From: Bacillus sp. FJAT-22090
GTDB lineage: Bacteria > Bacillota > Bacilli > Bacillales_A > Planococcaceae
Direction: 5' to 3'
Assembly (NCBI RefSeq): GCF_001278755.1
Contig: NZ_CP012601.1
Coordinates: 1,426,001-1,490,000, forward strand
DNA: 64,000 bases
A model generated the notes under the pieces. It ran no database searches. It saw only the letters and a list, made by a program, of their open reading frames with translations, and was not told the origin of the DNA. Of this stretch, positions 1-64,000 are shown piece by piece (position 1 is the first letter of the stretch; each line of letters opens with the position of its first letter). The position numbers and the translations under genes were made by a program.

Positions 1-283
1 TGACTTTTCTAATGATTCTTGTCGCTTGAAGTGTTCCATAAAGGACCTTAAATGGATCGGAAAAATTTTTAATGGAAAAGTATCTTCTTAGTTTGCCATT
101 TGAAATTGCTTGATACGGTAACGATGGGAAACTTTTTGTGATAATCGATTTCTCTATTCCATCTGAAGAACCTATATAATGAAGTTCATAGCCTTTATCT
201 ATTAATTCGGGAATAATTGCTTCATTTAATGAAACATGCCCTGCAGTACCTCCACCTGTTAATACAATTGTGTTATTATTCAT
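1..283 (-). CDS. murG: MurG-like glycosyltransferase, 3'-truncated by the window edge
   Basis: The reading frame starts at ATG 283 behind an AGGAG site and runs off the left edge, so only about 94 N-terminal residues are visible. They begin [17 protein letters not shown], which matches the N-terminal glycine-rich GGTxGH loop of MurG. MurG is the membrane-associated glycosyltransferase that adds GlcNAc to lipid I to make lipid II in peptidoglycan synthesis. The stretch [12 protein letters not shown] fits the following Rossmann segment. The gene is divergent from the MATE exporter with only 45 bp between start codons. Only the N-terminal domain can be seen, so a MurG-related GT28 enzyme cannot be excluded. 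Confidence 0.8.
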
Positions 284-328
284 TAATAATCTCCTAACTA
301 TTTTATAACTTTAAAGGATGTATGCAAA

Positions 329-1684
329 ATGCAAGAAACGAAAACATTATCTGATAAAATGATTCAAATGATTAAAATAGTCTTACCTATTTTAATCACA
401 CAATTAGCACTATATTTATTGACATTTTTTGATGTATTAATGACCGGAAAATTTAGTATTGATCATTTAGCAGGTGTTTCGATAGGTTCATCTCTTTGGG
501 TGCCTGTATATACTGGTCTTACCGGTATATTATTAGGCATTACGCCAATTGTAGCACAATTAATAGGAGCAAAAAAGAAGGAAGAAGTCCGTATTTTTGT
601 TCAGCAAGGATTTTATATAGCTCTCTTGTTAGCAATCATCATTTTTGTTGCTGTCCTATTATTAATTGATCCTGTTCTTCAGCGTATATCCCTCGAGGAT
701 AGTGTACGCGAAGTAGCAAAGAAATATTTATATATGATGAGTATTGGTCTTGTTCCCCTATTCCTTTATAGTGTAATTCGCTCTTTTATTGATGCTTTAG
801 GAAAAACACGTGTATCAATGGTTATTACTCTTTTGTCTGCTCCCATCAACATTGCATTAAATTATGTATTTATTTACGGGAAGTTAGGCATGCCTGCTTT
901 AGGAGGCGTAGGAGCTGGATTAGCATCGGCACTTACTTATTGGTTAATATTCCTTATTTCAATAGTGATCGTGTATCGTAATAAACCATTTGCTGAATTA
1001 CATATTTTCAATGGTTGGAGAGCGCCTTCCTTACAAAAAATAGGATCGATTACTAAGATTGGTTTTCCAATTGGGATTTCCATTTTTGCAGAAACAACCA
1101 TTTTTTCTGCTGTCACATTATTTATGAGTGCTTATTCAACAGAAGTGATATCAGCTCATCAGATTGCTATGAACTTTACTTCCCTACTTTATATGATTCC
1201 ATTAAGTATTGCGATGGGAGCTACAATACTTGTTGGGCATGAAGTAGGTGCAAATAGATTTAAAGATGCAAAAACTTATAGCTGGCTTAGCGTAGTTACA
1301 GCCGTCCTATTCAGCTTTATATCCGCATCAATACTTCTCTTGTTTAAAGAGCAAATAGCATCTATTTATACAAATGATCAAGCTGTAATCACATTAACTA
1401 TTCAATTTTTCTTTTTTGCTGCGTTATTTCAATTATCAGATGCAATCCAAGCACCTGTTCAAGGAGCACTTAGAGGATACAAGGATGTAACAATCACATT
1501 CATTATGTCAATTGTTTCTTATTGGATAATAGGATTGCCTACTGGATACATACTAGCAAACTATACTTCTTTTGAACGCTTTGGATATTGGATAGGCTTA
1601 ATCGTAGGGTTAACATTAGGGGCTATCACGCTCTGTTCAAGACTTATCTATTTACAAAAAAGAATAACAAAAAACGACGCTTAA
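329..1684 (+). CDS. MATE family multidrug/cation efflux transporter
   Basis: A 451-residue polytopic membrane protein with about 12 hydrophobic segments in two similar halves, the length and layout of NorM/DinF-type MATE exporters. These exchange Na+ or H+ for cationic drugs or metabolites at the cytoplasmic membrane. Family-like stretches include ITQLALYLLTFFDVLMTG near the N terminus and a second-half repeat around AETTIFSAVTLFMSAYS. The start ATG follows AAAGGATG. The stop codon lies inside a bidirectional terminator shared with the convergent CAP-domain gene. The substrate cannot be told from sequence. Confidence 0.9.
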   Translation: MQETKTLSDKMIQMIKIVLPILITQLALYLLTFFDVLMTGKFSIDHLAGVSIGSSLWVPVYTGLTGILLGITPIVAQLIGAKKKEEVRIFVQQGFYIALLLAIIIFVAVLLLIDPVLQRISLEDSVREVAKKYLYMMSIGLVPLFLYSVIRSFIDALGKTRVSMVITLLSAPINIALNYVFIYGKLGMPALGGVGAGLASALTYWLIFLISIVIVYRNKPFAELHIFNGWRAPSLQKIGSITKIGFPIGISIFAETTIFSAVTLFMSAYSTEVISAHQIAMNFTSLLYMIPLSIAMGATILVGHEVGANRFKDAKTYSWLSVVTAVLFSFISASILLLFKEQIASIYTNDQAVITLTIQFFFFAALFQLSDAIQAPVQGALRGYKDVTITFIMSIVSYWIIGLPTGYILANYTSFERFGYWIGLIVGLTLGAITLCSRLIYLQKRITKNDA

Positions 1685-1697
1685 AAGCGTCGTTTTT
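1670..1697. terminator. Bidirectional terminator between MATE and CAP-domain genes
   Basis: A perfect 13-bp stem (AAAAACGACGCTT, 2-nt centre, mirrored arm) flanked by A and T runs. It contains the stop codon of the MATE gene (1682-1684) and touches the stop codon of the convergent CAP gene (1696-1698), so one palindrome probably ends both transcripts. Confidence 0.9.
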
Positions 1698-2343
1698 ATT
1701 TTCCTATAAATTGTTGTGTCCAATAGAAACCACTATCTGATAATCCAACGCCTATATGTGTAAAGGATGGATTCATTATATTTTCTCTATGGCCTGGAGA
1801 TTTCATCCATGCATCCACTACCTCTTCAGCACTTGGTTGACCCATAGCAATGTTTTCACCTGCAGAATTATAAGTGATTCCTAAAGCTTTCATTTGATCG
1901 AATGGTGAACCGTACGTTGGACTAGTATGAGAAAAATAGTTTTTATTTTTCATATCCTGTGATTTTTCCTGTGCTGATTGGGTAAGCTTTACATCAATTT
2001 GTAACGCTTTTAATCCTTCTTTAGCACGTTCTTGGTTAGTTAAATCCACAACTTGTTGAACTGTTGAAGATACTTGTCCAATATCATTTGCAGTTGTTCC
2101 AGACTTTTGAGTACTAGCTTCCTGATTTGGTGTTACAGGATTTTGTTTCGTACTTTCGATTGGCTGGCTATTTTTATTTATATATGAAAAAGGTTCATTC
2201 CCTTTTTGTTTTACAGAAATATTAGCTTCTGAAGTAGTATTTGAATTTGAATTTCCCGTGGACATAGAAGCTTCAACAGATTGAGTTGTAAATAACAGAC
2301 TTCCTGCAAGTAATCCAACTATTAACGAATAATTTTTATTCAT
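1696..2343 (-). CDS. Secreted CAP-domain (SCP/PR-1, YkwD-like) protein
   Basis: The protein has 215 residues. Residues 1-26 form a signal peptide (short basic start, hydrophobic LIVGLLAGSLLF, then VEAS). A Ser/Thr/Asn-rich linker of about 70 residues follows. The C-terminal domain of about 120 residues is a bacterial CAP domain: TNQERAKEGLKAL, then KNYFSHTSPTYGSPFDQM, GENIAMGQ and SPGHRENIMNPSFTHIGVG. The conserved His and Glu residues of the CAP pocket are present. Its enzymatic role is not settled; relatives act at the cell surface or spore coat. A strong site (AAGGAGG, 8 nt before ATG) fixes the start. It is a tandem paralogue of the next gene upstream. Confidence 0.9.
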   Translation of the reverse strand: MNKNYSLIVGLLAGSLLFTTQSVEASMSTGNSNSNTTSEANISVKQKGNEPFSYINKNSQPIESTKQNPVTPNQEASTQKSGTTANDIGQVSSTVQQVVDLTNQERAKEGLKALQIDVKLTQSAQEKSQDMKNKNYFSHTSPTYGSPFDQMKALGITYNSAGENIAMGQPSAEEVVDAWMKSPGHRENIMNPSFTHIGVGLSDSGFYWTQQFIGK

Positions 2344-2598
2344 TTTCTATTCCTCCTTCTTTTGCTCCACTATTATAAACATATGAAAGAAAAAATAATT
2401 TTTATAAAATATTCCATTGAAACCATTAAGATAAATAACTAGATAGCAACAACTATCCATCTTCAAATAGATGGATATTATAACCACAGTTTAGAAATAT
2501 TTCATCTCGAACACTGTTGACAGTTTTATATAAAAAACTATTAAGGTAGGGCACTTGCACATATTATTTAAATTTTTTATCAAAATCCCCATTCAAAA

Positions 2599-2633
2599 AA
2601 ACCAGTCGCCGGTGTAATTACCGTCAACTGGTT
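2599..2633 (-). terminator. Terminator after the second CAP-domain gene
   Basis: An imperfect hairpin (AAACCAGT ... ACTGGTT with inner GC pairs) about 70 bp past the stop at 2706. On the minus strand it is followed by seven T residues. The rest of the 2344-2705 gap shows no coding potential; it holds leader sequence of the gene at 2343. Confidence 0.65.
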
Positions 2634-2705
2634 GTTTAAAAAGATGTTTTATTCCCTATCTCAATTATTAGGAGTCAGTCCCTAATCTTGGTAGGTTTCA
2701 CTTCA

Positions 2706-3581
2706 TTACTTACCTATAAATTGTTGAGTCCAATAATATCCACTATCTGATAATCCAACTCCAATATGTGTATAAGAAGGATTCATAATATTTTCTCTGT
2801 GGCCAGGTGAATTCATCCATCCGTCAACTACTTCTTTTGCACTACGTTGACCCATCGCAATATTTTCTCCAGCCGCTTTGTATGTTACACCAAAAGATTT
2901 CATTTGATCAAATGGTGAACCGTATGTTGGACTAGTATGAGAAAAATAGTTTTTGTCTTTCATGTCTTGTGATTTTGCTTGAGCTGATTGTGTTAATTTC
3001 GTATCGATTTGTAATGCTTTTAAACCTTGTTTAGCACGTTCTTGGTTAGTTAAATCTACAACTTGTTGAATTTCAGAAGATACTTTCACTTCTTCTTTAT
3101 TTTCTGTAGCTGGTTTTTGAACTACTGGTTCTTTTACTGTATTTGTTGGTGCTTGTGCAACTGGTTTTTTAACAGGAACATTTGGTTTTTCTACTGGTTG
3201 CTTCTCTGTTACAACAGGTTTTTCTACTGGCTGTTTCTCTGTTACAACTGGTTTTTCTACTACCGGTTTTTCTACTACTGGTTCTTTTTCTTTCACAACT
3301 GGTTTTTCAGCTGCTTTTTCTTCTTCCATATTGACAAAGTATTTAGCAACAATTTGATTTGCAACTAATTTAGCATTAGCTACATATTTAAAGTTATCGT
3401 ATGCTCTCCAATTATATTGATTTATTAATTTATATGGAGACTTCAATTGATAATTAACAACTGCTTTTGCCTCGGAAGTGGTGTTTGAATTTCCAGTTGT
3501 TGTTGATGCTTCAGCTGTATTTGTTGATAAAAACAAGCTTCCTGCAAGTAATCCAACTATGATTGAATTTTTTTTATTCAT
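2706..3581 (-). CDS. Secreted CAP-domain protein with EKPVV-repeat linker
   Basis: About 291 residues. The start is set at ATG 3581 because the AAGGAGG site lies 8 nt upstream, the same spacing as in its neighbour; a longer frame to 3650 would translate the ribosome site. The order is signal peptide (MNKKNSIIVGLLAGSLFLS...), a helical stretch rich in Tyr and Asn (KYVANAKLVANQIVAKYF), a low-complexity Pro/Val/Lys/Glu linker with tandem EKPVVTEKQPV units, then a C-terminal CAP domain almost identical to the neighbour's (GENIAMGQRSAKEVVDGWM, NSPGHRENIMNPS). The repeated linker looks like a cell-wall-spanning or wall-binding spacer. The linker marks where the two copies diverged. Confidence 0.9.
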   Translation of the reverse strand: MNKKNSIIVGLLAGSLFLSTNTAEASTTTGNSNTTSEAKAVVNYQLKSPYKLINQYNWRAYDNFKYVANAKLVANQIVAKYFVNMEEEKAAEKPVVKEKEPVVEKPVVEKPVVTEKQPVEKPVVTEKQPVEKPNVPVKKPVAQAPTNTVKEPVVQKPATENKEEVKVSSEIQQVVDLTNQERAKQGLKALQIDTKLTQSAQAKSQDMKDKNYFSHTSPTYGSPFDQMKSFGVTYKAAGENIAMGQRSAKEVVDGWMNSPGHRENIMNPSYTHIGVGLSDSGYYWTQQFIGK

Positions 3582-3740
3582 TCTCATTTCCTCCTTCTTT
3601 TGTGCACCCTTATTGTAAACATAAAAGAGGAGGAATTTTTCACATAACATTTACCAACAAAACCATTAGATTAAAATATATTGATAGAAACAGAGTACTA
3701 TTTGATTACTTTTGGATATAATGACCAATAAAATTAAAAT

Positions 3741-4001
3741 TTACACATCATTCGCTGTTGACACTTTTAAATACTCCTCTTCATAGACAGATAATAAGAC
3801 ATGTTTATCTTCTTCACTAAGCTCACTACCTTGTATACGTTGAATCGCAAGCTGATACTTTTTTACTGAAGATAACCTTGCTCTAGGATGAGTAAATTCA
3901 TCTTTTAACTCACTGTTTATAACAAGACGAATCTCGTCCTCTGTTAGAATTTTTTCTAGAGCAATTCTTCCTTTATATAATTGTTGAAAAGCCTTTATCA
4001 T
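3741..4001 (-). CDS. Small protein of unknown function coupled to COG0523 GTPase
   Basis: An 86-residue, charged, predicted all-helical protein with no signal peptide or membrane segment (MIKAFQQLYKGRIALEKIL... ending STANDV). Its ATG overlaps the stop of the upstream GTPase gene (ATGA, 3998-4001), so translation is probably coupled and the two products may act together. I do not recognise the family. No metal-binding Cys/His cluster is visible, which argues against a simple metallochaperone cargo domain. Confidence 0.65.
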   Translation of the reverse strand: MIKAFQQLYKGRIALEKILTEDEIRLVINSELKDEFTHPRARLSSVKKYQLAIQRIQGSELSEEDKHVLLSVYEEEYLKVSTANDV

Positions 4002-4900
4002 ATTGAAACACTTCCCATCATCTCGAGTTTATCAATTTTATCTCCGATAATAACGATCTGAGGATCCATCTTCATGTACTCAGGTATCCATTGAACCATT
4101 CCATATGCATATTGAAATAGAAAGGGATATTTATGACCTTTTAATGGTACATAGCCTTTCATCCGATATACCGTATCAGGGAGACTTCTTACCCAAGTCT
4201 CAAACTCTTCTTGTTCAACTGCCTCTTGAAAAGTATATAGACGGGTAGACAGAAATAGTTGTTTACCTAGAGCTGTTTCGTTAATGTCTTTCTCATGGTG
4301 AGTAGCTTCTAGCCTTTTTATCAATGATAATGGAAGTTTACTATTGGATGTTTGTATAATCGGAGCAGAACTATTTAAAGACTGTAATTGCATAGTGACA
4401 GTTGCTACTTCCGAATCACTGAGTAAATCAATTTTGTTTGCTACTATTAGATGGGCGTGTCGTATTTGTTCTAAAAACAACATTCTTGTTTGAGGCGTCA
4501 AGTGATCACGATCTATCCATCTCTTACAATCCGCAACTGTTATAATCCCTTTCATATTTAATTTATTTGCAAATAGTGGTGAAAAAACTGCATCCATCGC
4601 TTCAACGGGATGAGCAGCACCTGTTGTCTCTATTATTAAGACATCAAATTCCTCTCCTTCTAAAAGCATTTGAAGCTGTGCTTCCATCTTTTCAGATCCT
4701 GTACAGCATATGCATCCTTCCAACATTTCTTTTAAAGGTATATCTTCATCTACAGCTTGGCTATCGAAATTAAGTTTCCCTAACTCGTTCATAATGACTG
4801 CAGGTTTAATACCCTCTTCTTTAAATTGAGCAATTAAATGTGATAATAAGGAGGTTTTTCCGCTTCCTAAAAAGCCACTTAATAGATAAACATCTTTCAT
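3998..4900 (-). CDS. COG0523 (CobW/P47K) family GTPase, putative metal chaperone
   Basis: A 300-residue P-loop GTPase. The N-terminal G domain begins LLSGFLGSGKTSLLSHL (Walker A). The metal-binding signature CICC lies in EGCICCTGSEKM near residue 64. Walker B-type IETTGAAHPVEAMD and NKIDLL (guanine specificity) follow. The C-terminal part is the short CobW C-domain, making this shorter than zinc-responsive YciC (about 400). Family members insert Zn, Co or Fe-type metals into client proteins. No Zur-box-like palindrome was seen upstream, so the metal is unknown. The gene is followed by an overlapping 86-aa partner. Confidence 0.88.
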   Translation of the reverse strand: MKDVYLLSGFLGSGKTSLLSHLIAQFKEEGIKPAVIMNELGKLNFDSQAVDEDIPLKEMLEGCICCTGSEKMEAQLQMLLEGEEFDVLIIETTGAAHPVEAMDAVFSPLFANKLNMKGIITVADCKRWIDRDHLTPQTRMLFLEQIRHAHLIVANKIDLLSDSEVATVTMQLQSLNSSAPIIQTSNSKLPLSLIKRLEATHHEKDINETALGKQLFLSTRLYTFQEAVEQEEFETWVRSLPDTVYRMKGYVPLKGHKYPFLFQYAYGMVQWIPEYMKMDPQIVIIGDKIDKLEMMGSVSI

Positions 4901-5090
4901 TTTATGTTTTCTCCTTTCATTTCAGCTATGTTAAACTTTGCAATTGTTAAACTACAATCATATAAGGATATGAGTCAATTTGACTTTGCGCTTATACACA
5001 AGACCGCAAGAGAAAAAGTAACTTACTGTCCCATAGGACAGTTCATCCGACTAACAAGGTGCAAATCTGAATAACTGAGCTTTCATTTAA

Positions 5091-5116
5091 AAAGCTGACC
5101 TATGAAGGTCAGCTTT
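5091..5116 (-). terminator. Terminator of the ctpA/ctpB-like gene
   Basis: A perfect 10-bp stem AAAGCTGACC/GGTCAGCTTT with a 6-nt loop, 5 bp past the protease stop codon. T-rich on the minus strand. Confidence 0.85.
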
Positions 5117-5120
5117 ATTT

Positions 5121-6611
5121 TTACTTATTCAGAAGCTCCAAAACAACTTCTTTAGCTTTTTGTAATTGCGGATCATCTTCTAATACTTTTGCACGAAGTT
5201 TATCCATTAATAAATAAGAAGTTTCTCCTGATAGTTCACCAGTTGATTCAAGCTTGTTTTCAGCTTGGAATTTTTTCACTGCTATAGTCATTTGATTATC
5301 GAAGTTTTCGTTTATTTCACCAACTTCATATCCAACTGCTTTTAACATTTCTTTAGCATTTTGAATAACTTCTGAAGATTGGCCTTCTTTTAAAGTTTCA
5401 GCAGGATCTAATGGTGCAAGCATTGCATAGGATGGGTATTCGACAGCATAATCAGGGGCAATCCCTTTCTCATGTATCCAATTACCGTCAGGCGTTAACC
5501 ATTTAGCAGTCGTAATTTTAATGTTCGATCCATCTGGTAAATCATTAACTGATTGAACTGTACCTTTACCAAATGAATTTAAACCTACTAATGGGATATC
5601 TGCAGATTCACTTAATGCGCCAGCTAAAATTTCTGATGCGGATGCACTTCCTTCATCAATGATCAAGGATACTGGTACCTTAACCTTCTCACCTGGAGAA
5701 GCTGAATAAACAAACGGTTTTCCTTTTTCTTGTATTTGGACGATTGACTTTCCATCTTTTAAGAAAAGATTAGAGATATCAATAGCACTATCAAGAAGAC
5801 CACCTGGGTTTTGACGAACATCGATAACCAATGCCTTCATTCCTTGACTTTCCATCTCGCTAATAGCGGTCAAAAGTTCATCATATGTGTCTCTAGAGAA
5901 GCTAGATATAATAATATGTGCAACATTATCACCAACCATTTCAGCATAAACCGTTTCGATTGGAATATCATCACGTACTATTTTAATATCCATTGTTTCA
6001 CTTTCTCCACGTTGAATGGAAAGTGTAACTTCTGTACCTTTATTACCACGTATTAGAAGTACAGCTTCAGAGGCAGTATATCCTTTTATATCTTTTCCAT
6101 CTACTGCAAGAATTTTGTCATTAGGCAATATCCCTGCTTTTTCGGCTGGAGAATTCTTAATAGGAGATACTACAGTGATCACACCATCTCTTTCTTGAAT
6201 CTCTGCACCAATCCCTTGGAAGCTAGAAGATATACTCTCATTAAACTGAGAGGCTTCTTCTTTATTCATATAATCAGAATATGGATCTTCTAGTGCATCA
6301 ATCATTCCATTAATGGCACCGTTAACTACTGAATCTTGATCAATATCTTTATAGTATTCTTCTTTTAACTTATCATATGCCATATAAAGTTTAGAGAACT
6401 CAGTTCTTTCTGATTCGGGTAATTCTTCGCCTAGGACATTACTTTTGCTAACATTTAAAATCATCATCGTTAGTGCAGCTGTTGCGACGATTAATGCTAA
6501 AATCATTACGAAAAAACCAAATGGCTTTATCTTTATATAACGTGATGCAGGTTTCTCTTCAGTAGATTCCACTTCATCATTTGATTGTTTTTGTTCGTCC
6601 AAATTTTTCAC
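5121..6611 (-). CDS. Carboxy-terminal processing protease (S41, CtpA/CtpB type)
   Basis: A 496-residue membrane-anchored serine protease. Order: charged cytoplasmic start (1-25), one transmembrane segment (about 30-52, FGFFVMILALIVATAAL), a helical region, a PDZ domain (about 130-215, with GIGAEIQERDGVITVVSP), the S41 catalytic core with the serine in DEGSASASEILAGAL and the lysine in FGKGTVQSV, then a C-terminal peptidoglycan-binding domain 1 (about 410-475). In B. subtilis CtpB cuts SpoIVFA to trigger sigma-K during sporulation and CtpA is a paralogue; which one this is cannot be decided here. It stands alone with its own terminator. Confidence 0.92.
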   Translation of the reverse strand: MKNLDEQKQSNDEVESTEEKPASRYIKIKPFGFFVMILALIVATAALTMMILNVSKSNVLGEELPESERTEFSKLYMAYDKLKEEYYKDIDQDSVVNGAINGMIDALEDPYSDYMNKEEASQFNESISSSFQGIGAEIQERDGVITVVSPIKNSPAEKAGILPNDKILAVDGKDIKGYTASEAVLLIRGNKGTEVTLSIQRGESETMDIKIVRDDIPIETVYAEMVGDNVAHIIISSFSRDTYDELLTAISEMESQGMKALVIDVRQNPGGLLDSAIDISNLFLKDGKSIVQIQEKGKPFVYSASPGEKVKVPVSLIIDEGSASASEILAGALSESADIPLVGLNSFGKGTVQSVNDLPDGSNIKITTAKWLTPDGNWIHEKGIAPDYAVEYPSYAMLAPLDPAETLKEGQSSEVIQNAKEMLKAVGYEVGEINENFDNQMTIAVKKFQAENKLESTGELSGETSYLLMDKLRAKVLEDDPQLQKAKEVVLELLNK

Positions 6612-6634
6612 CCTTTTCTTCCAAAAATCTTATA

Positions 6635-6666
6635 AAATAGACTGTCATCTCCATGACAGTCTATTT
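6635..6666 (-). terminator. Terminator of deoD
   Basis: A perfect 14-bp stem (AAATAGACTGTCAT and its complement) with a 4-nt loop about 45 bp past the deoD stop, followed on the minus strand by a T-rich stretch. Confidence 0.9.
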
Positions 6667-6710
6667 ATCAAGATAATCTAGTTAAGAAGTAAACTCTTCG
6701 AAAAGACAGG

Positions 6711-7415
6711 TTAGTCTTGAATAGCTGCTTCTAGCGCAACAACTACCATATCGTTGAACGTAGTTTGACGCTCTTCAGATGTCGTTGCTTCACCTGTAAT
6801 AATATGATCGCTTACAGTTAGAACTGAAAGAGCTTGACGACCAAATTTAGCAGCTAGAGTATAAAGTGCAGCTGATTCCATTTCCACTGCTAATACACCA
6901 TAACTTGCCCATTTTTCATTTTGTGCATTTTCGTTATAGAATAAATCTGCTGTAAAAACATTACCTACTCTTAAATTTAACCCTGCTTCTTTTCCAGCAT
7001 TATATGCTTTATATAATAAATCGAAATCTGCAGTTGGAGCATAGCTTACATCATCTAATAAAACTTTGTTTAAAGTAGAATCTGTTGAAGCACTTTGAGC
7101 AAGAATAACGTCACGTACTTTCACGTCTTTTTGTATTGCTCCACATGTACCTACACGAATCAATTTTTGTACATCATAATCATTCATTAATTCATGAACA
7201 TAAATTGAAATAGAAGGCACGCCCATCCCAGTACCTTGTACTGAAATTCTTTTTCCCTTATATGTACCAGTATATCCAAACATGTTACGAACCTCATTAT
7301 ATTGGACAACATCTTCTAAAAATGTTTCTGCAATATATTTTGCACGAAGTGGATCTCCGGGTAGTAAAATTGTATCTGCAATTTCACCTTTTTTTGCTCC
7401 AATGTGTATACTCAT
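6711..7415 (-). CDS. deoD: Purine nucleoside phosphorylase DeoD type
   Basis: A 234-residue cytosolic hexameric-type phosphorylase that splits purine (deoxy)nucleosides with phosphate into base and (deoxy)ribose-1-phosphate. The phosphate-binding loop [13 protein letters not shown] is near the start, the substrate region [16 protein letters not shown] is present, and [10 protein letters not shown] holds the catalytic Asp of the DeoD family. The length equals the family norm (233-239). It is single-cistron with its own terminator; the next gene upstream, YozE-like, begins 70 bp away. Confidence 0.97.
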
Positions 7416-7485
7416 TTAAATACCTCATTTCTATAACGTTTCGGCTTAATGATACCGTTTTTTTAGTTTAAATGCAACGATATTG

Positions 7486-7707
7486 CTAGCGTACCGCTTC
7501 ATAATATGACTCCCAAAGTTCATCAAAAACTGTCGCACTCATATCAGGATGTGCAAGTTCTTCAATATATTTAGAGAGCGCATCAAATGAAGTCTCTGCT
7601 TTTGGAAAATCATGTTGATTAAACATCGTTTCTGCAAACAAACTCTTTTTATCCTTCTTTCCTCCTCCTCGGTATTTTAAAACATATAAATAAAATGATT
7701 GTTTCAT
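7486..7707 (-). CDS. YozE-like (UPF0346) small protein
   Basis: A 73-residue cytosolic protein resembling the YozE family (SAM-like helical fold): MKQSFYLYVLKYRGGG at the start and ATVFDELWESYYEAV at the end. Function unknown in the family. An AGGTGT site precedes the ATG. The upstream region is divergent from the chemoreceptor gene. Confidence 0.85.
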   Translation of the reverse strand: MKQSFYLYVLKYRGGGKKDKKSLFAETMFNQHDFPKAETSFDALSKYIEELAHPDMSATVFDELWESYYEAVR

Positions 7708-7827
7708 ATTACACCTCCAACTTTAGTCATGAAGTCATAGATTTTGAAAAAACATGTAGATAATTCTATCTAAAACAAGTAAACTTTAAAGTAATCAAAA
7801 AGCATTACAATAAAGGGGTTGTTATGA

Positions 7828-9687
7828 TTGTTAAAGAGGTTCAATAAAAAAATTAAACCTATGAATTCAACAAAAAAGAATAAAAAAGAAAAGAAAACCT
7901 TAAAGATTAAGAAAATTCCTTCATTAAATTTATTTAGTAAAAACAAAAAAGCGAAAAATTTCACTTCCATCTCTTCCAAAAAGAATATTGTAAACTCAAT
8001 TAGAGGTAGAGTAATTATTATCTTTTCAGTGCTAATAGTAATCTTAATATCCATGCTAGTATTGACCTCTAATAAAATGTATACATCTCAAAAAGCTCTC
8101 GAGAAATTTACGAACGTAGATATTAAAGAACAAATGATGGTAAATCAAATTTCAACGGAAATTGCTCAACTAGCTAACGCAGAACAGAGCTATATCATAA
8201 CCGGTAAGTCAAATTATATGGCAAGTCATAAGAAATATAAAGATGCAATCATAACACACATTAAAGAATTGAATATAACATATAGAAATCGACCAGAGGA
8301 ATTACAAAAAATATTATCAATTGATCAGTTTTTTACAACCTACCTACAATATTCAGATCGTGTAATTAATATCCGAGATGAGCAAGGCATTGAATCTGCA
8401 CAAAAACTAGTAAACGCAGGTAACGGGAAAACAGCAATGAATTATATTGATGTACATATAGCTGCAATGAACGAACTGCTAGCCGAAAAAAATGCAAATC
8501 AAATTGCCCTTTTAAAAAAGGAAAATAATACAGCAATGTATTTGTTCATTGCTCTAACGGTATTCTCAGTAGCTTTAACATTATCTTTTGGTATTTACTT
8601 ATTCTATTCTATCAAACGTAGTACGAATTCTATTAACCGATCTATATTAGATATAGCTCAAGCTGGCGGTGACTTGACTAGGAGAGTAAAAGTTAGATCA
8701 AAAGATGAATTTGCTGAAATTGCTGAAAGTACAAACGTTTTAATCGCCTCTATCGCAAATTTAGTAAAACGTGTAAGTTTACTGACTGAGAATGTTTCTG
8801 CAAGCGGACAAGAGCTCATGGCTTCTTCTGATGAAACAGCAATAACAATTCAATCGATAGCTGATTCTACGAACGAAATCGCTGCAGGAAGTGAACAAAC
8901 AATACGTAGTATGAATGTTGCCATTCAAAAGATGAATTTACTAGAAGAAGCAACAAGATATTTGAACAATGATGCACAAGCAGTTAAAGAAGCAACAGAT
9001 CAAATGATGACAGCTGCACGTAAAGGTGGAGAATCAGTACAGCACTCTTCTAATGTAATGATGAGCATCGAAGAGACAATGGCTAACACTTCTCAAACTG
9101 TTCAAGCACTTGGTACAAAATCGTATGAAATCACTTCTATCATTAAAACAATTACTGCAATTGCAGAACAAACAAACCTTCTTGCCCTAAATGCAGCTAT
9201 TGAAGCTGCTAGAGCAGGAGAACATGGACGAGGCTTTGCCGTAGTTGCCGATGAGGTTCGTAAACTTGCTGAACAATCTCAAAATGCTGCAAAAGAAGTT
9301 ACCGGAATTGTTACCTCCATTCAATCCGAAGTTACTTCCATCGTAAAACAAAATCATGAAGGTGTAGAAAATGTAATTCGCGGTGTGGAAGTAGCAAATG
9401 AAACAAATGCATCATTAGAGCAAATAATGAATCAGACAAATGAAACGATTACAATCATCGATAAAATGGTAAAACAAATTGAAGAAACGCTTAACTTTAG
9501 TCATGAAGTTGCTGCTTCTTTCATTGAAGTTAATCAGATTGCGGAAAATACAGCAACTAATACAGAAACATCTGCCGCCGCAGCACAGGAAGGTTCAGCT
9601 GCAATGGAAGAAATTAATGCTTCTGCTGTAGAGTTATCAAATCAAGCAGATGAGCTTAGAAATGTTGTCAATGAATTTAAGCTATAA
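7828..9687 (+). CDS. Methyl-accepting chemotaxis protein
   Basis: A 619-residue receptor. The start is taken as TTG 7828, behind AAAGGGG at 9 nt; an ATG at 7824 is in another frame. The first 60 residues are an unusually long, Lys-rich cytoplasmic tail. TM1 is about 67-86, then an extracellular CHASE3-like helical sensor (about 90-235) with [15 protein letters not shown]2 about 238-262, a HAMP linker (about 265-320, GGDLTRRV), and the signalling hairpin with the highly conserved tip [32 protein letters not shown]. It binds CheA/CheW in the polar array. The ligand is unknown. Confidence 0.93.
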
Positions 9688-9689
9688 TA

Positions 9690-9727
9690 AAAGAAGCACA
9701 GAAGATATTGCTCTTCTGTGCTTCTTT
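9690..9727. terminator. Bidirectional terminator after the chemoreceptor gene
   Basis: A perfect 15-bp stem (AAAGAAGCACAGAAG and complement) with an 8-nt loop and T runs on both strands. It serves the chemoreceptor gene and probably the convergent msrA-msrB operon. Confidence 0.9.
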
Positions 9728-9775
9728 TTATTAGCGCTTGCCGCAAGATAAGTCGCTCCTTAGTCGCCACTTTAT

Positions 9776-10186
9776 TTAAAATAATTTAACGTATTCTTCG
9801 TAGCCTTCTTCGATAAGCTTTTCTTTAGGAATAAATCGTAATGCAGCAGAATTAATGCAATATCGAAGTCCTGTTTCTTCTTGTGGACCATCTGGGAAGA
9901 CATGTCCTAAATGTGAATCGGCTGTTTTACTTCTTACTTCTACTCTTCTCATACCATGACTATCATCAAATTTTTCTATAACCTCTTGATCCTCAATTGG
10001 TCTAGTAAAGCTTGGCCATCCACACCCTGCATCATACTTGTCTTTTGAATGAAACAAAGGTTTGCCAGAGACAACGTCTACATATATACCTTCTTCAAAA
10101 TGCTTATCATACTCATTTTGAAAAGGAGGCTCTGTACCATTTTGTTGCGTTACATAAAACTGCATGTCTGTTAATTTTTCTTTCAT
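9776..10186 (-). CDS. msrB: Peptide methionine (R)-S-oxide reductase MsrB
   Basis: A 136-residue cytosolic enzyme that reduces R-methionine sulfoxide in proteins with thioredoxin. Start ATG 10186 has a GGGGG site that overlaps the msrA stop codon, so translation is likely coupled. The catalytic Cys is in [17 protein letters not shown] and [10 protein letters not shown] are conserved. The two CxxC zinc motifs of the E. coli-type enzyme are replaced (VDVVSGKP and RSKTADSH), so this is the zinc-free form, as in B. subtilis. It forms an operon with msrA. Confidence 0.95.
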
Positions 10187-10191
10187 TATAT

Positions 10192-10707
10192 TTACCCCCA
10201 ATTTTTTTCTTTGAAAGCTGCTCTTCCAGATCCAACATAATAACGATTATAATGGGTAGGATTTTTTTTGTAATAATCTTGATGATAAGCTTCGGCTGGA
10301 TAAAACTCTTTAGCCGGAAGTATTTTGGTAGCCACTTTTGTTTGAAACTTATTGGATGCATCTAAATCTGCTTTTGATTTCTCTGCTTGAACTCGTTGTT
10401 GCTCAGAATGATAGAAAATAGCTGTCTGATAGGAAGAGCCTCTATCGAAAAATTGACCATTATTATCTGTCGGATCAATATTCATCCAAAATATTTCTAA
10501 TAATTTTTCATAAGGAAATATTTCTGGATTGAACGTTATTTGGACTGCTTCATAATGACCGGTTGCATTGGAACAAACTTGTTCATACGTAGGATTTTCA
10601 ATATGGCCACCTGTATAACCAGAGAGGACTTGTTCAATTCCATCATAAGTATCAAATGGCTTCACCATACACCAGAAACAGCCTCCTGCGAATGTTGCTT
10701 TTTCCAT
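10192..10707 (-). CDS. msrA: Peptide methionine (S)-S-oxide reductase MsrA
   Basis: A 171-residue enzyme with the GCFWC catalytic motif at residues 8-12 ([14 protein letters not shown]), followed by the MsrA signature [21 protein letters not shown], cut here to key residues GYTGG and YEQVC. It reduces S-methionine sulfoxide. It is 13 bp downstream of the ypmS-like gene, and msrB follows, matching the B. subtilis ypmR-ypmS-msrB-msrA neighbourhood. Confidence 0.96.
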
Positions 10708-10720
10708 TTCTTTTTCCTCC

Positions 10721-11293
10721 TTACTCAGATGGGATAATTATTTCTAAAGTAATGATATCTTCCTCCAAATTCAATTCTTTTGCTCGAACACGGACTCCTG
10801 AAGACATCGGTATGCTGGCTAATTGGATAAGAACTTCCTCTTCTTCCGGTTTTACGATCATCCATTGTGGCAGCTGAATTGAATCTTTTAATACTTTTAG
10901 CACTGTTTCTGGAGGAAGCTGTAGTTGCCCAATTTCTACAGAAGATTGCTCCAAACGAATATTCCCATTTTCCTCAACAAAAGGTTCAAAGAATAATTTT
11001 ACAGGAAGAACAGTTGAGAAAATTGTTAACTCTGAGGAAAGTATCACCTGATCTTCTATAGTCAAATTCACCGGAAGCGGTTTTCCCTCCATAGCTTTCT
11101 TCATAAAAGTATTAGCAAGTCCTTCAAAATCCTCTTTTGTCGCGTTAACTGTAAGGACATTTCCTGTAACATTTGGAGTTTCTAATAGGACATCTGAGGA
11201 TTCAGATGGAGTAGAAATCCAATAAAAAAGTCCGATTATTGACCCTACTATTAATAGTATTAATAAAAAAAATGCAATCTTCCATTTGTTCAT
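10721..11293 (-). CDS. YpmS-like DUF2140 membrane-anchored protein
   Basis: About 190 residues from ATG 11293 (AGGGAG site 9 nt upstream); a longer frame to 11347 overlaps the preceding gene and is not preferred. It has one N-terminal transmembrane helix ([22 protein letters not shown]), then an extracytoplasmic domain with the DUF2140 pattern ([24 protein letters not shown]-like and LPPETVL segments). The function is unknown. It sits between the ypmR-like lipoprotein esterase and msrA, as in B. subtilis. Confidence 0.85.
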
Positions 11294-11306
11294 CTCTCTC
11301 AACTCC

Positions 11307-12116
11307 CTAAAACAACAATTCCCTATTTTGCTCATCAATAAAACCACAATTATTTAAGGAGCTTATGATAGAATCTTTCATTAATTGATATCCCTTACTA
11401 TTCGGATGAAAAAAGTCTGTATGATACACTAAATTGGCATTTGTATCAAAATGCTTGCCAATAGGTATGTAACATGCATTTTTGTCCTCTTTTGCTATCA
11501 TTTCGATTGTACTATTCCATTCCTCAATTATTGTTTCAAATTCATTCTCTTCATTCGATACGACGGTTAGAGGGTTATAAATTCCTATTAAAAGTATTTT
11601 ACCATTACTATTAATCTCTCGAATCTTCTTCATGATTTTCACATAATTATTCTCGAATGCATTTAGTCCCTTTTGGAATGGCTCAACTTTTAAATCAAAT
11701 AATTCTTTTTTAACGATTTTCATCAAATCGTTTCCACCAATCGTAATAGTTATTATATCTGCGTTTCTAATAGCATAATCAAATTCACCGTTATTCATAA
11801 GTTTTAATAATTGGTCGCTTCTTCTACCTCTTAATGCAGTATTGGTTAAAATAACATCTTCTATTCCTTTATATTGTAATAGTTCTGTCTTTAATCTTCC
11901 AATATATCCATCTCTTTTTAATTCATCTCCAACACCTTTCGTTAGAGAATCTCCCATTCCGACTAATTGTATAGTTCTAGGAAAAAAAGTATAAGGAATC
12001 ACATACTCCTCGAATGAAATCGCTTCTTTTGTGGTAAAATCTGTAGCAAATTGTTCCTTATTTGTACAACCGGTTAAAAATAAAATAATACAGAATAAAT
12101 ATAGGACGTACTTCAT
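11307..12116 (-). CDS. YpmR-like SGNH/GDSL hydrolase lipoprotein
   Basis: About 269 residues from ATG 12116, with AAAGGGG upstream; extension to 12152 would run into the preceding terminator hairpin. The signal ends in a lipobox (FLTGC), so it is predicted to be a surface lipoprotein. The SGNH blocks are LVGMGDSLTKGVGD (Ser), NTALRG, TITIGGNDLMK (Gly/Asn) and YHTDFFHPNSKGY (Asp/His). Relatives are esterases or lipases of unknown natural substrate. It is 13 bp from ypmS and probably in the same operon. Confidence 0.9.
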   Translation of the reverse strand: MKYVLYLFCIILFLTGCTNKEQFATDFTTKEAISFEEYVIPYTFFPRTIQLVGMGDSLTKGVGDELKRDGYIGRLKTELLQYKGIEDVILTNTALRGRRSDQLLKLMNNGEFDYAIRNADIITITIGGNDLMKIVKKELFDLKVEPFQKGLNAFENNYVKIMKKIREINSNGKILLIGIYNPLTVVSNEENEFETIIEEWNSTIEMIAKEDKNACYIPIGKHFDTNANLVYHTDFFHPNSKGYQLMKDSIISSLNNCGFIDEQNRELLF

Positions 12117-12140
12117 TCCTATCCCCTTTCGATAAAATAA

Positions 12141-12162
12141 AAGCAGGGACAAATCCCTGCTT
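12141..12162 (-). terminator. Terminator of the DegV-family gene
   Basis: A 9-bp stem AAGCAGGGA/TCCCTGCTT, 12 bp past the DegV stop, followed on the minus strand by a T-rich tract. It lies just upstream of the ypmR-like start. Confidence 0.85.
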
Positions 12163-12173
12163 TCCTAAGTAAG

Positions 12174-13013
12174 TTAATCAGTCATATACATAAAACCAAT
12201 AGCCCCTGGACCTGTATGTGTACTTATTACAGGAGAAGTAAATGATACTTGAATATTCTTAAAACCAGTTTCCTCTATTAGTTTCATTAAAGGTGTTGCC
12301 ATGGAAAATCCATTTGCATGCGAAATCCCAACAGCTTTTACTATTTTTCCTTTTGTATCTTCTGTAAATTGTTTAAATAAATGACTAACTACTTGTTTAT
12401 GACTTCTTACTTTTGCAATTGGTGTATATACACCATCTGTTAAATTAGCAATCGGTTTTATAGAAAGTAGTGACCCAATTATTGCAGTGCCCTTACCAAT
12501 GCGACCACCTTTTACTAAGTTATCTAATGTATCAACAACTACATATAAATTTGTGTTTGACCGTATTTTTTCAATTCTATTTAAAATAACTTCTAAACTT
12601 TCACCATTTTTAGCCATTTTAGCAGCCTCTTCAACTTGAAAAGATAAAGCAAAGGAGATAAATTTAGAATCAAAAACTGTTACATTAGAATCAGTCATTT
12701 CAGCAGCAGCTTGAGCGGATTTAACTGTTCCACTCATTCCACCTGTCATATGTATAGATAATATTTGATCTCCATTTTCTCCCAACCTATCATACAGCTC
12801 TTTAAAAACACCTACTGCAGGTTGAGAAGACTTTGGTAAATCCTTTGATGATGCCATTTTTGCTAAAAACTCTTCTGGATTTATATCTACACCATCGGTA
12901 TATGATTCACCATCAATTTGTATCGTTAGTGGTACTACATGAATATTGAAGGCTTCAATCAGCTCTTTTGATAAATCAGCTGTTGAATCCGTTACAATAT
13001 GAATTTTAGACAC
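12174..13013 (-). CDS. DegV-family fatty-acid-binding protein (FakB-like)
   Basis: A 279-residue two-domain DegV fold. Fatty acid-contact motifs seen: IVTDSTADL at the N terminus, TSQP-like KSSQPAVGVF, and ILSIHMTGGMSGTVKSA. FakB proteins present fatty acids to the kinase FakA for incorporation into phospholipid. The downstream end THTGPGAIGFMY matches the family's C-terminal signature. It lies next to a PlsC-like acyltransferase, which makes a lipid role plausible (inference). Confidence 0.92.
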   Translation of the reverse strand: MSKIHIVTDSTADLSKELIEAFNIHVVPLTIQIDGESYTDGVDINPEEFLAKMASSKDLPKSSQPAVGVFKELYDRLGENGDQILSIHMTGGMSGTVKSAQAAAEMTDSNVTVFDSKFISFALSFQVEEAAKMAKNGESLEVILNRIEKIRSNTNLYVVVDTLDNLVKGGRIGKGTAIIGSLLSIKPIANLTDGVYTPIAKVRSHKQVVSHLFKQFTEDTKGKIVKAVGISHANGFSMATPLMKLIEETGFKNIQVSFTSPVISTHTGPGAIGFMYMTD

Positions 13014-13070
13014 ATGATCCCTTCCTTCCTATATATCTTTATTATAAGAAGAAGTGAAGCGTTATGTAAA

Positions 13071-13814
13071 CTATTTGCTATTTATACTCATTTCAAAGTA
13101 ACGGTTACTAATAATAGAATAAACCTCTTCTAAGACAATTTTAGAATCATTCATTTGAATACTTTCTACACTATATGATGGTAGTATAGAAATTTGAACT
13201 TTTGCTGCACGAATTTTGTTGTTATTTTTCTCCATAATATTTGATGTACCTTGTATAACAATTGGTACAATAGGTATTCCTGCATCCTTAGCAATTCGAA
13301 CAAATCCTGATTTAAATTGTCCGAGTCCATTACCTTTGTTTCTCGTCCCCTCTGGAAACATTAAAATAGAATGGCCAGTTCTAAGTTGCTTCACAGTATC
13401 ATTTATAGACTGATAAGCGCTTCTTCTGTCAGTTCGGTCCAAAAAAATGCAGTTCATCTCAGTCATCCACTTTGCTATTAATGGAATTTTCTTCACTTCT
13501 ATTTTGGATATAAATCCAAAAGGTTTAGGTATATAAGTGATTAATGCTGGGATATCAAAATTTCCTTCATGATTGCTTATAAAAAGTACTGGTCCTGTTG
13601 GAATATTTTCTAGACCAGTAACTTCGAATGTACTTTTTGTTCTTTTTAATATTCCAGAAGCCCATCTTTTTGGTGTTTGTTGCACAAGTTCATCATACTT
13701 TTCGATAGACAATTCGTTTTTTTGAGCTTTTACTTGATGAAGTATCGGCATACTTGCAGGTAAGTAAGCAAATAAAAACCCAAATGTTCTTAAAGAGGTA
13801 TACAACTTAGTCAT
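13071..13814 (-). CDS. 1-acylglycerol-3-phosphate O-acyltransferase-like protein (YpkP/PlsC family)
   Basis: A 247-residue membrane-associated acyltransferase. Block I is the catalytic HX4D in SNHEGNFDIPA (about residue 84), block II lies around CIFLDRTDRRSAYQ, and block III is MFPEGTRNKGNGLGQFKSG. It probably acylates lysophosphatidic acid with acyl-ACP or acyl-phosphate. Its start overlaps the dfrA stop by 8 bp, as in the B. subtilis ypkP-dfrA-thyB cluster. Confidence 0.9.
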   Translation of the reverse strand: MTKLYTSLRTFGFLFAYLPASMPILHQVKAQKNELSIEKYDELVQQTPKRWASGILKRTKSTFEVTGLENIPTGPVLFISNHEGNFDIPALITYIPKPFGFISKIEVKKIPLIAKWMTEMNCIFLDRTDRRSAYQSINDTVKQLRTGHSILMFPEGTRNKGNGLGQFKSGFVRIAKDAGIPIVPIVIQGTSNIMEKNNNKIRAAKVQISILPSYSVESIQMNDSKIVLEEVYSIISNRYFEMSINSK

Positions 13815-14301
13815 TTACCTTTCTTTCGTAAACTAAATAGGCGAATGTAATGCCTTCAGGCGTTTGAAAATCTTCCGAAGTATCAACAAGGTCCCATTCA
13901 TCAGAACTATATGTCGGAAAAAAAGTGTCCCCTTCAAAAACATTTTGTATAAATGTTATATAGAGTCTATCCGCTTTTGGTAAAACTGCTCTAAAAATTT
14001 GTTCTCCACCAATTATCATAACTTCCTCGTGGAAATCCTTAGCAATATTAATCGCTTCTTCGATCGTACTTACTACATCTGCACCTTCTACCTTATAAGA
14101 GGGATTTCTTGTAATCACAATACTTTTTCTTCCAGGAAGAACTCTTCCTATCGATTCAAAAGTTTTTCTACCCATTACCATTGCCTTGCCCATCGTTTTA
14201 TTTTTAAAATAAGCTAAATCTCCAGGAATATGCCAAGGCATCTCGTTGTTTAAACCGATTACTCTATTTGGATCATGTGCTACGATTAATGAAATCATCA
14301 T
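13807..14301 (-). CDS. dfrA: Dihydrofolate reductase
   Basis: A 164-residue NADPH-dependent enzyme reducing dihydrofolate to tetrahydrofolate. Family landmarks: MISLIVAHDPNRVIGLNNEMPWHIPGD (cut to VIG, MPWH and D27-type acid region), VMGRKTFESIGR, and IIGGEQIFRAVLP. AAAGGAG precedes the tandem ATG codons at 14301. It is 18 bp downstream of thyA and overlaps the plsC-like gene, so thyA-dfrA-plsC form one unit. Confidence 0.97.
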   Translation of the reverse strand: MMISLIVAHDPNRVIGLNNEMPWHIPGDLAYFKNKTMGKAMVMGRKTFESIGRVLPGRKSIVITRNPSYKVEGADVVSTIEEAINIAKDFHEEVMIIGGEQIFRAVLPKADRLYITFIQNVFEGDTFFPTYSSDEWDLVDTSEDFQTPEGITFAYLVYERKVND

Positions 14302-14319
14302 TTTATCTCCTTTACTTCC

Positions 14320-15264
14320 TTACACCGCAATAGGTGCTTTAATACGAGGATGTGGATCATATCCATCTAAAGAAATATCCTCTACTTCAAAGTCAAAAAT
14401 AGAATTTTTATCTTCAGAAAGTAAGAGTGTAGGTAACTTTTTTGGCTCCCGTTGTAGCTGCGTTTCGACTTGATCCATATGATTTAAATATAAATGAGCA
14501 TCTCCAAGTGTATGAACGAATTCTCCAACTTTCAATTGACATTCTTTTGCTATTAAATGTGTTAATAATGCGTACGAAGCAATATTAAAAGGAACACCTA
14601 AAAATACATCTGCACTTCGTTGATACAGTTGACAGGATAGCTTCCCATTTGCCACGTAGAACTGCATGAAAGAATGACATGGTGGTAGTGCCATATCATC
14701 TACTTCTGCAGGGTTCCATGCTGTAATAATATGTCTTCTCGAATCAGGATTGTTTTTCAACTGATTAATAAGATTTTGAACTTGATCTATCGTTTGTCCA
14801 TCATTACCTGGCCACGATCTCCATTGTTTTCCGTAAACTGGACCTAAATCACCAAATTCATTTGCGAATTGATCATCAGAAAGTATTTTAGAACGGAAAA
14901 TCTCCATTTGTTGTTCTACAATTGTCTTAAATGTATGGTCATTCTCTGCTCTTACACCAAAGTTGGTCATATCTGGCCCTTGGTAGTTTGGACTATTTAC
15001 CCATTTCTCAAAAGCCCATTCATCCCAAATATGATTATTTTCCTTCATTAATGTTTTCACATTTGTGTCCCCTTTAAGGAACCATAATAATTCACTCACA
15101 ACTAATCGAAATGCTGTCTTTTTCGTTGTTACAAGTGGAAAACCTTTCTCTAAATCAAAACGCATCTGATAACCAAAGACACTTTTCGTGCCAATACCTG
15201 TTCGATCTTCCTTTATAACTCCATTATCTTTAATATATCTGCATAAGTTTAAGTACTGTTCCAT
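14320..15264 (-). CDS. thyA: Thymidylate synthase ThyA, long form
   Basis: A 314-residue folate-dependent enzyme that methylates dUMP to dTMP. The catalytic Cys is in [12 protein letters not shown], the folate/dUMP site residues are in [19 protein letters not shown], and [10 protein letters not shown] is the Arg phosphate clamp. At 314 residues it carries the roughly 50-residue insertion in the small domain (about 85-140) known from the L. casei-type enzyme; E. coli ThyA has 264. It is followed by dfrA, which recycles the dihydrofolate it makes. Confidence 0.97.
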
Positions 15265-15321
15265 TGGAATTCCCCTTTTTTTAATTTCTATTCATTCTAA
15301 GCTTCCTATTATAACAAAAAA

Positions 15322-15345
15322 GCTCTCATTTATGAGAGCCACTTA
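15322..15345 (-). terminator. Terminator overlapping the ypjP-like stop codon
   Basis: An 8-bp stem GCTCTCAT/ATGAGAGC around the stop codon at 15330-15332, followed by six T residues on the minus strand. Confidence 0.8.
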
Positions 15346-15908
15346 GGAGGTGTATTTTTTGACCAATAAATTTCTCCTAATGCATAATGCTTTGAATACT
15401 TGTCTTCTGCAAGATGATAATGAAAATTAAAATAATACCCATCTTGTGGTTTTTTGTCTGTTCTCACATGAAATCGGATTAAATCTTTTCTTGTTTCATT
15501 ATTATAAATGTTAAATATTTTCTCGTGATATTCTCCTGATGGCTGCTCGGTTATAGCCAAATTTATGACTTTATCTTGAGCCATTTTAGCAACCGTTGTA
15601 TCAATCACTTCCTGTATACGTGGGAAGATGATTTCATCAAATTCATTTTGGATTACAGGACCTATACGCTCGCCAAACTTTATGTATGATTGTTCTCTTG
15701 CTGCTGTGGAAATAGAATCCGTTAATGCTAGACCCTCATCAATTTCTACTTGTTCATAACCGATGTTCTCTACATTTGAATGAAAAGACTTTTCTGGATT
15801 TTTGTTGTCTAATAAATGCTCCCAAATAAGATGATCCGGAGAGATTAGACCGAATGTTAGCAATGCTACCGTAATAATAATTGATTTTTTAATCCATTTC
15901 TTCAACAA
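15330..15908 (-). CDS. YpjP-like exported protein
   Basis: A 192-residue protein with an N-terminal hydrophobic segment (SIIITVALLTFGLISP, about 9-24) acting as signal or anchor, then a soluble extracytoplasmic domain with AAREQSYIKFGERIGPVI and FDEIIFPRIQEVID, features I associate with the YpjP family. Its position beside thyA and a ypiP-like methyltransferase matches B. subtilis. Function unknown. Confidence 0.7.
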   Translation of the reverse strand: MLKKWIKKSIIITVALLTFGLISPDHLIWEHLLDNKNPEKSFHSNVENIGYEQVEIDEGLALTDSISTAAREQSYIKFGERIGPVIQNEFDEIIFPRIQEVIDTTVAKMAQDKVINLAITEQPSGEYHEKIFNIYNNETRKDLIRFHVRTDKKPQDGYYFNFHYHLAEDKYSKHYALGEIYWSKNTPPKWLS

Positions 15909-16056
15909 ATATCACCTTCAATTTTGACCATTTTTTAAAGACCCATTATGATTATAAACGTTTTGGAGAACAAAAGGTTTCTAAATCCTCTCTTTCATTG
16001 TACAATAAATGTTGTAAACATACAGTACGTTTTTTGAATAAGGAGGAGAATTTATT

Positions 16057-16134
16057 ATGAGTACAAGCTTAGTAATTGGAATTGGATTTTTATTTTTATT
16101 AGGATATTTAACTTCTCTAAACTTTACTGACTAA
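16057..16134 (+). CDS. Small hydrophobic peptide, 25 aa
   Basis: A 26-codon frame: MSTSLVIGIGFLFLLGYLTS then LNFTD. It is a single transmembrane helix with short polar ends. AAGGAGGAG lies 7-8 nt before the ATG, stronger than most sites in the window. A perfect terminator follows on the same strand (16186-16221). It is the only plus-strand unit between two minus-strand core genes. The family is not recognised; a membrane regulator peptide or sporulation peptide are possibilities. Confidence 0.65.
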   Translation: MSTSLVIGIGFLFLLGYLTSLNFTD

Positions 16135-16185
16135 GTTCAAACTTCTCGGTTTGTTTTGAACAGATTTTTCCGCGTGTTTTTTTAT

Positions 16186-16224
16186 AAAAGAGAGTTGTGA
16201 TGATAGTCACAACTCTCTTTTTTT
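16186..16224 (+). terminator. Terminator of the 25-aa peptide gene
   Basis: A perfect 15-bp stem AAAAGAGAGTTGTGA with its complement, a 6-nt loop and a run of T on the plus strand. Confidence 0.9.
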
Positions 16225-16264
16225 CGATACACATATGGCTTCTAGGTATACAGACAACAACTAA

Positions 16265-16299
16265 AAAGAAACGCTTTACATTTAGCAAAGCGTTTCTTT
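16265..16299 (-). terminator. Terminator overlapping the ypiP-like stop codon
   Basis: A perfect 13-bp stem AAAGAAACGCTTT/AAAGCGTTTCTTT with a 9-nt loop; its right arm touches the methyltransferase stop codon (16298-16300). Confidence 0.88.
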
Positions 16300-17077
16300 A
16301 TATTTCAATGATGCCATAATGAAATTTAGAGGTCTGTCGGGTAAGTCTATGAAATCCAAATCTTTCAAATAAATCCGAACGGAAATGAGCTTTTACAACT
16401 ACTCTTTTCTTTGCAACTCTTTTGGCTTCTTCCACCCACTCCAGTGTTAATAAGTGATGTTGCCCAATTGCTCGGAGTGGTTGAAAGTTTGAGGACTCCT
16501 CAATTAACTCTTCAAACATCGGGTCCATATATACTACATCATATGAGTTGCTTTCAGTTGCTTTTAATGCATCCACAGCATTCACATGTTCTAATTTCAC
16601 ATTTCTCATACATGTTTTTAACTCAACAAAATCAGTCTCATAATTTTTTAAACCAACTGATACAATATAGGCAATGATTTCATTTACTTCACATGCATAA
16701 ACAGTACCCATATCCCCAGTTGCATAAGCAGCAATTATGCTATCCGAGCATAATCCAGCAGTTGCGTCGAAAAAACTATTCCCTTTTTTCAGATTTGTTG
16801 CTTCTAAAAAAGAATCGGATTCCCCTTTTAGAAGCCTTTTCAACCGAAATGCAGCGGAATTTGGATGAAAGAAAAAAGGAGTATTTGAGCCATTAGCGTA
16901 GAACTCTAATCTTTCCTTGCTAACTACTAATAAATCCGAGTCATATTGTTCATGCATAGCTTTTACAGATTTCTTACTCCGATTTACATAAGATAAAGAA
17001 AGCTCAGTTGCAATAGTTTGTGCTTTATCAATAAATGATTCATTTGTTCTTCCAGCTGTAGTTACGATTGTTTTCAT
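16298..17077 (-). CDS. YpiP-like class I SAM-dependent methyltransferase
   Basis: A 259-residue protein. The N-terminal part (KTIVTTAGRTNESFIDKAQ) is typical of RsmJ/YpiP relatives. The SAM motif I is NSFFDATAGLCSDSIIAAY, motif II-like VYACEVNE, and the catalytic or substrate loop is VVYMDPMFE. RsmJ methylates 16S rRNA G1516, but whether Bacillus YpiP does is not known to me. The start overlaps the brxA stop codon (ATGA), and with ypjP the order equals the B. subtilis locus. Confidence 0.85.
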   Translation of the reverse strand: MKTIVTTAGRTNESFIDKAQTIATELSLSYVNRSKKSVKAMHEQYDSDLLVVSKERLEFYANGSNTPFFFHPNSAAFRLKRLLKGESDSFLEATNLKKGNSFFDATAGLCSDSIIAAYATGDMGTVYACEVNEIIAYIVSVGLKNYETDFVELKTCMRNVKLEHVNAVDALKATESNSYDVVYMDPMFEELIEESSNFQPLRAIGQHHLLTLEWVEEAKRVAKKRVVVKAHFRSDLFERFGFHRLTRQTSKFHYGIIEI

Positions 17078-17511
17078 GAAGAAACGATTTGGGTAAGCAC
17101 ACCGGACAAATGATCTTTAATAGTTTCCATCGAATTACTTTCTATTTGTTCACGTGGGATAAAGTATGCCAATTCTTTATCTTTCCATATTGCAATTGAA
17201 GGTGAGCTTGGAGGAATCTCCTCGAAATAACTTCTCATAGTCGCTGTAGCATCTTGGTCTTGTCCGGCAAATACTGTTACTAGATTATCCGGTTTTTTGT
17301 CTAACTCATTAACTGCGGCAACTACTGCTGGTCTTGCTAAACCTGCAGCACATCCACACACTGAGTTAATCATTATTAAGGATACTCCCTCAGCGTTAGC
17401 CATATGATTCTGTACATCCTCAGGGGTTATTAATTCTGTAAACCCAGCATCTGTTAACTCACTTCTCATTGGTTTTACTACTTGTTTCATATATTCATCG
17501 TACGCGTTCAT
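17074..17511 (-). CDS. brxA: BrxA/BrxB family bacilliredoxin
   Basis: A 145-residue thioredoxin-fold protein from ATG 17511 (AGGAG site at 6-8 nt; a frame to 17529 would translate it). The active-site CGC motif is in MINSVCGCAAGLARPAV, typical of YphP/YqiW. Bacilliredoxins remove bacillithiol from S-bacillithiolated proteins. The locus context (ypiP, ypjP) suggests BrxA (YphP) rather than BrxB; sequence alone does not decide. Confidence 0.9.
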   Translation of the reverse strand: MNAYDEYMKQVVKPMRSELTDAGFTELITPEDVQNHMANAEGVSLIMINSVCGCAAGLARPAVVAAVNELDKKPDNLVTVFAGQDQDATATMRSYFEEIPPSSPSIAIWKDKELAYFIPREQIESNSMETIKDHLSGVLTQIVSS

Positions 17512-17599
17512 CAATTCTCCTACTTTCAATTAGTTTCGATATCCTATTATAACAGCATAACAATTATATTATCTATTATACTGCTTTCATAAAGTTTCA

Positions 17600-18324
17600 C
17601 GTGTATGGACGATGGAAACCTCTCTTAATTTTTCACGACTGATTGTATGAACATTTCTATCAAAATCAATAAACTACACCTTCACCACTTACCCAAAGAC
17701 CTTGATATTTCTATCGTAAAACATGCCTGTTGGAGTTGAACTCTTCATGTTGTTTTTATATCGTTCAGGTAAGAAAGTATTGTCATCCAGACCGAAAGAG
17801 AATGACAATATTTAGGAATCCGGATTCTGAATGTAATCCTTCAACAACCAATGTTCTGGGTGGATTGGATTAGTATCTGCAAGAAGTCTTGCACCTTCAC
17901 TACAGCGCGACTTTATTTCATCGAATACTTCTTCATTTGCAAGTGTCGCTTCATTAACGTAAGCACCATTAGCAGTCATACCACGAATTTTATCTAAATG
18001 AGCGATAGTAGAATGTCCTGCTTGAATAACATACACGCCAAATAAAGTTAAGTTGTTATGCTTATCAAACTTGAATGTAATGCCATACTTATTCGTAAGC
18101 TCATTCAGTATATTGTTTTGAATTGTGCCAAGTGTTGCTCCAGATAAAATGTACATTGGTTTATTAATCTTCAACTTATCCGCTATTTGACGAAAACGAA
18201 TGAGTTCCAGGAGGAATAGATCGTTATTCAGTGTAATCGACAAACTTACAGACGTGTAGGAGGAGCGATTAGAAGAAAAAAATAGGAGTGGAGTAAATGT
18301 TAAAAAGTAGAACTTCAATCTCAC
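17600..18324 (-). pseudogene. Phage terminase large subunit remnant (XtmB/Terminase_3)
   Basis: An intact stretch of 170 codons (17812-18324, GTG start overlapping the preceding frame) has TerL blocks from about residue 38: MYILSGATLGTIQNNIL, FGVYVIQAGH, and IRGMTANGAYVNEATL (Walker B-like region) then DTNPIHPEHWLLKDYI. Past its stop, other frames continue the same protein: DDNTFLPERYKNN, TPTGMFYDRN, LWVSGEGVVY and DFDRNVHTIS, each separated by a frameshift or stop down to about 17600. The ATPase N terminus and nuclease C terminus are lost. It is a dead packaging motor. Confidence 0.85.
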
Positions 18325-18458
18325 ATTAAATCTTCGATTTCCCTACGTGACAAACGCTCTTTTTTCTTTTTGCTTCTCCTAGTATTCTCTTCCTCTATCT
18401 CATGAATAAAAGCCTGTTTTAACCCTTTTTCGATTAACTCACTTTGCATCATTCCCAT
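18321..18458 (-). CDS. Small phage-type protein, possibly truncated
   Basis: A 45-residue, strongly charged protein from ATG 18458 (GGGAG at 8 nt): MGMMQSELIEKGLKQAFIHE..., with a central KKKK run and ending RREIEDLM. Its stop overlaps the GTG of the terminase remnant. It may be the N-terminal remainder of a DNA-binding phage protein, but I do not recognise the family. Confidence 0.45.
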   Translation of the reverse strand: MGMMQSELIEKGLKQAFIHEIEEENTRRSKKKKERLSRREIEDLM

Positions 18459-18488
18459 TTTCTTCTCTCCCTTTTGTGAAATAAAAAA

Positions 18489-18535
18489 GAGGACAACAAA
18501 TGACACAGGGTTTGCTGTAATCAAGTGTTGTCCTC
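18489..18535 (-). terminator. Long hairpin, copy A of a near-duplicate pair
   Basis: Outer stem GAGGACAACA/TGTTGTCCTC enclosing a conserved 27-nt core with an inner CAG/CTG pairing; six T follow on the minus strand. It lies 4 bp past the stop of the 307-aa membrane-protein gene. The same hairpin recurs at 19640-19684. Confidence 0.8.
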
Positions 18536-18538
18536 CAG

Positions 18539-19462
18539 TTAGTTGGCAGAACTATATATGCATTTTTTACTTTTCTTGTTCCAATCATTACGTTCTTTCA
18601 ATTCTATTACAAAACACGAAAGTGATGCTCCAATAATATGTGGAAGAAATAATAATTTAAATGCATAGTCTAATAATAAACTTAATGTATCTCTGGCTTC
18701 CTCTACTATCGTATTAGCTAATATTTCACTAGGAAGATAATAACCTGATTCATCCCTCAAATTAAAGTATTCTTCTAAGTCTAGTTCCCTTATAGTATTT
18801 TCTATTTCCATAATATTCTGTTCTTCATCTAAATATAATTTTAAAGTCCCTTTCTCTTTAAAATCGCTTAAGATTATTTCTCCTAGAATATATTTCTCAA
18901 TATCATTCTGAAATAAAAATAATAATGAAGAAATAATTGTTATTATGGCAACCCAGCCGTAAACTGCAACTTTAATTTCCTTTATTTTATCTATTACTTC
19001 TAGTGAAGTTATTATTACAGGTAAAAATATTGTAATTATATAAACCGTAGTAAATAAATGCATGCTACTAATTTGGAAAGCCTCTTGAAAAATAATAAAT
19101 TGAAATAATATTAAAAATAAATTTATTAGGTACATAAAGAAAAACATAACTAGATAAGAGAACCAATTAACTAAAATTTTTACCCTTAAATATAGATAAA
19201 GATTAATCAAGAAAAAAATCCAAATAATTAAGGTAATCAAAGCAGACATTTTACTTATATTTAATGAACAAATGAGTGCGGTTGAAATCCAAAGAAGCAG
19301 AGTGATTTGAGTAATTATACTCCAAAAAGATTCCTCTCTAATAAATTCATCCTTCCGTTTATATAACCACTGATATTGATAAATATAGAAAAAACAATAA
19401 ATCGAACCTACTATTATCCTCAGATCTTGAAATTTTATAGAACTCAAAATCACTAAAAACAA
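18539..19462 (-). CDS. Polytopic membrane protein of unknown function, 5' end possibly frameshifted
   Basis: The open frame from TTG 19462 codes 307 residues with about 6 hydrophobic segments up to residue 185, a soluble loop rich in acidic residues (NIMEIENTIRELDLEEYF), and a last helix. No good ribosome site precedes TTG 19462. Upstream, AGGGGGGGG lies before TTG 19521, but that start is followed by seven T and an in-frame TAA. Eight T would join it in frame and add about 20 natural-looking residues (SISAYQKHYQG). So the gene may be switched off by, or phase-variable at, this tract. It ends in a hairpin shared with the next gene. Not a recognised family. Confidence 0.6.
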   Translation of the reverse strand: MFLVILSSIKFQDLRIIVGSIYCFFYIYQYQWLYKRKDEFIREESFWSIITQITLLLWISTALICSLNISKMSALITLIIWIFFLINLYLYLRVKILVNWFSYLVMFFFMYLINLFLILFQFIIFQEAFQISSMHLFTTVYIITIFLPVIITSLEVIDKIKEIKVAVYGWVAIITIISSLLFLFQNDIEKYILGEIILSDFKEKGTLKLYLDEEQNIMEIENTIRELDLEEYFNLRDESGYYLPSEILANTIVEEARDTLSLLLDYAFKLLFLPHIIGASLSCFVIELKERNDWNKKSKKCIYSSAN

Positions 19463-19639
19463 TATTAATAAATTTACACCTTGATAGTGTTTTTGATATG
19501 CGGAAATACTTAAAAAAACAACTCTTCCCCCCCCTAATTCAATCTATAATATCAGTTTCCAATATTAAAATACTACCTATTTACTATCATTATTATTAGT
19601 TCAGTTATATCAGAACAAGAGTTCTACATCAATTTAAAA

Positions 19640-19684
19640 GGACAACAAATGACACAGCGATTGCTGTAATAAAAAGTTGTCCTC
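19640..19684 (-). terminator. Long hairpin, copy B of a near-duplicate pair
   Basis: AGGACAAC/GTTGTCCT outer stem with a loop almost identical to copy A (ACAAATGACACAG then TTGCTGTAAT). T-rich on the minus strand. It lies about 20 bp past the stop at 19706. Confidence 0.8.
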
Positions 19685-19705
19685 TAGTTGGCTGAATGGA
19701 CTAGT

Positions 19706-20521
19706 TCAACCTTTAACATGTGGTAAAATTGCATTTCTCAAAAGTTCACCATAATGATCGTTTTTTATATATTCCTCATAATAATCATCATTTTGTTCCC
19801 TTATATTTCTTGCTACACCATAAAAACCAAAGTTATCCTCAAAAACAATAAAATTACTTAGTAAATCTAGATCATTCTCATAAACATTTGTTAAGTATGG
19901 ATCAATTGATGATTTCAGCAATAAACAAAACATCATTATTTCATATTGAAAATCAAAAAAATCGCTACCAGATAAATTGATTAGATCCTTCCTTAATTCC
20001 TTTTCATAATTTGAAGCAATATCTGTTAATTTATCCAGAGAGTTTTTGTATACGGAATAATCTATTTGACTCATTAGTTCCGGATCTTTTATTACGTCAT
20101 TTAGTGATGAAAATCTAAAATCAAAATTAAATGATTCTTCTTCAATTTTTACTTTTAGATCCTCTCCGACCGAACCACGGATTTTGTAAAATTCTTTCAA
20201 CGTCATATCAATGAAATTCTTATTATTCAGGATACTTCTTTGTATACTTCTATTAATAAAATCTAATCTCGTGATATTTTCTTTTGCTTTCTCGGATTTT
20301 AAATTAAAAACTAATGCTAGGTAAGTAAAAAAACCACCGATTAATCCACCAAATATCCCGCCAAATAAAACAAACCAATCACTTGTATTCCCTTTTGCGA
20401 AACCACTTTCCCACATAAAGAAAAAATTAAAACCTATAGGAATTATTAATAAGGCAACAACTAAAGATGCAATTACTAATACAATTTTATTATTTGTCAG
20501 ATTGCTAACTTTTTCCTTCAA
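19706..20521 (-). CDS. Two-TM membrane protein of unknown function in prophage remnant
   Basis: A 271-residue protein. TM1 is about 13-35 (LVIASLVVALLIIPIGFNFFF) and TM2 about 48-70 (WFVLFGGIFGGLIGGFFTYLALVF), then a long cytoplasmic helical domain. The Gly-rich second helix followed by a helical domain recalls the layout of putative abortive-infection membrane proteins (putAbiC type), but I see no diagnostic motif, so this is only a guess. Its ATG overlaps the stop of the XtrA-like gene (20518-20521), so it was expressed with phage genes. Confidence 0.65.
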   Translation of the reverse strand: MKEKVSNLTNNKIVLVIASLVVALLIIPIGFNFFFMWESGFAKGNTSDWFVLFGGIFGGLIGGFFTYLALVFNLKSEKAKENITRLDFINRSIQRSILNNKNFIDMTLKEFYKIRGSVGEDLKVKIEEESFNFDFRFSSLNDVIKDPELMSQIDYSVYKNSLDKLTDIASNYEKELRKDLINLSGSDFFDFQYEIMMFCLLLKSSIDPYLTNVYENDLDLLSNFIVFEDNFGFYGVARNIREQNDDYYEEYIKNDHYGELLRNAILPHVKG

Positions 20522-20721
20522 AACTCTTCTCCCTCTTCCCTCCGCATCCTCTTTACTTTCCCCTGATGCGTCACAATCTTATATTCCCCATGCGGTGGAA
20601 GTTCTCGAAGTTTCACTTTCCCATCACAGATAACTAATACACAACTTGGAGGTAGTACCATTATATCAATCTCTAGTTTCATAGTACTAGTGTCTATTTT
20701 AATATTTTCCATATTCACCAA
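20518..20721 (-). CDS. XtrA/YqaO-like phage protein
   Basis: A 67-residue protein with GTG start 20721 behind GGAGGGG. The C-terminal half, PPHGEYKIVTHQGKVKRMRREEGEEF cut to HGEYKIVTHQGKVKR, matches my memory of the XtrA/YqaO family of PBSX and skin phages. Its function is unclear. The stop overlaps the downstream membrane-protein start. Confidence 0.6.
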   Translation of the reverse strand: MVNMENIKIDTSTMKLEIDIMVLPPSCVLVICDGKVKLRELPPHGEYKIVTHQGKVKRMRREEGEEF

Positions 20722-20743
20722 GACCCCTCCATTGTGGTATAAT
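20714..20743 (+). promoter_or_regulatory. Candidate promoter facing a terminator
   Basis: TATAAT at 20738-20743 with TTCACC at 20714-20719, spacer 18. Only about 10 nt downstream a perfect terminator starts, so any RNA would be about 30 nt. Confidence 0.45.
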
Positions 20744-20754
20744 TTTCTTGAGTC

Positions 20755-20781
20755 AGACAGGAGGACTCCTGTCTTTTTTTT
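20755..20781 (+). terminator. Terminator just after the candidate promoter
   Basis: A stem AGACAGGA/TCCTGTCT with a tight loop followed by eight T residues on the plus strand. No coding frame feeds into it. The rest of 20782-20971 shows only an 11-codon frame with a good ribosome site (MKKLIIVLILQ, minus strand, ATG near 20898), too little to call. Confidence 0.7.
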
Positions 20782-20971
20782 ATTTATCTTAGTTGCTTAT
20801 GTTTATTGGCGGGTACTTGTTTACAATAGAAATAATCTTATCTTCTAAAAACAAAATCACTGCAATATTAAGACAATAATTAGCTTCTTCATATTACTCA
20901 CCTCCTAAGAACATCATGGCAGCTTTTCGGGTACCGAAAGTGTCAAGCATAATTATGGGTGAATTTTTATT

Positions 20972-21420
20972 TTAGAAAGGCAAATCTTCATCCGACACTT
21001 CCATATTTCCTCCGCTATTAGCGAAAGAATCTTCATCCACTCACCGTCAAGTTTTGTTGAGCTTGACTTGTAGTACCGTAGTTTTGGGAAACCTGTACGT
21101 TCTTCGGTTCAAGGAACTGAACGCTATCTGCAACAACGTTAGCAGTATATACACGCTTGCCATCTTGTCCCTCGTAACTTACCTGTTTGATTTCTACCCT
21201 CGACTCCAGCTAAGCTACCTTTTTTCAAGAAATTAGCTGTGTTTTCAGCTTGCTTTCTCCAAACGACACAACCAATGAAGTCTGCCTGTTGTTCTCCATA
21301 TTCATATTTATACGTTCTATTTATTGCCAAAGTAAATCTTGCCATTGCTATACCACTTGGAGTATAACGAAGCTCTGGATTCTTTGTTAATCTCCCAACT
21401 AGAACAACTCTATTAATCAT
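20972..21420 (-). pseudogene. ssb: Phage-type single-stranded DNA-binding protein gene, frameshifted
   Basis: The intact frame 21139-21420 codes the OB-fold start [20 protein letters not shown] ... [32 protein letters not shown] frameshift near 21205 moves the following SSB sequence ([27 protein letters not shown], here in short parts SYEGQDGKR and [16 protein letters not shown]) to another frame, and a second shift near 21040 precedes the C-terminal tip DEDLPF with its stop at 20972. All of a complete SSB is present in three frames, so it decayed recently. Sequencing error is possible but two shifts make it less likely. Confidence 0.85.
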
Positions 21421-21769
21421 GTGTTCACCCTTACTTTCTTTCTACATTATTGGGTTGCTTGTCTTAGATACACTTAAACTTTTGGAATATGATATAAGAC
21501 AACCCTAGGTTACTTTCCCCTAGACAGCCTTTGGTTGAACAACCCCTTTGATAGTATCATTTCTTCAGATTGTCTATACTGGTGATGCCAGTGCCAGGAT
21601 CAGTTGGGAAAGTCTGATCTTCTTTTTTATATTCACCTCAGTAAAACCAAGGTCATTATCATCTTGGTTTTATTTCATATTTTGAACCAACTTCGTATTA
21701 AGGTTATTCACATATAATTAAATCTCATCTATAATCATATGGATGTACTCGAGAGAAAGTAGGTAAATT
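21421..21769. other. Intergenic region with two hairpins
   Basis: No coding frame is supported. A GATCAG/CTGATC hairpin at 21598-21619 is followed by a T-rich plus-strand tail, and AAAACCAAG/CTTGGTTTT at 21643-21671 forms a second terminator-like hairpin usable on either strand. They insulate the prophage remnant from the next plus-strand genes. Confidence 0.6.
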
Positions 21770-22126
21770 ATGATTAATATTTTTTGGCTATGCTATTTAG
21801 GAATTCTAGCAATAGCTACAATCGGAACACTTATAAAAGGTGCTTTCAAAACAACTTTTTGGATAATAGATTTTGTTTTTTCCGTAATCACTTGGATAGG
21901 TTTATTTGGTTATATTACTAACACTCAGATTCTTAATCCACTTGTATGGAAATTTGTATTTGTTAGTGGTTTATTATGGCACTTAATATTTGGTTTTAAA
22001 AAGTTTAATGAAGAGCTAAAAGATGATGATGAACCACAATCAATTAAACTAGCAATTTACGGGATCACTTTAATAATCTTAATCGGCCCTTTATATTTTG
22101 GATTATTTAATTATGCGTTTAAGTAA
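21770..22126 (+). CDS. Small polytopic membrane protein, unknown function
   Basis: A 118-residue protein with about four hydrophobic helices (near 3-20, 27-48, 56-74 and 96-114) and a charged loop KKFNEELKDDDEPQS between the third and fourth. AGTAGG precedes the ATG weakly. No family recognised. The next plus-strand genes follow within 140 and 50 bp but no operon can be proven. Confidence 0.7.
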   Translation: MINIFWLCYLGILAIATIGTLIKGAFKTTFWIIDFVFSVITWIGLFGYITNTQILNPLVWKFVFVSGLLWHLIFGFKKFNEELKDDDEPQSIKLAIYGITLIILIGPLYFGLFNYAFK

Positions 22127-22263
22127 AAAAGAATTAGTATCAAGTAAATTTTAAACCTTAAATTTACCCTATATACAGAACACCCAGTTAAGAATAATAA
22201 ATGATATTAGAGCATCAATTTAATGATTATTAAGCTATATTTTTTATTTAAGGAGAATAACTC

Positions 22264-22611
22264 ATGAGAACTTCACTACCTTGCCCCAATTGTCTAAAAT
22301 CACTTACAATCGAACACTTTGAAGAATTTTCAACACCTTTTAATATGAAGTGTCCACACTGTCATGTAAAACTAAAAGAAACTAAAATGACTCCATTGCT
22401 TCTTTTAATAGCTGTTTTAGTAATACCTTTATTAATTTATTTAGGTATTATCGTTAAGGGCTTCATAACTGGTTACTTTCCTATCGTGGAAAAAGTACCT
22501 ACTGTAATTGTATTTTTAGCTTTCTGCTACCCTCTCTATGCTTTATATGAAGCTTTCAATGCAGTTGTATTATTTAATAAGGGAAATTTACAATTAAAAA
22601 AATACCAGTGA
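22264..22611 (+). CDS. Zinc-ribbon membrane protein (CxxC...CxxC)
   Basis: A 115-residue protein. The N-terminal domain has CPNC and, 22 residues later, CPHC, a likely zinc ribbon. Two transmembrane helices follow (about 42-66 and 75-96). AAGGAG lies 8 nt before the ATG. The layout resembles small cxxc_20_cxxc-type membrane proteins of Bacillales, function unknown. Confidence 0.75.
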   Translation: MRTSLPCPNCLKSLTIEHFEEFSTPFNMKCPHCHVKLKETKMTPLLLLIAVLVIPLLIYLGIIVKGFITGYFPIVEKVPTVIVFLAFCYPLYALYEAFNAVVLFNKGNLQLKKYQ

Positions 22612-22658
22612 AAAAAAGCTACAATTGTCTTTATTAGAGACGATAGGAGAGTATAAAA

Positions 22659-23018
22659 TTGAAAATATTACAAAATTACATCAAGGCAACAAACACTCAT
22701 AAATTTGATGAAGTTAAAAAACTTCTTCATCCTAATGCTGTTTATTTCTTCTCAGATCGAAATTGTACGACTCACGAAGAAATACAGGTATATTTTGAAA
22801 ACGCATGGTCAATTGTTAAAAACGAAAATTATGAAGCACAAGAAGTGCACTGGCTATTCACAGGAAGTAACTCAGCAACTTGTACTTATACATATTTCTA
22901 TGAAGGCCTTATCAATGATAAATATGCAAGCGGCCATGGAAGGGCAACAAATGTCTTCGTTAAGGAAACCGGTGTATGGCTTTTAATTCACGAGCATTTA
23001 AGTCCCTTACCCAAATAA
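22659..23018 (+). CDS. NTF2-like (SnoaL/DUF4440) fold protein
   Basis: A 119-residue soluble protein from TTG 22659 with ATAGGAGAG upstream. The pattern of an N-terminal helix (YIKATNTHKFDEVKKLLHPNAVYFF), GHGRATNVFVKETGVWLLIHEHLS at the end, given here in parts (GRATNVF, WLLIHEHLS), is typical of the cone-shaped NTF2-like fold used by SnoaL-type enzymes and ligand-binding proteins. Substrate unknown. Confidence 0.8.
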   Translation: MKILQNYIKATNTHKFDEVKKLLHPNAVYFFSDRNCTTHEEIQVYFENAWSIVKNENYEAQEVHWLFTGSNSATCTYTYFYEGLINDKYASGHGRATNVFVKETGVWLLIHEHLSPLPK

Positions 23019-23029
23019 TTTTGAAAGAG

Positions 23030-23059
23030 AGACGTTCTATATTACTAGACGTCTTTTTT
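23030..23059 (+). terminator. Terminator after the NTF2-like gene
   Basis: AGACGT/ACGTCT stem with a 13-nt loop followed by six T on the plus strand. Confidence 0.75.
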
Positions 23060-23156
23060 CCACTTCACATATTGCATCTTATACGTATAACACCTTTAAT
23101 ATTTAAATATTTACACAATTTATCCACAATGTTGATAACTCTCTTAATAGAGCCAA

Positions 23157-23187
23157 ATAAAAAAACACCGTTCAGTTTTGAACGATG
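23157..23187 (-). terminator. Terminator of the small lipoprotein gene
   Basis: A CGTTCA/TGAACG hairpin about 35 bp past the lipoprotein stop, followed on the minus strand by a T7 run. Confidence 0.75.
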
Positions 23188-23218
23188 TAATTTACTACCC
23201 TAGTTAATGGATAAACTT

Positions 23219-23359
23219 TTATTGACTATTATCTTCTTGCTGTTCTGTTGGTTCTTCACTTGGATCTGGTTCATCTTCATCTACACCGTTGCATCCAAAC
23301 ATTAAACCTGTTGATAAAATAACAGTCATAATTGAAAGCACATATTTTTTATAATTCAT
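23219..23359 (-). CDS. Small acidic putative lipoprotein, 46 aa
   Basis: A 46-residue product: a signal sequence MNYKKYVLSIMTVILSTGLM, then FGC as the likely lipidated cysteine at residue 23, then a 23-residue tail made almost only of Asp, Glu, Pro, Gln and Ser. GGAGGG lies 6-8 nt before the ATG. A terminator follows. Such short acidic lipoproteins are common and uncharacterised in Bacillales. Confidence 0.7.
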   Translation of the reverse strand: MNYKKYVLSIMTVILSTGLMFGCNGVDEDEPDPSEEPTEQQEDNSQ

Positions 23360-23520
23360 TCTAAACCCTCCATACTTTATTTACTCTTGTTAATGTTCTC
23401 TTAAAACTGAAAAATATGCATAATACATTTAAAAATTTCGAAATGTTTATGATTCATCATTTCTTTCTTAAGGGAACTAATAACCCTACACCAAATAAAG
23501 TATAAAAATAAATACAAAGA

Positions 23521-23564
23521 AAAAAATGATAGCAAAATAACTTCGTGATTTGCTATCATTTTTT
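23521..23564 (-). terminator. Terminator of the 141-aa exported protein gene
   Basis: A perfect 16-bp stem AAAAAATGATAGCAAA and complement, 12-nt loop, T-rich on the minus strand, 15 bp past the stop. Confidence 0.9.
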
Positions 23565-23579
23565 AAGTTGGTTCAAAGA

Positions 23580-24005
23580 TTATTTAGAGAGTTCCTTATA
23601 TGCTAATACTTTTAATGCTAACATTTCTTCTTCTGTTAAAGTACTTTCAAGTTTATTAAAAATCTCCTGTTTTTCCTCTGCTGACATACCATCTTGTGCT
23701 TTTGCTTGAATATCTTGAATATCACTGATTTTAAACTTTTTGGCTAATACTCTAGTTGCTTCTTCTTTTGTTTGGAATGGAAGTTTGCTACTATCTACAT
23801 TTTTACCTTCCTCAATAAACGCCTGTAACTGAGGATCATTGCTGATTTCTTGTTTAATATTCTCGAGCTGACCACTATTTTCTAATTCTACTGCTACCTT
23901 ATCCATTACTTGATCTGCAACTAGTTTTGGAGCAAAATAGTATGCAGCAATAGCTATTATTCCTACAATAACTATAATACTTAAAAGAACTTTAATAAAT
24001 TTCAT
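23580..24005 (-). CDS. Membrane-anchored or exported helical protein, unknown function
   Basis: A 141-residue protein with one N-terminal hydrophobic helix (about 4-27, KVLLSIIVIVGIIAIAAYYF), then a charged helical extracytoplasmic domain of about 110 residues (DPQLQAFIEEGKNVDS, MSAEEKQEIFNKLES, LTEEEMLALKVLAYKELSK). Not recognised by name. Single gene with its own strong terminator. Confidence 0.75.
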   Translation of the reverse strand: MKFIKVLLSIIVIVGIIAIAAYYFAPKLVADQVMDKVAVELENSGQLENIKQEISNDPQLQAFIEEGKNVDSSKLPFQTKEEATRVLAKKFKISDIQDIQAKAQDGMSAEEKQEIFNKLESTLTEEEMLALKVLAYKELSK

Positions 24006-24049
24006 CCTTATCCCCCATCTACATTAAGAATTTTCACTTTCGAACACTG

Positions 24050-24751
24050 TTATTTATACAAATAGACCTTCAGTTCCTCATTGCTATCAATCGTTGCTAA
24101 TAGTATATCATGTATAGGTACATTTAGTGTTATCGCTCTATTCTCTAACCAAGTAATATCCTTACCTGCTTGTTTTAAATACTTGTACTCAACCTTACCA
24201 TTTTTTATAACTGTTAATGGTAAACAAAAAGGATTTTTAACCATCTTCATATCAGATGGAGTTAAAGGTTGAAATTGCGGTGACATGAAAAAAGAGATTG
24301 TTCCATCGGGCTCCCAGATTGCTAGAGCTACTTGGTCAATTTCTTCTATACTTGCTTTTCTTGCTTCGGATAATAAGTGGTCCAATGTAATTCTTGCTTT
24401 CGTCAGACCCTTATACTTTATTTCTCCATTTTTTATTAAAGGAAAAGGATTCGGCTCCAGCCATTTTCTAAAAGTATTTGATTTTAAACTCAAAAGTACA
24501 ATAGTCAAATACAAAATAGTTAATACTGCTGTAGTAATAAGGGATCCTTCTAATCCTAATTTTTCGTCCGATAGTGGATGTGCTAATATGTTTCCAAGTA
24601 CTAAAGCAATAGTGAAATCAATTAATCTTAACTGAGAGATAGATCTCCTTCCCATAACTTTAGTTGCTAGTAACAAGAAACCGAATGAAACAATTGCTCG
24701 CAATATCCACTGGATTGCTGTCAGAGACTCTTGTCCATAAAAAAAATCCAT
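24050..24751 (-). CDS. DUF421 domain membrane protein (YetF/YrbG family)
   Basis: About 233 residues from ATG 24751 with GGGGAG upstream. Three transmembrane helices lie in the first 95 residues, with the family motif MGRRSISQLRLIDFTIALVLGN given here as GRRSISQLRLIDF and LVLGNI. Then two small cytoplasmic domains with LIKNGEIKYKGLTKARIT and VIKNGKVEY. Members occur in sporulating bacteria; the role is unknown. Confidence 0.9.
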   Translation of the reverse strand: MDFFYGQESLTAIQWILRAIVSFGFLLLATKVMGRRSISQLRLIDFTIALVLGNILAHPLSDEKLGLEGSLITTAVLTILYLTIVLLSLKSNTFRKWLEPNPFPLIKNGEIKYKGLTKARITLDHLLSEARKASIEEIDQVALAIWEPDGTISFFMSPQFQPLTPSDMKMVKNPFCLPLTVIKNGKVEYKYLKQAGKDITWLENRAITLNVPIHDILLATIDSNEELKVYLYK

Positions 24752-24787
24752 TTTTACTCCCCACTTCATATCCAACGACTTAATTTA

Positions 24788-25039
24788 TTATAGAACTTTA
24801 TTGTTTTTTGCTTTATATTCTGAAACTTTATAATCTAAAAATGCACCACTAAGACCTAAAGGGAGTCCTCCAGCTGTTATAGAAAGAACAATAATGAATA
24901 AATTTAAGCTCTCTACTTTATTGCTTAACAATAAGAAAATAAATAAACTTCCTAGAATAGTGAACAATACGGAGAAATGATAGGTGATATGTAGTTCATC
25001 TTTAACTAATTGTTCTTCTTTTTCATTTTGCTCATTCAT
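24788..25039 (-). CDS. Small two-TM membrane protein
   Basis: An 83-residue protein with a charged N terminus (MNEQNEKEEQLVKDE), two transmembrane helices (about 23-41 and 46-68) and a basic tail. It is 36 bp upstream of the DUF421 gene on the same strand and may be co-transcribed. Family unknown. Confidence 0.65.
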   Translation of the reverse strand: MNEQNEKEEQLVKDELHITYHFSVLFTILGSLFIFLLLSNKVESLNLFIIVLSITAGGLPLGLSGAFLDYKVSEYKAKNNKVL

Positions 25040-25116
25040 ATACTCCCTCTTCTCCGTCTAAGTCTTTTTATTATTAGCTTATTTTCAATTATTTACTCAT
25101 TTTTTTCCTAAATTGT

Positions 25117-25147
25117 AAAAACACCTTCAAATGTTCGAAGGTGTTTC
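25117..25147 (-). terminator. Terminator of the esterase gene
   Basis: AAACACCTTC/GAAGGTGTTT stem, 8-nt loop, T5 on the minus strand, directly past the stop. Confidence 0.85.
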
Positions 25148-25150
25148 ATT

Positions 25151-25915
25151 TTAAGCATATTTGTAAATAGAATCCGACCAAGCTGCTTGATTTAAAAATT
25201 CGTAGACATCCTCGTATACTTTATCTTTTTCTTTTCCTACAGTAATAATATGTCCAGACTCTTTATACCAAATTATATTTTTTTCGTTTGCCTCCACGTG
25301 TTCATGGATAAATGTTGCACTTTCTTTATAAATTTGATCATCTAATGCTCCTTGAAGAACAAGTGTTGGTGAAGTGATGGAGTTCAATTGCTCACATGTA
25401 ATTTCTGTTAGCTCTGTAATTCCATTTAATGAATCGAGCGGTCTATTTTTTAATTCTTCTATTTCTTCTATAATTTCATCTCTTGATTTGCCCTCAAAAG
25501 ACTTATATATCTTCGCATAGTTATATAATCTTTCAAACAAACCATTTGAACTGTTTCTCTTTATAGGTGCACACATAGTGACAACTGCTTTTACTGGAAA
25601 TTCCTCCGCAACTTTTAATGAAAATACACCACCTAATGAAATACCAGCTACGGCTATTTCATCATATCCTTTATTTTTTAAATGATGATAACCTTCAACA
25701 GCGTCTTTCCACCAGTCTAACGGACTAGTTTGTAACAATTCTTCAGGCGTTATCCCGTGCCCGCTATACATTGGAGCATGGCAAGTATATCCCCTTTTTT
25801 GCAGATATTCCCCTAATCTTTTTACATCTTTTGTGCTACCAGTAAAACCGTGAAGTAATAATACAGCTCTCTTTCCTCCTTCAAACGTTAAAGATTTAGG
25901 TGCGACTACTTTCAT
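25151..25915 (-). CDS. Carboxylesterase, alpha/beta hydrolase (Est30-like)
   Basis: A 254-residue cytosolic hydrolase resembling Geobacillus Est30. The oxyanion region is LLLHGFTGST, the nucleophile elbow GISLGG (Ser about residue 92), the acid GALDDQI and the histidine SGHIIT. Est30-type enzymes cleave short-chain carboxylesters and monoacylglycerols. It is divergent from a LysR regulator, 132 bp between starts, which could regulate it (inference). Confidence 0.9.
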   Translation of the reverse strand: MKVVAPKSLTFEGGKRAVLLLHGFTGSTKDVKRLGEYLQKRGYTCHAPMYSGHGITPEELLQTSPLDWWKDAVEGYHHLKNKGYDEIAVAGISLGGVFSLKVAEEFPVKAVVTMCAPIKRNSSNGLFERLYNYAKIYKSFEGKSRDEIIEEIEELKNRPLDSLNGITELTEITCEQLNSITSPTLVLQGALDDQIYKESATFIHEHVEANEKNIIWYKESGHIITVGKEKDKVYEDVYEFLNQAAWSDSIYKYA

Positions 25916-26047
25916 TGGAATTTCCCCTTTATCAAGTTAAAGTGTTAAATTATTAAGATAATACTATCATTGACAACCAATAAAGTATAATTTATTATTT
26001 GTATCAAAATGATGCATAAAATGCATTAATTACTGGAGTCGATTTTT

Positions 26048-26929
26048 TTGGAATGGCAACGTTTAGAATATTTTCATAAACTGGCAAAAATACAACATAT
26101 GACACATGCAGCTGAAATGTTATCTATTTCCCAACCAGCTTTGAGTCGCTCTATAGCGGGACTAGAAGAGGAAATAGGTGTACCGTTATTTGATAGACAA
26201 GGTCGGTCTATTGTATTAAATCGCTATGGTCATATGTTTCTTCTTCGGGTGGAGAGAATTTTGAAGGAGATGAACGAGGGATTAGAAGAAATAAAACAAT
26301 TGATTGATCCGGAGGAAGGAGAAGTGTCCCTTGGATTTTTACATACACTTGGTACAAGTTCCGTTCCAAATATTATTCGGGCATTTCACGAGCAATTCCC
26401 AAAGATTACATTTCAATTTACACAAAATCATACACATACACAATTAAAACAACTACTTACAGGAGATTTGGACCTTTGCTTACTCGCTTCGATGGTTGAA
26501 GAAAGTTCAATAGAATGGACAGAGTTATGGCGTGATGAACTTTATGTTATTGTACAAACTAATCATCCACTTGCTAATCGAGAAAGCATTACGCTAAAAG
26601 AAATAGCAGATGAATCATTTATTTCTATGAAAAAAGGGTATGCTCTTCGAAAAACAACAGATGAGATTTTTCAAGAAGCAGGTGTTACTCCAAATATTTC
26701 TTTTGAAGGGGATGAAGTAGCTACTATTGCTGGCTTCGTTGCCGCAGGGCTAGGTTTTTCTATACTTCCTGATGGTGGAGAAATAAATTCAAATAAAATA
26801 GCTAAACTACGTGTAAAGGAAGTTACATGCGAGAGGATTATTGGAATGGCGGTAGTAAAAAATCGTTATTTATCTCCTGCTGCCAAACAATTTCAGCATT
26901 TTGTACTTAATTATTTTCTGCATCAATAA
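26048..26929 (+). CDS. LysR-family transcriptional regulator
   Basis: A 293-residue regulator from TTG 26048 (TGGAG about 10 nt upstream). The winged HTH at 1-60 has MTHAAEMLSISQPALSRSIAGLEEEIGVPLFDR in short form AEMLSISQPALSRSI. Residues 90-290 form the substrate-binding-like sensor domain. LysR regulators usually control the divergent neighbour, here the esterase. Inducer unknown. Confidence 0.92.
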   Translation: MEWQRLEYFHKLAKIQHMTHAAEMLSISQPALSRSIAGLEEEIGVPLFDRQGRSIVLNRYGHMFLLRVERILKEMNEGLEEIKQLIDPEEGEVSLGFLHTLGTSSVPNIIRAFHEQFPKITFQFTQNHTHTQLKQLLTGDLDLCLLASMVEESSIEWTELWRDELYVIVQTNHPLANRESITLKEIADESFISMKKGYALRKTTDEIFQEAGVTPNISFEGDEVATIAGFVAAGLGFSILPDGGEINSNKIAKLRVKEVTCERIIGMAVVKNRYLSPAAKQFQHFVLNYFLHQ

Positions 26930-26968
26930 AAAAGAAGCTCTTCTCTTGAGAGGAAAGCTTCTTTTTTT
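26930..26968. terminator. Terminator between LysR gene and ypgR
   Basis: AAAAGAAGCT/AGCTTCTTTT with an inner TCTCttGAGA hairpin and T7. It ends the LysR transcript and probably the convergent ypgR-containing operon. Confidence 0.85.
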
Positions 26969-26980
26969 CTATCGTTTTTA

Positions 26981-28093
26981 TTATTTTCGAGCATCATTCA
27001 TTTGCTTCCAAACGGAACCTTTTGCTTCTTCCCCTTCTTCAATTCGAGCAATAGCCATTCGAATTTGGAGTTTAACTTCATATTCCTTGTCATCGATTGC
27101 TTCTTTAAGTGTCTGCAGTGCATCAATAGTACCTACCTCATAGAAATACATTGCTGCTCTCCAACGAACTAGTTTATTTTTGTCGAATAGAGCAACCTTC
27201 ATCGCATCTGCAAATTGGTCAAATCCTAAATCACTCATTGCATCTCCAGCAGTTCTTCTAACAGCTGCACTTTTATCCTTTAACGCTATTTCTAAATAAG
27301 GAATTACTGCCTCATCCTCAATTAATCCTAGATAAACGGTAGCAAGTCTGCGAATGGACACCTGCTCGTCTTGAATTGCTTTAGCTAATATTGGTAAATC
27401 TATTAATTCGGGATTGATCAAGTTATTAAGTAATTGGAATCTTTGTTCCCATTCGCTCGCTTCAAATTGTTCCAATGTAAATGGAACACGAATTGCAGAT
27501 TTTTCATCACTAGGATGATCCTTCTCATCAATTAGTTGTTGAAGTTTACTTTGCGGAAATGTTGCTTCAAGCTCTTTAACTATTTGCTCGCCTATTTCTT
27601 TTTGCTCTCCGTAACGAACACCGAAATCTACCCACTTGCGTAATAAGATATAATTTTCTTTGTCACCCTCCATCGCGGTATCCAATGCATTTATGAATCG
27701 TTCGGATAAACCATAACGTGACTCAGATTCACTGTCAAAAACTTTTACTTGAAGAGGGATGCCTTTATATTGTTGTACATGTACATATACTTCACCGTAG
27801 TGGTCTATTGGCTTTTCACTAATAGTAGAATCATTTTCAGCACCGAAAACATTTTCAACAGAAGCTAAAATGGATTCCCAAGAAAACTTTGCGTTTCTTT
27901 CAAGTGCTAAGAAATCTGCAACATGGTAAACACCTTTCACACCTTCGATTTCCATAATTTTTTGGATTTCAATTGGTGCTCCATCGATATTATCTATTTT
28001 ATAATTATGACTTTTGCCAAATGGTAGTTCTTTGTCGATTACTACTTTCATCGTATTCGGACTTGGTGTTGGTTCAATTGTTATTATTTTCAC
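26981..28093 (-). CDS. YpgR-like virulence factor C family protein (Nfu_N plus HEAT repeats)
   Basis: A 370-residue protein. Residues 1-85 are a NifU/Nfu N-terminal-like domain (EPTPSPNTMKVVIDKELPFG, trimmed to PSPNTMKVV). The C-terminal half from about 200 is a set of HEAT-type helical repeats (SIRRLATVYLGLI, AAVRRTAGDAMSDLG, LVRWRAAMYFYEVG). Relatives are CvfC of Staphylococcus, linked to virulence regulation, and B. subtilis YpgR. The mechanism is unknown. It lies with ypgQ as in B. subtilis, but an ABC-F gene sits between. Confidence 0.85.
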   Translation of the reverse strand: MKIITIEPTPSPNTMKVVIDKELPFGKSHNYKIDNIDGAPIEIQKIMEIEGVKGVYHVADFLALERNAKFSWESILASVENVFGAENDSTISEKPIDHYGEVYVHVQQYKGIPLQVKVFDSESESRYGLSERFINALDTAMEGDKENYILLRKWVDFGVRYGEQKEIGEQIVKELEATFPQSKLQQLIDEKDHPSDEKSAIRVPFTLEQFEASEWEQRFQLLNNLINPELIDLPILAKAIQDEQVSIRRLATVYLGLIEDEAVIPYLEIALKDKSAAVRRTAGDAMSDLGFDQFADAMKVALFDKNKLVRWRAAMYFYEVGTIDALQTLKEAIDDKEYEVKLQIRMAIARIEEGEEAKGSVWKQMNDARK

Positions 28094-28114
28094 TTTGTAC
28101 CCTCCAATTATCTT

Positions 28115-29998
28115 TTAAGAAGAAGCAAGCTCTTCTAAATAAGACCAACGTTCGATTAATTGCTCATATTTCTCATTTTCCTTATCCAATTGCTCCGTTA
28201 ACTCTTGTAGTAAAGTAAAATCTGAGCCGGCTTTTGAAAGTTTTTCTTCTATTTCAGCTATAAGCTTTTCTACCTTTTCAATATCGACACTAATAGTTTC
28301 AAATTCACGCTGTTCTTTATAGGACAGTTTTTTCTTCTCTTTAGTCGTTGTTTTTATTTCGATTTCTTCTACTCTAACTTCCTCCAATTGTGAAGGATTC
28401 ATTTTTTGTTCCTCTAAGTAATCCGAATATATCCCTAACCATTCTTTGACAGTACTATCTCCATTTAATATCCACAGCTTTTTCGCAATTCTGTCTAAGA
28501 AAAATCTATCATGGGAAATAGTAATTATTACGCCAGGGAAAGTTTCCATAAAGTCTTCTAAAACGGACAATGTTTGAATGTCTAAATCGTTTGTTGGTTC
28601 ATCTAGTAATAACACATTAGGTTGTTCCATCAGCATTTTTAACAAAACTAGTCGTTTCTTCTCTCCACCAGATAGCTTGCCAATTTGTGTACCATGAGTA
28701 TTTAAAGGGAACAAAAATCTTTCAAGCATCTGGGCAGCAGAAAATTTCTCTCCAGATCCCGTTTCGATTAAATTAGAAGACTCACGAACATATTCAATCA
28801 TTCTCGTCTGCTCATTCATTTCAGGTAATTGTTGCGTAAAATGCATAAGCTTTACTGTTGAACCAACAATAATATCACCAGAATCCATTGGTATTTCACC
28901 AGCAAGCATTTTCAGAACTGTACTTTTCCCTACCCCATTTGGTCCAACAATTCCAATTCGATCTCCAGCTTGTAAAAGAAAATTAAATTCATCTACTATT
29001 TTTTTCGTTCCAAACTGTTTAGTAATAGAATTTCCTTCTAGTACTTGCTTACCTAATCTTGTCGTTGCAAGCTCCATTTCTAAATTCTGATTAGAATTGT
29101 CACGATCTATTTTTGATCCTATTTCTTCAAATCTATCTTTTCGAGCTTTTTGTTTCGTCGATCTTGCTTTTGCCCCTCTTCGGATCCATTTCAATTCGTT
29201 GCGGTATAGATTTTGTAATTTTTGTTGAGAAGATGCATTCATTTCTTCACGAATCGCTTTAGACTCTAAATAATCAGCATAATTACCGGAATGCGTGTAT
29301 AGCGTTTTATCAGCTAATTCATAAATATGTGTTGCGACAGCGTCGAGGAAGTAGCGATCATGTGTAACAAATATAATGGCACCTTCTACCCGTTGAAGCA
29401 TTTCCTGTAACCAGTCCGTAGACTCTTTGTCTAAATGGTTAGTTGGTTCATCTAATAGAAGTAAGTCAGCAGGTTCAATCAATACTTTTGCAAGTGCAAC
29501 TCTTTTTTGCTGACCACCAGATAGATGTAAAACAGAATCTTCAAATTGGGTAATACCCAATTTCGTTAATGCTGTTTTCGCTAATGCATTTACATCCCAA
29601 GCTTGTAGGTCATCCATTTGTGATTGTAAATTCATCAATTTATCTTGTAATGCAGTTGAGTTGGAGTCTTCCATTAAAGCAACTAACGCTTCTTCATATT
29701 CACGGTTTATTTTTAATATAGGTGAATCTCCACCAAATACTGCTTGAAGGACCGTTTCCTCTTTCTCAAAGATAGGCTGCTGCTCTAAATAAGCAATTCG
29801 ATATTTGTTTGGATTGTCACGCTCTATTGAATCCGCTTCTAACTGCCCCGCTATAATAGATAGAAATGTAGACTTGCCGGTACCATTTATCCCTATTAAT
29901 CCTGCGCGGTTCTGATTATTAATCGTAAATGCTATATTTTCAAACAGTGTTTTTTCTCCAACTGTTTTCGTTAAGTTTGAAATTATTAAATGACTCAT
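28115..29998 (-). CDS. ABC-F ribosome-associated ATPase, Uup/YfmR type
   Basis: A 627-residue soluble protein with two ABC domains and no membrane part. First Walker A GINGTGKST, signature LSGGQQKR, Walker B LLLDEPTNHLD; linker (arm/PtIM) around EMNASSQQKLQNLYRNELKW; second Walker A GPNGVGKST, signature LSGGEKKR and DEPTNDLD. A C-terminal coiled coil (about 545-625, EKKKLSYKEQREFE ... ) marks the Uup/YfmR branch, which helps ribosomes through difficult stretches together with EF-P. Its stop-start spacing suggests one operon with ypgQ and ypgR. Confidence 0.92.
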   Translation of the reverse strand: MSHLIISNLTKTVGEKTLFENIAFTINNQNRAGLIGINGTGKSTFLSIIAGQLEADSIERDNPNKYRIAYLEQQPIFEKEETVLQAVFGGDSPILKINREYEEALVALMEDSNSTALQDKLMNLQSQMDDLQAWDVNALAKTALTKLGITQFEDSVLHLSGGQQKRVALAKVLIEPADLLLLDEPTNHLDKESTDWLQEMLQRVEGAIIFVTHDRYFLDAVATHIYELADKTLYTHSGNYADYLESKAIREEMNASSQQKLQNLYRNELKWIRRGAKARSTKQKARKDRFEEIGSKIDRDNSNQNLEMELATTRLGKQVLEGNSITKQFGTKKIVDEFNFLLQAGDRIGIVGPNGVGKSTVLKMLAGEIPMDSGDIIVGSTVKLMHFTQQLPEMNEQTRMIEYVRESSNLIETGSGEKFSAAQMLERFLFPLNTHGTQIGKLSGGEKKRLVLLKMLMEQPNVLLLDEPTNDLDIQTLSVLEDFMETFPGVIITISHDRFFLDRIAKKLWILNGDSTVKEWLGIYSDYLEEQKMNPSQLEEVRVEEIEIKTTTKEKKKLSYKEQREFETISVDIEKVEKLIAEIEEKLSKAGSDFTLLQELTEQLDKENEKYEQLIERWSYLEELASS

Positions 29999-30657
29999 AT
30001 CGTTTCCCCAGTTTCTTTTCTTAAGTTTTGCAAAAAAGACTCCATAAAAGCATGTCTTTCTTGCGCAAGCTCTTTCCCTTTTTCCGTAAGCATTCCATCC
30101 GCAAGTAATAATAATTTTTCATAAAAATGAGTAACAGAAGCTGTTTTTGTTGATCTATATTCTTCTGCGGACATATTTGCTCTAGGTGTTTCACGAGAGT
30201 CATAAAGCTTTCTACCTTTTGCTCCGCCATAGGCAAAAGTACGAGCAACACCCACCGCGCCTATTGCATCCAACCTATCAGCATCTCGAACAATCTTCGC
30301 TTCTATTGTTTTAGGCTCTACTTCATTTCCACCATTAAATGAAATCGATCGAATTACTTCTTTTATATGGCTTACTTTATCATCTGGCAAATGTAGTAAA
30401 TCGATAATTCGATTTTCTTCGGATTTCTCATTGTCATTAGCATATTTAGGATCACTGACATCATGTAATAGTACTGCAAGCTCAACTATTTCTTGTTCTG
30501 CATGTTCACATGATTCTAAAATTTCTAATGCATTCTTTCTAACTCTTTCAATATGTTGAAAGTCGTGACTAGCATCAAAATGCTTGTACACTTCTTTGAC
30601 TAATCGTTCACATTTTTCAATTGTATTCATCCTATCTAACTCCTTAAACGAACTCAT
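29995..30657 (-). CDS. YpgQ-like HD domain phosphohydrolase
   Basis: A 220-residue metal-dependent HD-superfamily enzyme. Metal ligands are visible as H in HDFQHIERV, HD in VLLHDVSDPKY, and D in RDADRLDAIGAVGVARTFAYGG. B. subtilis YpgQ hydrolyses nucleoside triphosphates to pyrophosphate. Its stop overlaps the ABC-F start by 4 bp (29995-29998). Its 5' flank runs straight into the left attachment repeat of the island at 30662, so its promoter is either inside the repeat or in the island. Confidence 0.9.
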   Translation of the reverse strand: MSSFKELDRMNTIEKCERLVKEVYKHFDASHDFQHIERVRKNALEILESCEHAEQEIVELAVLLHDVSDPKYANDNEKSEENRIIDLLHLPDDKVSHIKEVIRSISFNGGNEVEPKTIEAKIVRDADRLDAIGAVGVARTFAYGGAKGRKLYDSRETPRANMSAEEYRSTKTASVTHFYEKLLLLADGMLTEKGKELAQERHAFMESFLQNLRKETGETI

Positions 30658-30661
30658 CTTC

Positions 30662-30730
30662 TTATTATATACAATAACATAGTTGAACTGTATTAAGATG
30701 TATTATTATCGCTAAATCCTTGTAATATCA
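30662..30730. repeat. attL, 69-bp direct repeat
   Basis: Identical over 69 bp to 58565-58633, with similarity continuing a few bases past a single mismatch. The right end carries an inverted pair CCTTG-TAATAT-CAAGG (30718-30733), a plausible integrase core site. It begins 5 bp upstream of the ypgQ start. Confidence 0.92.
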
Positions 30731-30791
30731 AGGTTTTTGTAGAAACACTAATAATAATACAATGCAAGATAAAGCATAAAAAAGCAGGTTA

Positions 30792-30822
30792 TTGGGGCTA
30801 ATTGGGGCTAAAATTGGGGCTA
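30792..30822 (+). repeat. Three TTGGGGCTA repeats, probable integrase arm sites at attL
   Basis: TTGGGGCTA at 30792, 30802 and 30814 (spacings 10 and 12). The same 9-mer occurs twice, 12 bp apart, at the attR side (58488 and 58500) inside the integrase 3' end. Short direct repeats near both ends are what arm-binding tyrosine integrases use. Confidence 0.8.
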
Positions 30823-30876
30823 AAGAAAATAATAAATGGCGGCGTATGTACAGGAATGTGTAAGTGTAATTTGAAA

Positions 30877-30902
30877 AAAAGCACCTCATTAAGAGGTGCT
30901 TT
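30877..30902 (-). terminator. Terminator following the groEL 3' relic
   Basis: GCACCTC/GAGGTGC stem extended by A-T pairs, 5-nt loop, T7 on the minus strand. It sits where a groEL operon terminator would lie relative to the relic stop codon. Confidence 0.8.
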
Positions 30903-30934
30903 AAATATAAATCAGGATGATATATTTATTACAT

Positions 30935-30960
30935 CATGCCGCCCATCACCCATTACCATA
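30935..30960 (-). pseudogene. Last codons of groEL, integration scar
   Basis: On the minus strand the frame reads V-M-G-G-M-M followed by TAA TAA, the typical GroEL C-terminal tail, then a groEL-style terminator. No other groEL sequence is present upstream. The simplest reading is a leftover attachment site of an element that integrates at the 3' end of groEL and carries the end of the gene. The tail is short, so chance similarity is possible. Confidence 0.6.
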
Positions 30961-31045
30961 AATACGAAAGAATACAACTAAAAATCCCACCAGAATAAGG
31001 GTTTTACAAATTTATTGTTCGTATCTTTATATGGAAAAATAAAAA

Positions 31046-31065
31046 AAGTGGTCAAAAAAGTGGTC
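31046..31065 (+). repeat. AAGTGGTC pair, 12 bp apart
   Basis: AAGTGGTC at 31046 and 31058. Spacing and position (about 100 bp from the groEL relic) copy the arm-site geometry of the present element, suggesting arm sites of a different, lost integrase. Confidence 0.6.
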
Positions 31066-31105
31066 GCGGTTTTTAATATCGTAAATCTAAACAACAAATT
31101 TTTTT

Positions 31106-31155
31106 AAGGTTACGTCTTTACAGAGCACCTAAAATAGGTGCAATTAACCTTTTTG
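31106..31155. other. Nested hairpin with T tail, unexplained
   Basis: AAGGTTA (31106) pairs with TAACCTT (31145) and encloses GCACCT/AGGTGC (31125/31136), followed on plus by T5. It overlaps the 3' end of a 40-codon minus-strand frame (31118-31240) that has AGGAGG but no standard start codon. Confidence 0.55.
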
Positions 31156-31240
31156 GCAAGAGACCTTCACACGGGCCTGTATGAGTGATTGCGACCCATG
31201 AAACGGCACGGAAATTTCGATTGTTGTTAATACTTAATAT
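31118..31240 (-). other. Candidate 40-codon frame with non-AUG start
   Basis: AGGAGG at 31246-31251 is followed after 5 nt by ATA (31240), opening 40 codons to TAA at 31118. The product would contain NNNRNFRAVSWVAITHTG and end LIAPILGAL. An in-frame TAG lies inside the ribosome site, so it cannot start further up. It could be a leader peptide, a decayed gene or noncoding RNA. Nothing else was found in 31241-31402. Confidence 0.3.
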
Positions 31241-31402
31241 GTATACCTCCTATCACTCAAAGTAATAAATAGGTAGAATAGAATCATCTGGACATTGTGG
31301 TAGCTTTCATTAGTTATACTCAAAATCTAAAAGCATCCTTCGTTAAAAAAGCTTATGGGAAATTAATTTCCTTTAAGTCGCATTGAAATACCTTAGTTAA
31401 GT

Positions 31403-31840
31403 TTATTTTATTTCCATGTGAAAAGTAGGGGAAATCTTAATTTTCATTTGATAATCATTCCATATTGCATTTGCATTTGCATTTTTAGCAGTTATTCCAC
31501 CCAACCTTAATTCATCTGCAAGTTCAAGGCGCAAGCGTTCCACTCCTATTTTTTTATATCTTTTAACTCGGGAAGGTGCATAGTCCAGAGCAAGTAAGGA
31601 AGTAAGAAAGAAATCAGGAATAAGTTCTTTATAATCAACTCGATTGATATCAGCAATTCTTTCTCCTTCGATTGTACTAATAATTATTTCATTCTCCAGA
31701 AAGCAAAAACTATACGATTTAGTATCAAAGTGAATCAAAAAATCAGGGTTATAATAGGTTTTTATCTGTTCTTGGATAATGTGACCAAAAAAATTGGAAA
31801 ATTTCCTTGAAGCCTTTTCATCAACAGATAATTGAACCAT
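31403..31840 (-). CDS. Unknown 145-aa protein, partner of the 861-aa putative nuclease
   Basis: ATG 31840 is chosen because GGGGGTG lies 6 nt upstream; 31855 has no site. The product (MVQLSVDEKASRKFSNFFG... ending PTFHMEIK) is soluble, with an alpha/beta pattern, a run FCFLENEIIISTIEG and a helical RVKRYKKIGVERLRLELADELRLG. No catalytic motif or known family is recognised. It starts 20 bp past the large gene and has no promoter of its own, so they form one operon. A role as regulator, antitoxin-like inhibitor or specificity subunit of the large protein is conjecture. Confidence 0.75.
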   Translation of the reverse strand: MVQLSVDEKASRKFSNFFGHIIQEQIKTYYNPDFLIHFDTKSYSFCFLENEIIISTIEGERIADINRVDYKELIPDFFLTSLLALDYAPSRVKRYKKIGVERLRLELADELRLGGITAKNANANAIWNDYQMKIKISPTFHMEIK

Positions 31841-31860
31841 ATGAAACACCCCCATGTTTT

Positions 31861-34446
31861 TTAGTAATCCTTAAAGGAATCAGTTACTTTCTTCGTGTCT
31901 AGGTTCCTGTTTTCTTCAAGGTCCTTATCCAACGACTTTTTAAAGATTTTATCGATTTCATCCTTGTTTATTATTTCCCTAGTTAGTAATAATATGAGCT
32001 GTTCATAGAAAAGGTTCCTGTTGGAATGTATATGCTCAGCATTCTTTCTGTACGACTCATGAAGGTATAGAAGACAATCAACATCTAAAAAAACAGGCTT
32101 TGTATTATAGTCTTCACCTAACACTTCATTGAAAAAATCCCTCATTCCGTTTTTTTGTGGTTCTTGGAATCTATTTGAAACGAAAATGTGTGCCGTTAAT
32201 TCTTTTTTGTCACTATAGTTAATGACATATTCGTTATCATTCAATTTCTCAACATATTCTACGGCTTTCCGCTTTTCCTCCCTTTTCAAATCGTAACCTA
32301 CTTCACTCCTAGTAAATTTACAGTCATATGAAAAAACTCTTCTAAGGTCACCTTTTCTTTCATTTTTAGCTGAAATAGCGAAAATTCCTTCTGGATAAGC
32401 TTTGCCGCTTTTTTCTTTCCCCCATTTTTCCCCATTCGGAACTAAATCCTTTAGTAGAGCGAACACGTCATCTTCAAAAATCTTATCATTATATGAAGAA
32501 TCAATCTCATTTGGCTCTCCAAGAGTTTTCTTAACAGAGATATAAGCAAGGTCAGCGGACTCGGCTATTTTTGTCTTTGACTGGAGCTTGATGCTTTCAA
32601 CATTATCGTGGTAGTGGCTCAATAGATCCTGTTGATTGGATAAATAGATTTTTCCAAAGTTAATCGGATAAACGCCTTGGTCCCTAAGCGATTGAATCGT
32701 TTCTTCTACCATACCTACAGTTATTATAAGTGTTGGAATCATCATAGTTGAAAGTCGTTTAATAAAAGAAGGACGAATATAATCACTTGTAATAAATAAT
32801 TGGATCATTTCATTCGTTTCATGATTATGGTAGCTAATAAACTTATGCTTTTCATCGTTAATATTAATTGTGGATGACTTAGGATTATCCGTATAGCCGA
32901 GCGACTTAAATAAAAGGTTGAATTGCTTTTTTGTTACTGCGGTAACAGTATTTATATCCACTTCTATACTGGTACTCCTTTTAGTAAAACACTCAGTGTT
33001 TCCGCACTCGCAATTAAAAGAAGCGGTATCATAAGTGAAATCACCAACGTCTGTCACATCACCACACGACTTACAAGTAAGGATTAAACTCTGTCTTTCT
33101 CTAATTAATTTTTTGGAAACCAATTCATCAAAAAGTGACTGGTCTTCAGTTGATAATACTATAGGATTAGATAAGGACATAAGATAATCAAGCTTGTCTA
33201 TTTTTCCTTCAAAAAATCCATAATTAGAAATCTCCTGAAACAAAGGAATTCCAAACAAACTGTGGAATTCGTTTTTAAAACTCAGTTTCAATTCGTTATC
33301 CATTCGGCTATCATCAAATGAAAAAATTACATTACCATTCGGTAATATGTTACTACGTATTAGTCTTTTTTTACTTTCTAGCTGGGCCATAATATTTTCT
33401 ATGTCTTTGATGCTTCTTATACTCAGTATATTTTTTCGTTGTGCGTCAACTATTGAAGGCCATATACTTTCATTTTCAAGTTCTATGGATACTTTTGGGC
33501 TTCGTTTTAGCAAGCTGCTCCGGAATGAAATTTTAGTAACTAAAAGGTCAGAAGTTTTCTCCTTTGAAACTGATTCACCAGTCAAAAATGCATTAGTAAT
33601 TGCTGTTGGATCATATTTTGTATATACACCTGTTTGTACTTTCGACGTTTTAACTGAATAGGTATCCTCTAGATATGAAACAATGTGTCCCTCGTCTGTC
33701 TTGTTTGCTCCTTTTAATTCAACTATATTTTCTTCCGAGTCTATCCTCAAGAGAATAGAGGAAACTTCTTTATTTCTTATAGCCCTATCAAAGTCGGGTC
33801 TAGGACTGTCATTAACCTGTTTGTAAATATTTAAAATCAATTCTTTCTTATCCAATAAAAAATATGAATGAATTTTAAAGTGATTACTCTTCATTGATTT
33901 TAAGAAAAGCTTATCTGAAAAAGTAGTTTTATACTCAGATGTGAGTTTTAGAATATTTGTAAAAGAAATTTTTTTGTTGAATGTATGTACACTTCCAGAA
34001 CCTTTTTCGTTCCACTGAAAGTATGTAAACGCCTCCATTAACAATTTTGGTGAGGTAAGAAATAAGCATTTAACCTTAGCTAAAGAAGATTGAAGATTAA
34101 TCTGGCCCGGAGCCTTCAAACTATATATCTCATCAATTGCACGCTTTTTTCGATTTAAAAAATCTTGCAACAATAAGATTTCTTTTTTGCAAATTTTATC
34201 CAGAATCCTAAATTTAGAAACCATATTTTCTTTTGAAATATCGGTTTCTGTTTCAACTTGATAAAGTCCAGCGAGTTCTTTCATATTATCGACAGTCATT
34301 CTATTTAATAAGGCATCTAACCGAAGATTCATCATAGACTCATCTTTAGATAAATCTTCGATTAAATCTACTGCAGTACCCAACTCCCGCCAATAGTCCG
34401 AATTAACTTCGGAGTGGGAAAAGTAATTTAGTAAAGTCAATTTCAT
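31861..34446 (-). CDS. Large unknown protein with zinc ribbon and PD-(D/E)XK-like domain
   Basis: About 861 residues. GTG 34449 and TTG 34440 are alternative starts; GAGGTGAT spaced best for TTG. Residues 1-120 are helical. The centre is mixed, with a Cys cluster CxxC (about 459/462) and CxCxxxxC (about 480-487), a likely zinc ribbon. Near the C terminus: Glu at about 659 (FEDDVFALL), PEG at about 686 and YDCKFT at about 708-713 (D-x-K), spaced as in PD-(D/E)XK nucleases, then a helical end. No Walker motif, so no ATP motor. I know no named family with this order. Its place in a defence-rich satellite suggests a phage-defence effector. Confidence 0.75.
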   Translation of the reverse strand: MKLTLLNYFSHSEVNSDYWRELGTAVDLIEDLSKDESMMNLRLDALLNRMTVDNMKELAGLYQVETETDISKENMVSKFRILDKICKKEILLLQDFLNRKKRAIDEIYSLKAPGQINLQSSLAKVKCLFLTSPKLLMEAFTYFQWNEKGSGSVHTFNKKISFTNILKLTSEYKTTFSDKLFLKSMKSNHFKIHSYFLLDKKELILNIYKQVNDSPRPDFDRAIRNKEVSSILLRIDSEENIVELKGANKTDEGHIVSYLEDTYSVKTSKVQTGVYTKYDPTAITNAFLTGESVSKEKTSDLLVTKISFRSSLLKRSPKVSIELENESIWPSIVDAQRKNILSIRSIKDIENIMAQLESKKRLIRSNILPNGNVIFSFDDSRMDNELKLSFKNEFHSLFGIPLFQEISNYGFFEGKIDKLDYLMSLSNPIVLSTEDQSLFDELVSKKLIRERQSLILTCKSCGDVTDVGDFTYDTASFNCECGNTECFTKRSTSIEVDINTVTAVTKKQFNLLFKSLGYTDNPKSSTININDEKHKFISYHNHETNEMIQLFITSDYIRPSFIKRLSTMMIPTLIITVGMVEETIQSLRDQGVYPINFGKIYLSNQQDLLSHYHDNVESIKLQSKTKIAESADLAYISVKKTLGEPNEIDSSYNDKIFEDDVFALLKDLVPNGEKWGKEKSGKAYPEGIFAISAKNERKGDLRRVFSYDCKFTRSEVGYDLKREEKRKAVEYVEKLNDNEYVINYSDKKELTAHIFVSNRFQEPQKNGMRDFFNEVLGEDYNTKPVFLDVDCLLYLHESYRKNAEHIHSNRNLFYEQLILLLTREIINKDEIDKIFKKSLDKDLEENRNLDTKKVTDSFKDY

Positions 34447-34627
34447 CACCTCGAATAAATTTTCAGTTTATTCTATTTTATCTTACTACCTTTGACAAAT
34501 AAACAAAAATTTACAGTAGGGGTAAAAACTTGTCGAAAACAGAGGAAGCGATAGACGTGTTAGGGCTGATAGGATTAATGACACCTTCAATTTATTTAGA
34601 GTGCCTGATTTAGTCGCCTCTTCCTCC

Positions 34628-34669
34628 TTGACAGGTTGGAGGTCGCTGGTTCGAACCCAGTCGGGATCA
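34628..34669 (+). pseudogene. 3' part of a tRNA-Val (GAC), integration scar
   Basis: Anticodon loop TTGACAG (34628-34634), 3' anticodon stem, variable loop, T arm GCTGG-TTCGAAC-CCAGT (34645-34661) and acceptor 3' strand with discriminator A at 34669. The 5' half (acceptor, D arm, left anticodon stem) is missing; the bases before the loop do not pair. A break at the anticodon loop is the usual crossover of tRNA-targeting integrases, so this looks like a relic attachment site. Confidence 0.75.
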
Positions 34670-34718
34670 TTGTGTGCTAAACCCACGAGAACCGTTAAGA
34701 AACGAGAGGTTCTTCCAT

Positions 34719-34754
34719 AAAAGCATCATCTCTTTAGAGGTGGTGCTTTTTCTA
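34719..34754 (+). terminator. Terminator downstream of the tRNA-Val relic
   Basis: AAAGCATCATCTCT pairs with AGAGGTGGTGCTTT using two G-U pairs, followed by T5. It probably came with the tRNA operon end. Confidence 0.7.
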
Positions 34755-34765
34755 TAGAATAAAAA

Positions 34766-34785
34766 ATGGGTTGGAATATGGGTTG
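34766..34785 (+). repeat. ATGGGTTG pair, 12 bp apart
   Basis: ATGGGTTG at 34766 and 34778, about 100 bp past the tRNA relic. Same geometry as the two other repeat pairs; probable arm sites of another lost integrase. Confidence 0.6.
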
Positions 34786-34906
34786 AAATTACAAGAAAAA
34801 ACACAGCTAATATTAGCTGTGCATTGAAATAGAGATTACATACATGGCACTTCCACATATTCATGCGGTTGGGTTTTCTTATGTACTTTTTATAATTGTC
34901 CAAGTA

Positions 34907-35128
34907 TTATTTGCTTTCATTTTTAAAATCAATTATCTCACGTATATCCTCGAGTTCAAAAACCTCCGCTATTTTGCATATCGCTTCCTTTGATATTCTT
35001 TCTTGCTTGTTGTTAACTAATTCAGAAATAGTTCGTGTGGACAATCCAGTTAATTTAGATAATTCCTGATAAGTCATCTTGTGATTTAATAACAATCGTT
35101 GTAATTTAATTTCTATTTCACGAACCAT
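34907..35128 (-). CDS. XRE-family HTH regulator, short
   Basis: A 73-residue Cro/C1-type DNA-binding protein: MTYQELSKLTGLSTRTISELV is the helix-turn-helix (about 18-38, trimmed here to LSKLTGLSTRTISEL), followed by the usual fourth and fifth helices (ISKEAICKIAEVFELEDI). It is divergent from the FtsK-like gene, with 260 bp between, and probably controls that module. Confidence 0.88.
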   Translation of the reverse strand: MVREIEIKLQRLLLNHKMTYQELSKLTGLSTRTISELVNNKQERISKEAICKIAEVFELEDIREIIDFKNESK

Positions 35129-35388
35129 TCACATCCCCCCTTTGTTACGACGATTGTAAGAATATTTTATTGGACAAGATATATTTTTACGAGGTTCGTA
35201 ATATGATGTAACCAGATACCTTTCCTAATCGATTTCATTTTTAATCACTACTCCATTCATTCTACTTGGAAATAGCAAATTCCTTTAATATCTTACTTTT
35301 GGTAACGATTTTTATTTTCCGGATTACTGCAACTCTTACTACGTAAGAGAACCCCTGTGGCAATTAGAATTAAAGGAGGAAATGTAAA

Positions 35389-36660
35389 ATGATATTTGAA
35401 ATTCTGACTACAACTTTTATGGGTGGAATTGCGTTGAAGGCATACGTAAAAAAACAAGGACTCGTGACTAATGACAACGGAAAAATTCAACGAATTATCT
35501 CGTTGAGCGGATTAAATGTAACGGATGGAAAAGATACGCTTACAACTCAATTAATCCGAAAGAAACAGCATGATTGGGGGTGGGAATATAAATATCGCAT
35601 TCCGCTTGGACGTAGTTTTAATGATTATTTAAACAAAATAGATACCTTACAAGATGGGATTAATAACAGGCGAAAACGTATTACATTTGCAGATTTAAAG
35701 TCACTTAATTTTGACGGGAATGTCATCCTGCAACTGCAAGATCTGTGGAAGAAAAAGCTGAGTGAAACAAAAGAAATTGAATTGGATTTTGACGGATTAT
35801 TAATTATTCGCATCTATGACAAACCAATACTAAAACAGATTCATTGGAATGAAAGTCTTTTGAAGCGTGGTACGTGGTCAGTACCAATCGGATTTACACG
35901 AAATGGGGATATTATTTGGCACGACTTTGATAAATCAAAACATCTAATCATCGCCGGGGCAACAGGATATGGCAAGAGTGCTATTTTGAAACTCATTACA
36001 ACATTACTGATCGACCAACAATCTGAAAACGCAGAGTTATCATTAATCGATTTAAAGGGCGGTTCTGCCTTCCACAGATTCAGAAATTGCAAGCAAGTAA
36101 AATACTACTCACGTGACCCTAAAGAGGCTGAAGAAGTCTTGGAAGCTATTCAAACTGATATGAACAAATCATTTATAAATGTTGTTGATAACGGTTTTGA
36201 AGATGTTAAAGAAGCTGGATTAAAAAAACGTCATATCATCATCATAGATGAAGCGGCAGATTTAGCTGAATACGGAAAAGCAATGGCCATTATCACAGAT
36301 ATTGCTAGGCGAGGACGTTCAGCTGGCTATTACCTCATTTTTTGTACCCAATACCCGACGGCTCAAGTCATACCGTCACAAACTAAAAGAAATATTATAG
36401 CTCGTTTATGCTATGTTGTTGATACAGATACAGCATCGAGAGTGGTACTTGATGAAAGCGGAGCTGACAAATTGCCCGACATTCCAGGTCGAGGAATATA
36501 TAAGAACAATGTAAAACGATATATCGTGCAATCACCTTTTATTTCAAATAAAACAATTCAACAACGAATTGAACCTCACATTTTGAAGGAGGTATATCGT
36601 GACAGTGAAACAATTGAGTCAACGAGAAGAACAAATACTGTTACTTTTGAAGAAATTTGA
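35389..36660 (+). CDS. FtsK/SpoIIIE-type ATPase, coupling-protein-like
   Basis: A 423-residue soluble motor. The Walker A is AGATGYGKSAILK (about residue 190), Walker B HIIIIDEAADLAEYG (about 285), then ARRGRSAGYYLIFCTQYP with the sensor/arginine region. It lacks the transmembrane part and gamma domain of chromosomal FtsK. Such proteins act as DNA-pumping coupling proteins in integrative conjugative elements (for example ConQ of ICEBs1) and on plasmids. Its end overlaps the Replic_Relax gene by 62 bp. Confidence 0.88.
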   Translation: MIFEILTTTFMGGIALKAYVKKQGLVTNDNGKIQRIISLSGLNVTDGKDTLTTQLIRKKQHDWGWEYKYRIPLGRSFNDYLNKIDTLQDGINNRRKRITFADLKSLNFDGNVILQLQDLWKKKLSETKEIELDFDGLLIIRIYDKPILKQIHWNESLLKRGTWSVPIGFTRNGDIIWHDFDKSKHLIIAGATGYGKSAILKLITTLLIDQQSENAELSLIDLKGGSAFHRFRNCKQVKYYSRDPKEAEEVLEAIQTDMNKSFINVVDNGFEDVKEAGLKKRHIIIIDEAADLAEYGKAMAIITDIARRGRSAGYYLIFCTQYPTAQVIPSQTKRNIIARLCYVVDTDTASRVVLDESGADKLPDIPGRGIYKNNVKRYIVQSPFISNKTIQQRIEPHILKEVYRDSETIESTRRTNTVTFEEI

Positions 36661-37192
36661 CTTCATGACACGTGACCAACTCAATCAATACTTTAAATTA
36701 GGCACGGTTCGTAATACGAATTATGTTTTACGAAACTTATCGGAGCACCTTATGAGCATTCGTGAAGGTTATCAAACTATTTATTATTTATCTAAAATTG
36801 GTCGTGATTATGTGGATTGTGACAAGATACGAAAAAAAGGAAATCATGTTCAGCATTTTGTTATGCGTAATCAATTTTGGTTGTTTTATAAATGTCCGAG
36901 AGATTGGAAAAACGAGGTCAAAATTTCGAACGGAAAAGCTTCAGTTGTCGCTGATGCAGTTTTCACAAGAAATGGATTTTATCACTTTTTAGAAGTCGAC
37001 AATTTGCAAGCGATGAAAGAGAACCGAGCGAAAATAATTCGTTACAAAAACCTATTAGAAAGCCTTATAATGCAATATGGATATCATCCAACACTTGTAT
37101 GGGTAACTACGACAGAATACCGTAGGAAGCAATTAGAACAGGTTTGTGGCGGTTTAAAGGTGAAGGTATATACAATTCACGACATTAAATAA
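36599..37192 (+). CDS. Replication-relaxation family protein
   Basis: A 197-residue protein from GTG 36599 (AAGGAGG at 7 nt). The N-terminal winged helix (MTVKQLSQREEQILLLLKKF, FMTRDQLNQYF) and a central HHxxxx-type core (HVQHFVMRNQFW, ADAVFTRNG, FLEVDN) match the Replic_Relax family of plasmids and mobile elements, thought to help relaxation or initiation of replication. Translationally linked with the FtsK-like gene. Confidence 0.85.
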   Translation: MTVKQLSQREEQILLLLKKFDFMTRDQLNQYFKLGTVRNTNYVLRNLSEHLMSIREGYQTIYYLSKIGRDYVDCDKIRKKGNHVQHFVMRNQFWLFYKCPRDWKNEVKISNGKASVVADAVFTRNGFYHFLEVDNLQAMKENRAKIIRYKNLLESLIMQYGYHPTLVWVTTTEYRRKQLEQVCGGLKVKVYTIHDIK

Positions 37193-37205
37193 GAGGAGGA
37201 AAAGA

Positions 37206-37748
37206 GTGTTTAAAAAGAAACACAAAATAAATGTTGTACCTGAAAGTGAATATACAGATTTTAGCTATCGTGTGAAAGACGATGCTTATGCAACAAATAA
37301 AACGATTATAGGTGCTTCATTATTACCAACAACGGCAGCCATCGGACTTTCAATATACTCTCTAAACACTCCCGAAACTTACACTACAACAACTATCCCC
37401 GTAAACGCACCATTAACTACACCAATCAGTGAACCAGTCAATGTACTATCACCAGCATCAACTCTACCTGTTAACTTAACCTCCACACCTGAAATAATTC
37501 CTACAGGATTTATCGCAGATACTTCACTTGAAATGTTAGCAAACGTACTAGATCCATTAGTTCAAATAATGGTAGCAATTAGCTTTCCAATAGCAAGCGT
37601 CATTATGATTGGCGGCTGTTTCTTTTTCATGATAGGTAACTCCGAAAAGGCCTGGCAAACTATCATGAATGCAGGCTTAGGATATGTATTAATTCAGTTA
37701 TCTCCGCTGCTCTTACAGATTCTACGTGAAGTCGGGGAAGCTATTTAA
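37206..37748 (+). CDS. Membrane protein of the FtsK-like/Replic_Relax module
   Basis: A 180-residue protein with GTG start 37206 (GAGGAGG). A basic cytoplasmic start, a first hydrophobic segment (about 39-54), a Pro/Thr-rich extracellular stretch (about 55-105), and two C-terminal helices (about 118-140 and 150-172). The two-helix end resembles TrbC/VirB2-like pilin subunits, but there is no sequence proof. It is 13 bp from the previous gene, so the three form one operon. Confidence 0.65.
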   Translation: MFKKKHKINVVPESEYTDFSYRVKDDAYATNKTIIGASLLPTTAAIGLSIYSLNTPETYTTTTIPVNAPLTTPISEPVNVLSPASTLPVNLTSTPEIIPTGFIADTSLEMLANVLDPLVQIMVAISFPIASVIMIGGCFFFMIGNSEKAWQTIMNAGLGYVLIQLSPLLLQILREVGEAI

Positions 37749-37814
37749 ATAGAAAAAATAACATCGTGACCATTACACCATGTAGAGCTCTTTTAAAACT
37801 GAAGGAGGTTTAGG

Positions 37815-38459
37815 ATGCCGGTTATCAAGAAATGTGTTTATTGCGGAAAAGAGTATAAAACAAGACCAAGTCGTGCCGAAAAAAGACGGTATTGTTCAAA
37901 TAAGTGTCAAGGTAAAGCCATAACCAATCTTGTGATTAAAAAGTGTATCGTATGTCAGACCGAGTTTAAGGTCCATAACAACAAATGGAGAAAAGATGCT
38001 AAATATTGTTCCCAACAATGCAAAGGAAAAGACCAATCTAACGAAAAACATTGGAATTACAAAGGTCCTGGTAATCGACTAGAAGATGATCCTGCTCACA
38101 TGAAAGCAAGACGGAGAAACCTCTATCTGACAAGCGAGAAATTAAAGAATAATATACGTAAAGGCAAGATGAAGAGAGAAAGAAACCTTATCGTTGAACA
38201 TCATTTCAACGAGTGGACAGAACTTCTAAAAAAACATGACAACATATGCTTTTATTGTGGAGTAAGAATGACCAAAACACCAGGAATAAAACAACGTACA
38301 AGAGATCATATGATTCCTATTTCAAAAGGTGGGTCAGACAAGATAGAAAACATTGTCCCCGCTTGTAGATCATGTAATTCGAAAAAAGGAAAATTGACAT
38401 TTGATGAATTCCTTGAAAAAATAGGAAAAGTAAAACCGATTATAAAGCAATATCATTAA
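37815..38459 (+). CDS. HNH endonuclease with N-terminal zinc fingers
   Basis: A 214-residue protein. Two CxxC...CxxxC zinc knuckles (KKCVYCGKEYKTRPS with YCSNKCQ; KKCIVCQTEF with YCSQQCK) fill residues 1-75. A basic helical linker follows. The C-terminal HNH domain has ICFYCGVRM, RDHMIPISKGGSD (catalytic His) and NIVPACRSCNSKKG. It may be a homing-type or defence nuclease. GGAGG lies before the ATG, 66 bp from the previous gene. Confidence 0.88.
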   Translation: MPVIKKCVYCGKEYKTRPSRAEKRRYCSNKCQGKAITNLVIKKCIVCQTEFKVHNNKWRKDAKYCSQQCKGKDQSNEKHWNYKGPGNRLEDDPAHMKARRRNLYLTSEKLKNNIRKGKMKRERNLIVEHHFNEWTELLKKHDNICFYCGVRMTKTPGIKQRTRDHMIPISKGGSDKIENIVPACRSCNSKKGKLTFDEFLEKIGKVKPIIKQYH

Positions 38460-38479
38460 AGAAAAATATATAACTTATC

Positions 38480-38547
38480 GCACCGCACTTAGCGGTGCTT
38501 TTTGTACGTAATAAAATAGCCCAGTCCAATGTGAACTGAGCTTTTTC
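38480..38547 (+). terminator. Tandem terminators after the HNH gene
   Basis: GCACCGC/GCGGTGC with T5 (38480-38503), then an imperfect AGCCCAGT/ACTGAGCT hairpin with T5 (38518-38546). The rest of the gap to 38926 has no supported gene and probably holds the promoter of the next gene. Confidence 0.8.
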
Positions 38548-38926
38548 CCTACGTTTATCTTAATTTCTTATTCATCTAAAGCAACCGTAGTGCAACAAGG
38601 ATTTTACATATTTTATATTCCTACCCTTAAACAAAAACCTATCATCTAAATCTGAGTAAAAACTTTTATTACCTGCTGCTTTAGTTTAATAAATTCTAGG
38701 AAAAGACATACCACATTATAGAACTTTGCAGGAATAATAAAGTAATTTAATTTTGTTCATTGAAACCTCACTAGTTGAAGAATGATATATTTAAAGTATA
38801 TATGAAGAAAGATAATATGGTTGGTAAATAGGATAGTCAATACTAATTTTATATAAGTGTTATTTACTATACAATTACTATATGAATAATCGATGTAAGC
38901 TGAAAACAAAGGGGATGTAGTTCTAA

Positions 38927-40612
38927 ATGAGTGGGAATGCAGGTATTAGAGGTTATTATTATCAGGTATTAGCAACATTACTAGATAGCGTTTCTGATGA
39001 TGATTGGGATAGTGTTCAAATAGAACCTTATACAGAAGACGATAAAGTAGATATTGAGTGGATTCGGAAAGATTCAATAAAAGCTGTTCAAGTCAAATCT
39101 AGCATAAACAATTTCGAAAGAAGTATGGTAATTGATTGGATTGTAAAATTGGTCAAAGATGCGAAAAGTAATTATGGGTTATTTGGGCTACCGATACAAT
39201 ATACACTTTGTTTAATCGGTACCACTGACAACAATGCCGATAAATTTATTTCAGCTTTACACGGAAAACGAATAAAGATTGCAGACTTTCCTAAATTAGA
39301 AGAGATTAAGGAAGAACTACAGTATGTAACAGTTGATAAGAGAGGGTTCCATTTAGATGACTTAATTAACAGCAGTTATTTTAACATGCAACAATATTTA
39401 GAGCGAAATCATAAGCATACAAGTACCGAAAATGTGAAAATGCTTTGTGATATTATTATCAGCAAGCTTTTCATTAACGCTACGAAGAGTAGAAATATGC
39501 CGAAATCTCTATTTATACAATTGATTGATAGTTTTATTAATAGCGGTGAATACGGTATTACAGAGACTAATAAAGGATCGTCTAATCTTTCTTTGGCATT
39601 TTACGAAAGAGGTAAAGTGCAAGAAAATACTGAAATGAACGGTATTAAGTTAGATATTTTACCAATCCTTGATGAATTAAATACTGAAGCTCTACAAGAA
39701 ATTCGAATAGCTCAGTCAATTCATCTTCCTATGCAGAAAATTCAAAAGGATAGAACTGCCAATCGAGAAACCATTGATGAAGATATAGAAATGAGCAATT
39801 CAGTTTTTCAAGCCATAAGTAAGCTCAATCTCTATGAATTTATACCTGTAGAAATAGGAGCGCAGGAAAAAGAAGAACTAAAGCAATTAAGCCAAGAGCT
39901 TCTTCAAATCACTTTACGTGAAGAAGATTTTCATTTCGGAGATTTAAAGAAAAGGGGCTTAGATATACATTTGTTTGGTAAACCAAATAATACCCCACAA
40001 GGAACGAAAGAGGAAATTGAAAAATATACCGCAATTGATAACGCATACTATAATTTATTATTATACAAAATTATGTTAGAGTATAACGAATATTTGCAGT
40101 CTTGCTACCCACTTCCATTGATTTTAAAAAATATAGGCCCTCTTCATGATGAAGATATAAGGGTCACAATAAAATTCCCTGAAAATGTTAAGGTAATTAC
40201 GCCACAACGCATAAAGACCCCTTTGTACGTAGTTGAAAGGTTTATTAATGAAAAAGAGCAGTTTGAAAATTTGATTGTTCCTCAACGTGACCATAAGGTG
40301 GTAGTGTATTCGACAAAGAATATTATTATGCCGCGTTTACCAAAATTTTCGACACCTTTTAAGCCTGCAGAATACGATGATGTTGACTTTAAACAGTTTG
40401 CAAAATCTATTTTTACTTTTGAGCATTTTGAAGAAGATGGCTTTGATATTATCGCTTATGGATTTGACAGGTTAAATCCAAATACTAATATGCAATTCCC
40501 TTCTTTTATTCTTGTTCAAACAGTGGAAGATTTTGATCTAGAATATGTTATTCAATCAAAACATTTAAAACAGCCTATTCAAGGTGTATTGAACTGGATA
40601 TACCCCAAGTAA
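38927..40612 (+). CDS. Cap4-like dsDNA nuclease domain protein, putative defence gene
   Basis: A 561-residue protein. Residues 5-60 carry GIRGYYYQVLATLLD, then VDIEW (Asp42, Glu44) and KAVQVKSS (Gln55-x-Lys57), the D...QxK core of PD-(D/E)XK-type dsDNA nucleases of the Cap4/DUF4297 group. The remaining 500 residues are unrecognised, with no TIR, SAVED signature or ATPase seen. Cap4 nucleases degrade DNA in CBASS defence after binding a cyclic nucleotide; no CD-NTase gene is nearby, so activation must differ. It stands alone with its own terminator. Confidence 0.7.
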   Translation: MSGNAGIRGYYYQVLATLLDSVSDDDWDSVQIEPYTEDDKVDIEWIRKDSIKAVQVKSSINNFERSMVIDWIVKLVKDAKSNYGLFGLPIQYTLCLIGTTDNNADKFISALHGKRIKIADFPKLEEIKEELQYVTVDKRGFHLDDLINSSYFNMQQYLERNHKHTSTENVKMLCDIIISKLFINATKSRNMPKSLFIQLIDSFINSGEYGITETNKGSSNLSLAFYERGKVQENTEMNGIKLDILPILDELNTEALQEIRIAQSIHLPMQKIQKDRTANRETIDEDIEMSNSVFQAISKLNLYEFIPVEIGAQEKEELKQLSQELLQITLREEDFHFGDLKKRGLDIHLFGKPNNTPQGTKEEIEKYTAIDNAYYNLLLYKIMLEYNEYLQSCYPLPLILKNIGPLHDEDIRVTIKFPENVKVITPQRIKTPLYVVERFINEKEQFENLIVPQRDHKVVVYSTKNIIMPRLPKFSTPFKPAEYDDVDFKQFAKSIFTFEHFEEDGFDIIAYGFDRLNPNTNMQFPSFILVQTVEDFDLEYVIQSKHLKQPIQGVLNWIYPK

Positions 40613-40616
40613 GAAT

Positions 40617-40657
40617 CGAGAAGTACTTACCCCCAGGTTCGTACTTCTCGTTTTTTT
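40617..40657 (+). terminator. Terminator of the Cap4-like gene
   Basis: CGAGAAGTAC/GTACTTCTCG stem, 14-nt loop, T7. Confidence 0.92.
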
Positions 40658-40818
40658 CATAGGGAATTCTTCTCTTTTTGGTCGGACTCCGGTTCAAAAA
40701 AATGTTAATTGTTCGGCCATTGTTCTACTTGATGTTTGTGATAAAAAATATTCCGTCAAAATGATGTTCTTGTTTAACTAAAGCACCCGTTAGTTGAAGA
40801 ACGATTGAGACAATGAGA

Positions 40819-41331
40819 CTATTTCGCCCCTTGCTCTTGTAGAAAAATAGCGACTTCTTCATTACCATATTCCTTTGCATATGAGAGTGCAGTATTTCCT
40901 TCGTCATCTTTTGCATTAATATCCGCACTTCTTTCTATGAGCAACTTCACCGTTTCTAGGTGGTCGTAACAACTTGCAATTATCAAAGGCGTAGTATCGT
41001 CATTCGATTTTATTTCAATATCAGCACCGTTCTCTAATAGATATTTAACAACTTGTATATTCCCGTCGGCAGCTGCTTGATATAGAGGTGAATGCCCATT
41101 TTCGTCCTTTACATTAATACGGACACCTACTGAGAGAAGTAGTTGAATGATATCTAGCTCCCCTTCCTGCGTCGCCCAGTGAATTGCTGTACGTCCATCT
41201 TCATCCGATTCATTCACGTCTATTCCATAACTGATTAACCGCTTTACTTTTTCCAGTTGACCATAATAAATAGCCCACACCAATTCTCCTCTATACTTCT
41301 TTGCTATTTTCATTCTTATTCTTTTTTTCAT
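40819..41331 (-). CDS. Ankyrin-repeat protein
   Basis: A 170-residue protein built of about four ankyrin repeats from residue 30: GRTAIHWATQEGELDIIQLLL, GHSPLYQAAADGNIQVVKYLL, TTPLIIASCYDHLETVKLLI, NTALSYAKEYGNEEVAIFL (each given within 20 residues or trimmed). No signal peptide. Ankyrin proteins bind partners and often occur as immunity or inhibitor subunits. It is convergent with the Cap4-like gene. Confidence 0.9.
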   Translation of the reverse strand: MKKRIRMKIAKKYRGELVWAIYYGQLEKVKRLISYGIDVNESDEDGRTAIHWATQEGELDIIQLLLSVGVRINVKDENGHSPLYQAAADGNIQVVKYLLENGADIEIKSNDDTTPLIIASCYDHLETVKLLIERSADINAKDDEGNTALSYAKEYGNEEVAIFLQEQGAK

Positions 41332-41439
41332 TATCTGCCCTCCAATTTACTTTTTTTTATTAAACTAACCTGCTTGGTTAGTTCAATAAGAAAAACTGCT
41401 ATTGCCAAAAAAACATAACTTTAAAAACCACCTTCCGAA

Positions 41440-41616
41440 TTAACGGTTAGTGGTTTCTCTTTCATCTAACATACGGCAATATTCTGCCAGCTCATCAAAG
41501 TTTTCATTTGGCATATGTAGTAGTTGACTTAATATATCCATTACTTTTTCTCGCGGCAACTTCTGAATCAATGCTTCTATTAATTGGTTAACTTCTTCTT
41601 TTTGCTTATTTTCCAT
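41440..41616 (-). CDS. Small protein in the yolD operon, 58 aa
   Basis: A 58-residue acidic helical protein (MENKQKEEVNQLIEALIQKL, then PREKVMDILSQLLHMPNENF) ending DERETTNR. GAGGTG lies 8 nt before ATG 41616, and it begins 16 bp past the yolD stop, so it is in the same LexA-controlled unit. A hairpin at its stop codon (41425-41455, AACCAC/GTGGTT) may terminate transcription. Family unknown. Confidence 0.7.
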   Translation of the reverse strand: MENKQKEEVNQLIEALIQKLPREKVMDILSQLLHMPNENFDELAEYCRMLDERETTNR

Positions 41617-41632
41617 TTATAACACCTCATTA

Positions 41633-42007
41633 CTATTCTAATACAGTCACATCTACAATTAAGTCCAGGTTATAATTGTGAAGTCCAAAAGGATCATCAA
41701 CTTCAATTGTTCTATTCTTTAGATCAACATTCTGAATTATACCACCACGAAGAATAAATTCTCCATCTCTCCACATCTTTATTGTTACATCACATTTTCT
41801 TTTATTTGCTATGTTTATTGTTTCTTCAATCGCTTCTAAATCCCACTCATTCAATATTGGACGTGGTACTTTCGTTTGTTCTTCACTATAACTTCTAATC
41901 AACTTCAGATGTTCTGGAAGCATCATCGCTACCCACTTTTTATTCCCACGATCACGTACTTTTGATAAGTCCAATTGATGATCCATCATTTTATCGAAAT
42001 AATCCAT
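41633..42007 (-). CDS. YolD-like protein
   Basis: A 124-residue member of the YolD family: VRDRGNKKWVAMMLPEHLKL near the start, then EWDLEAIEETINIANKRK and a beta-rich tail ending IEVDDPFG...LDLIVDVTVLE. YolD genes normally accompany Y-family polymerase (UvrX/UmuC) genes in phages and plasmids and are SOS induced. No polymerase gene is here. AAAGGAAC precedes the ATG. Confidence 0.88.
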   Translation of the reverse strand: MDYFDKMMDHQLDLSKVRDRGNKKWVAMMLPEHLKLIRSYSEEQTKVPRPILNEWDLEAIEETINIANKRKCDVTIKMWRDGEFILRGGIIQNVDLKNRTIEVDDPFGLHNYNLDLIVDVTVLE

Positions 42008-42144
42008 CAGATAACGTTCCTTTCATACTTCGCTTGAAGAACAAATGCGAGTACATTTTCAATTAAAAATTCTCTTCAGCTTATTGATTAATTTTCCATT
42101 GCTTCCACAATACTTATACACACACTCACTTCACCCTTTTTTTT

Positions 42145-42173
42145 ATTATAAGAACACTAGTTCTATTTTACAA
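42145..42173 (-). promoter_or_regulatory. LexA-box promoter of the yolD operon
   Basis: On the minus strand: TTGTAA (42168-42173), a 17-bp spacer and TATAAT (42145-42150). The spacer contains GAACACTAGTTC (42152-42163), which fits the Gram-positive LexA (DinR) box GAAC-N4-GTTC. This places yolD and the 58-aa gene under SOS control. The leader to yolD is about 130 nt. Confidence 0.75.
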
Positions 42174-42316
42174 TATGTAGTTAGTAGCAAATTAAAAAGT
42201 CCTACTCTCAAGATATTTTTTTGCAACTTTATCTCAAAGTTATAACTCTTTCGTTTTCTTTATAGTAAAATAGAAATAAGCGTTACTTATAAAAATAGAA
42301 TTTAGGAGATTAGAAC

Positions 42317-43930
42317 ATGTCAGATAATAACTCAAAAACCTTATATCAAGCTTTATGGAACTCAGCTGATATTTTACGTTCTAAAATGGACGCAAATGAA
42401 TACAAAAGTTACCTATTAGGATTAGTTTTCTATAAATACTTATCAGATAAGATGCTTATTCATGCTGCATCATTACTTGAAGAACCAACAACCGACCTAG
42501 AAGTCGCACAAAAAGTCTACGCAGAAGCGTACCAAGATGAAGATGTAAAAGACGATTTACTTGGTGAATTACAATATGACTTCTCTTACACATTAGAACC
42601 CAAATTAACATTCACTGCACTTGTACAAGCGATACATAAAGGGTTATTCCAATTAGAAGATTTAGCACAAGGTTTCCGAAATATCGAGCAATCGAGTGAA
42701 ACGTTTGAAAACTTATTCGAAGATGTTGATCTCTATTCGAAAAAGCTAGGTTCTACACCACAAAAGCAAAATCAAACAATTGCGGAAGTTATGAAAGAAC
42801 TGTCTGTATTAGAGCTTGCTGGACATGATGGCGATGTATTAGGAGATGCTTATGAATATTTAATCGGTCAATTTGCATCGGATTCTGGTAAAAAAGCTGG
42901 CGAATTCTATACGCCACAAGCTATTTCAACATTGATGACAAGAATCGTCTTACATGGCAAAGAAAATCAAAAAGGCTTCTCGGTGTATGATCCAACAATG
43001 GGGTCGGGTTCACTTCTATTAAACGTGAAGAAATACTCGAATCAATCTGGGACGATTTCATACTTCGGACAAGAGCTAAATACGTCTACATATAACTTGG
43101 CTCGTATGAACATGATTTTGCATGGTGTAGATACTGCCAACCAACATTTGAACAATGCAGATACACTAGACCAAGACTGGCCTACTGATGAACCAACGAA
43201 CTTTGATGGTGTATTAATGAATCCACCGTATTCAGCTAATTGGACTGCGGAAAAAGGCTTCTTAGATGATCCACGCTTTTCAATGTACGGTGTATTAGCG
43301 CCGAAATCGAAAGCAGACTTTGCTTTCTTACTACATGGCTTCTATCACTTGAAAGACAGCGGTGTGATGGCGATTGTATTGCCACATGGTGTTTTATTTA
43401 GAGGGAATACAGAAGGTAAGATTCGTAAAATCTTATTAGACAACGGAGCAATTGATACGGTGATTGGGCTACCATCGAACATTTTCTTTAATACATCTAT
43501 CCCAACGACGGTTATCATCCTAAAGAAAAATCGTTCAACAAAAGATGTGTTATTTATCGACGCATCAAACGAAGTTGAAAAAGGTAAAAATCAAAACGTC
43601 TTAAAAGATGAACATATCGACAAAATGCTTGAAACGTATATTCGACGTGACAATATTGAAAAATACGCACATGTCGCTTCTTTCGAGGAAATTGTTGAAA
43701 ATGATTACAACTTAAATATCCCTCGCTATGTAGACACATTTGAGGAAGAAGAAGAAATTTCACTTGTTGAGCTATCAGGTGAAATGCAGCAAACACAACA
43801 AGAACTTCAACAAGCTGAACAAAATCTATTCGCGATGTTGAATGATTTGAAAGGTACGAATGAAGAAGCTAACAAAGAACTTCAACACTTTATACGTGCA
43901 TTTGGGGTAGGTGGTGGGAAGGATGAATAA
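42317..43930 (+). CDS. hsdM: Type I restriction-modification methyltransferase subunit HsdM
   Basis: A 537-residue N6-adenine methyltransferase. The helical N-terminal HsdM domain (LYQALWNSADILRSKMDANEY) is followed by SAM motif I (YDPTMGSGSLL) and the catalytic motif NPPYS. A C-terminal coiled coil (about 480-520, QQTQQELQQAEQNLF) binds HsdS. Promoter region upstream; the stop overlaps the hsdS start by 8 bp. Confidence 0.96.
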   Translation: MSDNNSKTLYQALWNSADILRSKMDANEYKSYLLGLVFYKYLSDKMLIHAASLLEEPTTDLEVAQKVYAEAYQDEDVKDDLLGELQYDFSYTLEPKLTFTALVQAIHKGLFQLEDLAQGFRNIEQSSETFENLFEDVDLYSKKLGSTPQKQNQTIAEVMKELSVLELAGHDGDVLGDAYEYLIGQFASDSGKKAGEFYTPQAISTLMTRIVLHGKENQKGFSVYDPTMGSGSLLLNVKKYSNQSGTISYFGQELNTSTYNLARMNMILHGVDTANQHLNNADTLDQDWPTDEPTNFDGVLMNPPYSANWTAEKGFLDDPRFSMYGVLAPKSKADFAFLLHGFYHLKDSGVMAIVLPHGVLFRGNTEGKIRKILLDNGAIDTVIGLPSNIFFNTSIPTTVIILKKNRSTKDVLFIDASNEVEKGKNQNVLKDEHIDKMLETYIRRDNIEKYAHVASFEEIVENDYNLNIPRYVDTFEEEEEISLVELSGEMQQTQQELQQAEQNLFAMLNDLKGTNEEANKELQHFIRAFGVGGGKDE

Positions 43931-45113
43931 GATTTTTCCTAAAGTTAGATTTGAAGGATTTATGGATGATTGGGAGCGACTGAAGTTAGGCGAAGTTGTT
44001 GAAATTAAAGATAGTGCCAGGATTTCAAATACCTTATGGGTATCAAAGGGAGTACCATATTTACGTTCAAGTGATTTGGTGAATGATGGAACTTTAGGAG
44101 AACTTTTTATTTCTGACGAGACATACCAATCTTATAAAGATAAGACAGGTGCTCCTGAAAAAGATGACGTGCTATTTACAAGTGGAGGTAAAGTAGGCAT
44201 CACTTATCATAAAATTGATAATGAACCAGTTTATGTTCAGGGTGGGAGTATATTATACGCCAAAACATCTAAATCAAGTAAACTTAGTGGCATGTATCTT
44301 AAAGCGTTCTTTGGCTCTCCCGCTATGACAAAATATATTGAGGGAGCTTCAACTGGAGTGACGTTAAAGCATTTTACTTTGAAACCCGCTAATGCTGCTC
44401 CAATTTTTCTTTCTTCACTAAAAGAACAAAACAAAATTGGAGAACTCTTTAAGCAATTAGATGACATTATCGCTCTTCATCAGTGTATGTTAGAACAGAA
44501 AAAGTCCTTCAAAAAAATGATGTTGCAAAAAATGTTCCCACAAAAAGGCGAACGTGTGCCGAAAGTTCGTTTTAATGGGTTTAGTGTGGATTGGGAAGAA
44601 GTTAAGGTTGAGGAAATGTTTACAGTAACGCGTGGACAAGTTTTATCAACCGATAAAATTTCTCAAACTAAAACTGATAAATGTTATTATCCTGTTTACT
44701 CATCACAAACAAAAAATAATGGTCTTTTGGGATATTATTCAAAATTTCTATTTGAGAATGCTATTACATGGACAACTGATGGAGCTAACGCAGGAACTGT
44801 AAATTATAGAAAAGGAAAATTTTATAGTACCAATGTTAATGGCGTTTTAATTTCTGATAAAGGATTCTCAAATAAAGCGGTATCAGAGATATTAAACTCT
44901 GTGGCATATAAATATGTTTCTAAGGTAGGGAATCCAAAATTAATGAACAATATAATGAAAGAGATACAAATTATGGTTCCTACAACAATTGAAGAGCAAA
45001 TGAAAATAGCAGTGTTTTTGGAGAAAATAGACAATACCATTGCCCTACATCAGAAAAAGCTTGAAGATTACCAACAACTGAAAAAAGCGTTATTACAGCG
45101 CATGTTCATTTAA
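43923..45113 (+). CDS. hsdS: Type I restriction-modification specificity subunit HsdS
   Basis: About 396 residues from ATG 43923 (GTG 43911 is an alternative). It has two target-recognition domains, each starting with a similar element (KVRFEGFMDDWERLKLGEVV and KVRFNGFSVDWEEVKVEEMF), each followed by a conserved helical spacer (LFKQLDDIIALHQCMLEQKK and FLEKIDNTIALHQKKLEDYQ). So the protein recognises a bipartite site whose sequence cannot be predicted. Only one hsdS copy is in the window. Confidence 0.95.
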   Translation: MNKIFPKVRFEGFMDDWERLKLGEVVEIKDSARISNTLWVSKGVPYLRSSDLVNDGTLGELFISDETYQSYKDKTGAPEKDDVLFTSGGKVGITYHKIDNEPVYVQGGSILYAKTSKSSKLSGMYLKAFFGSPAMTKYIEGASTGVTLKHFTLKPANAAPIFLSSLKEQNKIGELFKQLDDIIALHQCMLEQKKSFKKMMLQKMFPQKGERVPKVRFNGFSVDWEEVKVEEMFTVTRGQVLSTDKISQTKTDKCYYPVYSSQTKNNGLLGYYSKFLFENAITWTTDGANAGTVNYRKGKFYSTNVNGVLISDKGFSNKAVSEILNSVAYKYVSKVGNPKLMNNIMKEIQIMVPTTIEEQMKIAVFLEKIDNTIALHQKKLEDYQQLKKALLQRMFI

Positions 45114-45140
45114 AATTTTAAAAAGAAATGAGGTGAGTGT

Positions 45141-48100
45141 ATGGTTCATTCTTTTGTATCTGAATCGGAACTAGAAGATAACTTAATTCAACAATTAATA
45201 CGTGGTGAATCCCAATGGACGTATCGTGGGGATTTACATACGGAAGATGAGATGTGGCAAAACTTTAAAAACAAGCTGGAAAACAATAATAAAGATGTAC
45301 TGAACGAGATCCCTTTGACAGAACAAGAATTCCTTCAAATTAAAGAACAGCTTCATTTCGTGAATTTTTACGAAGCGGCTAAATGGTTGGCCGGCGAGAA
45401 CGGCATCGCTAAAGTTCAAGTACAGCGAGAAGATGCGGCACTTGGCACAATTCGTTTGAGAGTATTAAATCGTGCCGATGTAGCGGGCGGTATGTCCTCT
45501 TATGAAGTGATTAATCAATATCAAAGTAATAAACGAACAATTGAAGATCAAGAACGGCGCTTTGATGTAACGTTATTAATTAATGGGTTACCGATGATTC
45601 ATATTGAGCTAAAAAACAGAAAGCACTCCTACATGGAAAGCTTTCGTCAAATTAAAAAGTATCTAAAAGAAGATAAATTTACAGGTATCTTCTCGACTGT
45701 ACAAATGTTTGTCGTATCGAATGGTACAGATACCCGTTATATTGCGACGGCTCGTGATGAGAAGTTGAACGAACAGTTTTTAAGTAAATGGGTAGATCAT
45801 GAAAACCAACCGGTCAATAATTACTTGGATTTTGCTAAAGATGTTCTCTCGATTCCGCAGGCACACAAAATGGTGACGCAATATACAGTCATTGATAGTG
45901 CGAAAAAAGCGTTGATTTTACTTCGTCCGTATCAAATCCATGCGATTGAAGCGGTGAAAGAGGCTTCAAGACAACAAGAATCGGGCTATGTGTGGCATAC
46001 AACAGGTTCAGGGAAAACATTAACATCGTACAAAGTAGCACGTAATTTACTTCAAATTCCGTCCTTACAAAAAACGATCTTTATTGTGGATCGTGTCGAT
46101 TTAGACCAACAAACAAGCAGCTCATTCGAATCGTATGCGGAGCATGATGTAATTGAGGTAGATGAAACAGATAATGTTAGCGACTTAATCAAAAAGTTAC
46201 TGTCCCAAGATCGGAATGTAGTTGTGACAACTATTCAAAAGCTTAATCATGTTATGAAGCGTTTTGCTGGAAAAGACGATACAAAGAAATCCAGTGCGCT
46301 TCGTCAATTGAAAATAGCGTTCGTAGTAGATGAGTGTCACCGAGCGGTTTCACCTCAAAAACAGCAAGAAATTAAAGAATTCTTTGTCCGCTCGTTGTGG
46401 TACGGCTTCACTGGTACGCCTATTTTTGCAGAAAATGCGAAACAGGCTGTAGGCGACCTCCCTCGCACAACAGAGGGACAATACGGACGACGATTACATG
46501 AATATACGGTCAAAGAAGCAATTTACGATAAAGCGGTGCTAGGATTCCAAATTGAATACAAGAGTACCTTTTCCGAAGAAGAACTTAACGAAGCATTGAT
46601 TCAATTAGACAGTGAAATAGAATTAGACGGCCTTACACTTGCTGACAAAGAAGCACGTTTACCGAAGCGGGTCTATAAACATGAACGCCATATGCTAGAG
46701 GTCATTCAATCAATCGTTAATAAATCCCGCAACAAACTCGGTTTCCAAAATGGTGTCGGTAAGACGTATAATGCGATTCTAACGACTTCTTCAATTACTC
46801 AAGCACAACGATATTATGACTTGTTTAAACGAGTGAAAGCAGGCAAAACAACCGTGCAGATTAGTGAAAAAACGAAGCGTACTTTACCTGACTTCCCGAA
46901 AGTTGCAATTACTTACTCGATTTCCGAGAATGAAGAATCCTCTATCGAAAATCAAGAGAGGATGAAAGAAGCCCTTCTTGATTACAACGAAGCCTTCGGT
47001 ACAAGCTATACATTGGAAACGATGCGTTCATACAACCGCAACGTCAATGATCGATTAGCCCGTAAAAAAGAGAAGTTCTTACCTAGATCGGAACAATTGG
47101 ATATTATCATTGTTGTGGATCGTTTATTAACAGGTTTTGATGCACCTTGTCTATCGACATTATTCATTGACCGTCTTGCAATGAAGCCACATGATTTAAT
47201 ACAAGCCTTTTCACGTACAAACCGTCTGTTCGATAAGTCGAAAAAATACGGTCAAATCGTAACATTCCAAACACCAACGATTTTTGAAGAAAAAGTGAAG
47301 CAAGCACTTGTCCTTTATTCAAATGGTGGCGAAAATGAAGTGGTGGCTCCAACGTGGGAGGAAGCACACGTGGCGTTCCTAACAGCGATTGAGGAATTAC
47401 GTGAAATAGCCCCAACACCTGAGGGAATAGACGTAGAGAGCTTAGAACCAGCACAATTAAAGAAATTTGCGAAAGCCTATCAAGCTTTAGATAAAGCCTT
47501 TGCGAATATTCAGGTATATACCGAGTATAGCGATGCGAAGCTTGGTACAGACTATCCAATCCAACTGAACCAGATTGAAGAATATCATGGCAAATACGTC
47601 AATGTATTAGAGAAACTTCGGAAGGAAAAAGAAGATCAAGATGATGTGGACGTTAATATTGAGTATGAGTTGGAATCTGTAAAAACAGAAGAAATCAATT
47701 ACGAATACATTTTACTTCTAATCCAAGCCTTTTTACCGAATACGCACGATGAAAAAGCGAAACAACCACCCGCCGAAAAGACTGCGGAAGAAATTAATCA
47801 GTATTTAGCAAGGTTGAAAAAAGGAAATCCGACACTCGCAGGATTAATGGAAGAACTATGGACGAATATCCAAGAGAATCCGGAAGCTTATCGGGATCAA
47901 CATGTATCGTCTCTATTAGAACAAATGATACAGCAAGCGATTAACACGATGGTTGATGCTTTTGCGAAAACATGGTGGGTTCAGAAAGCTGAATTAGCAT
48001 TCATGGTCGCTAACTATAATCCAAACCTCCAAAAACAAAATGGTGAAGCTGAATTGAAGCGAACAAGTGATTATGAGGGATATAAAAATCATACCGAAAA

Positions 48101-48191
48101 TCCTAAAAAACGATTAACGTACTGGAAATCAGTCAGACAAGCCTTTGATGACATGATGATTCAAGATATTATGCCATTGCAAAACAGGTAG
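45141..48191 (+). CDS. hsdR: Type I restriction endonuclease subunit HsdR
   Basis: A 1016-residue motor-nuclease. N-terminal PD-(D/E)XK nuclease: [23 protein letters not shown], trimmed to FDVTLLIN and IELKNRK. Translocase: [15 protein letters not shown] (Walker A, about 290), [10 protein letters not shown] (DEAD-like), FTGTPIF (motif III) and [16 protein letters not shown] plus QAFSRTNR (motifs V, VI). GAGGTGAGTG precedes the ATG. The locus looks intact, so the system should be active. Confidence 0.96.
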
Positions 48192-48242
48192 ATCAAAAGA
48201 TTGCTTTAAAAAGAGAGTTCAATTTGTATTTTACAAGACAAG

Positions 48243-48289
48243 AAAACCACCTATTTTGATGAACTAACATTTTCAATAGGTGGTTTTTC
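48243..48289 (+). terminator. Terminator of the hsd operon
   Basis: AAAACCACCTATT/AATAGGTGGTTTT stem with a 19-nt loop and T5. The gap to 48557 holds no supported gene; it includes one copy of a TTAGTTGAAGAA motif (near 48410) also seen near 40790. Confidence 0.85.
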
Positions 48290-48557
48290 TGTTCTAACTT
48301 TTAAATCAAATTTGTTTAAAATCTAATGCAGAGGTTATAAAGTTAGGATTTCCAAAGAAATCCCTTGTTTTTTTATAGTGTTTAAAATAAAACTTGTCGC
48401 GCTGCTTCGTTAGTTGAAGAAGAAAGATGCGCTTTATGTTCCAAATCTACATTAAGGTTAAGTAATCGGTTCAAATTCCATAATTCCCTACGTTTCCAAG
48501 TACTACTTGTGATTTAGTAACGTCATGAGGATTCATCTCATCGGCCTTATGTGAAAC

Positions 48558-48580
48558 AAAAAAGCCAACTAAATGTTGGC
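48558..48580 (-). terminator. Terminator of the resolvase gene
   Basis: GCCAAC/GTTGGC stem, 5-nt loop, T6 on the minus strand, about 20 bp past the stop. Confidence 0.8.
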
Positions 48581-48599
48581 ATAGGTAGTTAAAACAAGA

Positions 48600-49184
48600 T
48601 TAATTCTTCGTTTGTTCTTTCAACTTCAAATAGATCGTTGGCTTCGGTACTCCTGTAAGCTTAACAATGTCAGCAACACTCATACCGTTTGATTCTCGTG
48701 TAGCCATCAAATTTAATGCTTGTTGTACTTTCTTTTCAGGTTGTCCCTTGCGTCCCATATGTTTGCCTGCTGCCTTCGCTCTCTCGCGTCCTTCCGTGGT
48801 ACGTTCCACTATTATGTCACGCTCAAACTGTGCGAATGATCCTAGCATATTGAACAATAACATATTGATACTACTTGCACCCTTGCCCGCTTCGAAAGTT
48901 ATATTATCGCGTATGAACTGGACACTCACGCCCTTGTCGGTTAATTCCGTTACTATTTTGTTAAGGTCGATGATGCTACGTGCAAGGCGGTCTATCTTAG
49001 TCACTACTACCGTATCGCCTTCCCTTACCTGGTCGAGCATAGCCGCCAGTTGTGTACGTGGCGCGGTCGATGTTCCTGTTACCTTCTCTACGAATAGACG
49101 CTCGCACCCTGCCTCACGTAACGCTACCTCTTGCGCTTCTAACTCTTGGCCTACCGTCGATACTCTCGCGTATCCAATTCTCAT
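48600..49184 (-). CDS. Serine recombinase / resolvase (Tn3 or Hin type)
   Basis: A 194-residue serine recombinase from ATG 49184 with GGAGG at 9 nt. Catalytic Ser is in GYARVSTVGQELEAQ (residue about 9), conserved region TKIDRLARSIIDL, then SFAQFERDIIVERTTEGRERAK and a C-terminal HTH (MSVADIVKLTGVPKPTIYLKL). It is richer in G+C and uses more CG-containing codons than its neighbours, pointing to separate transfer. It could resolve a transposon or invert DNA; no partner transposase or inverted repeats were seen. Confidence 0.93.
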   Translation of the reverse strand: MRIGYARVSTVGQELEAQEVALREAGCERLFVEKVTGTSTAPRTQLAAMLDQVREGDTVVVTKIDRLARSIIDLNKIVTELTDKGVSVQFIRDNITFEAGKGASSINMLLFNMLGSFAQFERDIIVERTTEGRERAKAAGKHMGRKGQPEKKVQQALNLMATRESNGMSVADIVKLTGVPKPTIYLKLKEQTKN

Positions 49185-49343
49185 CTCGCAATACCTCCGT
49201 CTATAAAATAGGTTAACTTCTATATCTAATATTATAGACAAACTTATATACCGTTAGAACTCCTAAATTTAATGTTTAATTCACCAGTTTTTCTGTTGTA
49301 TATAAGTTAACACTTTTAGACAGCAGGACTTGTTATTAAGTAA

Positions 49344-49367
49344 AAAAGGACCCTTTGGGGTCCTTTT
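49344..49367. terminator. Orphan bidirectional terminator
   Basis: AAAAGGACCC/GGGTCCTTTT with a 4-nt loop and T/A tails on both strands. No gene directly upstream on either strand. The remainder of 49185-49609 shows nothing else. Confidence 0.7.
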
Positions 49368-49609
49368 CTATACCTTCTTATTTAACGAATGTCACCTTTA
49401 ATTGAAGTAATAGCTTTTAATTAGTCGTTTCAAGTACATATTCCTTTAAAATTACAAATCTATTTGACTATAAACAGTTTCTATACATCCTTTGCAACAT
49501 TTTAAGTGTAGTGTAGATTTCGTGAGTGGATGTGATTGGATTCTTATATTCTCACCATTTTAGAATGTATATCCCTTTTAAAATAATTATAGATTATGTA
49601 ATAATATGG

Positions 49610-51322
49610 TTATTTTCTAACTAATTTCCCATTTAGGTATTCCCATTTGCCTTGCTGAAGTATTTCGTTAAATTGTTGATTCAAATCCTTCTTTATTGAA
49701 GTATTACCTAAACCTTCAATCCAGGCAGCAGCTTTACCTGCCTGTTGTTCAATTTCCTCCTGTGAAGCTTTGTTTTGAATAAGTTTTTCGAGCTTGTCAT
49801 TTGCCATTTTGGCGGTGATTACGAGCTGAGCGGATTTTAAAGAATTTTCGCCAGGTTTTTTATATTTATCAAGGATGGCTTGTCGTGTTGATTGTCCATA
49901 GACACGGTATAAAAGTCTCGCCTGCTTGCGGATTTCCCTTGATAGATCATGATAAGCAACCTCGGTCATAGTTGAAATAGGCTCTTTTTTGTATAACTGA
50001 TCGAATTTCTTCGTTTTTTCAGCAATTTTTTTTCCAGATGTGATTGCATCAATATAAGCGATCGCTCGTTGAAATTCCCAATCCATTAAATCTACTCGAT
50101 CTATTAGCCTATTTTCTTCAGGACCACGCAGGACCCCATTAATAGTTTGTCCTGCTTCTCTTATACTATTTTTCGTAAGGTTAAATAAATTCATATCTGG
50201 ATAGTTTACATCCTTTGTATATTCAAAGGAAATTTGCCATTTTAAAGCCGTTGAATAGTTTTCAGCAGTACTAACAAGCTGTTCATGTTTTGCTGCAATT
50301 AGTTGTTGTCTCGGGATCTCCTGCTTAAGCATTTCGTCCATATTGCAAACTTTTAATTTTGATATATTGGATGAATAATAGATAAGCCACTTTTGGTCAC
50401 TGCTCAATTTAGCATTAGATGAAGCCTTAATATTCACGAGCTGCTTCCCATTAGACGTTTGATTAACTTGAATATCCCCTCCAGAACTCACATATAGGTA
50501 TTTGCCGTCCTTGCTTGGAACGATATTCTGAATATATGCAGCCCATTGCGTGTTAAGTAATAAAGACACTTTATTCCATTCCCATCGATCTTTTTCCTTC
50601 ATTGCTTTATAAATTTCATTTCCTAAGCGTACATATAAGCTTTGACCATCTGGTGAAAATCGAAGCTCATCTATTCCGTTTTTCGCTTGAAAACTTAAGC
50701 TTTGAGAATCTTTTTCACCTGTTGATGCCTTATAAAAGCTTACAGTCTTTTCGTTATAGCTACTCACAGCAATGAAATCGTCTGTTGGGCTAAAATCAGC
50801 AATTGGTGATGGATCCAAACCTTTAACAGGGATTGTGTATTTACTTTCATAATTGCTTCCATCATATACAGCTATGTAAGTATTATCGTCCTCTTTATTC
50901 CTATAATTTCCGATGGAAAACAATGTACCATTCGGCTGAATGGAATACGATTCTTTCCCGTAGTTTTCTTTAAATGAAGTGACTAATTCACCCGTTTCCC
51001 TTTTGTAAATGGAAGTTCCTTTATCCATACTGGATACGATAAAATCATAGTCCTTAGTGAAGTTCACAGAACGATTATAGTCTTCCGATAGGATTAGTGA
51101 ATACTGCCCTGTCTTTTCTCCACTACTTACATCATATATCGTTGTAAAGTATTGACCTTTAGAGTATTCGTTGATATATGCAGTGTCTCCATTAGGCGAT
51201 AATAAACCCGAAGATCCAACAAATTCTTGGTTGCTACAAATAGATGGTGCAGCCATTGCAGAATCAGCACAAAACAGGAAAATTAATGTTATTGTAATTA
51301 TTTTATAAAATTGTGTCTTCAT
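49610..51322 (-). CDS. Secreted WD40/beta-propeller-like protein, island cargo
   Basis: About 570 residues from ATG 51322 (AAGGAG at 7 nt; the longer frame to 51436 is not preferred). A signal peptide ends around SAMAAPS. Residues 40-345 contain repeating blades with LSPNGDTAYI, FSPTDDFIAVSS, FSPDGQSLYVR, PSKDGKYLYVSSGG, typical of WD40-like propellers. The C-terminal 220 residues are helical, with basic and acidic heptads. The family is not recognised. It is unusual cargo for a phage satellite; surface interaction or host-range change are possible roles. Confidence 0.75.
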   Translation of the reverse strand: MKTQFYKIITITLIFLFCADSAMAAPSICSNQEFVGSSGLLSPNGDTAYINEYSKGQYFTTIYDVSSGEKTGQYSLILSEDYNRSVNFTKDYDFIVSSMDKGTSIYKRETGELVTSFKENYGKESYSIQPNGTLFSIGNYRNKEDDNTYIAVYDGSNYESKYTIPVKGLDPSPIADFSPTDDFIAVSSYNEKTVSFYKASTGEKDSQSLSFQAKNGIDELRFSPDGQSLYVRLGNEIYKAMKEKDRWEWNKVSLLLNTQWAAYIQNIVPSKDGKYLYVSSGGDIQVNQTSNGKQLVNIKASSNAKLSSDQKWLIYYSSNISKLKVCNMDEMLKQEIPRQQLIAAKHEQLVSTAENYSTALKWQISFEYTKDVNYPDMNLFNLTKNSIREAGQTINGVLRGPEENRLIDRVDLMDWEFQRAIAYIDAITSGKKIAEKTKKFDQLYKKEPISTMTEVAYHDLSREIRKQARLLYRVYGQSTRQAILDKYKKPGENSLKSAQLVITAKMANDKLEKLIQNKASQEEIEQQAGKAAAWIEGLGNTSIKKDLNQQFNEILQQGKWEYLNGKLVRK

Positions 51323-51596
51323 TTTTTCTCTCCTTAGAAATTTTCCAGAAAATATATTCTTTTCATATTTACCCCTTATTTTTTCCCATAGAATACAGGT
51401 CCTCTCAAATATTAACAATATATTATCTAATTTCATATATGTAATTTCTCCCTTTTCCCATCTAATCTCCTTCTATAACCATAATGTTAACTTGGGTTTC
51501 ACGTAGAAAAAATTTTTGAATATCATATATTAATAGAAATGCTTTGCTTACTTTTTATCTTTAATGTTTTTTTTCATTACAACGGTATATTAAATA

Positions 51597-51625
51597 AACA
51601 CCGTCCAGTACTCTTGGGCGGTGTT
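51597..51625 (-). terminator. Terminator of the terminase-small-subunit-like gene
   Basis: AACACCG...CGGTGTT with inner pairs, 30 bp past the stop at 51657, T-rich on the minus strand. Confidence 0.7.
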
Positions 51626-51656
51626 ATTCTATCTATCTCCATAATTTAGAATAGTA

Positions 51657-52154
51657 TTAATTACTCCACTTCACCAGATCTCCCATTTCCACTTTAATGA
51701 TACCCTTGTGCTCGTTTTTGAGTTCCACTCGTTCTCTCCATCTCTCGGGTTGACGATTCTTTAACCAAAATATTTGGGCGGTTACGTCAGGCGCTTGCGA
51801 CTTCATTACACGTTTTACTATTGCCATTTCTCCATCATTGCCCTTCCCCCATGTTTCCTCTTCATATCGGTATCCAATTGCACGCTTTAATAACGAATTC
51901 TCTACCTGTTCATCGATTACCTTCTTACCCTTCTTAAGGGCATCGGCAAACTCGGGAAATCGATCTTGCCATTCATACAATGTCGCAACATTAATCCCCA
52001 TTTTATGTGCAATTTGTTTGTTAATTAATCCATCTTCAGCCCATCCCTTCACTTGTGCTAATCCAACTTCAGTCAACCAATTTGTATAAAAGGGTTTTCG
52101 ACCGATTTTTTTTCTCTCTAGCGATTGCAGATCTCTGTGTTTCTCTAATTGCAT
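51657..52154 (-). CDS. Phage terminase small subunit-like protein
   Basis: A 165-residue protein. An N-terminal HTH (WAEDGLINKQIAHKMGINVATLYEW, trimmed to NKQIAHKMGINVATLYEW) is followed by DRFPEFADALKKGKKVIDEQ, LLKRAIGYRYEEETWG and APDVTAQIFWLKNRQPERW, the order typical of phage small-terminase-like proteins. In PICIs a TerS redirects packaging of the helper phage to island DNA. It is last in the minus-strand replication block, as in SaPIs, but sits 400 bp from the helicase. Confidence 0.8.
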   Translation of the reverse strand: MQLEKHRDLQSLERKKIGRKPFYTNWLTEVGLAQVKGWAEDGLINKQIAHKMGINVATLYEWQDRFPEFADALKKGKKVIDEQVENSLLKRAIGYRYEEETWGKGNDGEMAIVKRVMKSQAPDVTAQIFWLKNRQPERWRERVELKNEHKGIIKVEMGDLVKWSN

Positions 52155-52277
52155 TTCGACTGACCCCCCATTCCTACCAACTAAGTATAATTTAATATTT
52201 AACCTGCTTATAACTATTACTCTTTAACCGGTCAATTTATTTAAAATAGACTAAAATGCTAATGATAGATAGAGACG

Positions 52278-52554
52278 GACTAGGTTTTTCACTTGAACCA
52301 TAAACCCCATGCTTTTTCAAATGCTTATATTATATATTTTTACATTTTTCATCCTAATGAGTTTACAACAAGTGGTTCAATTGGTTCAAATGCTTTTAAA
52401 ACTAAGAGAGAGTATGATGGAATACTGTTTATATAGGTGGTTCAATTATAATTATTATTGTAACTCGACGTAGAGATATCAATGCTTAAGCAAGCATTTC
52501 AGTTTTTCTTAAGTGGTTCAGTTTTCGGTTAAAGGTTGTTTAATTATAATGTTT
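52278..52554. repeat. Iteron-like repeats, candidate replication origin
   Basis: A non-coding AT-rich stretch with repeated GTGGTTCAATT-type units: about 52372, 52382 (TTGGTTCAAAT), 52437, 52513 (GTGGTTCAGTT), a degenerate one near 52533 and an inverted TTGAACC near 52282. The unit near 52437 is followed by ATAATTATTATTG, and the one near 52533 by ATAATG, so the units share flanks. It lies directly downstream of the helicase gene, where SaPI origins lie. Confidence 0.6.
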
Positions 52555-53874
52555 TCAATTGAGTGCGATTCCCACATAACAACGTTGTTTACCATGTGGT
52601 TTTGTGACCGATACGGGAAACCCAGTTTCTATCCGGTTGTAAAATTTTTTTAGTCCTATTGCCTTGTAACCGCTATTAAAGCACCAATTAGAATAATACC
52701 TATATAACAGTTGTCGTTCTATTATCCTGTTAGGAGATATTTTACAATTCTCATCTACAAAAGTCGCTACATTATCAATGTCTAATTTATATTCCTCTAG
52801 CATTTTATCTGTAGACTCGTTTAAAGTAAAGTGACCCTGTTTTTCTAACCATTCAAGACCATCCAATGCACGATTTAACAATCCACTCAATTCCTCGTCA
52901 TTTGTTAACTTGTCCATAATATTGGGATCTGCTTTAATTCCTCCTGGCCCGAACTTGTTATTAAAAGGAATTATTATCCACCTCCTGAAAAATCCATCAG
53001 TTAAATCTGAGGATCTAGGCAGTTCATTGGCAGAAAACAAAAGACGTGCAAAGTTTTGAAAATTAAAACTATCTTTTCCTTTAAATTCAGCGCTAGTACG
53101 GTCACCTGATACAACTGTTTTGAATACGCTCGACTTAACCAGCGCTTTAGATGGAATATCTGCATAAGTATTTGCTAACTTCCCATGAAGTTGAGCCAAT
53201 TTAAATCGGTTATGCTCAAGATCTTGTAATGAAATGTTGCTAATATTATCTGTTCCTAAAAATCTATGAAACAGCTCGATAAACTTAGATTTCCCATTAC
53301 TCCCCTCACCCGTTAACATCACTGCTTTTTCATATTTTGTTATTGGTAACATACAATATCCAAACCATTCATAAACTATTGACATTGTATCTTCTGGAAC
53401 CACACTTCTAAAAAAAGTATCAATATTTGGTGCAATAGCTTCAGGTTTAAAGTAAATCGGTATTTGAATGGTTGTGAAATATTCAGGAGTGTGCGGGTGT
53501 AACTTACGTTTCCTCCATTCAAGTAATCCGTTACTTACATTAATTAAATCAGTTCTAGCGTTAGCATTTTCTGTTTTACGAAAGGTTGTCACCTGTATAT
53601 AATGAACAACTTCGTCCCCATATGATTTTTTAAATCGGTCTTCCAGTAGTTCAGCACACTTTTTCCTAATTACATAGTCATTTATTATTCTGTAAACCCC
53701 TAATTCGTAGCGATACAGAAAGTTTCCATCGTAAATGAAATGGTTATCTTCCATGATGTGTTCTGCAAGAAGTTTGGAACTAAAAGTTTTACCGTTGTTC
53801 CCACCAAAATAATGTCTTTCATTAGTTGTTTTCTTATGTTCAAGAATAAATCTATCTAGATCCGACTCCCTCAT
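52555..53874 (-). CDS. SF3/P4-type replicative helicase (D5-like) of the island
   Basis: About 439 residues from ATG 53874 (an upstream ATG at 53901 is possible; AAGGGAAG precedes 53874). A D5_N-like N-terminal region is followed by the SF3 Walker A GEGSNGKSKFIELFHRFLG (trimmed to GEGSNGKSKF), Walker B-type KLANTYADIP, sensor FSANELPRSSDLTDGFFRRWIIIPF trimmed to FSANELPRSSD. It unwinds the origin during element replication. It overlaps the prim-pol gene by about 23 bp. Confidence 0.9.
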   Translation of the reverse strand: MRESDLDRFILEHKKTTNERHYFGGNNGKTFSSKLLAEHIMEDNHFIYDGNFLYRYELGVYRIINDYVIRKKCAELLEDRFKKSYGDEVVHYIQVTTFRKTENANARTDLINVSNGLLEWRKRKLHPHTPEYFTTIQIPIYFKPEAIAPNIDTFFRSVVPEDTMSIVYEWFGYCMLPITKYEKAVMLTGEGSNGKSKFIELFHRFLGTDNISNISLQDLEHNRFKLAQLHGKLANTYADIPSKALVKSSVFKTVVSGDRTSAEFKGKDSFNFQNFARLLFSANELPRSSDLTDGFFRRWIIIPFNNKFGPGGIKADPNIMDKLTNDEELSGLLNRALDGLEWLEKQGHFTLNESTDKMLEEYKLDIDNVATFVDENCKISPNRIIERQLLYRYYSNWCFNSGYKAIGLKKFYNRIETGFPVSVTKPHGKQRCYVGIALN

Positions 53875-54724
53875 ATTTATCACTTCCCTTCTTACGTTCA
53901 ATATCCTTCTTCAATATGGAGACAAATGTTTTGTTCAGTTCCTCCATACTTTGCGAAGGGTTACATCTTGTTTCATTCCATATTTTTATTAATTCATATG
54001 TGATATCAGCATCTACGTTCTTTCGAAGTAAGTAACCTATTAATGACGCAGTGGAATGGTTTCTCATACCTTCTCCTACACCTTGTAAAAGGTTGACGTA
54101 ATGGCTTGCAGGTTTCTTGTCATACTTGTGACCAGTATTATTAATAATTGTTTGTACGAGCCAATATGGGGCTTCCTGTATAGAAGTTTCTAACACATGA
54201 TGTTCTAATTCCCATGTATATTCTTTTCCACTTATATGCGAGCTAGGTGCTCCAATTATATATCCACCATCACTTCTTAAATCTAGTCCGGGTAAAAATT
54301 CAACCCCGTTTTTAATGTTGCTATTACACTTGAAAAAATAGTGGATTCCACCAGATCCCGATAACTGTACCGGTGTATGAGGGAGAACTTCAAAACTCTT
54401 CTCAAGTTCACGAACGGTATCATGTCCATCTACGTTTTTTTTCAAATCTACATCAAGTACAATTATTCCACTTGCTTCTCCACAAGCTATCCCTATATTT
54501 GCTTTAGGCCACTTAGTCCACCATTTTTTAATAATCGAGGTGTCAAAAGTTGCGTCTTTAACACCATTCTTTGTCAAAGGATGTTTACCTGGTTTACAAT
54601 TCACTTTTTTCCCCTTGCAGCTACATTGCCCGTTTTCTACCCAGTGTAAGGGGAGTACTTTCCACTCTAACTTTGTTGCATAAATAAATGCACTTTTCAT
54701 CATTTTGTTTTCTTCTAAAACCAT
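53852..54724 (-). CDS. Bifunctional primase-polymerase (prim-pol) of the island
   Basis: A 290-residue AEP-type primase. The catalytic DxD is in GIIVLDVDLK (about 83) and SxGxH in SGSGGIHYFFK; the zinc-like Cys cluster CSCKGKKVNCKPGKHP lies near residue 33. The C-terminal part is helical. Together with the SF3 helicase it is a self-sufficient initiation pair, as in SaPI pri/rep. The 5' leader is a near-copy of that upstream of the rha gene. Confidence 0.9.
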   Translation of the reverse strand: MVLEENKMMKSAFIYATKLEWKVLPLHWVENGQCSCKGKKVNCKPGKHPLTKNGVKDATFDTSIIKKWWTKWPKANIGIACGEASGIIVLDVDLKKNVDGHDTVRELEKSFEVLPHTPVQLSGSGGIHYFFKCNSNIKNGVEFLPGLDLRSDGGYIIGAPSSHISGKEYTWELEHHVLETSIQEAPYWLVQTIINNTGHKYDKKPASHYVNLLQGVGEGMRNHSTASLIGYLLRKNVDADITYELIKIWNETRCNPSQSMEELNKTFVSILKKDIERKKGSDKYEGVGSR

Positions 54725-54790
54725 TCATAGCACCCCCTACCCAGTCTTTATCTTGTCCGCACATAGCACGGTAGGCTTGGCAAATACTAT
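54718..54790. repeat. Direct repeat, copy 1 (leader of prim-pol)
   Basis: About 70 bp differing at only two positions from 55732-55804 (with weaker similarity extending about 40 bp). On the minus strand it ends at the prim-pol start codon and contains the ribosome site GGGGGTG; a possible stem CCTACC/GGTAGG spans it. Confidence 0.9.
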
Positions 54791-54923
54791 TATTAAAGTA
54801 GTTGCGATTAAGCGTTAGCTTGGTTCTATCGAATTGTATAAGGCTGTTCGTTCGCTAAAGTGTATATGTGTATGAATAGTTTGCTTTTATACGCTCTATC
54901 CTTTGATGTCATGATTTTCTTAA

Positions 54924-55604
54924 CTATTTTCGCCTTACCTCTCTAGGAAACCAATATTTTACATATTGAATAGCTGCTTTCAATTCTTTTCGCTTCACGT
55001 CTTTGTAAGAGCTAACACCGAAACGATCTTTAATTTCTCTGTGCAGCTCAGTATAAAGGGCTCGTCTTTGAACAGGCTTTAATTTATATTTGAGAACTCT
55101 AGAAAGAACTCTAGAGCTTATTGCAGACTGCAATCTACGTTGCTCACTGTGATCTAAAGTTATTTGACTTTGAACTTTATTTTTCAGATCTTGCATTTCT
55201 TCTTTCAGAAATTCGACTTCCTTTGATGTTTTGTGGGATAAGTTTATAGATTCTTTTAGTTGTTCATTCTCTAAAAGCAGCTTAGATTGAAGCTTTCCTC
55301 TTTCCATCTCGTCGAATCTCGTAACGTATGCTGCCGTAAATAGGAGACCTTTTTCCCCAGTCATTTTGTTAGCTACCAAGTGGCACCCTTTACGTGTGAT
55401 TAAGAAACAAGATACTGCCCGTCCTGTTTTATCTTTATATTTGCTCTCTATGAAAAAATCACTGAGGGCGAGATCGCCCTGAGTTAAATATTTTATATAA
55501 CCACGAATAGTTTTCATTAAACCGTTATGTTCACGTTGAATCATCTCAGCTACGTCACGGCTGTCTATTACGAGTTGTTCATTAATTACTTCTAATTGTT
55601 TCAT
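54924..55604 (-). CDS. Rha-family phage regulatory protein (antirepressor-like)
   Basis: A 226-residue protein. Residues 1-95 are the Rha domain: VIDSRDVAEMIQREHNGLMK, FIESKYKDKTGRAVSCFLITRKG (trimmed: FLITRKGCHLVANKMTGEKG). A coiled coil follows and the C-terminal ORF6C-like domain has RRLQSAISSRVLSRVL and LYTELHREIKDRFGVSSYKDV. Rha proteins modulate lysogeny and are common in PICIs. Transcribed toward prim-pol. Confidence 0.9.
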   Translation of the reverse strand: MKQLEVINEQLVIDSRDVAEMIQREHNGLMKTIRGYIKYLTQGDLALSDFFIESKYKDKTGRAVSCFLITRKGCHLVANKMTGEKGLLFTAAYVTRFDEMERGKLQSKLLLENEQLKESINLSHKTSKEVEFLKEEMQDLKNKVQSQITLDHSEQRRLQSAISSRVLSRVLKYKLKPVQRRALYTELHREIKDRFGVSSYKDVKRKELKAAIQYVKYWFPREVRRK

Positions 55605-55731
55605 CTTATTTCCCCCTCATTTATAAAATTGAAAGCAATAAACCTACAAGAGCAATCTAATGCCGTTTCATTGCATCAATTACCATCCAGAGCTCTAAAC
55701 TTCCAGGTACTTCTCTCTTTAAACATTCCTA

Positions 55732-55804
55732 AAACCATTCATACCACCCCCTACCCAGTCTTTATCTTGTCCGCACATCGCACGGTAGGCTTGGCAAATA
55801 CTTT
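55732..55804. repeat. Direct repeat, copy 2 (upstream of rha)
   Basis: Near-copy of 54718-54790. On the minus strand it is followed by a short frame (MVLGMFKERSTWKF...) with the same first three residues as prim-pol (MVL), so copy 2 looks like a duplicated prim-pol 5' end that kept the leader but not the gene. The remainder of the gap 55605-55948 shows only this and the 17-bp repeat. Confidence 0.9.
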
Positions 55805-55918
55805 TTGTAAAGTAAATGCAAATAAGTACTAGCTTGGTTTTAGCTATTTGTATCCATTGATACTAGGCTAAACCCTCTTACATTATTCAAAACCACTTTG
55901 ATTAAAACAATTCCCTTT

Positions 55919-55935
55919 TGCATACGCCATGCCAA
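55919..55935. repeat. 17-bp repeat TGCATACGCCATGCCAA, copy 1
   Basis: A perfect 17-bp match to 57300-57316. It contains an inverted GCAT...ATGC pair. It lies past the DUF771 stop codon. Confidence 0.7.
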
Positions 55936-55948
55936 ACGTTTTTTTGTA

Positions 55949-56218
55949 TTACCATTCATCAAGGATTACTAGAATAACGCTAATTGCTTCTTTGTATATC
56001 CACCATCTTTTACGGTCCTTTCGTCGTTCAATTATTTTCATACGTGGATCTCTTAATATCTGTTCCTCCAAATACCTAGGGCTCATTGAAGTAATTTCTG
56101 ACATTTTCTTCAAATCAATTAACAACAATGACTCTTGTATTTGCTGATCTAACTGTCTCTGAATGTAATCCCTTATAGCTGATTCATCGATATTTACCGA
56201 TACGTGTGCTGGAATCAT
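55949..56218 (-). CDS. DUF771-like phage/PICI protein
   Basis: About 89 residues from ATG 56218; the longer frame to 56251 would translate the AGGAGAAGGAGG ribosome site as GRRRRE. It is a small charged protein (MIPAHVSVNIDESAIRDYIQ) with LKKMSEITSMSPRYLEEQIL and a C-terminal RKRWWIYKEAIS, the winged-helix-like pattern of DUF771/excisionase-type regulators in SaPIs. It may act as excisionase or regulator. Confidence 0.65.
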   Translation of the reverse strand: MIPAHVSVNIDESAIRDYIQRQLDQQIQESLLLIDLKKMSEITSMSPRYLEEQILRDPRMKIIERRKDRKRWWIYKEAISVILVILDEW

Positions 56219-56465
56219 TTCCCTCCTTCTCCTTCCTTGTATGTTCATCAACCACTTTGATCAAAAAAATATCTTCAATGCCTGTACTAAGTCCATCAGA
56301 TAATTTTCTAGCAATTGTAGCAGATGGATATTTTTTCTCATTTATAACTTGAGATAAATATGAATGAGAAACTCCTATTTTCTGAGATACAGCTCTTAAT
56401 GTTAATCCCTTTTTAGCGATTAACAATTTTGTGTTAGAAGCATTTTTTAATCTGAATAGTATCAA
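56184..56465 (-). CDS. XRE-family regulator, lytic-side (Str/Cro-like)
   Basis: About 93 residues from TTG 56465 with AAAGGAGG at 9 nt; an upstream ATG at 56522 lies inside the promoter and operator, so it is not used. The HTH is LTLRAVSQKIGVSHSYLSQVI. It overlaps the DUF771 start by 35 bp in another frame. Divergent from the 217-aa repressor across a shared operator, like Str/Stl in SaPIs. Confidence 0.85.
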   Translation of the reverse strand: MILFRLKNASNTKLLIAKKGLTLRAVSQKIGVSHSYLSQVINEKKYPSATIARKLSDGLSTGIEDIFLIKVVDEHTRKEKEGNDSSTRIGKYR

Positions 56466-56490
56466 TTTGTACCACCTCCTTTCATAATTG

Positions 56491-56567
56491 ATCATATCAT
56501 TAAATTGGTTGATGTCAACCAATAAAATTAATTATTATTTGACCACCAACCATTTTTTATATAAACT
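56491..56567. promoter_or_regulatory. Divergent promoters with palindromic operator (genetic switch)
   Basis: Minus promoter: TTGACA (56513-56518), 16 bp, TATGAT (56491-56496). Its -35 lies in the palindrome ATTGGTTGA-TG-TCAACCAAT (56504-56523). Plus promoter: TTGACC (56539-56544), 17 bp, TAAACT (56562-56567), with a half-site ACCAACCAT beside its -35. A repressor bound at the palindrome would shut the minus strand first. Confidence 0.75.
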
Positions 56568-56597
56568 AGAGAAATACAACTGAAACGAGGAATTAGT

Positions 56598-57251
56598 ATG
56601 AAGTATTTAAAGTTAGGAGAAGTTATAGGAAAGGCAAGGAAGAAAAAAGGTATATCTTTAAGAGAGCTTTCTAGAAGAACAGGTATCTCTCACCCATACC
56701 TATCACAAATTGAAACAGGCAAGAATGATAGTCCTTCTTTAGAGTTTTTGGTTAAATTAGCCGAAGAGTTACAGCTACCTTTTGCATATTTACTTTGCAT
56801 TTCTTCTACAGAGATGGTGGAATTATCAGGCTTTATATCAAAAGATGTCATTGATAAATATAGATATTACATTCCACCTTTTATTCATAACTGGGATTCA
56901 GCTGATTCCTTTATTGAGTATGCTTTAATCGGAGAAATTAAAGAAAGACCTGATTATTATACGTACGAAAAAATAAAGGAAATTAAAAATTTCTTTTATG
57001 GAGTAAAATCATATGAAAAAGCATATGAAAAAATTATAAATCCAAAACCGAATGTTAGAAAATTACTTGAAGTACTTTTAAAAGAACCATCAACTCAAAC
57101 TACAAAAAAAATATTAAATAACGTTAAGCCAACAATCTCTTTAAAGGAATATCTTTTTTCAAAAAATATAGAGATAACGGTTGATGACAAAACACTATCT
57201 GATGAGGATAAATTAAAACTTGTTGAAATAGCTAATACTATTTTCAAATAA
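56598..57251 (+). CDS. XRE-family repressor (Stl/CI-like)
   Basis: A 217-residue regulator with an N-terminal HTH (ISLRELSRRTGISHPYLSQI, about 18-37) and a C-terminal domain of about 140 residues, without a Ser-Lys protease dyad that I can see, so it is not a RecA-cleaved CI. This fits Stl-type repressors that are lifted by a helper-phage protein. It precedes the integrase on the same strand, with 68 bp between. Confidence 0.85.
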   Translation: MKYLKLGEVIGKARKKKGISLRELSRRTGISHPYLSQIETGKNDSPSLEFLVKLAEELQLPFAYLLCISSTEMVELSGFISKDVIDKYRYYIPPFIHNWDSADSFIEYALIGEIKERPDYYTYEKIKEIKNFFYGVKSYEKAYEKIINPKPNVRKLLEVLLKEPSTQTTKKILNNVKPTISLKEYLFSKNIEITVDDKTLSDEDKLKLVEIANTIFK

Positions 57252-57299
57252 TAAAATTTAATACAAAAAGATAAACCGAATTATACTTACCTATTCATG

Positions 57300-57316
57300 T
57301 GCATACGCCATGCCAA
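57300..57316. repeat. 17-bp repeat TGCATACGCCATGCCAA, copy 2
   Basis: Perfect match to 55919-55935, just upstream of the integrase ATG at 57320. Confidence 0.7.
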
Positions 57317-57319
57317 GAA

Positions 57320-58516
57320 ATGGAATGGTATAAGTTGAAATTACACAAATCTAGTAAAGAACCTGAGATCTACTACTATTTCAATGTGAATGAAGAAAAA
57401 ATTTGGATGTATCGCCACAAGTATTATGACAAGTTAGGTAAACGAAAAGAGAAGAAAAAAAGTGGATTCAAAACAGAAAAAGAAGCCCTAAAATCACTTT
57501 TTGAAGTAAAAGCTGCAACATTACGTGGTGATTCTAAACAAGTGGAACACGACCAAATAACCGTTGCGGAATGGTTAGATATTTGGTATGAAACACATAA
57601 TACAGATTGGAAAGAAACCACTCGAGTGCACAGAGAATCAGTTATACGATTACACATTAAACCCTTAATAGGTCACCATAAGCTTCAGAAATTAGAAAGA
57701 AGTACTTATAAAAGGGATTTTTTAAATGTTCTGGAAGGAAAGTTTAATACCGCTTCTATAAAAACATTTCATAATATTTTTAAAATCGCTATTAATGCAG
57801 CTGTGGAAGATGAAATATTGCCACGTAATCGTTTTACTAAATTTACTTTTAGCTTTGCTGGAGAGAATGATATGGAACTAGAAAATTTTTATTCTCCCAG
57901 GGAGTTAGCTATATTTCTTAAATCTGCAAAAATGTCTTTGAGTATCACCAATTTTACTTACCTTTTAACCCTATCATATAGTGGTATGAGAAAAGGTGAA
58001 GCACTTGCGTTGCATTGGCGTCATATTGACTTAGAAAATAAGTCAATCACAATTGAAGGCACGAGGGACGAAAAAGGCTCGCGTACACCAAAGACAAAAA
58101 ACAGTTACAGAACTATATTAATCGATGATTTGCTAGTTAATCAATTAAAGATCTATCGTAGATGGTGTATAGAAGTCATGTTATCAAATGGTAAAAAGTT
58201 TACCGAAAATTCCATGGTATTTATTAGTGAGCGTACTGGAGAAGAAATTAGTGCCAATACTCCTCAGTATGCAATAAAAATGCTTCTAAATAAATACAAT
58301 TTGAAAAAAATAACGATTCATGGTCTTAGACATACACACTGTACCATCTTACTTAGTCAAGGAGTAAATGTAAAAGTCATCGCTGATCGATTGGGTAATA
58401 CTCCACAAATGATCATGAATGTATATAGTCACGTATTGACGGAATTAGAAACTAAGTCTGTCACTTTGTTTAGTCAAAGTTTAGAAATTGGGGCTATTTT
58501 TGGGGCTAGTGAATGA
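57320..58516 (+). CDS. int: Tyrosine recombinase / integrase of the island
   Basis: About 398 residues from ATG 57320 (GTG 57299 has no ribosome site). An N-terminal arm-binding domain (WMYRHKYYDKLGKRKEKKKSGF), the SAM-like core-binding domain (TVAEWLDIWYETH), then the catalytic domain with Arg in YSGMRKGEALALHW, HGLRHTH (H-x-x-R-H) and the nucleophile Tyr in MNVYSHVL. Its last codons encode two TTGGGGCTA repeats (58488, 58500). It ends 49 bp before attR. Confidence 0.95.
   Translation: MEWYKLKLHKSSKEPEIYYYFNVNEEKIWMYRHKYYDKLGKRKEKKKSGFKTEKEALKSLFEVKAATLRGDSKQVEHDQITVAEWLDIWYETHNTDWKETTRVHRESVIRLHIKPLIGHHKLQKLERSTYKRDFLNVLEGKFNTASIKTFHNIFKIAINAAVEDEILPRNRFTKFTFSFAGENDMELENFYSPRELAIFLKSAKMSLSITNFTYLLTLSYSGMRKGEALALHWRHIDLENKSITIEGTRDEKGSRTPKTKNSYRTILIDDLLVNQLKIYRRWCIEVMLSNGKKFTENSMVFISERTGEEISANTPQYAIKMLLNKYNLKKITIHGLRHTHCTILLSQGVNVKVIADRLGNTPQMIMNVYSHVLTELETKSVTLFSQSLEIGAIFGASE
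58488..58508 (+). repeat. Two TTGGGGCTA repeats at attR, inside int
   Basis: TTGGGGCTA at 58488 and 58500, 12 bp apart, translated as part of the integrase C terminus; the same 9-mer lies three times near attL. Confidence 0.8.
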
Positions 58517-58564
58517 ACTAACCCCTTTAATCCCCCGTAATACTGAACTTTTAACAAGGATTAA

Positions 58565-58633
58565 TTATTATATACAATAACATAGTTGAACTGTATTAAG
58601 ATGTATTATTATCGCTAAATCCTTGTAATATCA
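58565..58633. repeat. attR, 69-bp direct repeat
   Basis: Perfect copy of 30662-30730. The sequence beyond is host DNA upstream of a yjcZ-like gene. Confidence 0.92.
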
Positions 58634-58812
58634 GGGTTACGAAGAGTAAAATAAGTATTTGAAAACAATTTATAAGGTTAACATAAATACAATAACGACG
58701 TATATACAAAAATAAGTGAGTATTGAATGCAAAATATTAATATAAATGGTAATGATAGTTTATTAAAACCATTTTATTTTGTGTTGATTTTTTCTATTTA
58801 AATACACATATG

Positions 58813-58850
58813 AAAAGCGACTGACTCTATATAGAGAAAGTCGCTTTTTC
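58813..58850 (+). terminator. Hairpin terminator downstream of attR
   Basis: AAAAGCGACT/AGTCGCTTTT stem with T5 on plus, also A-rich on the other side so usable on both strands. No gene between 58634 and 59011 was found. Confidence 0.7.
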
Positions 58851-59011
58851 TGAAGAGGAGATTTATAAAGAGATTGTATTGATATCATTTTTTACTACTT
58901 AATTAATAATATCTTTTAGTTCGTTTTGTAATTTAGAAAAAATATACTTTACGACTAAAATGAAATGTTGTACAAGCTTTAGCTTTCTGACCTAACTCCA
59001 ACGTACTTCCT

Positions 59012-59122
59012 TTAATAAATAAAAGATGCCCCAACAATTATAAGCAAGATAAACAATACAACTATTAACGCGAAGCTGTTGTTTCTATACCCACCATTTT
59101 CGCCTCCACTATAACCGGACAT
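59012..59122 (-). CDS. YjcZ-family sporulation-type small protein
   Basis: A 36-residue protein (MSGYSGGENGGYRNNSFALI, then VVLFILLIIVGASFIY). Gly/Tyr-rich start and one transmembrane helix, the YjcZ/YnzL signature found many times in Bacillus spore-formers. AAAGGAGGGGG precedes the ATG. Supports a spore-forming host. Confidence 0.85.
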   Translation of the reverse strand: MSGYSGGENGGYRNNSFALIVVLFILLIIVGASFIY

Positions 59123-59448
59123 TCTTATCCCCCTCCTTTCCTAATAATATTTATAAGTTATGAAAAGATTAAGAAATGGATAAGGTAATTTATCTAATAT
59201 TAAATATTAAATTTGTAATCTTTTTATTTGTCCTTTCAACTAAGTATTGAGCTAGAGGACATATTAATCATAATTACTCACAAATAAAAAGACTTTCAAA
59301 GTAAAAGTCTTTGAAGCCTTTTAGTAAAGCAAAGTTAGACAAGTGTTTAAGAAATTAATTTTCACATTGTTTAATCAGCTTTTAGAACCAAGTTCAGATA
59401 GATTCGAGTAAATTACCCTCGTAAACATTCGCAACGACGACATTCCAT
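59123..59448. other. Intergenic region, one hairpin
   Basis: No supported gene. AAAGACTTT/AAAGTCTTT at 59288-59312 can end minus-strand transcription, but no gene feeds it. Confidence 0.5.
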
Positions 59449-59475
59449 AAAAAAAAACTGCTAATTGAGCAGTCT
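59449..59475 (-). terminator. Terminator of fhs
   Basis: ACTGCT/AGCAGT stem, 4-nt loop, T9 on the minus strand, 11 bp past the stop. Confidence 0.85.
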
Positions 59476-59485
59476 TTTAAAAACG

Positions 59486-61165
59486 TTAAAACAATCCTAT
59501 AACTTCTCCTTTTTCATCAACATCCATGTTCAAAGCTGCTGGTTTTTTAGGCAAGCCAGGCATTGTCATAATATCTCCAGTTAAACATACTAGAAATCCC
59601 GCACCAAGTTTAGGTATTACTTCACGTACAGTAATTGTAAAGTCAGTTGGTCTTCCCATGAGCTTCGGTTGATCGGATAAAGAATATTGTGTTTTTGCCA
59701 TACAAATCGGTAATGCATCCCAGCCGAATGATTTAATTTGATCGATTTGTTTTATGGCTTCTTCCGTAAACACTACATTTTTTCCGCCGTATACTTTTTT
59801 TACAATAATTAAAACTTTTTCCTCGATGGATTGTGTTACATCATATAAAGGGGAGAAATGATTAGGATTTTCCAATTCTTTTAATACGAGTTCTGCGAGC
59901 TCTATTCCGCCAGCTCCCCCTTTTTCCCAAACTTCCGTTAACGCAATAGCTATGTTCTTCTCTTTACACCAAGAAAGCATTGCATCTATTTCTGCAGGTG
60001 AATCTGTTATAAATTTATTTAATGCAACCACTGGTTCGATTCCAAATGCTTGTATCGTTTCAATATGCTTTTCTAGGTTTTTGATACCAACTAAAAGTGC
60101 TTTTACATCTTCTTCCCTCAAGGTATCCTTTTGCTTTCCACCTTGCATTTTAAGTGCACGAATAGTCGCCACAATTACTACGGCATCTGGTGAAAAACCA
60201 CCTTGTCTTGATTTAATGTGCATGAACTTCTCAGCACCCAAGTCTGCTCCAAAACCAGCTTCTGTAATAACGATATCCGCTAAGTTTGTTGCTGTTTTTG
60301 TTGCAATAATGGAGTTACATCCATGTGCTATATTTGCAAATGGACCTCCGTGAATAATTGCAGGAGTTCCTTCTATTGTCTGCACTAAATTAGGTTTAAA
60401 TGCATCTTTTAACAAAAGTGTGAGTGCACCTGCTACACCTAGCGATCGAACTGTTACTGGTTCCTTGTTATATGTATATCCGATGACAATCTGTGAAAGT
60501 CTTTCTTTCAAATCTTCTAAATCCTTTGCAAGGCATAGCACGGCCATAATTTCAGAAGCTACAGTAATATCGAAACCATCTTCACGAGGAACCCCTTGTT
60601 TAGGACCACCGAGACCAATTGTAATATGACGTAATGCACGATCATTCATATCCATTACTCGTTTCCAAATAATCCTTCTAGGGTCTAAATTTAAATCATT
60701 TCCTTGAAAGAGGTGATTATCGATAAATGCAGACAAAGCATTATTAGCAGTAGTTATGGCATGAAGATCCCCATTAAAATGTAGATTGATTTGTTCCATC
60801 GGTAAAACTTGAGCAAATCCACCACCTGTAGCCCCACCTTTTATACCCATAACGGGTCCCAATGAAGGTTCTCTTAGTGCAACAGCAACCGACTTACCTA
60901 ACTGTTGAATTGCATCCGCGAGACCAACAGTTACAGTTGATTTCCCTTCTCCTGCAGCAGTCGGGTTAATTGCCGTTACTAATACAATTTTACCAGGGGT
61001 AGCTTTTTTAGAAATTTTAGTAGGATCTATTTTTGCTTTATAATTTCCATATAATTCTATAGCTTCTTTCGGAATTCCAATTTTCTCACTAATTTGATGA
61101 ATTGGTTTCAATGTTGCATTTTTGGCAATACTTAAATCAGATGGTGCTTCTATTTTAGCATTCAT
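59486..61165 (-). CDS. fhs: Formate--tetrahydrofolate ligase
   Basis: A 559-residue enzyme making 10-formyl-THF from formate, THF and ATP. Landmarks: [19 protein letters not shown] (P-loop-like ATP site), [22 protein letters not shown] (trimmed: [14 protein letters not shown]), LNLDPRRI and [12 protein letters not shown] near the end. Length equals the family norm. It supplies one-carbon units for purines, linking with the thyA-dfrA genes at 13.8-15.3 kb. Confidence 0.97.
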
Positions 61166-61238
61166 ATTTATCCCCTACTTTTTTATTTTATTATATCCAT
61201 ATAAAAGTATATAAGATCGAAGTAAATTCGACATATTA

Positions 61239-61268
61239 TTGACGATTCCTGGCATTTAATGGTATAGT
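61239..61268 (+). promoter_or_regulatory. Promoter of the plus-strand cold-shock gene
   Basis: TTGACG (61239-61244), 18 bp, TATAGT (61263-61268); leader of about 40 nt to the ATG at 61317. Confidence 0.6.
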
Positions 61269-61316
61269 TAAACTATCCATTCTCAGAATATTTAGTGGAT
61301 CGAGGGAGGAACTATT

Positions 61317-61520
61317 ATGCAACAGGGGAAAGTAAAATGGTTCAACAATGAAAAAGGCTACGGATTTATCGAGTACAACGATGGAGAAGACGTATTTGTC
61401 CATTTTACAGGTATTCAGGGAGATGGATTTCGAGCTTTAGAAGAAGGACAAGATGTATCTTTCGATATAATAGAAGGAAACCGCGGACCTCAAGCTGCAA
61501 ATGTCATTAAAAACAGTTAA
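61317..61520 (+). CDS. Cold-shock protein CspA family
   Basis: A 67-residue OB-fold RNA chaperone: [18 protein letters not shown] (RNP1-type KGYGFI) and VFVHF (RNP2). GAGGGAGGA precedes the ATG. Its sequence differs from the second csp at 63046-63246, so the two are paralogues with likely different control. Confidence 0.96.
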
Positions 61521-61528
61521 TACAGTTC

Positions 61529-61561
61529 TTCCTGCGACAATTGGTCGTGGGACTTTTTTAT
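61529..61561 (+). terminator. Terminator after the csp gene
   Basis: CTGCGAC/GTCGTGG stem using two G-U pairs with a 5-nt loop, then T6. It overlaps the stop region of the convergent zinc-finger gene. Confidence 0.7.
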
Positions 61562-61740
61562 TTAGAATTTAGTTTCTCTCCAACCTGTCTTATTTCTTCT
61601 CCCACTGTGCAAGAATGAATACAGAAATCATGGGCGACAGTCTTACCTTTTTCTTTGCGTAATAAGGTTTTTACAAAACAACCATCGCAATAGGTATTTA
61701 ATAAATAATCTATTTCATTTATTATTTGACTATTTTTCAT
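61558..61740 (-). CDS. YpeQ-like small zinc-finger protein
   Basis: A 60-residue protein with Cys and His at YCDGCFVK, HDFCIHSC, a likely zinc site (CxxC plus HxxxCxxxC). The length and the position next to the RNase H-like gene match B. subtilis ypeQ beside ypeP. Function unknown. Confidence 0.85.
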   Translation of the reverse strand: MKNSQIINEIDYLLNTYCDGCFVKTLLRKEKGKTVAHDFCIHSCTVGEEIRQVGEKLNSK

Positions 61741-61852
61741 ATTAATTCTCCTCGCTATAATAAATTTGATTGTACTATTTGAATGCTTCTATTTGCAACA
61801 ACATGCAAACAAGTACATTCTGAAAAAAAATGATGAAAATCAGGTGATACAA

Positions 61853-62245
61853 ATGCTTGAAGTGTATATTGATGGATCCACAACAGGAAATCCAGGGCCA
61901 AGTGGTATTGGTGTTTTTATTAAAGGGGAAGGTCATCATATTAAGATAAGCGAATATATAGGTATATATTCAAATCATACGACAGAATTTTTAGCATTGC
62001 TTAGAGGACTTGAGGAGGTACAAAAACTTACTTCGTCCATCATTTCAGTACGGACGGATTCACAAATTGTTTGTGCTGCGGTAGAAAAAAAATATGCTAA
62101 AAATGCAGAATTCGCAGCAATATTAGAAAAAATATTAAAGATCAGCGATACCTTTGATTTTTTCTTTATAAAATGGATTCCAGATGAACAAAATAAAGCA
62201 GCACACGCATTAGCTAGAGAAGCTGTATTAAAAAAACTGCCTTAA
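61853..62245 (+). CDS. RNase H-like protein (YpeP type)
   Basis: About 130 residues from ATG 61853 (AGGTGAT at 5 nt; the longer frame to 61766 is not preferred). The RNase H-I fold motifs are YIDGSTTGNPG (Asp7), TTEFLALLRGL (Glu45) and VRTDSQIV (Asp69). The usual fourth acidic residue (N..xD.LA) appears as His in NKAAHALA, so activity may be weakened. Possible roles are removing RNA from hybrids; B. subtilis YpeP is not proven to be active. Confidence 0.85.
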   Translation: MLEVYIDGSTTGNPGPSGIGVFIKGEGHHIKISEYIGIYSNHTTEFLALLRGLEEVQKLTSSIISVRTDSQIVCAAVEKKYAKNAEFAAILEKILKISDTFDFFFIKWIPDEQNKAAHALAREAVLKKLP

Positions 62246-62258
62246 ATGGCAGCTTTTT
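62237..62258 (+). terminator. Terminator of the RNase H-like gene
   Basis: CTGCC/GGCAG stem, 6-nt loop, T8. Confidence 0.85.
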
Positions 62259-62471
62259 TTCGTTTAATTGTATTTTCTTCTGATTCTTATAGTACCCATT
62301 CTCAATTACTTTAACGGATCCAACATTTACCCCAGCATTCTCTAGTGTAATATAATCAAACCGAAAAAATTTATGTATAACGAAAAATTGTAACTTAACT
62401 TTTTCTAAACATCTCTTTAGGCTATATATATTTTTAGCTGCTATTAAATCTTGTAACAAAGCATATTACAT

Positions 62472-62936
62472 CTATGCTTCTTCATTTTTATAAGCAGTTT
62501 CTATTGTCTCTTTAGTTCGAGACATAAACCTGTCCACAACATCAGAATTACCAAACAATTGAAAAATACTTAATAAAATATTTTTAGGTTTGTTAATGGA
62601 TGTGTATATAAATTTTGTCGTTATTTCATTTTGATTTTCCAATTCATATTCAATGGTCATACGAAATCGGTCATTGAGTATAAAGCTCTCTTGATACGAT
62701 TTATAATTTTGTTCATCTTTGTATTTTTTGATAGTTAATTCATATTGTTCATTTAAAGAACCATTTTGGTAAGTTTGTGTTATAACCGACCCAACAACTT
62801 GGTCTGTTTGCTTAATGATATTTTCATCAATTACTTTAGGGAATATCATTTTCTTTTTATGTAAGTTACCGTAAAAAAATTGCCAAACATATTCAATTGG
62901 TGCATTGATTAGAATTTCTTTTTTCCACTTTTTCAT
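62472..62936 (-). CDS. SRPBCC-fold protein
   Basis: A 154-residue protein with the START/SRPBCC pattern: a first strand with APIEYVWQFFYG, a central strand region FILNDRFRMTIEYELENQNEITTKFIY trimmed to RFRMTIEYEL, and a long last helix (FMSRTKETIETAYKNEE). Such proteins bind hydrophobic ligands. Ligand unknown. Confidence 0.8.
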   Translation of the reverse strand: MKKWKKEILINAPIEYVWQFFYGNLHKKKMIFPKVIDENIIKQTDQVVGSVITQTYQNGSLNEQYELTIKKYKDEQNYKSYQESFILNDRFRMTIEYELENQNEITTKFIYTSINKPKNILLSIFQLFGNSDVVDRFMSRTKETIETAYKNEEA

Positions 62937-62995
62937 TTAACCAACTCCCATTTCTAAGTAACAACACTATTGAATGTTATAACATATCATAACAC

Positions 62996-63027
62996 AAAAA
63001 AACAGACTCCCTAATAGAGAGTCTGTT
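62996..63027 (-). terminator. Terminator of the second cold-shock gene
   Basis: AACAGACTC/GAGTCTGTT stem, 9-nt loop, T7 on the minus strand. Confidence 0.9.
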
Positions 63028-63045
63028 AAAGTTTTAGGTTTAAAA

Positions 63046-63246
63046 TTAAGCTTTAACTACGTTAGTAGCTTGAAGACCACGTTGGCCTTGCTCGATTTCA
63101 AAAGTTACTTCTTGACCTTCGTCAAGAGATTTGAAACCTTCGCTTTGGATAGCTGAGAAGTGTACGAATACGTCGTCTCCGCCTTCGCGTTCGATAAATC
63201 CGAATCCTTTTTCTGAGTTAAACCATTTTACTTTACCTTGTTCCAT
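63046..63246 (-). CDS. Cold-shock protein CspA family (CspD-like)
   Basis: A 66-residue OB-fold protein from ATG 63246 with GGAGGAAA upstream (longer frames include the leader). [20 protein letters not shown] and DVFVHFSAI carry both RNP motifs. More G/C-rich third positions than its neighbours, typical of highly expressed genes. Confidence 0.97.
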
Positions 63247-63312
63247 GTGTGTTTCCTCCTCGCATGCAGTTGCTGCATACATTGTGTTACTATCCTTGCT
63301 CAACACTGTTAA

Positions 63313-63400
63313 GTAAAAGTGTTGCCACCTACTAACTAACCGAACAAAAATAATCCTCTTTAAATATAACATGCATCATTGTTTATTGCAACACTTTTAC
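63313..63400 (-). promoter_or_regulatory. Promoter and long leader of the CspD-like gene with inverted repeat
   Basis: Minus strand: TTGCAA (63386-63391), 17 bp, TATATT (63363-63368), leader of about 110 nt, long as in cold-shock mRNAs. A 13-bp perfect inverted repeat, GTAAAAGTGTTGC (63313-63325) and GCAACACTTTTAC (63388-63400), brackets the start site; the upstream arm overlaps the -35. It may be a protein-binding site or a chance remnant of a duplication. Confidence 0.7.
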
Positions 63401-63409
63401 TCAAAGAAT

Positions 63410-64000
63410 TTAAATACTTTCCAGTAAAGCTCCAATTGCTCCACTATACCCATGTTTTTCTAAAAAAAATGGTTTTTTCTCTTTCAATATTGTATAGCTT
63501 TCCATAATATTCTTTAGTAATTCATTATTTTCTAATGTTGAACCAATATAAATAATGTTGTCAATTGAGTGAGCATCTGCTGCTTGTATACATAAAGATG
63601 CTACGACTTCTCCAATTATACCTTGTACTCCTGATAAATAGTCCTCATACCTTCTATTTAAGTTCCCTTTAAGTGCTACACCACCAAAATTACTTGCTGT
63701 CAGAGAACCATTAATCGGTAATTTGTTGTTTTCGTAAATATCACTAACTAGAATATCAATGGAAGATCTATTGCCTAAGTCGGATAGCTCTATCATCTCT
63801 TTATAATCAGTTATCCCAGTTAAAGCTTGTCCCAATCCAATTAGAGTTCCCCCACCAATTCCAGTACCACCAAGTCGACTATGTGAATTTTCTTTCATTA
63901 TATGTATAGATGTCCCAGTTCCAATGTTCGCTATAATCGCTTTCTCACATTCAATATTTTCTTGTTTTAATTGATACATAACTCCAGCCATTGTAGCATC
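63410..64000 (-). CDS. coaW: Type II pantothenate kinase (CoaW), 5'-truncated by the window edge
   Basis: The frame runs from 63410 to the right edge (at least 196 codons; no start inside the window that I trust, since in-frame codons D-A-T precede the ATG at 63991). Motifs of the actin-like fold: IANIGTGTSIHIM (phosphate-binding), GGTGIGGGTLIGLG (second glycine loop) and IIYIGSTLENNELL. Staphylococcus CoaW is the type II kinase that starts CoA synthesis. It is alone in this window's part of the strand. Confidence 0.92.
   Translation of the reverse strand, partial: DATMAGVMYQLKQENIECEKAIIANIGTGTSIHIMKENSHSRLGGTGIGGGTLIGLGQALTGITDYKEMIELSDLGNRSSIDILVSDIYENNKLPINGSLTASNFGGVALKGNLNRRYEDYLSGVQGIIGEVVASLCIQAADAHSIDNIIYIGSTLENNELLKNIMESYTILKEKKPFFLEKHGYSGAIGALLESI

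What the first reader, a model, noticed from the sequence alone, without database searches (positions are those of the whole stretch)
30662..58633. A 28-kb phage-satellite-like island loaded with defence genes
Seen: a perfect 69-bp direct repeat at the ends, int and a repressor on one strand, and XRE, DUF771, Rha, prim-pol, SF3 helicase, repeats and a TerS-like gene on the other, without structural genes. Known: this order is that of Gram-positive phage-inducible chromosomal islands. Inference: at 28 kb, with a type I RM system, a Cap4-like nuclease and an unknown large nuclease-like operon, it is about twice normal PICI size and acts as a portable defence island.
Basis: partly seen in the sequence, partly recalled or inferred. 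Interest (0 to 1): 0.85.

Follow-up and report, generated by a model that had tools for sequence, protein, structure and literature searches.

The report
Hybrid phage satellite carrying antiphage genes
A 28-kb island in a relative of Bacillus looks like a phage satellite (a parasite of viruses) stitched together from two satellite lineages, and it carries several likely antiviral genes, among them an uncharacterised two-gene nuclease-like unit that recurs in other mobile DNA.

Summary
The island is real: a perfect 69-bp direct repeat (30662-30730 / 58565-58633) bounds 27.9 kb with the PICI order int-repressor | regulator-Rha-primase-helicase-TerS and no capsid, portal, tail or lysis gene. New support: arm-type repeats (TTGGGGCTA) inside both ends, iteron-like repeats between helicase and TerS, related elements in other Caryophanaceae and one IMG/VR contig, and a TerS shared with four of these in one clade (100/100) apart from 84 other rows. 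A satellite is the best reading; a decaying prophage is less likely. Mobility is untested; one TerL model found no helper in the host.

Int, repressor and regulator resemble L148; TerS and serine recombinase resemble G095/G090. An exact 18-bp groEL-type attachment core lies 199 bp inside the left end. The left third holds a phage-type FtsK/Replic_Relax/TM cassette.

The 'unknown nuclease operon' (31403-34449) recurs at 16 Bacillales loci, with the small gene behind the large one in 13. Neighbours include restriction genes, ShosA and, by reading, prophage lysis ends. A PD-(D/E)xK-like motif is invariant; no library tried has a model. It is a candidate new defence system, untested.

The parts
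30662..30730 (.). attL: left copy of the 69-bp direct repeat, directly upstream of ypgQ
30791..30824 (+). three TTGGGGCTA arm-type repeats next to attL (integrase arm sites, inferred)
30929..30946 (-). exact groEL-type attachment core (TTACATCATGCCGCCCAT) of a second satellite/prophage lineage
31403..31855 (-). p150, small partner gene of the nuclease-like unit
31861..34449 (-). nuc862, large protein, zinc-ribbon-like cysteines (by reading) and PD-(D/E)xK-like C-terminus
34907..35128 (-). small XRE regulator; relatives stand beside the FtsK cassette in 7 of 18 viral contigs
35389..36660 (+). FtsK/SpoIIIE-like ATPase (phage type, phrog_1358)
36599..37192 (+). Replic_Relax protein (PF13814, phrog_2190)
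37206..37748 (+). small protein of the same cassette, T4SS_pilin match below the Pfam cut-off (phrog_5422)
37815..38459 (+). HNH endonuclease
38927..40612 (+). Cap4-like endonuclease (PADLOC Effector, residues 1-284)
40819..41331 (-). ankyrin-repeat protein
41633..42007 (-). YolD-like protein
42317..48191 (+). type I restriction-modification hsdM-hsdS-hsdR
48600..49241 (-). serine recombinase; one follows TerS also in L148, G199, G090 and G095
49610..51436 (-). SbsC_C / beta-propeller protein between TerS and recombinase (cargo)
51657..52154 (-). TerS, terminase small subunit, in a clade with four relatives
52370..52545 (+). iteron-like GTGGTTCAATT repeats (candidate origin)
52555..53901 (-). 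D5/SF3 helicase
53852..54724 (-). bifunctional primase-polymerase
54715..54839 (.). 125-bp repeat, copy 1, at the start of the primase gene (copy 2 at 55729-55853)
54924..55604 (-). Rha-type antirepressor
55729..55853 (.). 125-bp repeat, copy 2, upstream of rha
55949..56251 (-). small protein (phrog_14980), conserved in L148, G167 and G245
56184..56522 (-). cro-like XRE regulator
56598..57251 (+). stl/rpr-like XRE repressor
57299..58516 (+). tyrosine integrase; its 3' end contains two arm-type repeats (58487-58508)
58565..58633 (.). attR: right copy of the 69-bp direct repeat

Best explanation
The region is a Gram-positive PICI-type phage satellite of Caryophanaceae that arose by recombination between two satellite lineages and took up defence cargo behind TerS. 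Shown from sequence: the anatomy, the repeats, the absence of late genes, the relatives and the mosaic identities. Inferred: Int excises and integrates the element at the 69-bp site upstream of ypgQ; the divergent repressor keeps it silent until a helper phage arrives; primase and helicase replicate it from the iteron-like origin; its own TerS diverts a helper's large terminase so that satellite DNA is packaged. While resident it defends the cell with type I RM and probably the Cap4-like nuclease and the nuc862-p150 unit. The internal groEL-type core is the scar of a second, groEL-integrating element that supplied the left end.
For: PICI gene order with 69-bp repeat. Arm-type repeats inside both ends: 5 of the 6 plus-strand matches (up to one mismatch) in the 29.5 kb scanned, plus one on the minus strand; the same arms bound sibling G167's 17.3-kb element. 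None of 219 late ORFs from 27 viral contigs hits the island, whereas three prophage controls give 12, 6 and 9 hit clusters. Relatives L148, G199, G245, G167, G090, G095. TerS of window, L148, G199, G095 and G090 form one clade, 100/100, with a long stem. Mosaic: int/stl/cro/small protein 64/60/62/85% to L148; TerS/recombinase 74/82% to G095 and 68/76% to G090, against 64/38% to L148. Exact groEL core inside the left end, none in 100 shuffles, shared with other elements. PADLOC-recognised genes also in L148, G199 and G245.
Against: No induction, excision or packaging data. 27.9 kb exceeds the usual size. The host genome gave no large terminase with phrog_2, so no resident helper was seen; other TerL models were not searched. 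G199 carries a fragment of a large terminase and L148 a shorter trace, a sign that this lineage once came from a complete phage. PADLOC found nothing in the cargo proteins scanned from G090, G095 (2) and G167 (3). The late-gene set covers phages with related TerS only. No same-species empty site could be searched.
Confidence: 0.78

Rival explanations
1. A defective prophage: a temperate phage lost its structural and lysis genes by deletion and the gap filled with defence genes; TerS, Rha, primase and the FtsK cassette are leftovers.
For: FtsK/Replic_Relax is found in phages (57 phage records; 18 viral contigs). nuc862-p150 sits, by reading, at prophage lysis ends. A TerL fragment persists in sibling G199.
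Against: TerS groups with four relatives that also lack late genes by the same test. Their layout recurs in different genomes. The 23 ORFs taken as genes are open and both repeats perfect. In prophage contig L228 the cassette points towards the groEL core, in the island away from it.
Confidence: 0.14
2. An integrative mobilizable element: the FtsK-like ATPase acts as coupling protein and Replic_Relax as relaxase, so the island moves by conjugation and the phage-like genes are passengers.
For: FtsK-like ATPase, Replic_Relax name and weak T4SS_pilin match; by reading, a HerA-like ATPase with small hydrophobic proteins in relative G090.
Against: The cassette lies in phages and prophage-like contigs. 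I see no HUH signature in the 16-sequence alignment summary and no other conjugation gene in the ORF list. The Replic_Relax fold could not be predicted.
Confidence: 0.04
3. Two satellites, or a satellite and a prophage, integrated in tandem and then fused by deletion; the island is an unresolved, possibly immobile, composite. This overlaps with the best explanation: it shares the hybrid origin and differs on whether the whole still moves, so the odds are not exclusive.
For: Internal groEL core unrelated to the terminal 69-bp att. A tandem of PICIs with unrelated internal att is on record (PMC10111431, passages seen).
Against: Only one groEL core is present, allowing two mismatches, and the terminal repeats and arm repeats are intact, so the whole unit should still excise.
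Confidence: 0.3

Closest known systems
Gram-positive PICIs / SaPIs (PMC6092414, passages)
   Same: int and repressor on one strand, replication genes and TerS on the other, candidate origin behind the helicase, accessory genes at the TerS-distal end, no structural genes
   Different: 27.9 kb instead of about 15 kb; Rha and a D5-type helicase; hybrid with a second internal att core; lineage in Caryophanaceae; phage-type FtsK/Replic_Relax cassette
Streptococcus thermophilus satellites StCI (PMC13376191, passages)
   Same: satellite without structural genes between direct repeats, with int and replication module; linked there to phage resistance
   Different: StCIs were defined as 7-20 kb; here a type I RM system is part of the cargo
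Tandem PICI with unrelated internal att (PMC10111431, Fig. 5F, passages)
   Same: terminal att of one type, internal att of another
   Different: Enterobacterial PICIs at tRNA-Ile2 and fis; here ypgQ and groEL types, with only one internal core left
Bacillus phages with FtsK-Replic_Relax (e.g. Riggi, 019DV002) and viral contig L228
   Same: same gene pair; L228 also has the groEL core next to int
   Different: these are phages or prophage-like contigs; the cassette orientation relative to att differs in L228
Cap4 (CBASS effector)
   Same: N-terminal endonuclease part matches the PADLOC Effector model (residues 1-284, E 2.9e-22)
   Different: no cyclase seen among the island ORFs; the C-terminal half does not match that model

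Membership tests
Gram-positive PICI | int and rpr/stl in one direction; regulator, primase, helicase/rep in the other | tested here: met
   definition from passages of PMC6092414
Gram-positive PICI | no phage structural or lytic genes | tested here: met
   ORF inventory, PHROG scans of 18 of the 23 ORFs, late-gene test with controls
Gram-positive PICI | origin next to the replication genes | tested here: inconclusive
   iteron-like repeats at 52370-52545; function untested
Gram-positive PICI | genes unique to PICIs | tested here: inconclusive
   TerS clade of five elements, 100/100, 89 rows kept of 94; the other rows were not checked one by one to be phages, and the other core genes were not treed
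Gram-positive PICI | att site never used by prophages | tested here: inconclusive
   fhs-ypgQ adjacency in 7 of 18 congeners; what lies there in the other 11 was not examined except G003; the internal groEL core is used by viral contig L228
Gram-positive PICI | size about 15 kb | tested here: not met
   27.9 kb; given as typical, not obligatory, in PMC6092414
Gram-positive PICI | phage-dependent induction, interference and packaging | not testable with these tools
   needs helper phage and host
Prophage | large terminase, portal, capsid, tail genes | tested here: not met
   phrog_2 gave no TerL in the whole host genome
ICE/IME | relaxase and (for ICE) conjugation apparatus | tested here: inconclusive
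   Replic_Relax and FtsK-like proteins present but shared with phages; no T4SS set seen in the ORF list
CBASS | CD-NTase cyclase with Cap4 effector | tested here: not met
   only the Cap4-like N-terminus matches; no cyclase among the 20 island ORFs scanned with Pfam

The most novel reading that the evidence does not exclude
nuc862-p150 is an undescribed two-gene anti-phage system: a large PD-(D/E)xK-type nuclease with a small partner, traded between satellites, prophage lysis ends, restriction loci and perhaps a transposon of Bacillales. The island shows satellites growing by fusion: a groEL-type end was grafted onto a ypgQ-type satellite, giving an enlarged, multi-system defence carrier with a built-in groEL core that could receive further elements.
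Probability: 0.42. Interest if true: 0.68.

Novelty: new variant of a known kind. Interest (0 to 1): 0.52.

Why it matters
It describes PICI-type satellites of Caryophanaceae with a TerS clade of their own and cargo behind TerS that, in three relatives, includes restriction, UvrD-helicase or SIR2-type genes. My one search for PICIs together with Bacillus and Lysinibacillus listed two papers, both on Macrococcus; that is no proof that none exists. It gives a concrete case of two satellite lineages recombining while both att signatures remain readable, which makes the question of how satellites grow past 15 kb and collect defence genes directly testable. It also points to an uncharacterised two-gene unit that can be assayed in Bacillus subtilis.

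Tried and rejected
Same-species empty site: the genome search holds one genome per species, so congeners were used. The DNA search with the right flank mainly hit interspersed repeats; only its G003 att match is used. A 39-bp, 72% att match in G002 (E 1.7) was taken as chance. The first nuc862 searches with the single protein found nothing in viral contigs or genome contigs; alignment queries found 3 and 12. Six weak nuc862 hits in the family search were set aside as chance: the one that I read, in G246, is a GGDEF/EAL-type protein by reading; the other five were not read. PDB sequence searches of nuc862, Cap4-like, Replic_Relax and TerS gave nothing useful. Foldseek of the nuc862 model gave E. 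coli RdgC first (E 1.7e-5) but with TM-scores of 0.14 and 0.31 and rmsd 12, so I claim no homology. The paper 10.1093/nar/gkad123 is not held. That FtsK/Replic_Relax makes the island conjugative was considered and rejected as the leading view. In the TerS tree some rows came out wrong in my extraction: 5 of 94 dropped, 3 short rows with long branches kept; none is a satellite row. The late-gene set comes from contigs with related TerS only; stretches G163, G234, G199C4 and G003b, which hold the cassette, also gave no hit, so it cannot exclude unrelated late genes; the ORF inventory is the stronger argument.
Full report
What is there. The window lies in a 4.21-Mb single-contig genome. The family searched with it includes two genomes that agree in contig length with Planococcus sp. 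CPCC 101016 and Bhargavaea beijingensis, that is Caryophanaceae; the host genus itself is not named. A perfect 69-bp direct repeat (74 bp with one mismatch) sits at 30662 and 58565, 27,903 bp apart, with no third copy in the genome at E 0.001.

Are these the att sites? TTGGGGCTA-type repeats lie just inside both ends: 30791, 30801 and 30813 on the left, 58487 and 58499, in the last codons of int, on the right. These are 5 of 6 plus-strand matches with up to one mismatch in 29.5 kb; one further match is on the minus strand. In sibling G167, whose integrase is 60% identical, GGGGCTA occurs four times in 39 kb, in two pairs: 12092/12104 inside int, and 29153/29164, just inside the second copy of a 16-bp direct repeat at 12020/29297. 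That gives a 17.3-kb element. I read these as integrase arm sites (inference).

Empty site. In 7 of 18 congeners fhs lies about 65-140 bp from ypgQ without an insert. None of the seven has a recognisable 69-bp sequence (best 16 bp; a 39-bp 72% match at E 1.7 taken as chance). Only G003 keeps it (88% over 72 bp), near a broken int at 67% identity and an ORF that by reading is a truncated HNH relative. So the locus is variable and used by this kind of integrase, but a clean attB in the same species was not available. The other congeners' sites were not examined further.

Gene content. Right block: int 57299-58516 (+), stl-like repressor 56598-57251 (+), cro-like regulator, small protein (phrog_14980; Pfam gave no DUF771), Rha, prim-pol, D5/SF3 helicase, TerS (-). 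Between helicase and TerS, GTGGTTCAATT recurs at 52372, 52437 and 52513, with a weaker fourth copy at 52532. The whole window holds 8 matches with up to one mismatch, 3 of them in this 400-bp gap, against a mean of 2.1 in 100 shuffles, none reaching 8. This is where PICIs have their origin (PMC6092414, passages). A 125-bp sequence is repeated at 87% upstream of rha and at the start of prim-pol. Left of TerS lie a SbsC_C protein, a serine recombinase, type I RM, YolD, ankyrin protein, Cap4-like nuclease, HNH, the FtsK/Replic_Relax/TM cassette with a small XRE gene, and nuc862-p150. I found nothing structural or lytic; the largest gap is 672 bp.

Late-gene test. 219 ORFs downstream of TerS in 27 IMG/VR contigs gave no hit (E 1e-8) in the island, in L148, in the 13 prim-pol loci of the family, or in G090 and G095; prophages in G009, G089 and G196 gave 12, 6 and 9 hit clusters. 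The set covers contigs with related TerS only, and four cassette-bearing stretches (G163, G234, G199C4, G003b) also gave none.

Relatives. Prim-pol relatives occur in 13 of 261 family genomes, TerS relatives in 19 of 261, own included. L148 (16.1-kb IMG/VR contig) has int 64%, stl 60%, cro 62%, small protein 85%, prim-pol 41%, TerS 64%, a serine recombinase and type I RM. G199 has int, prim-pol, TerS 58%, serine recombinase, a UvrD-type helicase (best PADLOC models RTasHel and GajB), type I RM and the FtsK cassette. G245 has int 57%, small protein, prim-pol and a SIR2-type protein (best PADLOC model ThsA) at the contig end. G167 has int 60%, small protein, prim-pol and a Clp protease. G090 and G095 share TerS (68, 74%) and recombinase (76, 82%). 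PADLOC-recognised genes were found in L148, G199 and G245; none in the 3, 2 and 3 cargo proteins scanned from G090, G095 and G167. Cap4-like relatives are rare: own and 4 others of 261 genomes, one at full length, 48%.

Satellite or dead prophage? A TerS tree of 89 rows (94 given, 5 dropped) puts the five satellite TerS in one group, 100/100, on a long stem; inside it the window goes with G095 and G090, and L148 with G199. The other 84 rows are 76 from IMG/VR contigs, 3 from the control prophages and 5 from family genomes, 3 of these badly extracted; I did not check each to be a phage. A TerL N-terminal fragment (phrog_979, E 1.4e-8) persists in G199 behind TerS, and a shorter trace in L148. 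So the lineage probably descends from a phage but now exists as a satellite family. The host gave no TerL with phrog_2 (the model rings in 11 of 14 control genomes); other TerL models were not run, so a resident helper is not excluded.

Hybrid origin. TTACATCATGCCGCCCAT at 30929 is the core of elements at the groEL 3' end. Allowing one mismatch it occurs twice each in G090, G130, G139, G172 and G181, three times in G171, once in G199 next to int, and once in viral contig L228 between the cassette and int (groEL itself read beside G090's int). In the window it is exact and occurs once, with none in 100 shuffles. The presumed own groEL end is 2.4 Mb away (93% over 25-27 bases). The core sits at the far end from int, as in G090. 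Together with the split resemblance of the two blocks, this suggests that a ypgQ-type right end was joined to a groEL-type left end. A tandem PICI with an unrelated internal att is on record (PMC10111431, passages).

The FtsK cassette. Replic_Relax relatives occur in 57 phage records, in 18 viral contigs, all 18 with FtsK and 17 with the TM gene, and in 25 of 261 family genomes. In prophages it is an end module of unknown role. An alignment of 16 members shows me no HUH signature; the fold was not obtained.

nuc862-p150. The window's nuc862 matches nothing in Pfam, PADLOC, NCBIfam or PHROGs; p150 has one weak PADLOC hit (PDC-M03B, E 0.015). Over 13 relatives no Pfam family matches more than one member (best E 4.7e-4) and PADLOC gives one weak hit in one (PDC-S11, E 0.0023). 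I could not search papers for it by name, so 'undescribed' rests on these libraries. p150 follows directly in 13 of 16; not in Planococcus, Bhargavaea or L290. Neighbours: type I RM in L282 and L286, a weaker hsdM-like gene in L283, type IV restriction in L286 and a ShosA/PsyrA-like gene in L281; not all neighbours were scanned. By reading: prophage lysis or tail genes in G053, G045, L292 and L295, Vsr/Dcm-like genes in Bhargavaea, transposition-like genes in Planococcus. In L292 the unit lies beside YolD, FtsK and Replic_Relax. Over 13 sequences E659, P686-E687-G688 and D709-C710-K711 are invariant. The model (pLDDT 79, pTM 0.55) has helix 655-669 and strands 689-696 and 700-711 there, with a poorly modelled stretch 677-686 between; this is the layout of PD-(D/E)xK nucleases (recalled). 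Foldseek found no convincing whole-protein match; a type II restriction enzyme (Kpn2I, E 0.13) and Cap4 appear only far down.

Papers. I saw passages of PMC6092414, PMC10111431, PMC11389934 and PMC13376191 and search listings otherwise; none was read whole.

Conclusion. The element is larger and more mosaic than described. Function of the cargo and mobility are inferred.

Noticed in passing
window 58804-59250 and many sites in the genus: The intergenic DNA between attR and fhs contains dispersed repeats; all 18 congeners have a match to this flank, mostly in this part and at about 67-86% identity. Perhaps a repeat family of the genus.
   Followed up: no
L249 8182-11704 (G090): A groEL-site relative carries an 870-aa ATPase, HerA-like by reading (no Pfam match), with two small hydrophobic proteins, one pilin-like by reading, next to decayed FtsK/TM genes.
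   Followed up: partly
L247 1059-5144 (G095) and L249 186-1568 (G090): A 1361-aa protein with an N-terminal HTH and no other Pfam or PADLOC match sits between TerS and the serine recombinase in G095; by reading, a fragment of it lies in G090.
   Followed up: partly
L079 1424-2170 (G167): A 17.3-kb sibling satellite encodes a Clp-family protease (PF00574), perhaps a head protease relic.
   Followed up: no
L228 1451-6038: A prophage-like end with groEL core has the XRE gene, FtsK, Replic_Relax, TM and an actin-like ATPase (by reading) between lysis genes and int.
   Followed up: partly
window 54715-54839 and 55729-55853: Near-identical 125-bp leaders in front of prim-pol and rha; similar sequence lies in front of prim-pol in L148 and G199. 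A shared operator or control region is possible.
   Followed up: partly
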